47,526 nucleotides of DNA from NCBI GenBank assembly GCA_037139415.1, contig JBAXGN010000037.1, positions 1 to 47,526 on the forward strand. Direction: 5' to 3'. The DNA comes from Verrucomicrobiota bacterium. GTDB lineage: Bacteria; Verrucomicrobiota; Verrucomicrobiia; Limisphaerales; Fontisphaeraceae. This document shows positions 1 to 47,526 of this stretch, piece by piece. The notes beneath the pieces were generated by a model that ran no database searches, had not been told where the DNA came from, and saw only the letters and a program-made list of their open reading frames with translations. How positions within the stretch are numbered: the first letter of the stretch is position 1; every line of letters starts with the position of its first letter. Both the position numbers and the translations under genes were made by a program.

Positions 1-120
1 AGCCTTCGATCTTTGACAGGCCAGCGGGTGCAAGTCCCGCCTCGGTAATTGATGCTGAACACGAGATGATGGCTTGCCGGAATGAACGGAGGCAGGGATT
101 GAATTGATGGCGCACAGGTT
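1..120 (+). other. Possible group II intron RNA fragment (5' domain I-like)
   Basis: The stretch holds a hairpin with stem GCGGG/CCCGC around the loop TGCAAGT (about 25-41), preceded by a GCCTTC/GAcAGGC stem-loop at 2-21. The phrase GGTGCAAGTCC inside a GC stem is common in domain I of bacterial group II introns. No intron-encoded reverse transcriptase, domain V or 3' end is visible here, so at best this is a fragment or the end of an element lying left of the window. A tRNA T-arm was considered, but the loop has G where T55 is expected and the upstream bases do not form an anticodon arm. Confidence 0.2.
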
Positions 121-200
121 TCCCATTGCTGAACGGGGGAACGCTGATGTCACAGGTCGGTCAATGTTCAACACCCACCGCAACGATCCCTCTCCCGGCA

Positions 201-455
201 TCATCTCATCTGCATCATGGCTACTGACTCGCGGTTCGCCGCCACAGGCTGCGTTTGTCCCCCTCTCCGGGGCTGCATGTGGGCCGGCGGCACGATGGCC
301 GAAACACTGTGCCAGGCGTCCGACCCTTCCGCCGCAAACACGGTTTGCTTGCCAAGCTGCCCGGCGTACCACATTTCCAGCACCTCAGATTTTGTATAAG
401 GGCCGTCTGGTTCTTCGCCGGCATTGCGGATTAGGTAAACTCCGTGCGAATTAAT
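201..455 (-). pseudogene. GYF_2-like domain remnant lacking a standard start codon
   Basis: The minus-strand frame ending with TGA at 201-203 encodes about 84 residues that match the pattern of the GYF_2 (DUF4339) domain: VYLIRN at the start, then GPYTKSEV, WYAGQLGKQT, and a final EGSDAWHSV. GYF_2 domains are usually short N-terminal modules of bacterial membrane or regulatory proteins. The domain begins right after the stop codon of the upstream heparinase-type gene, with which it overlaps by a few bases. No ATG, GTG or TTG lies just before the domain; only an ATT codon at 455-453 is suitably placed. It could be translated from ATT, by reading on from the upstream gene, or be a remnant whose front end was lost. 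The domain call is fairly safe; whether it is expressed is not known. Confidence 0.45.
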
Positions 456-2529
456 CTGCGAGTGGCGTGATGCGGACGGTGGCCTTGGCAGTGTTGATGG
501 CGAGGTTCCACGAGTTGGCGACGCTGGTGACGCGTATCGCGACGGTCGGATCGAGCTGCGTTTTTTTTGGTGGCACCGCTTGCAAGGTCGGCGCGGTGCC
601 ATCGAGTGCGAGCGCCCAGACGAACGTGGTCTGCGCGGTGGTGCGCCGGAAGATCGTCATGGGAATCCGGTCGGCCGTGCTTTTGCCGACGCCGGTGGTT
701 GTGATGACATCGGTGGGCTCGCCGGCGGCAAGAGCGATGACGCCGCGCCAGTCCGGCGCGAGGTTGCACGTTTGCGCAATGGCGGCGTTGGTACGGCAGA
801 GCGTGGCGTTCTTGAGATGCTGGTAGCCGTTCTGCGCGGGGAGCGTGAACGCGCCGCCGGGCGGCGGAGTTTGCCACGTGCCGTTGCAGTGCGTTGCAAG
901 ATCGAACGTGTGGGGTTTATCGGCAGTGATCTGGTCGGAGAAGATGATCAGGTTTTGGTTGAGCATCACAGCGGTGCGGATGAAGCGGACGCCCTTGGCG
1001 ATCGGTCCGGCGTCGGTCATCGCAAAGTCGCAGCCGTGATCATTGCCGAAAGCGAGGCACTGGCCGGTGGCCTCGGCCTGGTTGCCTTCGTCCACGACGA
1101 GCGTGTTGTGGGCGAGCGTGACCTTGTCCCACTGGCCGTGCAGCGGCGAGCCGTAGGGGCGTGTGCCGGGATCGGGACAGAGCACCTTGCCGCGGGCGTA
1201 GAGCACGAAATTATTTTTGTCGGGATGCCCGTGCCCACCGCCGTGCGGGCCGTACTTCAGGCAAAGCCACGTGGCCTGCTCGCCAGCGCCGCGCTGGAGG
1301 ATCGCGTAGCCGGAGTCCTGCGCGTTGCGGCTGGGCAGCGCCGCGTGCTGCGCCGAGGGCAACTGCGGCACGCCGAACCAGAGCGCCATCTCATCGCGGC
1401 GCTTGGAGTCGGCCAGCGCGACGAGGTAGACCGGATCGCGATAGCGCGCATAGGCCAGCTCGAACACGCTGCTGCGGATGTTGACCTCGCCGCTGTCGTT
1501 AAACGCCGGCAGGCTCAGGTTCGGCATCGCGAGGTTGACCGGCGCCTCGAACATTTTCTTCAGCGGCTCACCGTAGAGATTGAGGTGGCAGTTGCGCGCA
1601 GCCTCCGTCAGCGGCCAGAGCGCGCCCAAGGTGAAGAAGTGGTAACCCCACGCGCCCTCGTACCAGACACCGTCGGGCTGCACGCCCTTGGCCATCTGCG
1701 TGCGGTAGCCACGGACGGGGTCATCGATCGCCGCGCTGATGAGCGCGGTGTCGCCGAGCAGATAGCCGGTGATGCCGACGGCGCTGTTCTTCCAGCACTG
1801 GATGTTGTGTACGCCCATCTTGTGCGCAAGGATCACATCGCGCGCGGCGGGCAGGAAGAGTTTGTCGGCCAGCGTGCGGCGGTCGGCCTCGGCGAGTGTG
1901 TTCCAGATCAGGTCCGCGCCCTGCGCGACGGGAATCAGCCACATCGCCTCGTCGAGCGTCTGCGGTCCGACGCGCCCGCCGCCGATCTTTGCCTGCCCGC
2001 GCGTGGTGTGCAGCGGATAGGAGAGATAGCGCGCGGCGTAGGCGAGCAGGATGTCGCGGCCGCGTTTGGCATAGCGCGCATCGCCGGTGATCTGGAACAA
2101 AATACCGGCGTTGCGAATCGCCGTCGCGTAGCTGCTGTGCGGATGGTTGATCGCAACGCCATCAAAATCGCGGTCAGGCTTGGTCGGATCACCGGGCAGA
2201 ACTTCCTTATCCACCGGGCAGATGTGCTCCCAATGCCACGGGCCGAGCTGCTTGCCCTGCGTCAGGCGCGCGCCGTGTGTCGGGCACACATACCAGTGGA
2301 ACCAGTTGCCGCCGCGCGGCGGCAGCTCGATGGGCGCATTCATCGTCTTATCGAAACTCTTGCGGAACGCCGTCCATTGCGAGGCCCACGGTTCCTGCTG
2401 CACGCGCTGTTTGAGCTGCGCGATGCCGGCGTCGTCGAACAACAGTCGAGGATGCGGCGGCAAGGCTTCGGCTCCGGCCGCTGTGCCGGCGAGCAACAAC
2501 ACACCCAACATGGTGAGGAATAGTTTCAT
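451..2529 (-). CDS. Secreted heparinase II/III-family polysaccharide lyase
   Basis: This 692-residue protein begins with a clear Sec signal peptide (hydrophobic core LFLTMLGVLLLAG, cleavage near AGA-EA). An all-alpha domain follows (about 25-400), with an HNIQCW motif near 241 and EGAWGYHFF near 291-299; these positions resemble the Asn/His and Tyr sites of PL15/PL17/PL21 alginate and heparin lyases. The C-terminal beta domain carries the diagnostic HGHPDKNNF motif (His433, His435) and DPGTRPYG of Hepar_II_III (PF07940). Residues 82-107 contain CPTHG and CPVDKE pairs, possibly a small metal-binding loop. It probably cleaves uronic-acid-containing polysaccharide by beta-elimination in the periplasm or outside. 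It stands alone; a 17-bp palindrome lies about 45 bp upstream. Substrate cannot be told from sequence. Confidence 0.85.
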   Translation of the reverse strand: MKLFLTMLGVLLLAGTAAGAEALPPHPRLLFDDAGIAQLKQRVQQEPWASQWTAFRKSFDKTMNAPIELPPRGGNWFHWYVCPTHGARLTQGKQLGPWHWEHICPVDKEVLPGDPTKPDRDFDGVAINHPHSSYATAIRNAGILFQITGDARYAKRGRDILLAYAARYLSYPLHTTRGQAKIGGGRVGPQTLDEAMWLIPVAQGADLIWNTLAEADRRTLADKLFLPAARDVILAHKMGVHNIQCWKNSAVGITGYLLGDTALISAAIDDPVRGYRTQMAKGVQPDGVWYEGAWGYHFFTLGALWPLTEAARNCHLNLYGEPLKKMFEAPVNLAMPNLSLPAFNDSGEVNIRSSVFELAYARYRDPVYLVALADSKRRDEMALWFGVPQLPSAQHAALPSRNAQDSGYAILQRGAGEQATWLCLKYGPHGGGHGHPDKNNFVLYARGKVLCPDPGTRPYGSPLHGQWDKVTLAHNTLVVDEGNQAEATGQCLAFGNDHGCDFAMTDAGPIAKGVRFIRTAVMLNQNLIIFSDQITADKPHTFDLATHCNGTWQTPPPGGAFTLPAQNGYQHLKNATLCRTNAAIAQTCNLAPDWRGVIALAAGEPTDVITTTGVGKSTADRIPMTIFRRTTAQTTFVWALALDGTAPTLQAVPPKKTQLDPTVAIRVTSVANSWNLAINTAKATVRITPLAD

Positions 2530-2573
2530 GATCTTGCTGTGACGACCCTTGGCCTGCGCCCATCGTGGGCCAA

Positions 2574-2590
2574 TCGGTCACGTTGACCGA
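2574..2590. promoter_or_regulatory. Palindrome upstream of the heparinase-type gene, possible operator
   Basis: The sequence TCGGTCA-CGT-TGACCGA is a perfect inverted repeat with 7-bp arms, 45 bp before the start codon of the minus-strand lyase gene. A second small hairpin (TTGGCC/GGCCAA, 2549-2573) lies between it and the gene. Size and position suit a dimeric repressor such as a GntR or LacI member, but no regulator is encoded nearby, so this is inference. Confidence 0.3.
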
Positions 2591-2594
2591 AGTT

Positions 2595-2732
2595 TTATTC
2601 CACTCTGCCATACCAGCAAGCCTTTTCGTGACTCGAAGCCCCGATTTCTGCTACCGGCACGCTAGCTTTCACCTTCGATCCCTTCCCGGCCAGTTTTTCC
2701 TTCAATAATTCGGCATACCAACGGTCAAACAT
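2595..2732 (-). CDS. Candidate 45-residue small protein (uncertain)
   Basis: A short minus-strand frame starts at ATG 2732 and ends at 2595; the product is Lys/Glu-rich (MFDRWYAELLKEKLAGKG at the start). A perfect TATAAT box (2744-2739 on the minus strand) lies six bases before the ATG, a spacing also seen at the kamA and vapB starts of this window and compatible with a leaderless mRNA. No clear -35 box, no Shine-Dalgarno and no recognised domain. The frame is also open upstream into a repetitive stretch. It may be spurious. Confidence 0.18.
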   Translation of the reverse strand: MFDRWYAELLKEKLAGKGSKVKASVPVAEIGASSHEKACWYGRVE

Positions 2733-2771
2733 GACTTTATTATAAGACGCGAAATCTAAAGTAAACTTTTG

Positions 2772-2853
2772 TCCGCAGATTTCGCAGAAGGACACCAATT
2801 CCGTTTCCCGCATTTTGGCATCTGCGAAAGATCTGCGCTCTCTGCGGATCACG
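2772..2853. repeat. Degenerate CTGCGAAATCTGCGGA-type intergenic repeat
   Basis: Two copies in opposite orientation are seen: CCGCAGATTTCGCAG near 2774 and CTGCGAAAGATCTGCG near 2822, followed by a further CTCTGCGGAT. The stretch lies in the 760-base gap between the lyase gene and hsp20. It gives long but meaningless open frames on both strands, so it should be treated as repeat DNA and not as coding. Confidence 0.35.
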
Positions 2854-3023
2854 TTCCCCACGCCTTTCTTTTCTCTTCCAGCGTCAGATGCTTGTTATTG
2901 TCACTCTCCTCGCCCCCACGGCGACCGCAAGCGACAACTCAAAGCGTTCGCGGACCTTGATGCTGCCAAAGCAACCGCCGAAGGCAAGGCAAAGGACCTG
3001 CCTTTCAAGACCCTTAACAGGGT

Positions 3024-3054
3024 CAATATGACACATTTTTAATGTGTCATATTG
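3024..3054. promoter_or_regulatory. Perfect 14-bp inverted repeat with T-tract, upstream of hsp20
   Basis: CAATATGACACATT (3024-3037) and its exact complement (3041-3054) are separated by three T. A run of six T (3059-3064) follows on the plus strand. As RNA it would be an AT-rich terminator-like hairpin; as DNA it is a long, perfect dyad 240 bp before the hsp20 start codon. No plus-strand gene ends just before it, which favours a regulatory site over a terminator, but both readings are possible. Confidence 0.45.
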
Positions 3055-3237
3055 GCTCTTTTTTATGTATGATAAAGGACGAATAAAATGTCTAATATGC
3101 TAATATTTAATGCATTACGAAATTCAATTTGACCAACAAAACACTGGCATGGAAAATGATTATTATAGAACCATGAAACTTGCCAGCGATGGGCGTTGGT
3201 AAGCAATGAACAAACGTTGGATCTGGTTTGGGAATCA

Positions 3238-3275
3238 GGGCGGACACCAAGCCAGTCATGAAACCAAGTCCGCCC
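3238..3275 (+). promoter_or_regulatory. GC hairpin in the hsp20 leader, next to the ribosome binding site
   Basis: GGGCGGAC (3238-3245) pairs perfectly with GTCCGCCC (3268-3275), ending just before the purine-rich GGAAAGAGATGAAG that precedes the hsp20 start at 3292. Promoter-like boxes around 3129-3166 imply a leader of more than 100 nt. Long structured leaders on small heat-shock genes often act as RNA thermometers, but here the ribosome binding site itself is not in the stem, so the role is open. Confidence 0.35.
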
Positions 3276-3291
3276 GGAAAGAGATGAAGTT

Positions 3292-3765
3292 ATGAGCGCA
3301 TTGACATATTGGACTCCGATGAAAGCCTGGAACCCTCTCAAAGAGATGGTTGAGTTGGAAAATCGGTTATCCACGATTTTTAATCGGACCGGGACAGTTC
3401 CGGGGGATAACAAAGAAGAAACCTTGCGGGTGACGGAATGGGCGCCGCTGGTGGACATTGCCGAGGATGACAAGGGATACACCATCAAGGCCGAACTGCC
3501 AGGGATCAAGAAGGAGGACATCGCGGTGACAGTCGAGAACGGGGTGCTGAGCATCAAGGGCGAGCGGAAATCGGAACAGGAGGAAAAGAGCAAACGGTAT
3601 CATCGCATCGAGCGGTTCTATGGCCGGTTTGAACGCAGCTTTACGCTGCCGGAAGATGCGGATGGCACCAAAGTGGGGGCCGAGTACAAGGATGGGGTGC
3701 TGAAAGTACACTTGGCCAAGAGCGAGAAAGCGCTGCCAAAGGCCATCGAAGTCAAAGTGGCATAA
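3292..3765 (+). CDS. Hsp20/alpha-crystallin small heat-shock protein
   Basis: This 157-residue protein is an ATP-independent holdase that binds unfolding proteins in the cytoplasm and hands them to DnaK/DnaJ. It shows the family layout: a short N-terminal arm (MKAWNPLKEM), an alpha-crystallin domain (about 48-145) beginning EWAPLVDIAEDDKGY, with ELPGIKKEDI, NGVLSIKGER, FERSFTLPE and the conserved GVLKVHL, and a short C-terminal tail. Length is normal for class A bacterial Hsp20. The ATG at 3292 follows GGAAAGAGATGAAG. A dnaJ-type gene lies 240 bp downstream on the same strand, so the pair probably forms a heat-shock unit. The leader is long and structured, suggesting regulation by temperature or a specific factor; no CIRCE element was seen. 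Confidence 0.95.
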   Translation: MSALTYWTPMKAWNPLKEMVELENRLSTIFNRTGTVPGDNKEETLRVTEWAPLVDIAEDDKGYTIKAELPGIKKEDIAVTVENGVLSIKGERKSEQEEKSKRYHRIERFYGRFERSFTLPEDADGTKVGAEYKDGVLKVHLAKSEKALPKAIEVKVA

Positions 3766-3782
3766 CGCGGGCCGCCAAAAAA

Positions 3783-3815
3783 CGGTGGCGCAGCGTGGCA
3801 ACACCTGCGCCACCG
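3783..3815 (+). other. Intercistronic hairpin after hsp20
   Basis: CGGTGGCGCAG (3783-3793) pairs perfectly with CTGCGCCACCG (3805-3815) around an 11-nt loop. It begins 18 bases after the hsp20 stop, has no T-run and ends four bases before a strong AGGAGG sequence. It could protect the 3' end of hsp20 mRNA after processing or control access to the next ribosome binding site. Confidence 0.5.
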
Positions 3816-3830
3816 GCGAGGAGGTGGAAC

Positions 3831-4010
3831 GTGAACAATCTGAAGGACCGGCAGTGTTGGGGGCCTTATGCAAGGAAAAGGCTCTGCCGGTCCTCAGTCT
3901 TTTTTGGGATACAAAGGGGCATCCGATTTGAAAAACGAGTCGGATTCGGATATTGTAAAGATGGGACATCGTTTGGCCGGGAATGCCAGACGGGAGCGAA
4001 TCTGCCATGA
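3831..4010 (+). CDS. Candidate 59-residue leader peptide coupled to dnaJ
   Basis: A GTG codon at 3831 is preceded by AGGAGGT (3819-3825), the strongest Shine-Dalgarno sequence near any gene here, at a spacing of six. The frame runs 59 codons and stops at TGA 4008-4010, overlapping the dnaJ ATG (4007-4009) as ATGA, the classic arrangement for translational coupling. The product is Cys/Arg/Gly-rich with no recognised domain. The frame also spans a terminator-like hairpin (3844-3894), so its translation could decide whether that hairpin forms. This may be a regulatory leader peptide, or a chance frame; codon evidence is too short to decide. Confidence 0.3.
   Translation: MNNLKDRQCWGPYARKRLCRSSVFFGIQRGIRFEKRVGFGYCKDGTSFGRECQTGANLP
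3844..3906 (+). terminator. Terminator-like hairpin between hsp20 and dnaJ
   Basis: AGGACCGGCAG (3844-3854) pairs with CTGCCGGTCCT (3884-3894); the 29-nt loop can fold further (GCCTT/AAGG). CAG and a run TCTTTTTT follow (to 3905). It resembles a rho-independent terminator placed inside the mini-ORF, so it may work as an attenuator for dnaJ and not as a simple end of hsp20 transcription. Confidence 0.45.
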
Positions 4011-4966
4011 ATGCCGGGTACAAAGATTATTATCGCGTGCTGGGAGTGGAACGCGGCGCGACGGAGGATGAAATCCGGAGCGCCTTCCGCAAGCTGGCCC
4101 GCGAGTATCATCCCGATGTCGCACGCAACAAGGCGGTGGCGGAGGAAAAATTCAAGGAGATCAACGAGGCATACGAAGTCCTGGGTGATGCGGATAAGCG
4201 CCGCAAATATGACGCGCTGGGAGCGGATGGGGGCAATGCGCAGAACTTTACCCCGCCCCCGGGATGGAATCAGCGGGGAGCCAATGGCGACTCGATGCAC
4301 GAGTTCCGCTTTGGCGGCACGGGTTACAGCGATTTCTTTGAACAGTTCTTTGGCGGACAACGGGCGGGATTCACGCGACGCGGGCGGGACCCGTTTGATT
4401 TTGAAACCGATACGGAGCAGGAGCAACCGCAACGGGGCGGTGATGTGGAGGGCGCGTTGATGGTGACGCTGGATGAGGCGCTGCACGGATCGGTGCGCTC
4501 CATTTCCCTCGAACGAGTGAATCCCCAAAGCGGAACCACGGAAACGCACACTTTCCGGGTGCGTATTCCCGCAGGCGTGTGCGAGGGACAACTGATCCGC
4601 GTGGCGGGCAAAGGCGATCCCGGTTGGAACGGAGCCGAGGCTGGCGACCTGCTATTGCGGGTGCGGCTGGCGCGGCATCCGGATTTTACCGTGCATGGTG
4701 CTGATTTATATCATGAACTGGAACTTCAACCCTGGCAGGCAGTGCTGGGCGCAACGGTAGAAGTGCTCACCTTGGAGGGACGCGTTTCCGTGCGGGTACC
4801 GCCGGGCACGGAACAGGGCGGGAAATTACGCGTGCGCGGACGCGGTCTGCCGGAGGCCAATGGCAAACGCGGCGATCTGTTGGTGACCATCAGCATTCTG
4901 ATTCCCAAGCAGGTCAGCCGCGAAGAAAAGGCCCTATGGGAACAACTGGCACGCCTGGCCAAATAG
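4007..4966 (+). CDS. DnaJ-family co-chaperone, CbpA-like (class II J protein)
   Basis: The protein stimulates the ATPase of DnaK and delivers unfolded clients to it. The J domain occupies residues 5-70 with YYRVLGV, the essential His-Pro-Asp at 35-37 (YHPDV), FKEINEAYEVL and a YDALG end. A Gly/Phe/Asn linker follows, then two beta-sandwich client-binding domains (about 145-310) starting GGDVEGALMVTLDEAL and containing GKGDPGW and GRVSVRVPPGTEQG. The cysteine-rich zinc finger of class I DnaJ is absent, as in CbpA; the 319-residue length fits. ATG 4007 is preferred over 3983 because GGGAG lies ten bases before it and because homologues begin directly at the J domain. It follows hsp20 after two hairpins. 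Confidence 0.93.
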   Translation: MNAGYKDYYRVLGVERGATEDEIRSAFRKLAREYHPDVARNKAVAEEKFKEINEAYEVLGDADKRRKYDALGADGGNAQNFTPPPGWNQRGANGDSMHEFRFGGTGYSDFFEQFFGGQRAGFTRRGRDPFDFETDTEQEQPQRGGDVEGALMVTLDEALHGSVRSISLERVNPQSGTTETHTFRVRIPAGVCEGQLIRVAGKGDPGWNGAEAGDLLLRVRLARHPDFTVHGADLYHELELQPWQAVLGATVEVLTLEGRVSVRVPPGTEQGGKLRVRGRGLPEANGKRGDLLVTISILIPKQVSREEKALWEQLARLAK

Positions 4967-4982
4967 GCCGCCCCAAGCCCAC

Positions 4983-6269
4983 TCAAATTGTCCACGGTTC
5001 CCGCATGGAACGGGAAAGCATCCGCGCAGCCTGATCATCGCCGAGGATTTGCTCTTTCACGGAATCCCATTTGATGGTGCGTCCGGTGCGGATGGCAATG
5101 TCACTTAAATGGCTGATGGAATCAGACCAGACGGCGGTCTCCACGGGGTTAATCGTTTTCTGCCGAGTGCGCACGCCATCCACAAAGTTTTTGTAATGAT
5201 TGTCGCTGTGCAGTAGATGAATTTCGCCGGGCTGAATGATTTCGCTCGCGAGGGATTCGGGTTCGGTGCGGAGCCAGCCCCGGCTGATGCTCACCTTGCC
5301 TTTATCCCCGGTGAAGACGGTCAGGTTTTCACCCGGCCCGCGGAAATGGAACGTCACGCCATTCGCGTAGCGGCCACGGACATCCCACGAGGTGGCGGTG
5401 TTGAACAAACCTTCGGTCGGGAATACACCGGTGCCCGCGTATTCGGTCGGCACCGCCTCCGGGCGATCACCCAATCCCCATACGGCCACGTCCAGCGGAT
5501 GCGCCCCCCAGCCAGCGATGAATCCCAGCGCATAATCAGAGACAAACCAGGCCCCAGAACTGGTACACCGGTCCTTGGTGTAAGGCGCTGCTGGCGCCGG
5601 CCCGAGCCACAGGTCGTACTCAAAACCTTCCGGCACCGGGATGGGTGTGGTGGAACCGCCCTGGCTGCTGGCCGGGCTGACGACTTCCACAGAAAGTAAT
5701 TTGCCAATGCGCCCATTGCGCACCAGCTCGCAACCATAGCGAATGTGATTGGAAGAGCGTTGCTGGGTGCCGTATTGGAACACCGCGCCATGGCGTTTGC
5801 AGGCGGCGCGCAGGGCCTGATCCTGGGCCAAGGTCAAACCCAATGGCTTTTCCACGTACACACTGCGCCCGGAACGCACCGCGAGCAAGGCAGCAGGCAC
5901 ATGCCAATGGTCGGGAGTCGCGATGACCACGGCATCCAGATCATCACGGGCCAGCATTTCCCGCAGATCATGGTACGGCTTGCAATAGTCGCCGCCATAA
6001 GCCTGGTTGGTCTTGGACACGGTTTTCTCGCGGCGCTCCTTGAAACAATCGCACACCGCGACCACCCGGCAGGATTTGATACCGAGAAAGCCGCCATGCA
6101 AGGCGCTACCGCGTCCGCCCACGCCGATGTGCGCGACGTTGGTGAGGTTGCTGGGCGCATCCGCGCCGAGCAGCGAGGAATGAATCAGTTGGGGGGCCAG
6201 CGTGGCGGCTCCGGCAGTGGCCAGGGTGCGTTGAAAAAATACCCGACGTGAAAGAAGCATTGGTTTCAT
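4983..6269 (-). CDS. Gfo/Idh/MocA-family oxidoreductase, Tat-exported
   Basis: This 428-residue protein starts with a twin-arginine signal (SRRVFF, then the hydrophobic ATAGAATLA), so it is exported folded, presumably with its NAD(P) bound. The N-terminal Rossmann fold (about 43-160) shows the nucleotide loop GVGGRG, the acidic VVAVCD strand end, ATPDHWH and the family hallmark EKPLG. The C-terminal half is the alpha/beta substrate domain (GFEYDLWLGP, WGAHPLDVAVWGLG). Such enzymes oxidise or epimerise sugars or cyclitols; the exported PVC-bacterial group is large and mostly uncharacterised. It begins 12 bases after the ThuA-HEAT gene on the same strand, so the two are probably co-transcribed. 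No clear Shine-Dalgarno; start 6269 or 6260 are both possible. Confidence 0.92.
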   Translation of the reverse strand: MKPMLLSRRVFFQRTLATAGAATLAPQLIHSSLLGADAPSNLTNVAHIGVGGRGSALHGGFLGIKSCRVVAVCDCFKERREKTVSKTNQAYGGDYCKPYHDLREMLARDDLDAVVIATPDHWHVPAALLAVRSGRSVYVEKPLGLTLAQDQALRAACKRHGAVFQYGTQQRSSNHIRYGCELVRNGRIGKLLSVEVVSPASSQGGSTTPIPVPEGFEYDLWLGPAPAAPYTKDRCTSSGAWFVSDYALGFIAGWGAHPLDVAVWGLGDRPEAVPTEYAGTGVFPTEGLFNTATSWDVRGRYANGVTFHFRGPGENLTVFTGDKGKVSISRGWLRTEPESLASEIIQPGEIHLLHSDNHYKNFVDGVRTRQKTINPVETAVWSDSISHLSDIAIRTGRTIKWDSVKEQILGDDQAARMLSRSMREPWTI

Positions 6270-6281
6270 GAGATTGGCCGA

Positions 6282-9176
6282 TTAAGGTTTGCTGTAAATT
6301 TCCAGTTCCCGGACGGCTGGACTAAGACCGTGACTGCCGGTGATTTTCAGTTCCACGACCCGGCAGGTGACCGAAGGGAATTCGACGGTGTACCAGTTGT
6401 TGAGATATTGCGCGTTGGTGATCGTTTTCACGATCTTGTCATCGCAGAGCACTTCAAAATCTTTAGGTGCGTAATTGTGCTGTCGGTAGCCCATGATGCG
6501 CAGATAACCCACCGGTGCCGGTTGCTTGAGTTCCACCCGCAGACGGTAAAGCTTCTGATTGTCGGTCTTATCCCAATAGGTTTTCGGATCGCCATCAATG
6601 GCGGCTTTATCCCCTCCCGACGCGCCGTCGGCCTGCAACCCATCGGGACTGGTCGCCGTGGCACCCAGCGCAAGATTCAGGGACGGGATGGTTTTGCCCG
6701 GGGCGGCGGAAGGCGTGCCGACCGGTTGGGGTGCCATTCGGGCAATCGCCCGTTGGGCCAGCGCGCAAATCTTTTCATCCGGGCTGTTGGTCATGGATTG
6801 CAAATCCTTCAAGGGCGCGGCATCCGGCCAATCCGCCATGGTGCGGACGACGGCCAGTTGGATTTCGGGCGATTTGGAAAGCAGATGGCCGCGAATGGCA
6901 TCCAAGGCCGGCGCGGTTCCAATCTGGCCGAGCACTTGGATGAGCGAACTCCCGGTGGCGGCGGAGGCTTTGTCCAACGCGCCGGAAACCAGCGGGACAC
7001 CGCCCAAGCGGGTAGCCAGGCTGGCCAGCGCATTCTCCACGGTGGCGCGTTCGCCGGCATCCACCTTTTCCAACAATGCCACCAAAGAATTGAACGCACT
7101 GGTATCGCCGATCTTCCCGATGGCGGTGATGGCTTCCCGCCGCACCGGTTTATCGGGCGTCGCGGCCAATGCCAACAACACCGGTACAGCCGACTGCGTG
7201 CCGCGCACGGCCATGACCCGAATCAACAAGCTGCGTACGGCGGGCTGTTGGGCTTCCCGGAGAGTCTTGGCCAAACCGTCATCCACTCCGGCACCGCGCA
7301 AACGCGACATGGCTTCCATGGCTGTCTTTTGCTCATCGCCGGTGGTATCCACCGCGATTTTTGTCAGGCACGGCAGCGCGGAAGCGTTGCCGATCAGGCC
7401 CAAGGTTTGGATGGCGGCCTGGCGCACACCGGGATCACTGTTTCCGGTGGCTTGGCTCACCACCTCGACCAGCGAGGCGTCGCCAGCGATGCCGCACACA
7501 ATGATGAGTTGCTCCTGCACAGGCGCGGGCAGTTTTTCCAGCGCCGCCATGGCGGACTTCAGCAGCGCCGGGCTGCGCATGGCTTGCAGGGCGCGTAACG
7601 CGGCTTTTTGCAGCACCGCATCCTGCCCCAAGAGGGTCGGCATGATTTTAGCAGTGCCTGCTTCCCCGGAAAAACCGACATAGAGCGGAAAGGCCGTCAA
7701 GCGCGTCTGCGCCGGTTGATCGGGCGCGGTCAATTGTTCAAAAAGGACTGCGGCTTCGTGAACATTACCGATGGCAGCCAGATTCTGCCCGCACTGCAGC
7801 ATGGCAGCAGCCAGATCTTGTTTCAGACCGGGCTGCACAGTCTTGATCAGGCGTTGCAAAGCGCGTGCACCTTCCACCGTGCCGATTTTGCCGAGCGCCG
7901 CCATGGCAGCACGGGCGGTGGTAGAGTCCGGATTGGCGCAGAAGGGTTCAATCACCGCAATCGCGCTGGCAGCGCGGCGGGCAGCCAGGGAATGAATCAA
8001 ACCGATGCGGACCGTGTCGTTTGCGGCGGCCAGCGCTTTGATCAGCGCCTCGGTGGCAGCCGGGGCGGGAATACGCTCCAAAGCGAAGCGCGCATGGTAA
8101 TTCAGGTTGGTATCCTTAATCAATCCGGCCAGCACTGGCACCTCCGCCGCTGTTCCCACCAAAGAAAGCTGTTCGCAGATGAACGGTTTGGCTTCCGAGG
8201 AAGCCTCGCCGGATAGGCGCCGCGCCAACGCCGCCGCGATCTTGCCGCGCGCATCCTCGTTTTCGGCAGCCAGGTCCACCTGTTTGGCCAGCGCGGCTAA
8301 CGGCGCACGGCTGTCACCAAAATGGTAGTTAGCCACCGTTTTCAGCAAGGCGGCCAATCCCTCGTCACTGAGCGGTTCAGGCCCGCCACGAATGGTGACC
8401 TTGCCCGTGGCGGCCCATTCCGTGCCGCGCTGGAGCAGCGCTTGGAATCCGGGGGCTTCCATGGCGGTGACGTTATGCCCCAGCACCAGGTTGAAACAGC
8501 GACCCTGGCCAAAATCCATCACCATCGCCATTATTTCGTCGGCACCGGAGCCTTTTTTGTCCAGGGCGGAAAATGCGGTGGCCAACACATGTTTGTTGGG
8601 CTGGGTGGCTATGCGATGCCATAGCTCATCGGTGGTGCGGAACGGTTGCAATCCGCGCGTGATGGGATGCTCCGAATCGGTAAACTTGACTTCAAATTCA
8701 TGCTGCGGACCGTGCCCGGTGCCTTTGCCCCAAGTGCCGCCGATGAGCGTTTGGAATTCCGTCCACTCCTCATAGCTGCTGCCGCCGGCATGAACCACCA
8801 AAAACCCGCCGCCCCGGCGCACGAAGTTCAACAAATCCTCGCGCATTTTGGGCGGCCAATCCGTCTTCTGCCCGGTGCCAAACGCATTCCAATTGCTGAG
8901 CAACACGTCGTACTTGGAAAAGGTTGCTCCATCGGTGGCCTCGGGGGTCTCCGTAATATCCACCTCAAACCGCCCGCAGGCAACCAGGATGCCTTTGAGC
9001 TTGGGCGTCGTCTGTTTCCAATCGTGATTATTTTGGCCGGTGAGGATCAATACGCGCACCGGCGGTTGCGCGGCTGGCAAGCACACCGGCAACAGCATCG
9101 CCGCCAGTACGGTTGCCAAGACCGGCGTTTTACCAGACAGGCGCGTTATGATCCGATGATCTATTCCGAATAACAT
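6282..9176 (-). CDS. Exported ThuA-HEAT repeat-discoidin multidomain protein
   Basis: The 964-residue protein has an N-terminal hydrophobic signal (about 15-35), then a ThuA-like domain (about 40-265; VRVLILTGQNNHDW, GGGFLVVHAGG, DELWHR, GHN), a class I amidotransferase-like fold found in trehalose-utilisation and sugar-oxidation loci. Residues about 290-790 are a long series of alpha-helical HEAT/PBS-lyase repeats (repeating A-alanine pairs such as VRQAAIQTLGLIGNASALPCL). After a Pro/Ser-rich linker the last 130 residues form a beta-sandwich of discoidin or NPCBM type (DGDPKTYWDK, YLRIMGYRQ), likely carbohydrate-binding. It leads a probable two-gene operon with the Gfo/Idh/MocA oxidoreductase, which suggests sugar recognition or oxidation in the periplasm. 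Its exact reaction is not known. Confidence 0.85.
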   Translation of the reverse strand: MLFGIDHRIITRLSGKTPVLATVLAAMLLPVCLPAAQPPVRVLILTGQNNHDWKQTTPKLKGILVACGRFEVDITETPEATDGATFSKYDVLLSNWNAFGTGQKTDWPPKMREDLLNFVRRGGGFLVVHAGGSSYEEWTEFQTLIGGTWGKGTGHGPQHEFEVKFTDSEHPITRGLQPFRTTDELWHRIATQPNKHVLATAFSALDKKGSGADEIMAMVMDFGQGRCFNLVLGHNVTAMEAPGFQALLQRGTEWAATGKVTIRGGPEPLSDEGLAALLKTVANYHFGDSRAPLAALAKQVDLAAENEDARGKIAAALARRLSGEASSEAKPFICEQLSLVGTAAEVPVLAGLIKDTNLNYHARFALERIPAPAATEALIKALAAANDTVRIGLIHSLAARRAASAIAVIEPFCANPDSTTARAAMAALGKIGTVEGARALQRLIKTVQPGLKQDLAAAMLQCGQNLAAIGNVHEAAVLFEQLTAPDQPAQTRLTAFPLYVGFSGEAGTAKIMPTLLGQDAVLQKAALRALQAMRSPALLKSAMAALEKLPAPVQEQLIIVCGIAGDASLVEVVSQATGNSDPGVRQAAIQTLGLIGNASALPCLTKIAVDTTGDEQKTAMEAMSRLRGAGVDDGLAKTLREAQQPAVRSLLIRVMAVRGTQSAVPVLLALAATPDKPVRREAITAIGKIGDTSAFNSLVALLEKVDAGERATVENALASLATRLGGVPLVSGALDKASAATGSSLIQVLGQIGTAPALDAIRGHLLSKSPEIQLAVVRTMADWPDAAPLKDLQSMTNSPDEKICALAQRAIARMAPQPVGTPSAAPGKTIPSLNLALGATATSPDGLQADGASGGDKAAIDGDPKTYWDKTDNQKLYRLRVELKQPAPVGYLRIMGYRQHNYAPKDFEVLCDDKIVKTITNAQYLNNWYTVEFPSVTCRVVELKITGSHGLSPAVRELEIYSKP

Positions 9177-9256
9177 AATGGCTTACCGTAACGGTTTGCC
9201 GTCGACGCGTCGTCCAGTTTTTGCCAATGGAGAATATTGAACATTTTTCGCCCCCC

Positions 9257-9284
9257 TTGACAGTCGCGCCATCCCCCATATATT
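9257..9284 (+). promoter_or_regulatory. Promoter of kamA, possibly giving a leaderless mRNA
   Basis: A consensus TTGACA (9257-9262) and a TATATT box (9279-9284) are 16 bases apart. The kamA ATG at 9294 begins only nine bases after the -10 box, so transcription would start within about three bases of the start codon. No Shine-Dalgarno sequence is present before the ATG. Confidence 0.65.
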
Positions 9285-9293
9285 TACCCCATC

Positions 9294-10532
9294 ATGTTTG
9301 ATGAGTCTGCCACGGTTGAAGGGGAAGCGGGAAAAGAGCCGCCCAGCCCACGATTACTTAAAGAATTCCGATCTGCTGGCCAGGGGTTTTGGTCGCAGGT
9401 GCCGGAGTCCGATTGGTGTGATTACCGCTGGCAGCTTAAGCATCGCATTGTCAGCCTTCCGCAATTGGAGCGGCTGATGCCCACCCTCACTCCTGAGGAA
9501 CGTGCCGGCATCCAGCTCGCCTCCGCCAAGCTCTCGTTGGCCATCACTCCCTATTATTTCAACCTGATTGATCCGGCTGATGAATTCTGCCCCATCCGAC
9601 GCCAGGTGATCCCGCGCGTCGAGGAAAGCCACACCTCCCCTTGGGAGCTGAGCGATCCCTGTGGTGAAGAAGCGCATTCGCCGGTGCCCGGTTTGGTTCA
9701 CCGGTACCCAGACCGGGTTCTGTTCCTGGTGACGGATCGTTGCGCCTCCTATTGCCGGTACTGCACCCGCTCCCGGCTGGTCAGTAATGCCTCGGGCTAC
9801 GATTTCCATCCCGAGTTCGAGCGCCAGATTGCGTACATTCAAAAGCATGAGGAGATTCGGGATGTCCTGCTCAGCGGCGGTGATCCGTTGCTGCTCAATG
9901 ATGAAAAACTGGAGTACTTGCTGACGCGCCTGCGGGCGATTCCGCATGTCGAATTTTTGCGGATCGGTTCCCGAATTCCCATTTTCCTGCCGCAACGCAT
10001 CACGCCGGAGTTGGTGGCCATGCTGCGCAAATTCCATCCGCTGTTCGTCAGCGTGCATGTGAATCATCCCCGGGAATTGACGCTGGAAGTGCGCGAGGCG
10101 CTGGGCCGCCTGGCCGACGCAGGAATCCCGCTGGGCAACCAATCCGTGCTGCTGCGGCACGTGAATGATCATCCCGACATCATGAAGGCGCTGGTGCAAA
10201 AACTGCTGATGTGCCGGGTGCGCCCGTATTACCTGTACCAATGTGATTTGATCACCGGCTCGGCGCATTTGCGGGCCAGCGTACGGCGTGGTTTGGAGAT
10301 CATGTCCCAACTGCGCGGTTACACCTCGGGCTACGCGGTGCCCCAATACGTCATTGATGCGCCCGGTGGCGGTGGCAAAATTCCGGTGAATCCGGAATAT
10401 GTGTTGGGTCGCGATAAAGACCGGTTGGTGTTGCGTAATTTCGAGGGCAAAACGTTTGAGTATCCCGAGGGACCGGATGGTGCGCCGCTGATTTCAGTGC
10501 CGGCAGCCAAGCCGGAGCCAGCGATGTTTTAG
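9294..10532 (+). CDS. kamA: L-lysine 2,3-aminomutase (radical SAM, PLP)
   Basis: The enzyme moves the alpha-amino group of L-lysine to C3, giving L-beta-lysine, a step of lysine fermentation or of N-epsilon-acetyl-beta-lysine osmolyte synthesis. The 412-residue length matches KamA and exceeds EpmB. Visible residues: the radical-SAM cluster Cys150, Cys154 and Cys157 (CASYCRYC), the PLP-binding Lys362 in GGGGKIP, and Asp318 (YQCDL) and Asp355 (VIDAP), the two acidic residues that hold the lysine side chain in characterised KamA; glutamate 2,3-aminomutases carry Lys and Asn there. SGGDPL for SAM binding is also present. No acetyltransferase (ablB) follows. The start is set by the promoter just upstream; the gene is divergent from the ThuA-HEAT gene. 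Confidence 0.93.
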   Translation: MFDESATVEGEAGKEPPSPRLLKEFRSAGQGFWSQVPESDWCDYRWQLKHRIVSLPQLERLMPTLTPEERAGIQLASAKLSLAITPYYFNLIDPADEFCPIRRQVIPRVEESHTSPWELSDPCGEEAHSPVPGLVHRYPDRVLFLVTDRCASYCRYCTRSRLVSNASGYDFHPEFERQIAYIQKHEEIRDVLLSGGDPLLLNDEKLEYLLTRLRAIPHVEFLRIGSRIPIFLPQRITPELVAMLRKFHPLFVSVHVNHPRELTLEVREALGRLADAGIPLGNQSVLLRHVNDHPDIMKALVQKLLMCRVRPYYLYQCDLITGSAHLRASVRRGLEIMSQLRGYTSGYAVPQYVIDAPGGGGKIPVNPEYVLGRDKDRLVLRNFEGKTFEYPEGPDGAPLISVPAAKPEPAMF

Positions 10533-10665
10533 TGCCAGTGTCCGTTGAAATACGCACCGTGTAAAATCCCATAAGATTGGGGTTGAACCTTGGATAAGGC
10601 CGCAGAGAAAGTGGCAAGATGACACCTGAACTGGCATTGAAAAACAGATCGAACGTTATCGTGAG

Positions 10666-10872
10666 ATGACGTGTGAAGAGCGCATTGCAATTTCTTTGCG
10701 TTTACATGAACTGGCCAGCCAGATGGCCCGGGTCGGCATCCGTGCTGTTCATCCTCAAGCGACCGACGCAGAAGTGGAACATGAACTGCATCAGCGGAGG
10801 AAACTGGCGTGGAAAGTTACAATGGCCTTCCAAAGGTTCCGAAAGGTACTTCCTAAATTGGAAGTGGCCTAA
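10666..10872 (+). CDS. Small helical protein of unknown function
   Basis: A 68-residue, charged, helical product (EERIAISLRLHELASQMARVGI, then a HP-A-TDAEVEHEL segment and a basic tail). The TDAEVEHEL-RRK pattern resembles small uncharacterised proteins often paired with nucleotidyltransferases or toxin-like genes, but no partner is present. The frame stays open upstream to 10630 and the residues before the ATG (IEKQIERYRE) look like a continuing helix, so the true start may have been lost or be non-standard. No Shine-Dalgarno sequence. It lies 133 bp after kamA; relation unknown. Confidence 0.5.
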   Translation: MTCEERIAISLRLHELASQMARVGIRAVHPQATDAEVEHELHQRRKLAWKVTMAFQRFRKVLPKLEVA

Positions 10873-11115
10873 AAAATGGTTTCGACGCTAATAACGCCCT
10901 AAAGGAGACCCAATTGCAGCGTAAGCACACGGCGATTGGCGAATTTCCCGGTCCCCAACCGCAGTCACGCCCGTGGCGAACCGATTGCCCGCTTAACCGG
11001 ACTATTTGTTCCAGAACCGCCCCCCCATCCAGCAACGTCAAAGCTCGCCAAAGCAGGGGGGAAATGTAAAAAAACAGGGTTGACGGCTCCAAGAGCGGGA
11101 TTTAGCGTTCCCGCC

Positions 11116-14100
11116 ATGAAATACACCTTCCCACTCCTCACTGCCCTGCTGCTGGCACCGCTGGTCGCGTTGCCCGCTGCCGATACTTCCCGCCAAGGCG
11201 GCGTGCCGGTAGTGTTTTGGGCCTCGGAACCGATCTTGCCCGGAGAGACGGCGCTGCTCTTTGGCGACAGCATCGGGCCGAATGTGAAGGCGGTCGGCTG
11301 GCGGGTGCCGGATGCCGCCATCGTCGCTCCGCCGCTGAAAACGGCATTCGCGGAAGCAGGTGCCGTGCCGCTCGAAGTGCTCCAGGCCTCGGACCTCTCG
11401 GCGAAGGTGCGGCTGCTGGCGGATTGGAAGACCGGCTTGTTCGCCGTCAAACTCACGGGTACCGGCGGCACGTCGGCGACGATTTTTCTGAACCGCACAA
11501 AGCCTTGGTGGTGGCTCGGTGGCGAAAATGAAAACGCATTTGTTGGCGAAACGATCCGCGTGTTTGGAAATAATTTTGGCGACAAGACGCGCGCCTGGCT
11601 CATCGGCCATGGTGCGAACGTGGAACTGCCCGGGGTGAAGGCGGAGAAATACGCGGCCAGTTTCAATCTGCCGCCGACCCTTTCGCCGGGCGAATATGCG
11701 CTCTGGGTCCACAACGGTTTTGGCGGTGATGCGGGTTTCGGCGAACCACTCGCGGTCCGCGTTGCCAAGCGCGAACCGTGGCCGACGACGCAGTTTAACG
11801 TCCGTGATTTTGGCGCGCGCGGCGACCGGGTGGGCGGGAAGGGCGAAAATTTGCAAGATGACACGCCGTCGTTCGAGGCGGCGTTGGCCAAAGCGGCGGC
11901 CAACGGCGGCGGCGTGGTCTTTGTGCCGCGCGGCAATTACAAAATTACCGGCAAACTGGTCATCCCCGCGAAGACGGTTTTGCGCGGTGAGAAGCGCGAG
12001 TGGGTCTGGTTGTATGCGCCGAAGGAATTGCCGGAGTTCGACACGGTGTTGGCTGGCAACGGTGATTTTGTTGTCGAGGAACTCTCCATCGTCGCGCAAA
12101 CCGCGCGGCGCCTGGTTGTCTGCCCGGACATACCTTCGGCCTATTCTCACGCGCGGGGTTATGTGCCGGCGCAAAAGTTCGGTCACAACGCGCATCTGCG
12201 CCGTCTGATGTTGCAACACGTCCGCTATTCGCATCGGTCCCGGTTCCCAGACGGCGATCCGATCAAGACGACCGAGACCGAAGGCATGACCACCATCATG
12301 CTGGCCGGGCCGGACATGGAAATCTCCGACTGCGAAGTGGTCAGTGCCGGCGGCCCGTTCGCGCTTTTCGGCGCGCATCGCTGTCGTATCGTCGGGAATC
12401 GTCTCGGCAACGGTCGCGGCGGCGCCTACCTGACTTGGGATGCCCGCGAAATGGTCTTCGAAAATAACCTCATCGAGCCGCGTGACAGCGAAGGGACCGG
12501 TGGCGGTTTCCAAGGCCAGGCTTACCGCGTGCATTTTGCGGGCAACACCTTCCGCCACATGTATGGCATTGATCGCGAGGCGCTCTCGTTTGACTCGCCC
12601 TATTTCGCTGCGTGGCGGGGCCAGGCTGTCAAGGTGGACGGCAACTCGTTGACCGTTCGCGATTACTCCGGCGCGGCGAAAACGTGGACCCCCGGCGTGC
12701 TCAAAGGCCAGGCCTGTTACGTTGCGTTCGGCAAAGGTCTCGGCCAATATATTCCGGTCGTGGATAATTCGGAGACGACCGTCACCCTGGCGCGTCCGTT
12801 CGCCGTGCCGCCTGACGAGACCAGCCACCTTGCGTTCGTCACGGCAAAAACCGAAACGGTGGTGGCCAACAATACCTGTTCTGATGCCAGCGTGGCGATC
12901 CAACTCTACTGCCAATGTTATGGTTTGATCGTGGATGGCAACCGCTCCGAACGCACCGGGGGGATGCATGGCTTCGGTGGGGGCAACGGTTGGAGTGAGA
13001 AGAAACAACTGTTTCATCTCACGATTTGTTGTTTCAACCAGTTCCTGAACAACGATCTGTCGCAAGGCTTTGTTTATCAACAAGGCCAGTCCATGAGCGG
13101 GGTTGTGGGCCCTTGCGTCGAAGGCACTGTGAACCAGCCGCCCGCCATCATCGGCATTGGCAACGTCGTTCGCAACAACACTGCCCGCGACAATCAGATT
13201 TTCGGTTCGATGGCCGGGCGCCCGCATCCTTTCAAGCTCGCCCCGCCTGCTGACGGCACGGGGTATGTTTGCCGCGATACCCTCATCGAGGGCAATATCA
13301 TCGCCGATACGCCGCTGGCGCTGGACGTGTATCCCTTTCATCGCGACACGCTGCTGCGAAATAACCGCATTGAGCGGGCGTTGCGGCCGTTGCGTGACGA
13401 CGGAACCAACACCTGGATTCATCCCGCCGAACGGCTCGGCTACCAAGTCCAGGGCGTGAAGTTCCTGCTCGGTGAAAAAGCCGGCATCAGCACCATCGAA
13501 CGTGCTGTTACCGAACTCGCGAACCGCCCCGCAGCGTCGCCAGAGCTGGCCGATCAATGCGCGCGGCTGCGCAAGCAACTGTGGGACGAAGTTGCGCGTT
13601 GTCAGCCGCAGGGCACCACGCCCGAGATGGCGGCGTTATTGGTCGGCCTGCGCTGTGACTTCTCGCCGATGAAATCGTTCGCTTCCGGCAAGGCAGGAAA
13701 ATCCGATGTCGCCGTTGACGTTCGCACCGAACCGTGGTCACCCGAAGTCGGCGTGCAGTTCGAGGTGGTTCCCCCATCGGGCTGGAAGGTCGCCAACAGC
13801 GGGGCGGTACAGATGCCTCCCTTCCAAGTTGTAAACTTTAAATCGTCCGTGACCGTGCTGGAAAAGGCGGATGCGAAGTTTCTGCCCGTGCGTTTCAACC
13901 TGACCCTGGACGGCGGCGCGCTGACCGTCGTGGATCGCCTGGATATTGCGGGACGCGACTTGTCTCGTTGGATGGTCATCGGTCCGTTTGCCAAAGTCAG
14001 CGGCGCGCTCCCCGACACCAGCATACATCCTCCGGAACGACGGCTCGACTTGGGCGCAGAGTATGCCGGACTCACCGGCCAGGTCAAATGGCAGCCGGTC

Positions 14101-15033
14101 GAGTTGCCCAACAAGTATCTGACTTTGAGCAAACTTTTCGGAACAGCCGAATCCGTCACCGCATTCGCGGTGACTTGTCTGCGTGCCGACCAAGCGATTC
14201 CCATCGAACTCAGCGTGACGTGCCGGGGCGGTTTGCAACTATGGCTCAAAGAACGTCTCGTGGTCAGCATGGCACCCCACGGTTTCAAGACGCTGCGGCT
14301 CGATTTGCAGGAAGGTGACAATATTTTACTTTGCAAATCGTCGGTGGAGAGCGGCCCATGGGAAGTCACGGCCGAGTTCAAGGAACTTTCTTTGGACGAG
14401 CAAACCCATGTGCGGCAAGTACCGTTGGCTGAGCTGAAGGCGCTGAAGGCGCTCGCTCCACCTTCTCCGAAACCGCCGCGCGCCGGCGCGCTGCAAGAGA
14501 GCGGCGGGGTTGCGTGGCGGCAGGTCCATGCCGACGACTTCGATGGTCGTCTCCTCGGCAACTCATGGAAAGTCGTCTCCGGTCAATGGTTCATTCAGGA
14601 CGGTGCGCTGGTCGGCAAAGAACCTTCCTTCCTTGCGTTCACGAAGAAAATTTCCCCACCCGTGCGCATCGAATATGACGCGCGCAGCGAATCGCCTGCC
14701 GATCTATCCTGCTTCTGGTTGCCGGACCCGGCGAAAATGGGAAGCGGTTACCTCTTCGCGTTTGCCTCCGGCGATATGGGCAGCCGCATCCTGATCGCTG
14801 GAAACAAAGTGGCAAGTTCCGATTCGTCGCTGGCCAAGGGCGCGCCCAATCAGTGGTATCACGTCATTGCTCAGGTGTTGCCCAACGGCAAGGTGCAACT
14901 CCTCATTGATGGCAAGGAACTGTTGACCGCGCGCAGTGATCCCAAGACTGCGCGGCCTGCTTTCCCCGGTTTGTGGACCTGGGGCGGCAGTCAATTCAGG
15001 AATGTGCGTATTTATTCGGGTCCCGACCAATGA
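11116..15033 (+). CDS. Large secreted beta-helix (pectate-lyase superfamily) protein with C-terminal binding domains
   Basis: Starting at ATG 11116, which opens a clean signal peptide (TFPLLTALLLAPLVALPA), the protein has 1305 residues. Residues about 30-215 form immunoglobulin-like modules. A right-handed beta-helix of the Pectate_lyase_3/GH28-like group begins near 228 (FNVRDFGARGD, DDTPSFEAAL, GGGVVFVPRGNY) and runs to about 760 with many Asn-ladder motifs. A helical segment and a WMVIGPF module (about 950-1090) follow, then a concanavalin-like DUF1080/LamG domain (about 1135-1300; DDFDGRLLGN, YDARSES, WYHVIAQV). It probably binds and cleaves a pectin-like or algal polymer outside the cell. 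TTGACG (11080-11085) and TAGCGT (11103-11108) lie so close to the ATG that the mRNA could be leaderless. It opens the carbohydrate locus; catalytic residues cannot be assigned. Confidence 0.85.
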   Translation: MKYTFPLLTALLLAPLVALPAADTSRQGGVPVVFWASEPILPGETALLFGDSIGPNVKAVGWRVPDAAIVAPPLKTAFAEAGAVPLEVLQASDLSAKVRLLADWKTGLFAVKLTGTGGTSATIFLNRTKPWWWLGGENENAFVGETIRVFGNNFGDKTRAWLIGHGANVELPGVKAEKYAASFNLPPTLSPGEYALWVHNGFGGDAGFGEPLAVRVAKREPWPTTQFNVRDFGARGDRVGGKGENLQDDTPSFEAALAKAAANGGGVVFVPRGNYKITGKLVIPAKTVLRGEKREWVWLYAPKELPEFDTVLAGNGDFVVEELSIVAQTARRLVVCPDIPSAYSHARGYVPAQKFGHNAHLRRLMLQHVRYSHRSRFPDGDPIKTTETEGMTTIMLAGPDMEISDCEVVSAGGPFALFGAHRCRIVGNRLGNGRGGAYLTWDAREMVFENNLIEPRDSEGTGGGFQGQAYRVHFAGNTFRHMYGIDREALSFDSPYFAAWRGQAVKVDGNSLTVRDYSGAAKTWTPGVLKGQACYVAFGKGLGQYIPVVDNSETTVTLARPFAVPPDETSHLAFVTAKTETVVANNTCSDASVAIQLYCQCYGLIVDGNRSERTGGMHGFGGGNGWSEKKQLFHLTICCFNQFLNNDLSQGFVYQQGQSMSGVVGPCVEGTVNQPPAIIGIGNVVRNNTARDNQIFGSMAGRPHPFKLAPPADGTGYVCRDTLIEGNIIADTPLALDVYPFHRDTLLRNNRIERALRPLRDDGTNTWIHPAERLGYQVQGVKFLLGEKAGISTIERAVTELANRPAASPELADQCARLRKQLWDEVARCQPQGTTPEMAALLVGLRCDFSPMKSFASGKAGKSDVAVDVRTEPWSPEVGVQFEVVPPSGWKVANSGAVQMPPFQVVNFKSSVTVLEKADAKFLPVRFNLTLDGGALTVVDRLDIAGRDLSRWMVIGPFAKVSGALPDTSIHPPERRLDLGAEYAGLTGQVKWQPVELPNKYLTLSKLFGTAESVTAFAVTCLRADQAIPIELSVTCRGGLQLWLKERLVVSMAPHGFKTLRLDLQEGDNILLCKSSVESGPWEVTAEFKELSLDEQTHVRQVPLAELKALKALAPPSPKPPRAGALQESGGVAWRQVHADDFDGRLLGNSWKVVSGQWFIQDGALVGKEPSFLAFTKKISPPVRIEYDARSESPADLSCFWLPDPAKMGSGYLFAFASGDMGSRILIAGNKVASSDSSLAKGAPNQWYHVIAQVLPNGKVQLLIDGKELLTARSDPKTARPAFPGLWTWGGSQFRNVRIYSGPDQ

Positions 15034-15071
15034 AGTTCACTGAACTGATAGCAACCTGAAATACACCCTCC

Positions 15072-15842
15072 TCACCACTCCCCGTGCCGCTGAAACTTGC
15101 CACGCACTGCCTGGCCAAACGCCGACGCTGCCTCATCAATCGCCTGCAGAATTTCGGCGCTCGGTTTGCCGCTGGCACTGCGCGCCGCAGGAATGAGCGT
15201 GTTGCATTCGTTGGCATCCATAAAACGGGCCGCTTCCAGTAAATCTCGCTCCTCACCGAACGGCAGTGCCAGGAAACCGTGCTTATCAGCGTGGATCAAT
15301 TGGCCCGGCCGGATTTTGCGGCCAAATACTTCGACTTCGCCCCCCCAGCGCATGGGTGCCACACACGCATGGCCTACGCAGAGACGGCGCGCCAGCGCTT
15401 TGAATCCGGCGTTGTTCATTTCGTCCACGTCACGGATGCAACCGTCAATGATGCTGCCCACGCAGCCCAGCGCACGGTGGATGTTGCTGTTGACCTCTCC
15501 CCAAAAAGCGCCCACATGGTTCGGCTTGTCCAGGTCTTGCACCACTACGATCTTGGGGCCGGACACGCTGGCAATATACTGGCGGTATTCGCTCCAAGCT
15601 TTGGGATGTTTTACTGCATACTTGCGATTGCTAGGCTGGATGATCACCGTCACCGCATAGCCCACCATTGGTCCCATGTGCGGCATGAAATCACGGGTTT
15701 CCTCGCGGTTAAAGGCGTCCGTCGTGGCGTCATGCTTGGTAATTTGCTCCCAGCCATTGTAAATGGTAGGCGTATTCCACCGTTTAAGCTGCAGTAAGTC
15801 AGCGTGAGTTAGTGGATGGGGTTTGATTTTGGATTTGGTCAT
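15072..15842 (-). CDS. RraA-like family protein (possible aldolase/decarboxylase)
   Basis: This 256-residue cytoplasmic protein matches the RraA/4-hydroxy-4-methyl-2-oxoglutarate aldolase fold: TIYNGW near the N-terminus, GPMVGYAVTV, and the core motif IDGCIRDVDEM, in which Arg and Asp bind the Mg-pyruvate moiety in characterised HMG aldolases. HADKHGFLALP is the usual C-terminal signature. In PVC bacteria such proteins often sit beside sugar-degradation genes and may cleave keto acids from sugar breakdown; an RNase E regulator role is less likely given the extra N-terminal 60 residues. It is convergent with the large beta-helix gene and divergent from the mutarotase. Confidence 0.85.
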   Translation of the reverse strand: MTKSKIKPHPLTHADLLQLKRWNTPTIYNGWEQITKHDATTDAFNREETRDFMPHMGPMVGYAVTVIIQPSNRKYAVKHPKAWSEYRQYIASVSGPKIVVVQDLDKPNHVGAFWGEVNSNIHRALGCVGSIIDGCIRDVDEMNNAGFKALARRLCVGHACVAPMRWGGEVEVFGRKIRPGQLIHADKHGFLALPFGEERDLLEAARFMDANECNTLIPAARSASGKPSAEILQAIDEAASAFGQAVRGKFQRHGEW

Positions 15843-16085
15843 AATTCTATCAATCTACCGTCGTTCAAAATGAGAACGCTGATGAATGAGGAGCGCCTGC
15901 GCAAAAGCCAACCGCCCGGCAAATTTTGCCGCAAACAAACGAATGGGTGGGCCACTCAAATCTCTCATGCGCGCCCTAAACTAGCGCAAAACCATCCGCT
16001 CGACTACGGAAATGATGCCGTTGATCTTCAGATCATCTCCCAAGTTTCTCATGGAAAATTCCGGCGGAACGCTTATGCTGCCGCC

Positions 16086-17204
16086 ATGTCTGGCAGCAAA
16101 AACAGCTTGGATGAGCGAGCACGGAATGCCCGTGGTTGCGGAATAAGTGTTTTTTCCGAGAGTTGGTTGCTGTCCATGTTGATTATGAATCTTGCTTTAA
16201 TGGCCCAGGTCGCTGGAGATAGTCCTTCATTCTTGTGGAAACAGTTGCCACCCATCCCGGATCGTGAAGGGTTTGCCGGTGCTTTTGCGGGAGTCAGTCA
16301 AGGGTCTCTGCTAGTGGCAGGCGGAGCCAACTTCCCGGGGAAAAAGCCTTGGGAAGGTGGCAAAAAGATTTGGTACGACGGCATTTTTGCCCTTGCCACT
16401 CCCACCGGTGAATGGAAAAAAGTGGGTAAACTGCCGCGCCCCTTGGGTTACGGTGTCTCGGTAACGACAGCCGAGGGCATGGTTTGTGTTGGGGGCAGCG
16501 ACCTAGAGCGCCATTACGCGGATGCTTTTATGGTAACCCTGTCGGGTAGTAGCGTGAAAATCAGGCTACTCCCGTCGTTGCCAGTACCCATGGCTAATGG
16601 AGCGGGGGCGGTGGTGGGCTCGGTCCTTTACGTTTTTGGCGGCTCAGATGTTCCTGGCGAGGTTTCGGTGTTTAACCGGTTGTTTGCTTTGGACCTCTCT
16701 GCGCCTGCGGCGTGGAAAGAGCTTGAACCCTGTCCTGGCAAAGCACGTCTGCTGCCAGTAGCGGCATCGCTGGCGGGGACGTGCTATGTTGCCGGTGGCG
16801 CCACATTGCAAAATAGCACCAACAAAATGACCCGCGTATATCTTACCGATGCTTGGTGCTATCAACCTGCCAAGGGCTGGAAACGCCTTGCTGATTTGCC
16901 CAGGCCTTGCGTGGCCGGACCTTCCCCGGCGCCCGTTTGTGGTAACCGCTTTTACCTGGTGGGCGGGGATGATGGTTCCCATGTGGGGTTCACTCCGCCG
17001 GATAAACATCCCGGGTTTGCCAGGGACATTCTCGTTTACGACACGATCACCGATGCCTGGCAGGTGGCGGGACCAGTGCCTGCCCCGCGCGCCGTGCTGC
17101 CGGTGGCGTTTTGGCAAAACCAGTTTGTCATGCCCAACGGTGAAATTCGTCCCGGTGTCCGGTCGCCGGAAGTCTGGTCATTGAAATTGGGGGCCGAGCC
17201 ATAA
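16086..17204 (+). CDS. Exported cyclically permuted mutarotase / kelch protein (NanM-like)
   Basis: From ATG 16086 the product has 372 residues with a late signal anchor (WLLSMLIMNLALMAQ, about 30-45). The mature part is a six-bladed kelch propeller: LLVAGGANFPGKKPWEGG, YGVSVTTAEGMVCVGGSD, VLYVFGGSD, TCYVAGGAT and RFYLVGGDDGS mark the blades. The first blade phrase is typical of the cyclically permuted mutarotase family (TIGR03548), related to NanM, which interconverts sialic acid anomers. The frame is open further upstream (from 15816), but those residues show no conserved pattern and would displace the signal sequence. In this locus it may act on another sugar acid released by lyases. TATGCT lies six bases before the ATG. 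Confidence 0.85.
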   Translation: MSGSKNSLDERARNARGCGISVFSESWLLSMLIMNLALMAQVAGDSPSFLWKQLPPIPDREGFAGAFAGVSQGSLLVAGGANFPGKKPWEGGKKIWYDGIFALATPTGEWKKVGKLPRPLGYGVSVTTAEGMVCVGGSDLERHYADAFMVTLSGSSVKIRLLPSLPVPMANGAGAVVGSVLYVFGGSDVPGEVSVFNRLFALDLSAPAAWKELEPCPGKARLLPVAASLAGTCYVAGGATLQNSTNKMTRVYLTDAWCYQPAKGWKRLADLPRPCVAGPSPAPVCGNRFYLVGGDDGSHVGFTPPDKHPGFARDILVYDTITDAWQVAGPVPAPRAVLPVAFWQNQFVMPNGEIRPGVRSPEVWSLKLGAEP

Positions 17205-17359
17205 CCTGCCATGAACAAATCCAGCAATTTCAAAAGACGCATGTGGCTGATCGTCGGGGTACAATGGATAAGAAATTGCGCCCGATCCACAAAGTCCGCT
17301 CGCCACCTTGCGGATGCGTCGAATGAACGATCTCCCTTGCCGTCAAAATATTGCGTAAT

Positions 17360-19690
17360 ATGAGCCGATTTTACACCATTTTCGCAGTTACTGTTTCGCT
17401 GCTGGCACCGCTGCCCGCGCTGCGCGCTGCCGAAACCACACCGGCTGTTGTGGGCGTGGCTGGCAATCTTGCTGTCACATCCACACCGGCAGCCTCAGGC
17501 ATCGCGATGGTGGCACCGAACCCATTTCAGCGGCGCAATCTTTTTGGGAAAGCCACCAAGCCGCGCTTTGAACTGCGAGACCGGGACTGGCCGGTCAAGG
17601 TAGGCGATGCCAGTATTTGCCTGTGGAAAGACGATGCCGTTGCGGCCGCATCCACGGGTGTTGATGACAACTGTGCCGCCAACCTGCCGTGGTGGCTGGA
17701 TATGTGCAAAAAATACGGTTTACGGCCCACCTGGTGGCTTATCACCGGCAACGTCAACGGCAAGAACGCAAACGGCGGCACTTGGGACGCCTGGAAGAAG
17801 GTCCTGGCGGCAGGCTGCGACGTGCAGTCCCACACCGTTAACCATTTGCACACCGAGTCGCCAACATGGAAGAACATGGAAACCGAATACGCCGATTCGC
17901 AAAAGACCGTTAACGCGAACGTGCCGGGTGCCCGATGCCTCACCCTCGCCTATCCCGGCGGTAAAAATCAGGCCCTGAATGATCCGGCTCTGGCGGCGAA
18001 GTATTATATTGCGGGACGCACCGGTGTCGCAACGATCAACCCAGCGAATGCCATCGACTATCTTCAGGTCCATGCCACGAGCGCTTTCAATATCTCTGAG
18101 GCCAAATTTCCCGGTGGCAATCTGGTGACCGTGTTTGAGAAGTCGCCTAAGAACGTGTATTGGCGTGGTTGGTGGGTCGGGTTCTTCCACTGGATCAAGA
18201 CTGATGACGCGGCCCAAATAGCGAGCTGTGAAAAGCGGTTCACCTATATTCAAGGGAAAGTCCAGAGCGGCGAATTGTGGTTGGGGCTATTCCGCGAGGT
18301 CGCCATGTACGGTCAGGAACGTGACACGTCCAGGTTGGAAGTGAAGAGCGTTGCACCCGACAAAATTGTATTCACCCTGACCGACGAGATGGATGATACC
18401 TTGTTCGACTTCCCGCTGACCGTGAAGGTGCGGCTCGACTTGGATGCCTATGGCGGCTCAAAAAGCATCCCAGGCCAGGCCACCGAGTGGTTTGCCTTGC
18501 AGCAACTCAAGGGCCGCTGGTGGTTGGTTACGCCGGAGGGCCATGGGATGATCTCCTTGGGCGTGGTGCATATTATGGCTACCGCTACGCTTCCGATCTA
18601 CGAGGCGGCGTATCATAGTGATCAAACCGCCTTGACGAAGGATGTGGCGGACAACCTGCGGCGTTGGGGATTCAATAGCGCAGGCTATGGGGCGGTTTGG
18701 AAAAGCAGAGATCAGGCGATGATGAGCGAGTTGCCACTGATGGTTTCGTTGGAAGACCTGCTTGGCATTTCAAGGTTTTCGAAAACTCCTGAGCGGCTCG
18801 ATTTGTTTGATGAATCCGTGCGCGAGACACTTGCCAATCGGATTGCGCAACACGTTAATCCGGTCAAAAACGCGAAAAAACTGATCGGGTATTTCTACGT
18901 GGACCTGCCCCTGTGGTGGAACCAAGCGGCGCGAAAGAAAGAGAACGATTGGGCAATTGCCTATCGCAAACTGACGGCCACAGCGCCGGGCAAGGTGCAG
19001 TACGTGGATTTTCTGCTGACGCGGCACAAGGTGATAGCGGCAATCAACCAGGCGTATGGCACGAGTGCAACGGATCGTGCGGGGCTCCTGGCGGAAACCG
19101 CTTGGGCCAATGTTAAACCAGACGCACCGACGGTCATGGAAGATGACAAAGCCTTCGTGGTGATTGTCGCACGAAAGTATTACCAGCTTTGCCACGATGA
19201 GATTCGCAAGCTTGATCCGCATCACCTGATTTTTGGCGACCGCTATGCAGGGACGGATTTACTGCTGCTTGAATCAGTCCTCACGGAAGCGGCACCGTAT
19301 CTCGATGGAGTGGCGATTCAGCCCTTCGACCGGGACCGGTATAACACAGAGTTGTATGATAAGATTGCTGCAATCACCGGCAAACCGATATTGTTCTGCG
19401 ATTTCGCGGTGAATTTTTCCGCGCCTAAATATCCAAATGGAATGTGGGGGTCATGGCCGACGGAAGACCAAGCGGCGGATGTCTGGTCCCGATATCTGGA
19501 TGATGCGTTCGGGCGTCCGTATATGGTTGGTATTCATCGCTGCGAATACATTGACCTGCCCCGCGAGAAGGTGCTGAAGCAGGGGTTGATTCAGCAGGAC
19601 GGACGCCCATACGCCCGGACGGTACAGCGCTACGCGGAGATTCACAAAAAGTTGTACCAGCGCATGTATGGCGGGAAGCCCGGTGAGTGA
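17360..19690 (+). CDS. Polysaccharide deacetylase fused to an agarase-like glycosidase domain
   Basis: The 776-residue exported protein (signal FYTIFAVTVSLLAPLPALRA) joins two modules. Residues about 80-300 are a NodB-type deacetylase: LWKDDA (Asp91, Asp92) replaces the usual TFDDG, and SHTVNH supplies metal-binding His158 and His162; it would remove acyl groups from a sugar polymer. Residues about 345-770 look like a GH50/agarase-type barrel: GRWWLVTPEGHGMISLG, IGYFYVDLPLWW, DPHHLIFGDRY and KPILFCDF. At the places where agarases carry catalytic Glu (NE after the FxxD strand and E in the last strand) this protein has Leu-Pro (516-517) and Asp681, so the mechanism may differ. A TTG at 17351 is an alternative start. 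It is the first gene after the mutarotase on the same strand. Confidence 0.8.
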   Translation: MSRFYTIFAVTVSLLAPLPALRAAETTPAVVGVAGNLAVTSTPAASGIAMVAPNPFQRRNLFGKATKPRFELRDRDWPVKVGDASICLWKDDAVAAASTGVDDNCAANLPWWLDMCKKYGLRPTWWLITGNVNGKNANGGTWDAWKKVLAAGCDVQSHTVNHLHTESPTWKNMETEYADSQKTVNANVPGARCLTLAYPGGKNQALNDPALAAKYYIAGRTGVATINPANAIDYLQVHATSAFNISEAKFPGGNLVTVFEKSPKNVYWRGWWVGFFHWIKTDDAAQIASCEKRFTYIQGKVQSGELWLGLFREVAMYGQERDTSRLEVKSVAPDKIVFTLTDEMDDTLFDFPLTVKVRLDLDAYGGSKSIPGQATEWFALQQLKGRWWLVTPEGHGMISLGVVHIMATATLPIYEAAYHSDQTALTKDVADNLRRWGFNSAGYGAVWKSRDQAMMSELPLMVSLEDLLGISRFSKTPERLDLFDESVRETLANRIAQHVNPVKNAKKLIGYFYVDLPLWWNQAARKKENDWAIAYRKLTATAPGKVQYVDFLLTRHKVIAAINQAYGTSATDRAGLLAETAWANVKPDAPTVMEDDKAFVVIVARKYYQLCHDEIRKLDPHHLIFGDRYAGTDLLLLESVLTEAAPYLDGVAIQPFDRDRYNTELYDKIAAITGKPILFCDFAVNFSAPKYPNGMWGSWPTEDQAADVWSRYLDDAFGRPYMVGIHRCEYIDLPREKVLKQGLIQQDGRPYARTVQRYAEIHKKLYQRMYGGKPGE

Positions 19691-19920
19691 TTTTGTGGAG
19701 TGCCTGGAATACAGCGCTTTCCTTCATGAAAATATGAAACGCCACCGGTCTGGAAACGTCAAAGAACAGCCAATATGGGGGGGGGGTCCGTTCCGTTGGT
19801 CGCATGGATATGCGACTTTGTCCATGGCTTCCAACAGTGATACGCTGGAAAACGTAACGACGGACTATATTGGCTAACGCGGTTTGCACGTGCGCCCGCT
19901 AAATGAAATAATCGGAGATT

Positions 19921-21906
19921 ATGAATATGAAAATCACGCTATCAGTTCTTGCGGCCCTGCTACTGGTTCCGCTGGCCCGGCTAAATGCCGCAGCCCCCGA
20001 GGCAACAGCTTCTGCCACGCCAGTGCTGGAGATCGACTTCAAGGCTCCCACCACTCCGGTGAGCCCGATCCTTCATGGCCTGATGACCGAAGAAATCAAT
20101 TATTCCTATGATGGTGGCCTTTACGCAGAATTGGTTCGCAATCGTGCATTTTTAGATTCACTCCCCACCAACCAGCCGCCTCATTGGACCGTGATCAAGC
20201 AGACCGGCGCGGATGGGGCCATCCGCGTGGTGACCACACATCCGCTCACGCATGCGTTGCCCAACAGCCTGGAGGTGGAAATCAAAGCTGCCACGGCAGA
20301 GCAACGCTTTGGGGTGGTCAATGACGGCTACTGGGGCATACCTGTCAAGCCGAACACCACCTATCGCGCGGCCTTTTACGTCAAAGGCGACATGATCAGC
20401 AAGAATCGAAAAACCGGCAAACCGGAAAGGAATCCCTTTACTGGTCCGTTGAGGGTCAGCCTGGAAAATGCCGACGGCTCCAAAGTGTTTGCCCAGGCAC
20501 AGACGCCGGCGGTCAACAAACAATGGCAGAAGTTTGAACTCACGCTGACCACCGGGGCGGATGTGGCGCCTTCGGCAGACAATCGTGTGGTCATATCCGC
20601 CCAAGACACGGGCAAGTTTTGGCTCAGCCTAGTCTCCCTGTTTCCGCCCACGTACCACAACCGTCCCAACGGTTTCCGGGTGGATATCATGGAAAAACTG
20701 GCGGCCATGAAACCGAAGTTCATCCGGTTCCCCGGCGGCAATTATGTCGAGGGAAATACCCTATGGGAACGGTTTGACTGGAAAGCCACGTTGGGGCCAT
20801 TGCCGTTCCGTGCGGGACATCCCAGTTGCTGGAATTACCGTTCAACGGACGGCATGGGGCTGTTGGAATTCATGCACTGGTGCGAGGATCTTAACGCGCA
20901 GCCGGTGCTGGCCGTATTCGCCGGGTACTCCCTCCGTCAGCAACCCGTGGAGCCTGGCCCGTTGCTGGAGCCTTACGTGCGAGAGGCCCTGGAGGAAGTC
21001 GAATACCTGATTGGCGACGCCAAAACCACCTATTGGGGCGCGCAACGCGCCCGGGACGGGCATCCCGAGCCGTTCCAGCTCACCTATGTGGAGATTGGCA
21101 ATGAGGATTACTTTGATAAATCCGGCAGTTATGACGCGCGCTATACGCAGTTCCACGACGCCTTTAAAGCGAAGTATCCGCAACTTCAACTCATTGCCAC
21201 GGATCGTGCCGCCAAAACCCGCACGCCCGACCTGTATGACGATCATTACTATCGCAACGCCCAGAGCTTTTACAAAGACCTTAGCCATTACGACAAGATG
21301 GACCGCAAGGGACCGAAAGTTTTTGTGGGCGAATGGGCCACGCGGGAAGGCGATCCCACGCCGAATTTCAATGGCGCACTCGGGGACGCTGCCTGGATGA
21401 CCAGCATGGAACGCAATTCGGACCTGATCGTGATGCACTGTTATGCACCGCTCTTCGTCAACGTCAATCCCGGCGGCATGCAGTGGAAGACCGACTTGAT
21501 CGGATACAACAACCTGGAGAGTTACGGTTCGCCTGCTTATTACGCGCAGGTAATGTTCGCCAGCCACATCGGTGATGCGACACCGAAGTCCGAACTGAAG
21601 GCCGATGCCAGCGTGTTTCTGCCCTACTCGGTAACCCGGCAAACCGCCACCGGCAAGGTATTCCTGAAGGTCGTGAACCCTGGGGCTGCTCCCCAATCCG
21701 TGAAAATCATGCTCAATGGACTGGGCAAAGTGAGCAAAGAGGGTGAAGCCATTACGCTGAGCGCCAGCGATTCAAAAGACACCAATTCCATCACCGAACC
21801 GACAAAAATCGTGCCGGTCACGGCACCGTTGAAAGACGTCGCGTCCGACTTTGTTTACACGTTTCCTGCGTTGTCCATCACGGTGCTGGAACTGAACACA
21901 CGGTAA
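19921..21906 (+). CDS. Secreted GH51 alpha-L-arabinofuranosidase
   Basis: The 661-residue protein starts with a signal peptide (LSVLAALLLVPLARLNAAA). A CBM4/9-like beta-sandwich (about 60-245) is inserted before the (beta/alpha)8 barrel, as in many GH51 enzymes. The retaining catalytic pair is visible: acid/base Glu395 in EIGNEDYF and nucleophile Glu471 in VGEWATRE; FIRFPGGNYVEG precedes the barrel core. A C-terminal beta domain follows. It should remove terminal arabinofuranosyl residues from arabinan, arabinoxylan or arabinogalactan outside the cytoplasm. GGAGATT gives a good ribosome binding site. It heads a run of four same-strand genes with gaps of 35-64 bp (to 28325), likely one operon. 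Confidence 0.93.
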   Translation: MNMKITLSVLAALLLVPLARLNAAAPEATASATPVLEIDFKAPTTPVSPILHGLMTEEINYSYDGGLYAELVRNRAFLDSLPTNQPPHWTVIKQTGADGAIRVVTTHPLTHALPNSLEVEIKAATAEQRFGVVNDGYWGIPVKPNTTYRAAFYVKGDMISKNRKTGKPERNPFTGPLRVSLENADGSKVFAQAQTPAVNKQWQKFELTLTTGADVAPSADNRVVISAQDTGKFWLSLVSLFPPTYHNRPNGFRVDIMEKLAAMKPKFIRFPGGNYVEGNTLWERFDWKATLGPLPFRAGHPSCWNYRSTDGMGLLEFMHWCEDLNAQPVLAVFAGYSLRQQPVEPGPLLEPYVREALEEVEYLIGDAKTTYWGAQRARDGHPEPFQLTYVEIGNEDYFDKSGSYDARYTQFHDAFKAKYPQLQLIATDRAAKTRTPDLYDDHYYRNAQSFYKDLSHYDKMDRKGPKVFVGEWATREGDPTPNFNGALGDAAWMTSMERNSDLIVMHCYAPLFVNVNPGGMQWKTDLIGYNNLESYGSPAYYAQVMFASHIGDATPKSELKADASVFLPYSVTRQTATGKVFLKVVNPGAAPQSVKIMLNGLGKVSKEGEAITLSASDSKDTNSITEPTKIVPVTAPLKDVASDFVYTFPALSITVLELNTR

Positions 21907-21970
21907 GCCATGCGCGTGATCATAACGACTAACGGGCAGATGCAGGTTGGCTGAGGTAAAAATCAATACC

Positions 21971-24070
21971 ATGCAACGTCTTTTTATCATCTTTGTATGT
22001 TGCCTGATCGTCCCGCGCACTTGGGCGGCAACGAAGGACGAATACCGTGCTGCCACGGTGAACGGGATGCGCGAGACCGTGTCGTTTGGCCGGGCCAAGA
22101 GTACGACCAAAAAGGTCCTGACGAGCACAAAGGACGGCAAGATTGCCGTTATCGGGCGCGGAGAGATCATGCTGATCTCGCAACTGCTTCTCGCGGGGCG
22201 ACCGACGAATGATGCGGAACTGCTTGGTCTGGCGCGCGACCTCGTTCTTGCCTGCAACAAGGCCGCGCTCGATGGTTACGATACGCCCCAGTTGAACAGT
22301 CTGGAGCAAATTGGTTTTTCCCTGCGCGAACTGGCCCTGGCGGTGCCGCAGCTCAAGGAATTGAAGCTGTTGACGGAACGCGATGGCCAGCGTGCCGACG
22401 AAACCCTGAAGAAAGCCGCAGATTTTCTGCCGAGGTATATGCCCAAACCGGGCGACGGGAATATTGCGCAACGCTACGCCTTGGGCCTGGCCACGGTTTG
22501 TACCATGTTTCCCGGCGATCCACGGGTGCCACAATGGAGGGCGTGGGCGGCGATACCTTTCTTGCACCTGTTGCACTTTCCTGATGCGGAAGGCCTGCCG
22601 GGTTCAAAACGCCGCGTTTTGGAAAAACAGGGTACGCGCTGGAAGTTTGTGGAGGATACCAAAGCGTTTGAGAAGATTCAGACCGTGGATATCTCCGAGG
22701 ATTCCAGCGCGTATCAGGCGTCAACCATCGTGTCTTGGATGGGCATCGCGCGGTTGATCGGACGCGAGGCCGAAATCAAGACGCCGACCGTTGAGGCTTT
22801 CATTGATCGCTTTTATCAGCAGTTGATGCCGATTGGCATTCTGCCGGCCTATGGTGACGCCGAGTGGAATGGCTCGCCCGCTCTGTGGATCAGCATTTTT
22901 GAATGGGCCGGGACCACGTTTCGCCAGCCTAAATATCGTGCCGCTGCGGATGCCATCTTCCGCTACCATCAGGAGCGCGGACTGGTGATTGGGGACTTGA
23001 GCGAAGCGGTGGAATACGCGGATGAAACGCTCAAGCCCGAGCCTACCCCTCGTAGCACCGGCGTCCCCGCCGGTGTTCCTCGTACTCCAGGCGTCTCACC
23101 CGCCTCCCGCAGCTCAGTTCTCCTCCAGCGGGTGAGCGGTCGCGGTGAACGTATCCCGGACAAGGTGGTTTTGCGCGGCAGCGAGGCGAATGACAGTGCC
23201 ACCCAGCCATACGTGATGATGCAGGCCACGGAGAGTCTCGGCCACTCGCATCCTCATGCGGGCTCCATCAGCGCCTATTGTGCGGGCGGTGCCGTGTTGC
23301 TGCATACCCTCGGTTATGATGCTACTGCCACGCCGCTGCACCAAAGCTTTATTTTGCGTCCGCCCGACGAGCCATTTCTCAACTTCTTTGGCGATCCCAA
23401 AGGCACGCTGCTGGGAAAAATCATGCCCGATGGCCAGCGCCTGACTTCCAAGATCATCTCCGATGACCGCGAAGTGCGCAGTGCCGCGGTGCGCGATAGT
23501 CAGAACGTCGCCTATGGCCGGGTTGTTTGCGACTACCTTACCGCCTGGCAGCCCAAGAAAACGTTTAATGGACACGCCTTCCTGCACACCCGTGAGCTGG
23601 CACTCGACAAGCAATCCGGCCTGCTCTGCGTGTTCGATACCGTGGAGAGCAAAGATGATTTTGAGGCTGCGTTCGGCCCGGTTTGGCATATTCAGCATGT
23701 GCTGGCAAAGAACGCCCAGGGCTTCCTTTGCCAGACAGACTTCCAAAGCCGGCAAGATGGCAAAACGGACGCCACCAAACCGCGACCGGTTTGGATTGCC
23801 ATGGCCGGTCCCGCCGGTACCCAGTTGAATTCCGTGTTTTGGAAATTTACCGCCCGCCATGGACACAGCGAACTACCGCAAGAGCGGCACCTTACCGCTG
23901 AGTGGCGAGGGAAAGTCACCGTCGGCCAGAAGGTCGCATTTCTGACGGTGTTCGTTCCACTGCCTGAAGGAACGACCGCGCCCCCGAATGATCTGAAGTT
24001 CAGCGTCGAAGCTGGTCATGCCTCGATAACACGCGGAGCCTTCACCTATGCGTTCCCGAACGAGAAATGA
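21971..24070 (+). CDS. Exported heparinase II/III-like protein with an in-frame repeat insertion
   Basis: Starting at ATG 21971 (signal LFIIFVCCLIVPRTWA), 699 residues. Residues about 25-340 form an alpha-helical toroid with ILPAYGD near the domain end; the C-terminal beta domain has SHPHAG (His425-429) and VLLHTLGYD, the counterpart of the His motif of Hepar_II_III proteins. It is probably a lyase-type enzyme, though the family pattern is divergent and the exact sites are unsure. Residues about 359-390 (PTPRSTGVPAGV and on) do not fit the fold and are encoded by a palindromic repeat element inserted in frame. Its closest relative in the window is the decayed copy at 28322-28496; the next gene is a more distant paralogue. 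Second gene of the GH51 operon. Confidence 0.75.
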   Translation: MQRLFIIFVCCLIVPRTWAATKDEYRAATVNGMRETVSFGRAKSTTKKVLTSTKDGKIAVIGRGEIMLISQLLLAGRPTNDAELLGLARDLVLACNKAALDGYDTPQLNSLEQIGFSLRELALAVPQLKELKLLTERDGQRADETLKKAADFLPRYMPKPGDGNIAQRYALGLATVCTMFPGDPRVPQWRAWAAIPFLHLLHFPDAEGLPGSKRRVLEKQGTRWKFVEDTKAFEKIQTVDISEDSSAYQASTIVSWMGIARLIGREAEIKTPTVEAFIDRFYQQLMPIGILPAYGDAEWNGSPALWISIFEWAGTTFRQPKYRAAADAIFRYHQERGLVIGDLSEAVEYADETLKPEPTPRSTGVPAGVPRTPGVSPASRSSVLLQRVSGRGERIPDKVVLRGSEANDSATQPYVMMQATESLGHSHPHAGSISAYCAGGAVLLHTLGYDATATPLHQSFILRPPDEPFLNFFGDPKGTLLGKIMPDGQRLTSKIISDDREVRSAAVRDSQNVAYGRVVCDYLTAWQPKKTFNGHAFLHTRELALDKQSGLLCVFDTVESKDDFEAAFGPVWHIQHVLAKNAQGFLCQTDFQSRQDGKTDATKPRPVWIAMAGPAGTQLNSVFWKFTARHGHSELPQERHLTAEWRGKVTVGQKVAFLTVFVPLPEGTTAPPNDLKFSVEAGHASITRGAFTYAFPNEK
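23046..23140. repeat. Palindromic repeat element inserted inside a coding gene
   Basis: Two perfect hairpins follow each other: CACCGGCG/CGCCGGTG (23056-23075, 4-nt loop) and CTCACCCGC/GCGGGTGAG (23095-23136). The phrase GTAGCACCGGCGTCC is like REP-type intergenic repeats of this phylum. It lies in frame in the heparinase-like gene and adds a Pro/Ser/Gly-rich linker without breaking it. No other copy is seen in the window. Confidence 0.6.
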
Positions 24071-24132
24071 GATCAGCACCTGCAAATTTAAAGCGATGAA
24101 ATTCCATGCATCGTAACTGAAGGCAAAAACAG

Positions 24133-26451
24133 ATGAAGCAAATTACCTTGGTCACCTTCATCGTTCTGCTTGTGGCACCGCTCTTGGCTGCTGACGCGCC
24201 ATTGTCGTCGAACCCCTATGTGCCGCTCTTCGAGCAAATCTTCACCCGCAATGAACCGGCGGTGGCGAAACGCTCTGCTTTCGAGAAGTTGTGTCTCGCA
24301 AATGTCGGGATGCGCCTGGCACAACGAACCGGACGAACCGAGTACCGCACCAAAGCCGCTGCGCTTTTTGAATCAGCTCTGCCGGAGGTTGTCAGCAAGC
24401 CCAGCGACTTTCATACCCAACGTACCATCGCGCTCGCCCTCTTGCCACTACGGCAATCGGGCCTGATTAAACCGGACACGGAGCAGACGCTGCGGATCAT
24501 CGCATCGAAAACCTGGAAGGAGTTTCTCGCTGCTCCCGAGGGTTCCGAGCAAGGTGATGTTGACCATAACATCCGTCTCGCCCAAGCCCTAAGCTGCGCG
24601 GCATTCGCCAATTTTTTCAAGGACGACAAGACGATGGACTCAGCGCCCATCCGAACCCGACTTGACCACTATTGGAGCAAGATCAAGGCAACCGGTGATC
24701 TGGATGAAGATGCGAGTAACTATACTGGCCTAGGAATTGTCCACTGCATTGAGTTGGCGCAAATGCTCGGGCATGAGGAGGATCTTCGTGCACCCGGCTT
24801 TCGCCGCATGTTTGCAAGGCAGCGCGATACGATCTCGACCACCGGGCTATTGCCCGAGTTTGGCGACGGTTTTTTCCACCTGGACCGCGATGCCTTCGAC
24901 TTCGTGTATTTGTGTGAATATGCCGCAAAGGTTTTCGACGACCCCACTTATCTCACGGTTGTGCGCCGTCTCTACGACCCGGTGACGTTTGCAAAAGCGG
25001 TGCCAGACGAATGGTGCCGCGCTATTTCCCTTCTCGGGCTGGAACTTTCCCGGCGTCTGCCGGAGCCACTTCCCGCCGCTTCGCTGGTCAACTACCGGGC
25101 CAACCGGGTTAGTCCGCAGCCGGTGGTGGACAAGCTTATTCTTCGCACCGGCACCGAGCCCGGCAGTGCCATGGTGTTGCTGGATCTCTATGCCGCAGGC
25201 AGTCATGCGCATCCTTCCAAGGGGCCATCAGTGGCCTACTATGAGGTGGATGGCGTGCCGCTTTTTCACAATCTCGGTCGTCATCGCACCCGTTCTGCGA
25301 TCACGGGCAATAGCTTCTGGGCGCTTGAAACGCCTCGCGCTTTTCCCGGGGTCTGGAAACCCGGCGAGTGGTTTACGATGTCCATTCCGGCAGAATTGAT
25401 GCTCCAAGACGCGGCGGGCGCATTGCAAGTGGGCGACCGCGTCACCCTACGCAATTTCGAGAATCGCGGAACCAAACAACTTTGGTTCGATAATCTGCGG
25501 CTGGACGGCACAGTGGGCGTGAAGTTGCTGGATGGGTTTGAAAGTGAGAAGACATGGCATCGCAACCTCGCCTCGGCTCCAGGGCTCAAGGTAGTAACCT
25601 CACCCGAACACACTCAGGGCGCCGCCTCCCAAAGCCTGAACTGGGGTGTGCTCAAGTCTGGCGCCTACGCCCGCATGTTGGCCGATGCCCGCAGCTTCAC
25701 CTTCAAGCCCGGTGAGTTTAACACGCTGAAAATAGATGTGAAATACGATGGCATCCGCCCCTATCTGCACTTGCGCGACCTTTGCCAGCAGATTGATCTC
25801 GGCGACCATGCGCTGCCTTATCACGTCGGCTCCGCCCGCACCGAACAACGCGAACGCGATGCTTTCGGGGAAGTGGTCTTCAGCCGCTATATCGTCGCCG
25901 ATGCCCAACTCACGCGCCGGATCGTGCTCACTGCGGAAGGCTGCCTGATCATCCACGACCGCTGGTCTTCTGGAAAATCGCAGCCGAAGTGGACCGTCGG
26001 CCAGCTCTGGCAGTTCTACGCGTTGAAGGATCACGGGGCGGATTGGTTCTGCGGAGACGATGACGGGGCATTCACGGTGCCGGATGGGCATGGCGGCACG
26101 AAGTCCGTCACGCGCCGGATGCTGGTGAAGTTTGCGATGGGGCCGAACGCCGACACCTTTGTCGAGCAGGTCAATCAGTCCTATCTGGCTCCGAATCCAA
26201 AAAACCGTCCGCAAGATAAATTTTTTACGACCGGTAGCCGACGCATTGTTTCCTCCGGCGAGGAGGCATCTTTCACCCTTGTCGTTGTTCCGCACGATCC
26301 CGACCAGAACGCGAAGTCCCTCGCGGGCGCAATCCGTTTCAATTCAACGCCTGATGGTGTCGAAGTTGTGCTCAACCAAACCGCTGCCGCTGCTCCCGTT
26401 CGGATTGGGTTGTTCCGTGATGGTCGCTGGGAAGTTTCACGCAAGCATTGA
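24133..26451 (+). CDS. Exported heparinase-like protein with an inserted beta-sandwich
   Basis: A 772-residue protein with signal peptide (ITLVTFIVLLVAPLLAADA) and the same plan as its upstream neighbour: an alpha-helical N-terminal domain (about 25-320, with GLLPEFGDGFFHLD near 240) and a beta-rich half with SHAHPSKGP (His358, His360) and VPLFHNLGRH. Residues about 420-555 (VTLRNFENRGTKQLWFDNLRLDG, LLDGFES) look like a carbohydrate-binding beta-sandwich inserted into the C-terminal domain. It is likely a polysaccharide lyase or an accessory binding protein; the substrate is unknown. A ribosome binding site GAAGG lies before the ATG. Third gene of the GH51 operon. Confidence 0.7.
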   Translation: MKQITLVTFIVLLVAPLLAADAPLSSNPYVPLFEQIFTRNEPAVAKRSAFEKLCLANVGMRLAQRTGRTEYRTKAAALFESALPEVVSKPSDFHTQRTIALALLPLRQSGLIKPDTEQTLRIIASKTWKEFLAAPEGSEQGDVDHNIRLAQALSCAAFANFFKDDKTMDSAPIRTRLDHYWSKIKATGDLDEDASNYTGLGIVHCIELAQMLGHEEDLRAPGFRRMFARQRDTISTTGLLPEFGDGFFHLDRDAFDFVYLCEYAAKVFDDPTYLTVVRRLYDPVTFAKAVPDEWCRAISLLGLELSRRLPEPLPAASLVNYRANRVSPQPVVDKLILRTGTEPGSAMVLLDLYAAGSHAHPSKGPSVAYYEVDGVPLFHNLGRHRTRSAITGNSFWALETPRAFPGVWKPGEWFTMSIPAELMLQDAAGALQVGDRVTLRNFENRGTKQLWFDNLRLDGTVGVKLLDGFESEKTWHRNLASAPGLKVVTSPEHTQGAASQSLNWGVLKSGAYARMLADARSFTFKPGEFNTLKIDVKYDGIRPYLHLRDLCQQIDLGDHALPYHVGSARTEQRERDAFGEVVFSRYIVADAQLTRRIVLTAEGCLIIHDRWSSGKSQPKWTVGQLWQFYALKDHGADWFCGDDDGAFTVPDGHGGTKSVTRRMLVKFAMGPNADTFVEQVNQSYLAPNPKNRPQDKFFTTGSRRIVSSGEEASFTLVVVPHDPDQNAKSLAGAIRFNSTPDGVEVVLNQTAAAAPVRIGLFRDGRWEVSRKH

Positions 26452-26486
26452 GATGAACCATTTTCAAAAATCGAAGGATAAAACAA

Positions 26487-28325
26487 ATGAAGCAGATTAA
26501 AACCCTGATCCTCACCGCGATGCTTTTGGTCGCCGGCAGTGTTTGCGCCGCGCCGGTTTCATTGACCGTTGATCCCGACAGGGTCGTCGGCCACATTGAC
26601 GAACGGCTCTACGGTCAGTTTCTCGAACACATTTACCATTCCTGTAACGGCGGTCTGTGGGGCGAGGTCGTCTGGAACCGTAGCTTCGAGGAACTGCCAC
26701 CGGTGAAGAAGGGCGAGAAACGTCGTCCGGATGCGTTTGCCCGACATTGGGAGATCATTGGGGCTGGCCAGGTACGGCTCGACACGAACCAGCCGTTGAA
26801 CGGCTTGAAAAGCGTGAGAATTACCACTGCCGACGCAGTGGCCGGCGTGGTCCAGAAAAACTATAATTTGCGTGGTGGCGATACGTTTCGCGGCTCGCTC
26901 TGGGCGCGTGGTGATGGTGCGCTCACGGTTAAACTCGGCGATGCGGAACAAACCATTCCGTCAGTGACCGCCGAATGGAAGGAATACCCGCTCACACTCT
27001 CGCCGAAATCCGGTGACACGCTCCAAATCAGCGCGCGCGGCAGCGTCTGCATTGATCAGGTGAGCCTCATGCCCGACGCCGCGCGGGCGACCGGCGGGTT
27101 TCGTCCCGATTTGCTCGATGCTGTTGCGGCATTACGTCCGCCGACGATTCGTTGGCCCGGCGGCAGCTTCGTGGGAGGCTACAAATGGAAGAACGGCATC
27201 GGCCCGCAACACCAACGCGTCAGCAAGAAAGGCTGGGACGAACTCGATCCGCTCAGTTTCGGGGTTGATGAGTTCATGGCGCTCTGCCGCAAACTCGGCG
27301 CGGAGCCGGTCATCTGCGTGGACATGGGCGTGGACAAACCGGAGCTGGTGCAGGATGCGTGCGACTTCATTGAGTACTGCAATGGGCCGACGACCTCGAA
27401 GTGGGGTGCCGTCCGTGCCGCCAACAGCCACGCCGCGCCGTATCGCGTGAAGTACTGGGAGATCGGCAACGAAGTCTGGCGTCTGAAGCCCGAGGAGTAC
27501 GTCGGCGTCGTCAAACAGTTCGCCCCGGCTATGAAGCAAGCAGACCCGGCGATCCAGCTCATTGCCTGCGGCAGCGGACAGCTCGGCGGACATTGGCGCG
27601 AGGGCGATATCGCGGTGATCGAGCAATGCGCGGAACTGGTGGATTACCTCAGCGTTCACCACTACGAAAAACCAGAAAACTTTGCCGACGGCCCGGCTGC
27701 CGCCGAACAGTTCTGGCAGACGCTGGCCGCGCGCATCACCCAGTCGAAGAACCCGAAATTGAAAATCTACTTCTCGGAGTGGAACACGCGGAGCAGTATT
27801 GACTGGCGCAACGGCCTCTATGCCGGCGGCATCCTGAACGCCCTCGAACGCAACGAAATCATTACGATGGCCTGCCCGGCCCTCTGGCTCCGGCATGTCA
27901 GCGCGCCGAATTGGGACAACGCCTTTATCAACTTCGATGCCAGCGGTTGGTTCCCCGCACCGAACTATGTCGTCGTGAAACTCTGGCATGACCACCGCGC
28001 GCCGAACCGGCTCGCGCTCGAAGGCGCCCCCGGGCCGCTCAACGTCATTGCCGCCAAGGGCGACGGCCTCACGCTGAAAGCGGTCAATCCCGGCACCAAT
28101 GCCGTGCCAGTGGCACTGATCGTCAAACCCGGTTTCACCATCGGCAAGGCGGAGTTCATGCTGGTCAATCCGGGCAGCCTCGAAGCCCGCAACTCATTGA
28201 CTGAGCCAAACCAGATTCATCCCGCACCCGCCGATGTGAAACTGGATGGTCAGACCGTGCGCTTCACGATGCCGCCATTGTCTGCGGGAGTCATCACGCT
28301 GAAAGAAAGAAGCAAATTAAACTGA
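26487..28325 (+). CDS. Secreted GH51 alpha-L-arabinofuranosidase, second copy
   Basis: The 612-residue protein (signal TLILTAMLLVAGSVCAA) has the standard GH51 start DERLYGQFLEHIY followed by GGLWGEVVWNRSFE, a jelly-roll insertion (about 85-195), and the barrel with IRWPGGSF. Acid/base Glu329 lies in EIGNEVW and nucleophile Glu431 in YFSEWNTR. It is not a close duplicate of the first GH51 (19921-21906), suggesting different linkages or side chains. AAGGATAAAACAA precedes the ATG, 35 bp after the previous gene, so it closes the four-gene operon. Its stop codon runs into the remnant of a third heparinase-like gene. Confidence 0.94.
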   Translation: MKQIKTLILTAMLLVAGSVCAAPVSLTVDPDRVVGHIDERLYGQFLEHIYHSCNGGLWGEVVWNRSFEELPPVKKGEKRRPDAFARHWEIIGAGQVRLDTNQPLNGLKSVRITTADAVAGVVQKNYNLRGGDTFRGSLWARGDGALTVKLGDAEQTIPSVTAEWKEYPLTLSPKSGDTLQISARGSVCIDQVSLMPDAARATGGFRPDLLDAVAALRPPTIRWPGGSFVGGYKWKNGIGPQHQRVSKKGWDELDPLSFGVDEFMALCRKLGAEPVICVDMGVDKPELVQDACDFIEYCNGPTTSKWGAVRAANSHAAPYRVKYWEIGNEVWRLKPEEYVGVVKQFAPAMKQADPAIQLIACGSGQLGGHWREGDIAVIEQCAELVDYLSVHHYEKPENFADGPAAAEQFWQTLAARITQSKNPKLKIYFSEWNTRSSIDWRNGLYAGGILNALERNEIITMACPALWLRHVSAPNWDNAFINFDASGWFPAPNYVVVKLWHDHRAPNRLALEGAPGPLNVIAAKGDGLTLKAVNPGTNAVPVALIVKPGFTIGKAEFMLVNPGSLEARNSLTEPNQIHPAPADVKLDGQTVRFTMPPLSAGVITLKERSKLN

Positions 28326-28496
28326 TTACATCAATCGCCCTCGCCGCCTTGGTGCTCTCGCCGCTGACTTGGGGCACGACGAAGGAGGAATATCGCGAGG
28401 CGGCAGTCGAATGAGGCGGAGTTCTTGAATCTCGCGGGCGATGTGGTGCTGGCCTGTAACAATCGCGCGCACGGCGGTTATCCGCAACGCCGGACG
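28322..28496 (+). pseudogene. Remnant of a third heparinase-like paralogue
   Basis: Two short pieces match the gene at 21971-24070. From 28322 the frame reads a hydrophobic end of a signal peptide and LTWGTTKEEYREAAVE, matching RTWAATKDEYRAATVN of the intact gene. After a stop (TGA 28412) and a +1 shift it reads NEAEFLNLAGDVVLACNNRAHGGY, matching NDAELLGLARDLVLACNKAALDGY. About 40 codons that separate these pieces in the intact gene are deleted. The rest of the gene is gone; the next gene on the other strand follows at once. The operon once probably carried one more lyase-like gene. Confidence 0.75.
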
Positions 28497-28536
28497 ATAC
28501 GTTGAAGCCGGCGGTACACGATGGGCGCTGAGCCTG

Positions 28537-30399
28537 TCACTGACGGGCTGGTGGCACGGCTTCTTGAAAAGTCCGGCGCACGTCTGAGGCATCGGAGTTC
28601 TTCAAATTGGAGCGCTGGATCATCAACACATAGACCGTCTGCTTAACCGGATCAATCCAGGCCTGCGTCCCGTACGCACCGCCGTGACCGAACGTTCCGG
28701 GGGAATGCACCGCCGTAACCCCCTGTGGTTGCCGCACCACGCAGACACCCAAGCCCCAGCCATTGCCATCGGTGAAACCGGTCTTGAGGTCGCCAGTGTG
28801 GATGCTGGACATCAGCGTGACCGTCTCCGGCTTAAGGAGTTGGCGACCGTCCAACGTACCCTGCTTTAACAGCATCCGGCAAAACCGGGCGTAATCCGAC
28901 GCGGTGGAGAACAGCCCGCCATTCGGCGCCGGGTAGCGGTCGCGGAAAGCCGGCGAATAACCGTTGAGAAAAGCGACGGGCACTTCCGTAAGCGTGTCGT
29001 TGGTTAACGCATAGGATTTGGCCAGGCGCGGGAGTTGGGCTTCGGTCAGATAGAAGCCGGTGTCTTTCATCCCCAGCGGATCCAGCAGCCGCTTCTGGAG
29101 AAATTCAGGGAAGGATTGGCCGGAGACGACTTCCACGATTCGGCCGAGGGAGTTGATGCCGGATTGGCAATACTGCCACTTGGAACCGGGTACAAACGAG
29201 AGCGGGCGGCCCGCGTAGAAAGGAATCACGTCCGCCAACGAGCGCGCCGTCTTGTATTGGTCCCGGGTGGCTTCAGGCAGGCCGGAAGTGTGGGTTAGCA
29301 GATGGCGCAAGGTGATCCGGGCGGACTGGCCATCGGGGGTCTTGAGGGTGCCGAGTTCGGGAAGATACTTCGCGACCGGATCATCCACGGACAGCTTGCC
29401 CTCGTCCTGCAGCATCAGGATCGCGGTGGCAGTCAGGGGCTTGGTCATGGAGGCAATCCAGAATATCGCGTCAGTCGCCATCGGTTTTGCGTCGGCGATG
29501 TCGGCCAGACCGGCGGCATCAAAGTGGAGAATTTCCTCCGGCGTGGCGACGAGCGTCACGGCACCGGCGATTTCGTGGCGCGCAATGCTTGCCTGCATCG
29601 CTGCGGAGACCGCCGGGATTTTCGATGTCGCCACGAACGGGAGCTTTTTTACCTGAATGTCCTGGAAGCGGATTTTCAGTTCATCGCCGCTGTGTAGTTG
29701 CAGGGCAAAATGGCCGGAGCGTCCGACGTTGTGTTTCTGATGGGCCAGGTTATCGAGCACGCCCGCGCCCTGCCAGTCGGTACGCACGATGCCGTTGACC
29801 AGCGTGGTGACCCGGGTGCCCCGGCAAATCAGGGTGAGTTCATTCCAACCGTCGTCAGCGTATTTGAAGAGGTGGCGCTGGGGTTCGAGTTCAGGCCTCA
29901 TGCGGGAGTCCGGCAGACTGGGAAAAATCCAGCGGCGTTCCTCCCGAGTTTCGTCGTAGATCAGCCCTGTACGCCAGGACATGGCCTTGGGCGGGTGAAT
30001 GTCCACCTGGGGACCGTTCATCCAGCCACCGCTGACCGTGTCGTCGAAGCGGCTGCGGAATTGCAGCCCGCTGTTTCCCGGCGAGTCCGCGTAGGCCTGG
30101 AATTTCAGACGCATCTCGAAATCCGCAAACTCCTGTTCGCTGACCAGCCAGACATAGTTGTGATTCTTGCGTCCGATGCTGTCACAGAGAATGGCGCCGC
30201 TCTCCACCGACCAGAAAACGGAACCGCGATCCTTTGGCTGGCACTGGACCGTCCAGCCGGTAAGGTCCTTGCCGTTGAAGAGGGACATCCACTCCTCGGC
30301 AAATGTGCGCGTGACAGAGATGAACAGGAGGAGAATCCAGGCCAAAGTCAGGGGAACTGTGGCGGCTTTAACGGTATTCAAACGCAAATAGCATTTCAT
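28537..30399 (-). CDS. DUF1080 (3-keto-glucoside hydrolase-like) domain fused to a class C beta-lactamase-like serine hydrolase
   Basis: The 620-residue product (start ATG 30399; signal anchor VPLTLAWILLLFISV) has two modules. Residues about 35-255 form the concanavalin-like DUF1080 fold (WMSLFNGKDLTGW, DFEMRLKF, GNSGLQFRSRF, WNELTL), found in 3-keto-disaccharide hydrolases and carbohydrate binding. Residues about 262-620 are a serine beta-lactamase/esterase fold: nucleophile Ser317 and Lys320 in SMTK, LTHTSGLP, and HGGAYGT near the C-terminus. The second motif, normally Tyr-x-Asn, is Tyr410-Cys-Gln here. The pair suggests an esterase or amidase tethered to a sugar, for instance removing acyl groups; antibiotic resistance is unlikely. 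It points against the arabinofuranosidase operon. Confidence 0.85.
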   Translation of the reverse strand: MKCYLRLNTVKAATVPLTLAWILLLFISVTRTFAEEWMSLFNGKDLTGWTVQCQPKDRGSVFWSVESGAILCDSIGRKNHNYVWLVSEQEFADFEMRLKFQAYADSPGNSGLQFRSRFDDTVSGGWMNGPQVDIHPPKAMSWRTGLIYDETREERRWIFPSLPDSRMRPELEPQRHLFKYADDGWNELTLICRGTRVTTLVNGIVRTDWQGAGVLDNLAHQKHNVGRSGHFALQLHSGDELKIRFQDIQVKKLPFVATSKIPAVSAAMQASIARHEIAGAVTLVATPEEILHFDAAGLADIADAKPMATDAIFWIASMTKPLTATAILMLQDEGKLSVDDPVAKYLPELGTLKTPDGQSARITLRHLLTHTSGLPEATRDQYKTARSLADVIPFYAGRPLSFVPGSKWQYCQSGINSLGRIVEVVSGQSFPEFLQKRLLDPLGMKDTGFYLTEAQLPRLAKSYALTNDTLTEVPVAFLNGYSPAFRDRYPAPNGGLFSTASDYARFCRMLLKQGTLDGRQLLKPETVTLMSSIHTGDLKTGFTDGNGWGLGVCVVRQPQGVTAVHSPGTFGHGGAYGTQAWIDPVKQTVYVLMIQRSNLKNSDASDVRRTFQEAVPPARQ

Positions 30400-30545
30400 G
30401 GTGGGATCATGCTCATAGCAGCCAGGGGCCGTCAAGCGACGATAAGCAGACGACGCGCAGAAGGAGAGGGTATATTTAACACTTTACCAGGTTGAACTTG
30501 CTGTGACACTCGTTTATGCTTTATCACCAAAGTAAAATACATCGA

Positions 30546-32081
30546 ATGAAAAGAACTGTCCTGCTAATTCTCTGTGTTCTGGCGCCCGCTTCGGCGGCGG
30601 TGTTGTCTGCTGCCACCTACCACGTGGATTCCATCTCCGGCACCGATACCAACGATGGCCGCAGTCCCGCCGCCGCCTGGCGCTCGCTGACCAATGCTAA
30701 CGCCACCACCTTTCAACCCGGGGATCGGCTGTTGCTTAAGTGCGGCTCGGTCTGGACCGGGCAACTTCACCCGTTGGGTTCCGGCAGCGCCACGCAGCGG
30801 ATCATCCTCGACAGTTACGGCGAAGGCCCGCAGCCGATCATTCACGGCGGTGGGATCGCCAGCGGAGCTGTCTTCCTCCAAAATCAGCAGTACTGGAGCA
30901 TTCGCAACCTTGAAGTCTCCAATCAGGGCTCTCCGGCTGCCAAAAAGGTGGGCATCCTGATCCGCAACAACTCGGTCGGCACGCTGTCCGGAATCGAGGT
31001 GAAGAACTGCCATATCCACGATGTCGTGGGTGATTTGACCGACTATCGCGATGGCAAGGAAAGCGGCGCCATCGTCTTCTATATTAACGTCGCAAACCTG
31101 TCGGTCCCGTCCCGGTGGGATGACATTCGTATTGAGAACAACACCATTCACGATGTCACTCGCAACGGCATCCTGATGCAGTCGCAGTGGATCAACAAAA
31201 CGAACGATCCGAACTCAAGCTGGCGCGGTCACGGTGTTTACACCACCTCCAGCAACATCATCATTGCCAGTAACCGCCTCGAACGCATTGGCGGCGATGG
31301 GATTATCCCTTGGTGCGTGAAAGGCGCGGTGATCGAGCGCAATTTTGTCCGTCAGTCGAACAACAATTCCGTGAAGCAAGGCCACGCCGCCATCTGGCCG
31401 TATTTCTGCGAGGACGTGCTTTTCCAATACAATGAGGTGTGCGAGACCAAAACGAAATACGACGGCATGGCCTTCGACTTCGACAACAGCAATCAGCGTT
31501 GTATCTACCAATACAACTACAGCCACGATAACGAGGGCGGCTTTCTGAACATGTGTTGCGACGGCAACGCCAACGGAAACATCGCCCGCTACAATATCAG
31601 CCAGAACGACGGCTGTCTGGCCGGCAGCCGTGTCTTTCTCGTGCATGGCCACGGCAACCACGGCTATCAGGTTTACAACAACACCATTTATGCCAGAAAC
31701 GGCAACCCCGTGATGTTCGAACAGGGCGCAGATAGTAGCGGCAGCTCAATCCTTTTTCAAAACAACATCTTCATCAACGCTGGCACAGGGAAATATAAAG
31801 CGCCCAAAGGCTGCCAGTTCGAGCGCAACCTCTACTTCGGTTCCGGCCAGCTCACCAACGATGTCAAAAGCATCCTCGCCGATCCACTCTTGGTGGCTCC
31901 CGGCAGTGGACAGGCGGGGCTGGATTCGGTCGCAGGATACAAGTTGCTCATCGGTTCCGCCGCGCTCAACGCCGGTGTGCCGATCACCGGCAACGGCGGC
32001 ATGGATTACTGGGGGAATCCCGTTTCCGCTAAATCCGCGCCCCACCTCGGGGCTTGGAATGGACGCCCAATCACCAAGTGA
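30546..32081 (+). CDS. Secreted right-handed beta-helix protein (pectate-lyase-like)
   Basis: ATG 30546 opens a signal peptide (TVLLILCVLAPASAAVLSA); 511 residues. The mature protein begins YHVDSISGTDTNDGRSPAAAW, the usual start of PL-type beta-helix enzymes that build on SGSDxNDGxSxxxPw, and goes on as parallel beta-helix rungs with many Asn and His (VKNCHIHDV, IRIENNTIHDV, VYNNTIYARNG). The last part (SAALNAG, LGAWNG) is the common capping motif of such proteins. It probably binds or cleaves a uronic-acid polymer. TAAAAT lies seven bases before the ATG; TTGAAC and TATGCT (30492-30519) form an alternative promoter. It is the last gene of the carbohydrate locus. Confidence 0.82.
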   Translation: MKRTVLLILCVLAPASAAVLSAATYHVDSISGTDTNDGRSPAAAWRSLTNANATTFQPGDRLLLKCGSVWTGQLHPLGSGSATQRIILDSYGEGPQPIIHGGGIASGAVFLQNQQYWSIRNLEVSNQGSPAAKKVGILIRNNSVGTLSGIEVKNCHIHDVVGDLTDYRDGKESGAIVFYINVANLSVPSRWDDIRIENNTIHDVTRNGILMQSQWINKTNDPNSSWRGHGVYTTSSNIIIASNRLERIGGDGIIPWCVKGAVIERNFVRQSNNNSVKQGHAAIWPYFCEDVLFQYNEVCETKTKYDGMAFDFDNSNQRCIYQYNYSHDNEGGFLNMCCDGNANGNIARYNISQNDGCLAGSRVFLVHGHGNHGYQVYNNTIYARNGNPVMFEQGADSSGSSILFQNNIFINAGTGKYKAPKGCQFERNLYFGSGQLTNDVKSILADPLLVAPGSGQAGLDSVAGYKLLIGSAALNAGVPITGNGGMDYWGNPVSAKSAPHLGAWNGRPITK

Positions 32082-32251
32082 GCATCAAGGATCGCTTTGC
32101 TGCTCGCGCTGTCCCAGTCCTTGTTGTCATTGGCGTCTTTGCAGTCGTTCTCCCGTTTGCTCTGCGTTCTCACACTTTCAAACTCTGCACCCCAACCACA
32201 TGGCCTGTTTTATCATTGCCAGCCCGCTCCCGTTGGCGTTACCGTGCTTTC

Positions 32252-33106
32252 ATGCTTGAGCGCGCCCAAGCCGTTCCGCTGGATGACCATTGCGATGACC
32301 GTCTATTGGTCGCCATCGTAAATCATCCGGGCGACCTTGCTATCGCTCGTGAGCAACATTGGTATCGGATTCCCGTCCAAAGCGCCGAAAAATGGCTGGC
32401 CCGTCGTTGGCCGCCGCGTTGGCTGGCGTTCTACCAGACAAAAGTTTTCGGACCTGAATCCTTCGCAATCAACTATTATGCCCGTGTAATTGGCGTCCAG
32501 ACCGCTTCCCGCAAACAACTCTTCCCCAACGAACCGCCCGGCCCCAAATCACGCCAGTGCTATCTCCAGCTCATCCTTGGCCAGCTCCAAAAACTACCTA
32601 CCCCAATCCCAAGCAAACGCTGGCGTCGCATCGTCTTTATCTCTACCACCTGGGCCAAGTTTGTCCAGGCCGCCGAAATCAACGATCTCTACGATGAAAG
32701 CCCGCTGGAAGACAAACTCTGGACTCAATTAAAACGCCTGAACATTTCCGCCGAACGTCAGGAATTCATAACCGCTAATGGTTCCGATTACGCCCTCGAT
32801 TTTGCTCTTTACTGTAATGACGGCAAAATTGGCGTTGAAGCCGATGGCGACACATGGCATTCAGATACCAAGCAGATATCTCAGGACAATCTGCGTGACA
32901 ACGATCTCGAAACCAGCGGCTGGAAACTCCTTCGTTTCAACTCTTTTCAGCTAAATGAGCAGATGACCCAGTACTGCCTCCCAACCATCGTGCAGAACAT
33001 CAACAAGCTTCGCGGCATCTCCGAAGACCGCTTGGTCCCTCGAGACATCGCTCCCGATCCTTCCGCTCCCTCACAAATGAGCCTCTTCGACGACCAACCG
33101 CTCTAA
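32252..33106 (+). CDS. Vsr/DUF559-like PD-(D/E)XK nuclease with EVE/ASCH-like N-terminal domain
   Basis: The most plausible start, ATG 32252, gives 284 residues. The C-terminal half is a Vsr/DUF559-type endonuclease: SPLEDKLW (Glu153), then YALDFALY (Asp183), IGVEADGDTWH (Glu196, Asp198, His203) and GWKLLRFNS (Arg228), in the order and spacing of the family. The first 120 residues (HWYRIPV near 37, WLAFYQTKVFG near 57, INYYARVIGV near 73) recall PUA-like EVE/ASCH modules that bind modified bases, but this is a pattern judgement. RRIVFISTTWAKF joins the two parts. Translation from upstream starts would add an unlikely hydrophobic stretch. It stands alone with no methylase or helicase. Base use is poorer in G+C than the genes before it. 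Possible defence or repair role. Confidence 0.7.
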   Translation: MLERAQAVPLDDHCDDRLLVAIVNHPGDLAIAREQHWYRIPVQSAEKWLARRWPPRWLAFYQTKVFGPESFAINYYARVIGVQTASRKQLFPNEPPGPKSRQCYLQLILGQLQKLPTPIPSKRWRRIVFISTTWAKFVQAAEINDLYDESPLEDKLWTQLKRLNISAERQEFITANGSDYALDFALYCNDGKIGVEADGDTWHSDTKQISQDNLRDNDLETSGWKLLRFNSFQLNEQMTQYCLPTIVQNINKLRGISEDRLVPRDIAPDPSAPSQMSLFDDQPL

Positions 33107-33328
33107 CCCGTTTAGGTTTAGGGGTACCAATTAGAGTAATTGTTCCTTTGCTGGGAAATGAGGGTATAATGGGTGCAAATGAAGTTCGTTTCGCATTGAC
33201 CCGAGGGGCCTTTTTAGGGATGGTCGGCACCATGAAAACCAACTGGCCACCGGAAACCATGAACGAAACGTTCGTTCAACAATACTGTTAGACCACATTC
33301 ACACCACCAACCAAAGAAGGAATACAGA

Positions 33329-33700
33329 ATGATCCCGGAGAAACTACAGAAAATCATGAAGCAGGACGGAGTGGTTGCAATCGCCACCCTGGGGCCTGAT
33401 GGGCCTCACATGGTCAACACTTGGAATAGCTATCTCAAAATAGCACAAGATGGACGGCTGTTTATCCCCGCAGGGTATATGCACAAGACGGAGGCCAACA
33501 TTGCTCACAATCCGAATGTCTTGATTACCTTGGGGAGCAGTAAGGTTGAGGGCCTGCATGGGATGGGGGCCGGTTTCCTGATCAAGGGCAAGGCGAGGTT
33601 CGTGATGTCCGGCCCGGATTTTGATTTTATGAAAGAAAAGTTCGGTTGGCTTCGTGCCACCTTGGCCGTTACCATCGAAACGGCTACGCAAACTTGGTGA
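33329..33700 (+). CDS. Pyridoxamine 5'-phosphate oxidase-like flavin-binding protein
   Basis: A 123-residue split-barrel protein of the PNPOx-like family, binding FMN, F420 or heme in other members. Typical stretches are the N-terminal helix IPEKLQKIM, the strand pair VVAIATLGPDGPHMVNTW, RLFIPAGYMHKTEANI (phosphate-binding region) and a C-terminal VTIETATQTW. AAGGAA lies seven bases before the ATG. It may reduce small molecules or protect from oxidative stress; the exact activity cannot be read. No operon partner is evident, although the broken zinc-ribbon gene follows 31 bp later on the same strand. Confidence 0.85.
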   Translation: MIPEKLQKIMKQDGVVAIATLGPDGPHMVNTWNSYLKIAQDGRLFIPAGYMHKTEANIAHNPNVLITLGSSKVEGLHGMGAGFLIKGKARFVMSGPDFDFMKEKFGWLRATLAVTIETATQTW

Positions 33701-33731
33701 GCGCAATTGCACGGTTTGAGATCCATGCCGA

Positions 33732-34061
33732 ATGACTGCAACGACACAGCAAACAAGGAAGTGGCTGGCTCGTGTCGCTGTATGCGCGATTCTCCTCATT
33801 GCCTTGCCGGTTGGTCCAGCAACCATCATGGTTCTCGCGGTTCCGAATTCGCCATCGTATCCGATTATTATTGCATGGATGCTCGTGAGCCTGATTTTGT
33901 GATGGTTCATTATGCGGCGAATCATGGCCCGCGCCTATATTTGCCCGCAATGCGGTGGTTCTGCTGCCCGATTTAAACGAACCGACGGCTTCCTCTATCT
34001 TGTCTGCCCGGACTGTGGGCTGCGAGCGAGTTCAAAGTATGTCCGATTCGGCGAAGGATAA
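33732..34061 (+). pseudogene. Two-helix membrane zinc-ribbon protein broken by an in-frame TGA
   Basis: One frame runs from ATG 33732 to TAA 34061 with a single TGA at codon 57 (33900-33902). Before it are two hydrophobic helices (WLARVAVCAILLIALPVG; YPIIIAWMLVSLIL). After it the same helix appears to go on (WFIMRRIMARA) and leads into a zinc ribbon with CPQC and CPDC 20 residues apart. The hydrophobic helix and basic flank cross the stop without a break, so the simplest view is a recent nonsense change, perhaps Trp TGG to TGA. Restart at ATG 33912 would give only the ribbon. Read-through or recoding are less likely. Role unknown. Confidence 0.65.
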
Positions 34062-34155
34062 CGTGATCATAAAAGAGTTTCACCTATCCCATTGATTGCG
34101 CCTGCGGTGATTTTTGCATTGCCGTCGGGCCGCAAAAGCGTAACTCTCATGGAAC

Positions 34156-36495
34156 GTGAACCGATTCAGCAACATGTCGTCCAGTCGTCATTACGTGACC
34201 GAGGAGTGGCTTACTCCCTGGCGCATGGCCTTGCTGCTCTGGGCGGGGTTGACCGCTGCCTTCCCGGCCGTCATGTGCGGGACGGAGTCGTTCTTTTTCC
34301 GGGATTATGGGGTGATGGGGTATCCCCTGATCCATCATCAGCATGAGAGTTTCTGGCGCGGCGAGTGGCCGCTGTGGAATCCGCTGAGCAACTGCGGCGC
34401 GCCGTTGCTGGCCCAATGGGGCACCATGAGCCTGTATCCCGGATCGCTAATCTACCTGCTGCTCCCCCTGCCTTGGTCGTTGAGTTTTTTCTGTTTCCTG
34501 CACTTGGTGTTGGGCGGCGTTGGCATGTTCCTGCTGGCCCGCCGTTGGACCAAGCACACGTATGCCGCCGGCCTCGCCGGGTGCGCGTTTGTCTTTAACG
34601 GCGTCACCTTTTCCTGCCTGCTCTGGCCGAATTATCTTGTGGCGTTGGGCTGGATGCCCTGGGTGGTGCTGACCGCCGAGGAGGCGCTCAAGACGGGCGG
34701 ACGGCGCATCCTGTGGGCCGGGGTGGTGGCGGCGCTGCAATTGTTAGCCGGGGTGCCAGAACTGGCCGTGCTGACCTGGATGGTTGTGATCGGTCTGGCG
34801 ACCGTCAACCTGATTAACCGAACGGCGACGATCCGGAGCACCGTCACCCGCCTGGCCGCGAGCATCGGGCTGGCCACCGCACTTACCGCCGCGCAATTGT
34901 TGCCGTTCTTTGAATTACTCAGTTATTCGCAACGTGATCCCGGCTTTGCCCTCGAGAAATGGGCGTTGCCGGGCTGGGGTTGGGCCAACCTGATCGTGCC
35001 GCTGTTTCATTGCCTCCAAAGTCCGCAGGGAATTTTCTTCCAAACCGACCAGGGCTTCTTCTCCTCGTGCTACCTGGGCATCCTGGCGTTGGTGCTGGCC
35101 ATCTGGGGCGGGCTGTTTCGGCGCACCGGGCAGGCGCGCCTGCTAGCAGTGCTCACCGTGCTGGCCTTGGTGTTTGCCATGGGCGAGAATGGTTACGTGT
35201 ATGGCTGGTTGAAGCACGTGGTGCCCAGCCTTGGATTGGCGCGGTATCCCGTCAAGTTCCTGCTGCTGGCCACCTTTACCGTTCCGCTGCTGGCGGCGTT
35301 TGCCATTCAGTGGTGGACCGAACTGCCGCCGGAAGAAAACCGCCAGGCGTGGATCATTGCGGGCATCTCCTTGGTCACGGTATTCCTCCTGTCGGTGTTC
35401 CTCGTCCAGTTTGCGTATGCGCACCCATTCACCTTTGACCAACCGGATGTGATGAAGGCCAATGGCGCCACCCGGCGCTGGGTGTTGGTCTTCGGCATCG
35501 CCATCTTGGTCGCGCTGCGATACGCCAGTGATCCCGTGCGGAAATTCCTGCCGCAATTTGCGCTGCTGGCGCTGCTGTTCCTGGATGTGTTGGTGCATGT
35601 CCCCCGCCAAAACCCGTCCCTGCCCGTGGATAAGTTTTATCCCGGAATGTGGGCGCAGGCATTTGGAGCGCCGCCGCTGCCATTCCCCGAGGGGCGGGCG
35701 ATGATTTCGCCGGTGGCCGATGACACCCTGAATCACAGCACGGTGTCTGATCAGACCCAAAACTGGATCGGTAAACGATTATCGCTCTGGTCGCATCTCA
35801 ACCTGCTGGAACAGACGCCGAAGGTCAACGGATCCAGCACGCTGCAAATTCGCGAACAGAAGAAGATTGAGGATTTGATTTACAAGCAGCGTATTCCACC
35901 TTCCGATGGCTTGATTGATTTCCTGGCCGTGCGGTATCTCACCAAAAAACACACGGTCATCGAATGGACCTGGCACAACGACGCCATGCCACTGATCACG
36001 GCGGGGCAAAAGGCGGTCTTCGCCCCGCAGGAGCAAATCCCCAACCTTTTGTTTGCCACCAATTTCAACCCGCGCCGGGTGGTTTACTTTCCGGAATCGC
36101 TGCGGGCGGACATTCGGGCCACCAACGAGGCCAACGTCATCATCCACGATGCCACGCTTGGGTTTCACCAAGGGCAAATCACGGTGGAAGCGTCGGCTCC
36201 CAGCCTGCTGGTGATCGCGCAATCGTGGTATCCCTGCTGGAAAGCGTACTTGGATGGAAAAACCACGCCGCTGTTGTGCGCCAACTATGCGTTTCAAGCC
36301 ATCCAGATTCCCATTGGCAAACACCAGATCCAACTGCGCTATGTGGATATCTGGTTTCATGTCGGATTCGCCATCAGCCTGATTACGCTGGCATTGGTTG
36401 GCGTGGCGTTGTTTTTCCAGGGGCGCACCCGCAAACCCGTGGCGAACCTGCGGAATCAAACGTCGAAACCATCCCCGCATGACGCCGGTCCGTAA
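34156..36495 (+). CDS. YfhO-like GT-C multi-pass membrane protein
   Basis: A 779-residue inner-membrane protein with about 12 hydrophobic segments in its first two thirds and a soluble C-terminal part. The first extracytoplasmic loop has FFFRDYGVMGYPL and FWRGEWPLWNP, which is the GT-C/YfhO-type loop, and the C-terminal beta domain contains SWYPCWKAYLDGK, typical of YfhO proteins. Members transfer sugars from a polyprenyl carrier to glycans or lipids; YfhO of Gram-positive bacteria glycosylates lipoteichoic acid. Start GTG 34156 or ATG 34174. The last 17 bases overlap the next gene, a paralogue. What is glycosylated here cannot be told. Confidence 0.85.
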   Translation: MNRFSNMSSSRHYVTEEWLTPWRMALLLWAGLTAAFPAVMCGTESFFFRDYGVMGYPLIHHQHESFWRGEWPLWNPLSNCGAPLLAQWGTMSLYPGSLIYLLLPLPWSLSFFCFLHLVLGGVGMFLLARRWTKHTYAAGLAGCAFVFNGVTFSCLLWPNYLVALGWMPWVVLTAEEALKTGGRRILWAGVVAALQLLAGVPELAVLTWMVVIGLATVNLINRTATIRSTVTRLAASIGLATALTAAQLLPFFELLSYSQRDPGFALEKWALPGWGWANLIVPLFHCLQSPQGIFFQTDQGFFSSCYLGILALVLAIWGGLFRRTGQARLLAVLTVLALVFAMGENGYVYGWLKHVVPSLGLARYPVKFLLLATFTVPLLAAFAIQWWTELPPEENRQAWIIAGISLVTVFLLSVFLVQFAYAHPFTFDQPDVMKANGATRRWVLVFGIAILVALRYASDPVRKFLPQFALLALLFLDVLVHVPRQNPSLPVDKFYPGMWAQAFGAPPLPFPEGRAMISPVADDTLNHSTVSDQTQNWIGKRLSLWSHLNLLEQTPKVNGSSTLQIREQKKIEDLIYKQRIPPSDGLIDFLAVRYLTKKHTVIEWTWHNDAMPLITAGQKAVFAPQEQIPNLLFATNFNPRRVVYFPESLRADIRATNEANVIIHDATLGFHQGQITVEASAPSLLVIAQSWYPCWKAYLDGKTTPLLCANYAFQAIQIPIGKHQIQLRYVDIWFHVGFAISLITLALVGVALFFQGRTRKPVANLRNQTSKPSPHDAGP

Positions 36496-38761
36496 TCTGG
36501 AGTTCTGGTTGACTCCACGCGGTTTCGCTGGGCTGGCAGCGCTTTTAATTCTAGCGGCTTTCCCGCAAGTTTTGATCAGTGGGGATACGTTCTTCTTTCG
36601 TGATTACGCCCTGTTTGGGTATCCCTTGGCGCATTATGACCGCATTTGTTTCTGGCGCGGCGAACTGCCGTTATGGAATCCCTACAATGATTGCGGCATG
36701 CCGTATCTGGCACAATGGAACACCATGGTGCTCTACCCGCTCAACCTGGTCTATTATGTCATTCCCGCGGAATGGGGCGTGGGGTTCTTCTGCCTGCTGC
36801 ATCTCTGGCTGGCGGCAGTGGGTATGCACGCATGCACGCGGTATCTGCTCACTCAGGTTTTCGGTGATGGCGATGCCGACGGATTCCCGGTGAACCTGGC
36901 CGCCTCGGTGTCCGGCGTGCTCTTCGCCTTTAATGGGCTCTCCTTGAATTGCCTCATGTGGCCGAACAATATTGCCGCCCTGGGCTGGATGCCTTGGGTG
37001 ATTCATCTCACCGTTCGCGCTTGGCGGGACGGCGGACGGATCATCCCGCTCGCGGCGCTGCTGGGCGGCCTGCAACTGCTCACGGGCGCTCCCGAATTCA
37101 TTCTCTTTACCTGGCTGATCATCGGCACGTTATTTGGGGCCGACCTGTTTTCTCGCAAAGTGACAGCCAGAACCATGCTGGTGCGGCTGACGCTGGCGGG
37201 CGGTCTGGCAGGCGGCCTGGCGATGGCACAATTGCTTCCCTTCCTCGAACTGCTCCAGCACGCCCAGCGGGGTACGAATTACGGCGACACTTCGTGGGCC
37301 ATGCCGGGCTGGGGTTGGGCCAATTTCCTCGTGCCGCAATTCTACCTGAGCCCGTGGAATTTCGGCGTGATGATTCAACCCGGCCAATACTGGACATCCT
37401 CGTATTATCTGGGGATTCTGACCTGGCTGCTGGCCGGGATTGCCTTGTTGCGATTGAAGGGTATTCACCTTCGTTTGTTGGGACTATTGATTTTTACCAC
37501 TCTGATCCTTGCGCTGGGCGATGATGGCTGGCTGTATCCGAAGTTACACCGCGTTTTTCCCGCGCTGGGATTTCTCCGGTTCCCGATAAAGTTCGTTGTG
37601 CCAGCCATGTTCGCGCTGCCATTGCTGGCCGGAATCGGCACCTGGGCGCTGCTCAAAATACTGCCGAACGAGCGGCGCAAAGCCACCAATCAAATGATCC
37701 TAATGGCGGGGTTTCTGCTGACCCTTATCGCCGTGTTGACTTGGTTTGCGATGGCGTTTCCATGGCCGGACAGCCACTGTTTGCATAACAGCATCGAACG
37801 GGGAGTCATCCTGATCATTGGATTGCTGTTGTTGTGGCAACTCTGCCGTCAAAGTGCATGGGCTGTTCCCTGTGGTCTGGGCTTGGTGGTACTGGTCTGG
37901 GCGGATGCCATGACCCATGTTCCCAACCAGAACCCGACGGTGGCACCCTGGGTGTACACCTTGGACACGCCCACGGAAAAATACGACCGCGAATTGACGC
38001 GCCTGTTTGGCAGGATGACCACTGAATTTCATTCCTGGGAATCCGTGCGTCACGATCCCGTGAGTGATGTGACATCCAAATTGCTTGGTTATTACGGGAA
38101 TCTAAACCTCTTGGACGGCACGGCAAAACTGAATGGAACATTCTCGCTGCACCAACGGGAAATCTACCAGCTCATCCTGGCTGCTCACTTTACCCAGAGC
38201 CGTCTGCCTGATCCGCTGGCGGATTTTCTGTCCGTCGCCAGCGCGCCCGAGCCAGGCAAACAATACAGTTTCTTGGTGCGCACCAACTGGCTGCCATTGA
38301 TTACGGCGGGACAAGCACCGGTATTTCTCGCCGCTTCCAACGCCTCGGAAAAGGTCTTTTCCGATAACCAATTCGATCCACGCCGGGAAATCGTGTTGCC
38401 TCTGGAGGCCAAAGGAATTATCACGGTGACCAATGCCACCAAGGCCACGGCAAAGCTGATCACCTACACCCATCATCAGATTGAGTTTGAAGTCAGCGCC
38501 GCGCAGCCAGCGCTGGTCGCCATCGCGCAAAGCCATTACCCCGCATGGCACGCCTGGGTGGATGGCCGGGAAACACGGCTGTGGAAAGCCAATTACGCGT
38601 TCCAAGCACTGGAGGTGCCGGCGGGAAAACACCGGGTTACCTTACGCTATGTGGATCGAGCCTTCCTTGGAGGCATGGTTGTGAGCATCGTCTCTCTGCT
38701 GATCCTCAGCATTTGGTACGCCAAGTTCTCCAGACGGCGCATCCCCGGCGCGACGACCTGA
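36479..38761 (+). CDS. YfhO-like GT-C multi-pass membrane protein, tandem paralogue
   Basis: This 760-residue protein is a clear paralogue of the gene before it: FFFRDYALFGYPLAHYD, FWRGELPLWNPYNDCG, LNCLMWPNNIAALGWMPWV and the final SHYPAWHAWVDGRETRL and YAFQALEVPAGKHRVTLRYVD line up with it throughout. ATG 36479 lies inside the end of the upstream gene, implying translational coupling. The two may form a heteromer or act in turn on the same carrier-linked sugar. The remaining upstream open frame (to 36398) overlaps the previous gene heavily and is not used. Confidence 0.86.
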   Translation: MTPVRNLEFWLTPRGFAGLAALLILAAFPQVLISGDTFFFRDYALFGYPLAHYDRICFWRGELPLWNPYNDCGMPYLAQWNTMVLYPLNLVYYVIPAEWGVGFFCLLHLWLAAVGMHACTRYLLTQVFGDGDADGFPVNLAASVSGVLFAFNGLSLNCLMWPNNIAALGWMPWVIHLTVRAWRDGGRIIPLAALLGGLQLLTGAPEFILFTWLIIGTLFGADLFSRKVTARTMLVRLTLAGGLAGGLAMAQLLPFLELLQHAQRGTNYGDTSWAMPGWGWANFLVPQFYLSPWNFGVMIQPGQYWTSSYYLGILTWLLAGIALLRLKGIHLRLLGLLIFTTLILALGDDGWLYPKLHRVFPALGFLRFPIKFVVPAMFALPLLAGIGTWALLKILPNERRKATNQMILMAGFLLTLIAVLTWFAMAFPWPDSHCLHNSIERGVILIIGLLLLWQLCRQSAWAVPCGLGLVVLVWADAMTHVPNQNPTVAPWVYTLDTPTEKYDRELTRLFGRMTTEFHSWESVRHDPVSDVTSKLLGYYGNLNLLDGTAKLNGTFSLHQREIYQLILAAHFTQSRLPDPLADFLSVASAPEPGKQYSFLVRTNWLPLITAGQAPVFLAASNASEKVFSDNQFDPRREIVLPLEAKGIITVTNATKATAKLITYTHHQIEFEVSAAQPALVAIAQSHYPAWHAWVDGRETRLWKANYAFQALEVPAGKHRVTLRYVDRAFLGGMVVSIVSLLILSIWYAKFSRRRIPGATT

Positions 38762-38778
38762 GCCAACCAGCCCATCCC

Positions 38779-40260
38779 CTACCCGACCGCTTCCTCCAAG
38801 CGTTTGCAGAGGGTTTTCAGAATTTCAATGCGCGCGTATTGCTTGTTATTACCGGGTACCAGTGTCCACGGTGCGGATTCTGTGCTTGTGCGAGTGACCA
38901 TATCATTCGCGGCCAGTTTATAGGCATTGGTCTTTTCACGATTACGCCAATCTTCATCCGTAATCTTGTGCTGCTTATAGGCGATTTGCTGGCGTTCTTT
39001 GAAACGTTTAAGTTGCTCCTCCGGGCTGATATGTACCCAGAATTTAACCACCACCATGCCGTGCTCCACCATCTGCGCTTCAAAATCATTAATTTCATTG
39101 AACGCGCGCATCCACTCTTCGCTGGTGGCAAATCCTTCCACCCGCTCCACCAGCACCCGCCCGTACCAGGAACGGTCAAAAATGGCAATGCGGCCCGCGT
39201 GCGGCAGATGCCGCCAGAAGCGCCACAGGTAATGATGCGCCCGCTCTTCGTCGGTTGGCGCGGCAATGGGCACCACGCGATAAAGTTTGGCGTCAATCGC
39301 GCTGGTCACGCGGCGGATGGCCCCGCCCTTACCAGCGGCATCGGAACCCTCAAAAACCACCACTGTGGCCACGTCCTTATTTTGGGCGGCCCACGTGAGT
39401 TGATTCAACTGGCCTTGATATTTTTCCAGCTTGTTTTTGTACTCTTTGTCACTCAACACCCGATCCATGGGCAGCCGGTCCAGCACCGTCGCTGTATCCA
39501 AACGCTTGGGCACCGGAGGTGCGGTACGCGAGCGGGCGGGCGCGCTGGCGAGTTTGTCCAGCCGTTGCTGGATGGCCTCCAGTAAAACCCGTCCGGTTTC
39601 CAGTTCCCGATAGTGCCGGTCCGAGGCGTCAATCACATGCCACGGGGCCTCACCGGTATCCGTCAATTGAATCGCCCGCTCGCTGACCACTGCGAAGTCG
39701 TCATACATTTTGTGGAACTTCCAGTCCTGCTTGGTTACCCGCCAACGGGTCAACGGATCATTCTCCAATTTCTTCAGCCGCTTTTTCTGATCTTTCTTGG
39801 ACAAATGATACCATAATTTCACAATGAGAGCGCCGTCCGCCGCCAGCATCTTCTCAAATGCGGCGATTTGCTGAAGTTCGCGTTCATAATCGCCTTCCTC
39901 CGTCTTGCCACTCACTCGCAGCACAATCGGGTCGGTGTACCAGGAACCAAAGAAAATGCCGATCTTGCCGCGGCCGGGAAGCGTGCGCCAGAACCGCCAG
40001 TACCGTGGCCGCGCACGTTCTTCGTCAGACTTTGGCCAGAACGCGTTGGTCTCCACCCCGCGCGGGTCCAGCCATTCCGTAAGGGTATTCACCACCTGCG
40101 CCTTGCCCGCCCCTTCCACGCCCGCCACCAGGACAATAACTGAGACCGGAGTGGTTTTCAGCGCCAACTGGGCGGCCAACAAGTCGGCGCGCAGTTTAGG
40201 TAATGCTTTTTGATACTCCTCTTGGAATACTTTAAGTCCGAGTTCGACAGATTTAAACAT
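38779..40260 (-). CDS. pap: Polyphosphate:AMP phosphotransferase (two-domain PPK2 class II)
   Basis: The 493-residue enzyme has two PPK2 domains in tandem. The C-terminal domain (about 270-490) is complete: Walker A GSDAAGK (305-311), the lid region APTDEERAHHYLWRFWRHLP and FDRSWYGR (361-368). In the N-terminal domain (about 10-230) Walker A reads GVEGAGK (47-53) and the catalytic DRSWY is replaced by FGSWYTDP, so it is probably structural. This matches class II PPK2 (PAP), which uses polyphosphate to turn AMP into ADP. It is convergent with the YfhO gene (17 bp apart). No ppk1 or exopolyphosphatase is adjacent. Confidence 0.92.
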   Translation of the reverse strand: MFKSVELGLKVFQEEYQKALPKLRADLLAAQLALKTTPVSVIVLVAGVEGAGKAQVVNTLTEWLDPRGVETNAFWPKSDEERARPRYWRFWRTLPGRGKIGIFFGSWYTDPIVLRVSGKTEEGDYERELQQIAAFEKMLAADGALIVKLWYHLSKKDQKKRLKKLENDPLTRWRVTKQDWKFHKMYDDFAVVSERAIQLTDTGEAPWHVIDASDRHYRELETGRVLLEAIQQRLDKLASAPARSRTAPPVPKRLDTATVLDRLPMDRVLSDKEYKNKLEKYQGQLNQLTWAAQNKDVATVVVFEGSDAAGKGGAIRRVTSAIDAKLYRVVPIAAPTDEERAHHYLWRFWRHLPHAGRIAIFDRSWYGRVLVERVEGFATSEEWMRAFNEINDFEAQMVEHGMVVVKFWVHISPEEQLKRFKERQQIAYKQHKITDEDWRNREKTNAYKLAANDMVTRTSTESAPWTLVPGNNKQYARIEILKTLCKRLEEAVG

Positions 40261-40374
40261 AAGTGGCCTTTGTTTCGAGCATCAATATAGCAATTGCGAG
40301 GCCGATTGGCGATAAAAAAGTGAGACAAAATCCAGCCGCGAAAACGCGCGCTCCGAAAACCTGGTCTGCTCCGG

Positions 40375-42447
40375 TTATGTTTTTGGGTTGCGGTCCATGC
40401 GCTTTAACCATTCCATCACGCCTTGCCGCAACTGATCGCGCTCCCGCGTGGACAACCCCACCGGGTCGAATCGCAATCGGTAATGCAGTTGCAGCAGAGC
40501 GGCATCAAGGTGTCCCTCCGGCGGCAAGTTCTTATCCACCCTGCCAAGCCAGGCACTGAGCGTTTCCCCTGGCAGCAGATTGAGTCCCCGAGCGGCGAGT
40601 CTTTCTTCGACCCGGTAAAACTCGGAATCCAATCCCTGCCGTGTCAGTTCGGCTTCCGGTAAGACGTTGGACTTTTGACGCCGCCAGCGTTTCTTCAGCA
40701 AGAACCGCGCCGCGAGCAGAATAACCACCGGGATCAACGCCAGACTGAGATATTGTTGCAGCGCCGATTGTCCCCAGCGGACTTTGGAGAATTCAAATAC
40801 CAAACGATCCCAGCCATCTTTGATTGGCTCCCATAAGGAACGCCGTTCGGCTTCAGCCTGCACCCAAGTGCCGGGGGTGGTATCCAGATCACGCCAAACA
40901 TGAGCGGCGCGATCATAATAGAGGCACCACGCATGGGCATGACGATCTCGCACCACAAACCGGTTGCCCCCCGCTCCTTCTTGCACGCTGTAACCAGCGG
41001 TATAACGCGCCGCCACCCCGGCCTGCCGCAAGAGCAGCACCGTGGCGCTGGCAAAGAATTCGCAATGTCCTTTGCGGGTATCCAGTAAAAATCGGGTCAG
41101 GATGGTCTGGTTGGTTTTGACTGGCAGATCCCGTTCTTCCCAAAATCCGTAGTCAAAATACCTGGCAAAGAAACGCTCCAGTTTGCGCACTTTTTGCGTG
41201 TCATCGCCTTCCGCCAGTTTCAATTCGGCGACCAGTTGTCGAATGGCTGGCAGTTCTTTTTCCGGCACGCCATAATCCTCGGTTGTCGGGTTGCCATCAA
41301 AGGTGGCATCGGCTTGGTATTTGGCATTAAAAATCACCAAGCCTGGCCCCGCGCCCACCCTCACCGTACCTAGCGAATTGGTTTCCATCTGGAACACCGG
41401 CAGACGTTCGAGCCGGTGAGTGCCGGTGGGAAGTGACAGCAATCCCTTTCCGTCGTCCAAATAGGTGGCAATCTGCACGGTATTGCTCGCGGGTGCCCGG
41501 TGAAACACCCAGGACGTCTCGTTCGTCTCCGCGTAGAGCGCGTCAAAATTCTTTGAAGAGGCCCGCCAATACGGTGCTTGGTAATACTGATAAATCGCCT
41601 GGCGCAAGAGCGTGGGGGTCCGTTCTCCCGCCGGAGCCTCCACTCTCAGAACGATGCGCCCTGAGCCTTTTAGGCGGCCAATCTGCCCCATGGCGGTGCG
41701 GCTTTCCTTGGGATCAAACCCCTTTGCGCCAAATCCTTGAAGCCACTGCGCCTGAAGGTTGTTGACGATAAAGTACAGTTGGTAAATTCCCTTGTGCCCG
41801 GCAAACCCGAGACCGCTGGCCAAAACCACGGCTAACAGCCAAGCCCAAACCGGAGCACGACGCGACCGCATGGGCCAAAGCGCCCAGCCCATCAGCGCGC
41901 ACAAGCCCAGGTAATACCCCGGTGAGGCTTGGGCGGTCGTACTAGCCGAAACCAGAGTGATGCCAAAATACGGATAGGCCGTATTGAGCCCGCCCGGACT
42001 GACGCTGGCAGTAGCTCCTATTTTCGCGGCCCGCCGCCGTAGCACCCAGGAAAAGGTTTTGAAATCAATCTTCTCCCGCTGGCTAAAGGCTTGCGCGGCG
42101 GTGAACGGAAAAAAAAGCATCGGCATCCATTGGATCAAGTTGAGGACGGCCTTGGCGGCCTTGTTTATTGCGGTGTTACGTTCGGCGAATGAATTGGCGT
42201 TAAAGAAGGTGTTAAACGCGGAGACACCCTCATTGGTGGCCAAGGCATACGCCGCCACCGCAACGAACGCCAGAGTGGTCAAGGTCCATAACTGATTGAA
42301 TTCCTCGTTGGCAAACTCCCATCGGTGCTTCACCAGCCGCGAACCTTCCAGCACCGCCCCCAACAATAGTCCCACCCACAAAAGACCGGTTTGCCACCCC
42401 CAGAAGATCAGCGTCGCGCTAAGTAATAATGGGGGGGTGTTCAGCAT
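40375..42447 (-). CDS. TgpA-like membrane transglutaminase-family protein
   Basis: A 690-residue protein with several N-terminal membrane helices (about 5-35, 55-75, 105-120, 178-225), a long periplasmic region and a further helix near 560-580. The transglutaminase core has the Cys-His-Asp triad: Cys462 in KGHCEFFAS, His505 in DRHAHAWC and Asp522 in RDLDTTPG. Its C-terminal 90 residues are the DUF4129-like tail. Such proteins act with MoxR and DUF58 partners; the reaction (crosslinking, amide hydrolysis) is not settled. It begins two bases after the DUF58 gene. Confidence 0.9.
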   Translation of the reverse strand: MLNTPPLLLSATLIFWGWQTGLLWVGLLLGAVLEGSRLVKHRWEFANEEFNQLWTLTTLAFVAVAAYALATNEGVSAFNTFFNANSFAERNTAINKAAKAVLNLIQWMPMLFFPFTAAQAFSQREKIDFKTFSWVLRRRAAKIGATASVSPGGLNTAYPYFGITLVSASTTAQASPGYYLGLCALMGWALWPMRSRRAPVWAWLLAVVLASGLGFAGHKGIYQLYFIVNNLQAQWLQGFGAKGFDPKESRTAMGQIGRLKGSGRIVLRVEAPAGERTPTLLRQAIYQYYQAPYWRASSKNFDALYAETNETSWVFHRAPASNTVQIATYLDDGKGLLSLPTGTHRLERLPVFQMETNSLGTVRVGAGPGLVIFNAKYQADATFDGNPTTEDYGVPEKELPAIRQLVAELKLAEGDDTQKVRKLERFFARYFDYGFWEERDLPVKTNQTILTRFLLDTRKGHCEFFASATVLLLRQAGVAARYTAGYSVQEGAGGNRFVVRDRHAHAWCLYYDRAAHVWRDLDTTPGTWVQAEAERRSLWEPIKDGWDRLVFEFSKVRWGQSALQQYLSLALIPVVILLAARFLLKKRWRRQKSNVLPEAELTRQGLDSEFYRVEERLAARGLNLLPGETLSAWLGRVDKNLPPEGHLDAALLQLHYRLRFDPVGLSTRERDQLRQGVMEWLKRMDRNPKT

Positions 42448-42449
42448 AT

Positions 42450-43787
42450 TCAGTTCATTCGCGCCAAACCTTCTGCGACGTGACCGGCTTCCAGTATTTG
42501 AACGTGGCCCACCAGCGATCCCAAAGCCGCGCTGTCCGGCTTGGTTCCACCGGCTTCGATCACCAGCATCACCAACACTGGTACTCCCAGATTCTGCAAC
42601 CGCTCCAACAGCCGCCGCCGGCCTTCATCCCATACCAGCAGCACCGCAATACAACCGCTCACCACCGGGGCGTGTTCCAGCACCAGCGTTTCGAGCGCGG
42701 TGAACGGTTGCGTGCGGCAGGCTTGCACCGCCGCCAGGATTTCCAGAATTTGCTCGGTATGCGCCAAGCCACGGCCGGCCGTAAAGCAGTACGCCTCCGT
42801 TCCCACAAAGAGCAAGTCCAGCAGGGATTCCTGGGTTAACACCGTGCAGGCAAAGGAGGCGGCCACCGAAACCGCCTCTTCAAACGCCAGGCTGTTGGGA
42901 CGATCCAGAAACGTATCGAGAATCAACGCGTGGCGCACAAAAAATTCATCTTGAAACTCCTTCACAATCGGTTCGCCGGTTTTGGCCCAACTGCGCCAAT
43001 GAATATGCCGTAGCGGATCACCCGGACGGTAATCACGCAGGGAAATAAACTCTTCCGATTCCCCCACCGACGAGGCCAACGCCACTCCCCCCTGCTGATA
43101 TTTCATCGAACCCGGCAGGGGAATGGGCGGCAGCAGGTAGCGTTTGGGAAGTATCAGCACCATGTTGGGCAGCGGTTGCGTGACCAAGGCACGAAACAAA
43201 CCAAGGGGATCAGGCCGTCCCAGCGTGAGCCCCGTGAACCGGATCACCCCGCGCCGCAACGGCATCAGTTCCATGGCGACCTCAACCACACCGCTGGGGG
43301 GCACGTTCGGCAAAGGCTGCTCGCGGATTTTGGCCAGTTGCACAGGCGGTTTGCCAGCGCGCTTGAACACAATGCGGAACGATTTGGTTTCCCGATCCCG
43401 CGCTTTGCTTTGGGCGACAAACTCGTCGAAGTTCGGTCGCGGATCGGCCAGTTCCTCCAGTAACCATAGTCCCGACTGCAATTGTCCGGACTCGTTGCGC
43501 ACCACCACCCGATACGGGAAGGGTTGTCCCACACTCCCAAACCGCGGCAAGACCCGCTCAGCGGTGAAACGCACGCGAAACCAAAAGGCAGCCGCCATGG
43601 CCAGCACCATCAAGGAGAGTAACAGGGTAAACGCTTGGTACGCCACTGAACGCTCGACGTTCATACCCATGATCGCCGTCACCACCAAACAGCCCATCAT
43701 GGCCCAACCTGCCAGGGTGAACCGACGGCGCGCCCAGTACATCAGGGACGATAACGCTCGGTTGGCTCGGTAGAGCAAGCGATACAT
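42450..43787 (-). CDS. DUF58-domain protein of the MoxR/DUF58/transglutaminase set
   Basis: The 445-residue protein starts with two membrane helices (AGWAMMGCLVVTAIMGM; AFTLLLSLMVLAMAAAFWF), then a beta-domain, and the DUF58 core with EFISLRDYRPGDPLRHIHWRSWAKTG near 225-250, the family signature. The rest looks like a degenerate von Willebrand factor A fold. It lies between MoxR (33 bp upstream) and the transglutaminase (2 bp downstream), the standard gene order. It probably receives the action of the MoxR ATPase at the membrane. Confidence 0.92.
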   Translation of the reverse strand: MYRLLYRANRALSSLMYWARRRFTLAGWAMMGCLVVTAIMGMNVERSVAYQAFTLLLSLMVLAMAAAFWFRVRFTAERVLPRFGSVGQPFPYRVVVRNESGQLQSGLWLLEELADPRPNFDEFVAQSKARDRETKSFRIVFKRAGKPPVQLAKIREQPLPNVPPSGVVEVAMELMPLRRGVIRFTGLTLGRPDPLGLFRALVTQPLPNMVLILPKRYLLPPIPLPGSMKYQQGGVALASSVGESEEFISLRDYRPGDPLRHIHWRSWAKTGEPIVKEFQDEFFVRHALILDTFLDRPNSLAFEEAVSVAASFACTVLTQESLLDLLFVGTEAYCFTAGRGLAHTEQILEILAAVQACRTQPFTALETLVLEHAPVVSGCIAVLLVWDEGRRRLLERLQNLGVPVLVMLVIEAGGTKPDSAALGSLVGHVQILEAGHVAEGLARMN

Positions 43788-43820
43788 GGTATTCCATTCC
43801 GTTGACCAAGCCCGGCCAGC

Positions 43821-44771
43821 TTACTTCGGCACGGGAATTTTTTTCAGCACCTCTTCGACGACGCCGCGCGTGGTTTGACCGGAAAAGCGGGCCTGGGGAT
43901 CCATCACCAACCGATGGGCAATCACCGGTATGGCCATTTCCTGAATTTGTTCCGGACCGACAAATTCCATGCCATCAAACAGCGCCAGCGCCTGGGTCAC
44001 TTTCATCAGTGCCAGCGAGGCGCGCGGGCTGGCCCCCAGTTGCACTCCGGACACGCTCCGGGTGGCCGCCACCAGATCCACGATGTATTTGCGCAATTCA
44101 TCGCTGAGCCGCACCGTCTTCACTGCTTCACGCAAAGCCAGCACATCGGCCAGGGTCGCGCACGGTTTCAATGAGTCCATGGGATGCGTGCGGGTTTGAT
44201 CGGACAAAATCTGCGCCTCTTCCACGGCGCTCACGTACCCCAGGGAAAACTTGGTGGCAAACCGATCCATTTGCGCCTCAGGCAACGGATAGGTGCCGCG
44301 AAATTCAACGGGATTCTGCGTGGCAATCACAAAGAACATCTCCGGCAATTTCTTCTGCAACCCTTCCACGCTCACCTGCGCCTCCGCCATGGCTTCCAGC
44401 AAAGCCGATTGGGTGCGGGGCGAGGCCCGGTTGATTTCATCCGCCAGCAGGATGTGGGTGAATACCGGGCCCTCATGGAAGCGAAATGACTGGTCTTTTT
44501 GATTGTAGATGGAAACCCCAAGAATGTCCGAAGGCAGCAGGTCGGGCGTAAACTGCACCCGTTTGAAGTCAGCATCCATGGAGCGTGCCAAGGCCTTGGC
44601 CAGGGTGGTTTTGCCAGTGCCAGGGTAATCCTCCAGCAAGACATGGCCGCCGCCAGCCATGGAAGCAAGCAACTTGCGAATGGCAGCGGTTTGTCCGCGC
44701 ATCACGTGCCCGATATTGTCCGCGATTTTTTGGAGTGTTCCTCGCGCGTTTACCAAAACCTGAGTTGTCAT
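43821..44771 (-). CDS. moxR: MoxR-type AAA+ ATPase
   Basis: With start ATG 44771, 316 residues. Walker A lies at 51-55 (GTGKT, preceded by LLEDYP), Walker B at 107-112 (HILLADEINR), and sensor 1 in FVIATQNPVE. PRTQSALLEAMAE and the helical lid (ASPRASLALMKVTQA) are typical of MoxR. These ATPases work as chaperones for VWA-type or DUF58 partners and are encoded just before them, as here. The frame is open to 44831, but homologues begin a few residues before the first helix. Confidence 0.95.
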   Translation of the reverse strand: MTTQVLVNARGTLQKIADNIGHVMRGQTAAIRKLLASMAGGGHVLLEDYPGTGKTTLAKALARSMDADFKRVQFTPDLLPSDILGVSIYNQKDQSFRFHEGPVFTHILLADEINRASPRTQSALLEAMAEAQVSVEGLQKKLPEMFFVIATQNPVEFRGTYPLPEAQMDRFATKFSLGYVSAVEEAQILSDQTRTHPMDSLKPCATLADVLALREAVKTVRLSDELRKYIVDLVAATRSVSGVQLGASPRASLALMKVTQALALFDGMEFVGPEQIQEMAIPVIAHRLVMDPQARFSGQTTRGVVEEVLKKIPVPK

Positions 44772-44851
44772 GCAGTTACGATACGTTTGCCATGGGTAGC
44801 CCAGTATTCGGAATCTTTCCCCCATCGGCAACTTGAGGGAGTCTCCGATCG

Positions 44852-45691
44852 TTACCGCGCTTTTTGCGCCAGTAACTCCACGATGCTGGTCAGCACTTCC
44901 TCACGGTCCTTGCCTTCCAGGGACAACGCCAACTGGCCAGTCAATAAACCGTATTTCGCGCCAATGTCGTACCGTCGCCCCTGCACTTCATAAGCCAGAT
45001 AGCGTTCACGCCCGGCCAATTGCGCGAGGGCAGCGCTTAATTGCACCGCGCCCGACTGGCTCTTGACCGCCGTTCCGAGAATTTCCATGACGGCCGGCGT
45101 CAACACATGCATGCCAAAAAAACACAAGTAATGGCCGGCGCGCAAACCCGGGATGATGAGTTTCTGCTCGGCTTCGGTCGGAGTGGGTTTCTCCAGCACG
45201 TTGTCCACCTGGTAAAGACGCTGTTGGGCCTGGACCCGTTTACCACCGACTGCGCCATAGTAGGGCAGTTTGCTTTCATGGGTTGCCTGCACGGCCGACA
45301 CCGCACACTTTTCAGATCGGGCTACTTCCACCAATTGCTGGGCGCAACCTTTTTGAGTGCCGCTGACATAGAGATGATCGCCGACCAGCAGCAGAAACGA
45401 CTCGTTACCGATCAACGCCTGGGCGCAATGCACCGCGTGACCATAACCAAGTGGCTGCGATTGCTCGATAAAATGCAACCGCTTGGCGTGCGGTCCGGCA
45501 GCGGCGGCATAAGCGGCCTGATCCCCCGGACAAATCACCACCCCAATATCCTCAACCCCAGCCCGGAGGATTTCCTCGATGATGATCGCCAGCGCCGTCT
45601 TGGAGTGGCCATCGCTATCCACGAGCGTGTGCAATGGGAGGGTGCGTTGCGTTTTGCTCGCGGCGGTGATGATTGCGTGTTTAATTTCCAT
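44852..45691 (-). CDS. GalU-like sugar nucleotidyltransferase with an altered nucleotide-binding signature
   Basis: The 279-residue protein (start ATG 45691) follows GalU along most of its length: [51 protein letters not shown] and a final [19 protein letters not shown]. GalU makes UDP-glucose from UTP and glucose 1-phosphate. The N-terminal signature AAGxGTRxLPxTK is here [16 protein letters not shown], with both glycines lost, so the nucleotide loop differs; the active-site Lys near the end of that loop is also not clear. It may use another substrate or belong to a separate PVC clade. It lies upstream of the MoxR operon, 80 bp away. Confidence 0.82.
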
Positions 45692-45804
45692 AATCGTTGT
45701 GGGTGGAACCTTAGTCACAATCCGGCCGCCAAGTCAACCGCAGTCCCAACACATTTTGAGTACTGTGCGTTATTCGTCCGCACGCCGATTCCACTTATCC
45801 GCAG

Positions 45805-46104
45805 TTAAGAGGTTTTATCGTCCGCTAAGGCATGCAAGATGTGCTCGCCTAACTTGAACATAAAAATACCAAACGAAATCATGGCCAGCAGCATGAAACC
45901 CAGAAACATCCAATCCGCCGGACGGTGAAAAATTTCGTCCATCCAGCGAAACGGCGCTTTGATGATCAGGACAGTGTACAGGCCAAAGGCGCAAACCACG
46001 GAGCCAACAATCATCAGCACCACCACCAGGCATTGCCACCCGCGCACCGCCCACCGGGCCATTTGTCGCAACAATCGCATCTGGGTTAATAGTACACTAG
46101 CCAT
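45805..46104 (-). CDS. Small two-helix membrane protein of unknown function
   Basis: A 99-residue protein with two strong hydrophobic segments (CLVVVLMIVGSVVCAFGLY; WMFLGFMLLAMISFGIFMF) joined by a loop, and a basic N-terminus that should stay in the cytoplasm. No conserved motif was recognised. It lies 113 bp upstream of the GalU-like gene on the same strand; the two may be co-transcribed but nothing proves it. Confidence 0.6.
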   Translation of the reverse strand: MASVLLTQMRLLRQMARWAVRGWQCLVVVLMIVGSVVCAFGLYTVLIIKAPFRWMDEIFHRPADWMFLGFMLLAMISFGIFMFKLGEHILHALADDKTS

Positions 46105-46204
46105 ATGCTTCGGTCAATCCTGAAAGGATTGCGCCATCGAAGCCCAACGGTTGAATCGGTCAGGGATAAAAGGGCCGATTCTACTTTGGGTTGACCATCC
46201 ACCG

Positions 46205-46422
46205 TGACGGGACAACCCTGAAAGTGGTTGCGTCAAGGGCACCGGGGATAATTATGGAGTGCGGTGGCAACTGCCGGGGGAAAAGGGGGCGGCAGACGAC
46301 ACCGCTTTGGATATTCCGAATTCCGAATTCCGAATTCCGCACTCCGCATTCCGAATTCCGCAATGGAGGGTTCCGCATTCCGAAATTATGGGTCGCACGT
46401 ACTCCAAAATCGGTAACGGCGC
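46205..46422. repeat. Direct repeat copy A (about 218 bp) left of the toxin-antitoxin pair
   Basis: This stretch matches 47221-47404 in the same orientation: GAAAGTGGTTGCG, GGGCACCGGGGATAATTATG, GAGTGCGGTGGCAACTGCCG, ACACCGCTTTGGATATTCCG and ACTCCAAAATCGGT occur in the same order in both. Copy A is longer because of more 7-mer units and an extra segment. It fills most of the 366-bp gap between the small membrane protein and the toxin gene. Long open frames across it are meaningless. Confidence 0.8.
46313..46361. repeat. Tandem 7-mer array ATTCCGM, seven units
   Basis: Seven tandem units of ATTCCGA/ATTCCGC (one is ACTCCGC) lie inside repeat copy A. Copy B has four units at 47328-47355. A unit number that differs between copies indicates slippage. 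Confidence 0.9.
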
Positions 46423-46471
46423 TAACGATGAAATACAGTGGCAGAATTCGCCCGCAATCTCGTGAATACTT

Positions 46472-46912
46472 TCAAGCGGGGAAAAGGGAAAACCCGAGCA
46501 TTTTGGCGGCGGCGCGCATTCGCTTGTCGGTCGCCACAACTTCGGTTTCGCCTGCGGCTCGCGCTGATGCCAGGTGGAGGGCGTCAAGCGTGCGGAGTGG
46601 TATGAGTGGCATTTGCTGATAACAGAGCCGCAAAACCTGCCCGTATTCATTTTCCAAATCCGCGCCCAGTTCGATGATCCTGACTTCACCCGCCGCCACA
46701 TCGTGCAGCAATTCGCTGTACAGGGTTGGCGCGGTGCCCGGTTGCAGCGTGCCTTCGGCTTCCTTGCGACGAAAGGTGGCCAGCGCTTCGTAAATGGTAA
46801 TTCGCGAGGTAACCAATCCGCTCGAAGAATTCAGGGTGTACGCTTCAAACGCCGGAGAATCCATCTCCTGCGCGTAAAGTTTTACCAGCGTGGATGTGTC
46901 CCAATAGCTCAT
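46472..46912 (-). CDS. vapC: PIN-domain toxin, VapC-type ribonuclease
   Basis: The 146-residue protein is a PIN-domain RNase: the acidic cluster Asp5 (YWDTSTLVKLY), Glu42 (IYEALATF), Asp110 (TLDALHLA) and Asp129 (ATDKRM) binds the catalytic metals. VapC toxins cleave tRNA or rRNA and stop growth when the antitoxin is degraded. The ATG directly follows the antitoxin stop (TGAATG), with GAGGT as ribosome binding site inside the antitoxin gene, so the two are translationally coupled. Confidence 0.92.
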   Translation of the reverse strand: MSYWDTSTLVKLYAQEMDSPAFEAYTLNSSSGLVTSRITIYEALATFRRKEAEGTLQPGTAPTLYSELLHDVAAGEVRIIELGADLENEYGQVLRLCYQQMPLIPLRTLDALHLASARAAGETEVVATDKRMRAAAKMLGFSLFPA

Positions 46913-47167
46913 TCAACCTCGCTCGGAACGCAGATCGTCAAGAATTTGTTCGGTGGTGGGAGTCTGCTTGCCGGTGGCAGTGGTCGCACGTAATCGCGCC
47001 AGCTTGGCGAGCCAGGCTTGGCGGTTTGGAGCGGGAGCGGCCGGGGGAAGAGCCGTTAACCGTGCGAGCGGACGCCCATGGTCAATAATAACCACCTCTT
47101 CGCCTTGCTGAGCCAAGCCGATGAGCTTAAGCAGATCAGCCTGAGTTTGTTCCAACGTTGCCGTCAT
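46913..47167 (-). CDS. vapB: Phd/YefM-type antitoxin
   Basis: An 84-residue protein with the Phd/YefM N-terminus (LLKLIGLAQQGEEVVIIDHGRPLARLTAL), a DNA-binding fold with the GEEVVI-xxGRP-A-L pattern, and a Pro/Ala-rich, charged C-terminus that would fold onto the toxin and end in an EQILDDLR helix. It neutralises the downstream PIN toxin and should repress its own promoter. A good promoter lies just upstream of the ATG and there is no Shine-Dalgarno sequence. Confidence 0.9.
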   Translation of the reverse strand: MTATLEQTQADLLKLIGLAQQGEEVVIIDHGRPLARLTALPPAAPAPNRQAWLAKLARLRATTATGKQTPTTEQILDDLRSERG

Positions 47168-47173
47168 GCTTTT

Positions 47174-47201
47174 ATTAAATCATCAGACGGAAAAATGTCA
47201 A
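47174..47201 (-). promoter_or_regulatory. Promoter of the toxin-antitoxin operon, leaderless geometry
   Basis: On the minus strand TTGACA (47201-47196) and TTTAAT (47179-47174) are 16 bases apart. The antitoxin ATG begins six bases after the -10 box, so the mRNA should start at or next to the ATG. Confidence 0.65.
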
Positions 47202-47220
47202 ACCGATAGAAATTGCCCTC

Positions 47221-47404
47221 TGACCAGGCAACCATGAAAGTGGTTGCGGCAAGGGCACCGGGGATAATTATGGAGTGCGGTGGCAACTGCCGAGGAAAAA
47301 GGGGCGACAGGCGACACCGCTTTGGATATTCCGCATTCCGCATTCCGCATTCCGCAATTATTGGCCCCTCCTTGCCGCACGCACTCCAAAATCGGTGACG
47401 GCGC
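47221..47404. repeat. Direct repeat copy B (about 184 bp) right of the toxin-antitoxin pair
   Basis: This is the second copy of the 46205-46422 repeat in the same orientation, with four 7-mer units (47328-47355). Between it and the end of the window (47405-47526) no gene was seen; that stretch is AT-rich and holds a CCTGAAGGGAT phrase like CCTGAAAGGAT near 46119. Confidence 0.8.
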
Positions 47405-47526
47405 GAATTACAGATTGTGTGTTGTTATAGTCGAACCCTGTTTTTGACCTCCGGAAAGGCGTCCAATAAATCCAATGCATCCTGAAGGGATGAATGTATT
47501 AACTGCATTTTACCGCATTTTTTTAG

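Follow-up and report, generated by a model that had tools for sequence, protein, structure and literature searches.

Gene content and organization of the locus

The window analysed here, a stretch of 47,526 nucleotides from a Verrucomicrobiota bacterium (GCA_037139415.1, contig JBAXGN010000037.1), carries a run of carbohydrate-linked genes at positions 11116-32081, which raises the question of whether these genes act together on one polysaccharide and, if so, what that polysaccharide might be. Open reading frame and domain checks located all ten genes that a preliminary description of this DNA had listed:

11116-15033, + strand: Beta-helix 1, Pect-lyase_RHGA_epim/beta-helix protein with a signal-like N terminus
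15072-15842, - strand: RraA-like aldolase-fold protein, without a signal-like N terminus
16176-17204, + strand: kelch mutarotase of the NanM/YjhT type, cyclically permuted, start uncertain
17360-19690, + strand: fusion of a CE4 polysaccharide deacetylase and a GH50-like domain
19921-21906, + strand: GH51a, Pfam ASD1_dom and Alpha-L-AF_C
21971-24070, + strand: hepA, heparinase II/III-superfamily protein
24133-26451, + strand: hepB, heparinase II/III-superfamily protein, distant paralog of hepA
26487-28325, + strand: GH51b, Pfam ASD1_dom and Alpha-L-AF_C
28537-30399, - strand: fusion of DUF1080 (3keto-disac_hyd) and a beta-lactamase-fold serine hydrolase/esterase
30546-32081 (start may be 30516), + strand: Beta-helix 2, GH136-like

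Pfam confirmed the families previously given for the two GH51 proteins, the DUF1080-serine hydrolase fusion, the mutarotase and the RraA-like protein. Signal peptides had been described for almost all of the products, and a signal-like N terminus is indeed present in nine of the ten, as judged by a hydropathy heuristic and not by a signal-peptide predictor; that of the mutarotase is the weakest and the RraA-like protein has none. The genes for the RraA-like protein and the DUF1080-hydrolase are reversed with respect to the other eight, and the intergenic gaps range from 35 to 333 bp. Tight packing is limited to four, perhaps five, genes, with larger gaps outside this core. From this packing, only GH51a-hepA-hepB-GH51b (gaps of 64, 62 and 35 bp) looks like an operon, while promoter and terminator scans gave nothing informative.

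No SusC/D, ABC, MFS or regulator domain was detected in the ten proteins with Pfam or NCBIfam, in agreement with the preliminary description, and the gaps leave no room between the genes for a transporter or regulator. Having no SusC/D domain, the locus is not a SusCD-type polysaccharide utilization locus (PUL). This transporter-less state is not unusual for Verrucomicrobiota: the 7.9 Mb genome yields two PF00593 TonB-barrel hits, a similar carbohydrate cluster is present on another of its contigs (C65), and units that resemble PULs but have no SusCD are reported from this phylum in a published survey (Orellana et al. 2021, PMC8857213). These units share co-located carbohydrate genes and the lack of SusCD with the window locus. 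They are described as centring on fucosidases and sulfatases, whereas the window locus features GH51, CE4 and lyase-like products that no family model covers, and none of its ten products is a sulfatase. TonB-dependent carbohydrate loci have also been described in freshwater Verrucomicrobia (He et al. 2017, PMC5615132); these are likewise clusters of verrucomicrobial secreted hydrolases, but are reported to include TonB receptors (>20 copies in two MAGs), which the window locus lacks.

GH51 enzymes and accessory proteins

GH51a and GH51b are 27% identical, and in both proteins the ASD1 catalytic and Alpha-L-AF C-terminal domains score over their Pfam cut-offs. The GNE and EW motifs, which we take to be functional, are visible in both sequences. 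An ortholog of GH51a (75-78%) in bin-1020 (G628) adjoins genes for AraA (arabinose isomerase) and an AraC-type regulator. Domains and genomic context fit a prediction that GH51a and GH51b are arabinofuranosidases. In the window's genome, which is 98% complete, AraA_N had no match, so the isomerase route may not be the one that handles arabinose.

The deacetylase fusion was confirmed with respect to its CE4 domain (Polysacc_deac_1, 44.8 bits against a cut-off of 23.1), but its partner required correction: it is homologous to the domain of GH50 beta-agarases and does not conserve their Glu pair, which we take to be catalytic. A role as an agarase was rejected on this basis. In the order, 13 of the 293 genomes searched have a match to the protein (E <= 1e-20), and only the window's own match covers both domains; a literature search on GH50 fusions returned nothing. 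NCBIfam scores led us to reject a role in resistance for the beta-lactamase-fold domain of the DUF1080-hydrolase, as the best 25 of 48 models were all far below their cut-offs.

Both beta-helix proteins that had been proposed are present, although the second is more precisely GH136-like. In Beta-helix 1, Pect-lyase_RHGA_epim and beta-helix matches are both over their cut-offs (Pfam, 35.7 bits against 27), a LamG-like match at the C terminus stays under its cut-off, and related sequences occur in 5 of the 11 other genomes searched, with the best E values in G628 (28%) and G410 (35%). Beta-helix 2 matches 6kqs (6.4e-35) and 5gqc (3.1e-32) in phmmer searches, and both of its candidate catalytic Asp residues, presumably those of GH136, align with GH136 lacto-N-biosidases. 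It is shorter than these enzymes, however, and scores far under the curated LnbX equivalog model (95.5 bits, cut-off 2500). Literature searches on GH136 and GH51 in Verrucomicrobia found nothing related.

The kelch mutarotase has a clear Pfam NANM match (154.4 bits against a cut-off of 45) and its alignment to 2uvk reveals a cyclic permutation, but it falls below the curated cut-offs for the NanM, YjhT and permuted-mutarotase subfamilies (154/416, 139/256 and 151/243 bits, respectively). No sialidase or NanA domains were detected among the window proteins scanned, which comprised all except those of the window's last genes. The RraA-like protein (76.9 bits against a cut-off of 24.5) had been proposed to act with the mutarotase in handling sugar acids. 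This gains some support for the mutarotase, as fusions of a kelch mutarotase and an SSF symporter are encoded near hepB relatives in V. vadensis, G427 and G520 (3 of 12 places), while for the RraA-like protein it is still a guess.

hepA and hepB as probable relatives of heparinase II/III lyases

hepA and hepB had both been called heparinase-like, yet neither reached any Pfam or NCBIfam model, including the Pfam Hepar_II_III cut-off, and they share 24% identity over 225 aa. Membership of the superfamily was instead supported by a profile-profile comparison between the hepA/hepB family and the heparinase II/III proteins of the same genome (12 of its 13 hits, including the window's own protein and excluding L066, which has an internal stop). 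A first test with six sequences only was weak. The family profile scored 87.6 (E 1.8e-9, probability 96%), compared with at most 23.4 for 60 column shuffles and 21.9 for a reversed control. The alignment extends over 296 columns, but at 18% identity, and brings together the N, Y and HxH positions. Within the family, Asn146 and Tyr197 are conserved in 17 of 17 sequences and His358 in 18 of 18; we assume these to be the catalytic residues of heparinase II/III lyases. Profile homology and conserved Asn/Tyr/His therefore support the placement of hepA and hepB in the heparinase II/III superfamily, with a predicted lyase activity. Single-sequence structure models of the two were of low quality (mean pLDDT of 35.6 and 42.4), and PDB sequence searches with hepA, hepB and a 1331-aa neighbour yielded nothing useful.

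The hepB family was represented at 14 loci in the genome contigs searched. One B. cellulosilyticus locus combines a member with GH88 and SusC/D; others are found with DUF4861 and a SASA esterase in Alistipes, with an adjoining CE4 gene and a beta-helix protein in SJ186, and with a TonB receptor and SASA in G410. Neighbours of a hepA ortholog encode GH27, RHGA-like and BNR sialidase-like proteins and one protein in which two stretches match GH127. None of the hepB-family places examined yielded a GH51. GH88 is not encoded inside the window locus, while two GH88 genes over cut-off occur elsewhere in the genome. Searches for literature on Victivallis lyases found nothing, and none of the matches listed was a paper on a mutarotase, symporter and lyase together. 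The alginate cluster of Verruconatronum alginivorum (PMC13274419) is comparable in that Verrucomicrobiota lyases occur with GH88 and an SSF protein proposed as a uronate carrier, but it features PL15, PL39 and PL29 alginate and chondroitin lyases and TonB proteins, with no link to GH51 in the sections of that report used here.

Distribution of the cluster

The preliminary description had set conservation in relatives as one check on a coordinated unit. Of 293 genomes searched in the order, the window's own was the only one with matches to hepA and hepB; the search was also extended to 337 genomes of the phylum. When all ten window proteins were compared with the loci fetched, the whole set was not found elsewhere. 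Two distant genomes have close relatives (67-81%), which are on separate contigs wherever their arrangement is visible; in bin-1020 the comparison covers the fetched contigs, and a masked stretch and short contigs limit the view of hepA-hepB. On these grounds a conserved ten-gene system was rejected, and the two reversed genes and limited tight packing likewise speak against a single coordinated unit.

A possible target for the enzyme set

The proposal that fares best is an extracytoplasmic attack on an acylated, arabinose-bearing uronate polymer, which fits the domains and the company of close relatives (AraA, GH127, GH88, esterases and CE4). We give roughly even chances to a PUL-like set of secreted enzymes acting on such an arabinofuranose-decorated polysaccharide and assembled in this lineage from genes found separately elsewhere, with activities, step order, carrier and substrate all predicted from sequence. 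CE4, possibly with the serine hydrolase, would strip acyl groups; GH51a and GH51b would take off the L-arabinofuranose side chains, after which hepA and hepB could cleave the exposed uronate backbone by beta-elimination, and the beta-helix proteins other linkages. The kelch mutarotase may equilibrate anomers of an acidic sugar set free in this way, which a carrier presumably encoded elsewhere in the genome would then import. Several observations run against this reading: the missing AraA_N match, the failure to find GH51 at hepB-family places, the lack of GH88 in the locus, the agarase glutamates that are not conserved, and the failure to find the set in relatives.

It is also possible, although we favour it less, that the genes are several independent units that happen to be neighbours in a genome rich in secreted carbohydrate genes, with GH51a-hepA-hepB-GH51b as the only functional group. 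The strand changes, the larger gaps outside the core and the failure to find the set elsewhere would all be expected in that case, as would the similar cluster on C65 and the 13 heparinase II/III hits in this genome. However, CE4 adjoins hepB in SJ186 and mutarotase domains lie near hepB in three genomes, which suggests that the group includes some genes outside the core.

An amino-sugar or sialic-acid-like glycan, with CE4 as an N-deacetylase and arabinose as a minor decoration, seems an improbable target. The GH136 resemblance of Beta-helix 2, the NanM-like mutarotase and the BNR sialidase-like protein encoded near the hepA ortholog are compatible with it, but the core has two GH51 genes, AraA lies beside the GH51a ortholog, GH88 accompanies a hepB relative and scores against the curated NanM/YjhT and LnbX models stay below cut-off. 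In addition, E. coli NanM is described as serving KDN too (PMC8141875), so this enzyme does not depend on the N-acetyl group. If hepA and hepB were not lyases, the locus could be a plain arabinan or arabinogalactan side-chain system; this would suit the arabinose context, the strongest genomic signal, but is highly implausible given the conserved Asn/Tyr/His, the heparinase profile match and the GH88 gene near a hepB relative.

Returning to the uronate polysaccharide reading, a tentative extension is that hepA and hepB represent a not yet classified polysaccharide-lyase branch paired with a dedicated kelch mutarotase. With the SSF-fused forms near hepB, lyase, anomerase and symporter would make up one module that handles an acidic sugar, and the window would hold a variant in which the mutarotase is free and lacks the symporter, and the lyases are joined to arabinofuranosidases and the CE4/GH50-like fusion. 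As a gene cluster, the locus is one more case of SusCD-less polysaccharide breakdown in the Verrucomicrobiota group. If the predictions are correct, hepA and hepB would represent an additional lyase branch, covered by no Pfam or NCBIfam model and present in Verrucomicrobiota-group genomes as well as in gut Bacteroidota. A mutarotase-symporter fusion would be linked to this branch, and both would be easy to assay.

Layout of the locus

The preliminary description had placed ten carbohydrate genes at 11116-32081, and all ten are present. Its list of gene identities stood with four corrections. The mutarotase is a kelch protein of the NanM/YjhT type with a cyclic permutation, the deacetylase is joined to a GH50-like domain (CE4 fusion), beta-helix 2 is GH136-like, and the two heparinase-like proteins lack a matching model in Pfam and NCBIfam.

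Genes of the window referred to in the text
451-2529, heparinase II/III protein above the Pfam cut-off, close to the contig edge and 19 kb from hepA
4983-9176, Gfo/Idh/MocA and ThuA-HEAT genes
16176-17204, mutarotase
17360-19690, CE4 fusion
21971-24070, hepA, heparinase-like
24133-26451, hepB, heparinase-like

The intergenic gaps are, in order, 38, 333, 155, 230, 64, 62, 35, 211 and 146 bp, sizes that depend on the gene starts chosen here. GH51a-hepA-hepB-GH51b are tightly packed, and the RraA and DUF1080-hydrolase genes lie on the opposite strand. Upstream of GH51a is a weak promoter-like match, from a scan that returned 12 matches versus 7.1 (sd 3.4) expected.

Family membership of hepA and hepB

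The two proteins, for which neither Pfam nor NCBIfam gave a match, are distant paralogs with 24% identity over 225 aa. Alignment of 18 family members showed that Asn146 and Tyr197 are kept in 17/17 and His358 in 18/18. A profile of this family was compared with one of heparinase II/III proteins from the window's genome (12 of its 13 hits, including the window's own 451-2529 protein), which gave a score of 87.6 (E 1.8e-9, probability 96%); 60 column shuffles reached at most 23.4 and the reversed profile 21.9. Since this score is far above the controls and the N, Y and HxH positions of the two profiles align, membership of the heparinase II/III superfamily is well supported, and hepA and hepB may be lyases. 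When only six members of the family were set against a single heparinase II/III protein, the signal was weak (P 0.0075, probability 5%).

GH50-like domain of the CE4 fusion

Solved GH50 agarases feature DNE and GEF motifs, whereas the window's domain has VDLPLW and CDF. Among 12 relatives aligned with the CE4 fusion, four (L010-L013) have DNE with TEF, while L008, L009, L019 and L020 share the Asp-type motif and have Asp at the second place. This second Asp is also found in L014-L016, where the first motif is missing, and L018 aligns to the CE4 part only. The Asp-type proteins may represent a working subgroup rather than decay.

Distribution across genomes

Within the order, hepA (E <= 1e-10) and hepB (E <= 1e-8) were each found in 1/293 genomes, the window's own. 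Across the phylum, hepA occurs in 4/337 genomes (E <= 1e-5), namely the window's own, G410 (79%, the sole close one) and two weak matches, and hepB in 7/337, the window's own included. The CE4 fusion has matches in 13/293 genomes of the order, with both domains covered only in the window's own. A scan of genome contigs returned 14 hepB loci, whose record labels include Lentisphaerae, Verrucomicrobia-group, Pirellulaceae, Kuenenia, Alistipes and Bacteroides; those labelled Candidatus Kuenenia stuttgartiensis (L047, L055) could be mislabelled or contaminated bins.

In G410, hepA (C74) and hepB (C27) are on separate contigs, and the hepA ortholog (L039, 8681-10701) runs over two reading frames, the change falling close to the 3' end. 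Bin-1020 (G628) carries hepB at 76-81%, split across two contig ends, one on a contig with a masked stretch, so that hepA could still lie beside hepB in this genome. GH51a (75-78%) is on a third contig of 22 kb, on which neither hepA nor hepB was found; the hepA comparison in this genome covers the contigs fetched. The presence of relatives at 67-81% in another class points to possible horizontal transfer.

A near-palindrome, TTCCAATNATTGGAA, was also observed in G628 (loci L101, L102, L105 and L111-L126), with 101 copies in 209,955 bp from 16 contig starts chosen by number. Pairs 32 bp apart occur 30 times, and copies lie both between genes and within called frames. Two of the sixteen contig starts have none, and it was found neither in the window nor in 11 stretches of the window's genome. 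It resembles a repetitive extragenic element, or else a very large regulon.

Neighbours of the relatives

Neighbouring genes in other genomes
G628 GH51a: AraA, AraC-type regulator
G552 GH51a relative (48-52%): ABC ATPase, sugar-binding protein, GH30 close by
G410 hepA: protein with two GH127 stretches, GH27, BNR protein, RHGA/DUF4955 protein
G410 hepB: TonB receptor, SASA, DUF6288, esterase
B. cellulosilyticus hepB relative: SusC-like pieces, SusD, hybrid sensor, GH88
Alistipes An66 hepB relative: DUF4861, SASA, TonB plug protein, GH2
SJ186 hepB relative: CE4, beta-helix, sulfatase, SASA
V. vadensis hepB relative: LacI, kelch-SSF fusion
G427 C4 and G520 hepB relatives: kelch-SSF fusion similar to that of V. 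vadensis

The kelch-SSF fusion is near hepB relatives in three genomes. Family models miss the kelch part of the V. vadensis protein, which was assigned from its similarity to the other two fusions and to the window's mutarotase. Compared with this mutarotase, the three kelch parts scored 85.9 (E 9.9e-12, probability 97%; 40 shuffles <=19.1). Twelve hepB-family places with at least 5 kb on one side (L032/L042, L036, L037, L038, L046, L048, L049, L050, L053, L054, L055 and L104) were searched by tblastn; as raw counts, the fusion is at 3/12, CE4 at 1/12 and GH51 at 0/12, and a fourth place (L104) has SSF without kelch.

A family of large proteins (about 970-1350 aa, 37-76% identity) adjoins hepB in four genomes.

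Members of the large hepB-neighbour family
L048, 12368-16363
L053, 16336-20388
L038, 8636-12634
L037, 16945-19869
L036, 8376-8870, truncated by the contig end

There was no match in Pfam (V. vadensis and B. cellulosilyticus members), NCBIfam (these and the G520 member) or the PDB (V. vadensis member), and no member was found in the window.

At 5119-8117 of L055, a Kuenenia-labelled contig with a hepB relative, lie relatives of two genes in the window: Gfo/Idh/MocA and, for its HEAT part, ThuA-HEAT. Contig C65 has a Gfo/Idh-ThuA pair too, so this is perhaps a common gene pair.

Transporters and downstream steps

The 7.9 Mb assembly to which the window belongs as contig C37 (378 contigs, 98% complete) has two TonB-barrel hits, two GH88 genes above cut-off outside the window and no AraA_N match. 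On its contig C65 lies a similar cluster of secreted enzymes (GH99, GH43, GH88, rhamnosidase-like and GDSL), where 0/10 scanned proteins have a transporter domain and two of the ten lack any match. Passages of Orellana et al. (PMC8857213) describe MAGs of Verrucomicrobiota that lack SusCD and have PUL-like units, sometimes with sugar transporters of other kinds, but TonB-linked loci reported in passages of He et al. (PMC5615132) from freshwater Verrucomicrobia MAGs stand against this picture. The mechanism that we infer for the locus draws only on domains and neighbours; the locus is ordinary in kind, and holds two interesting protein families.
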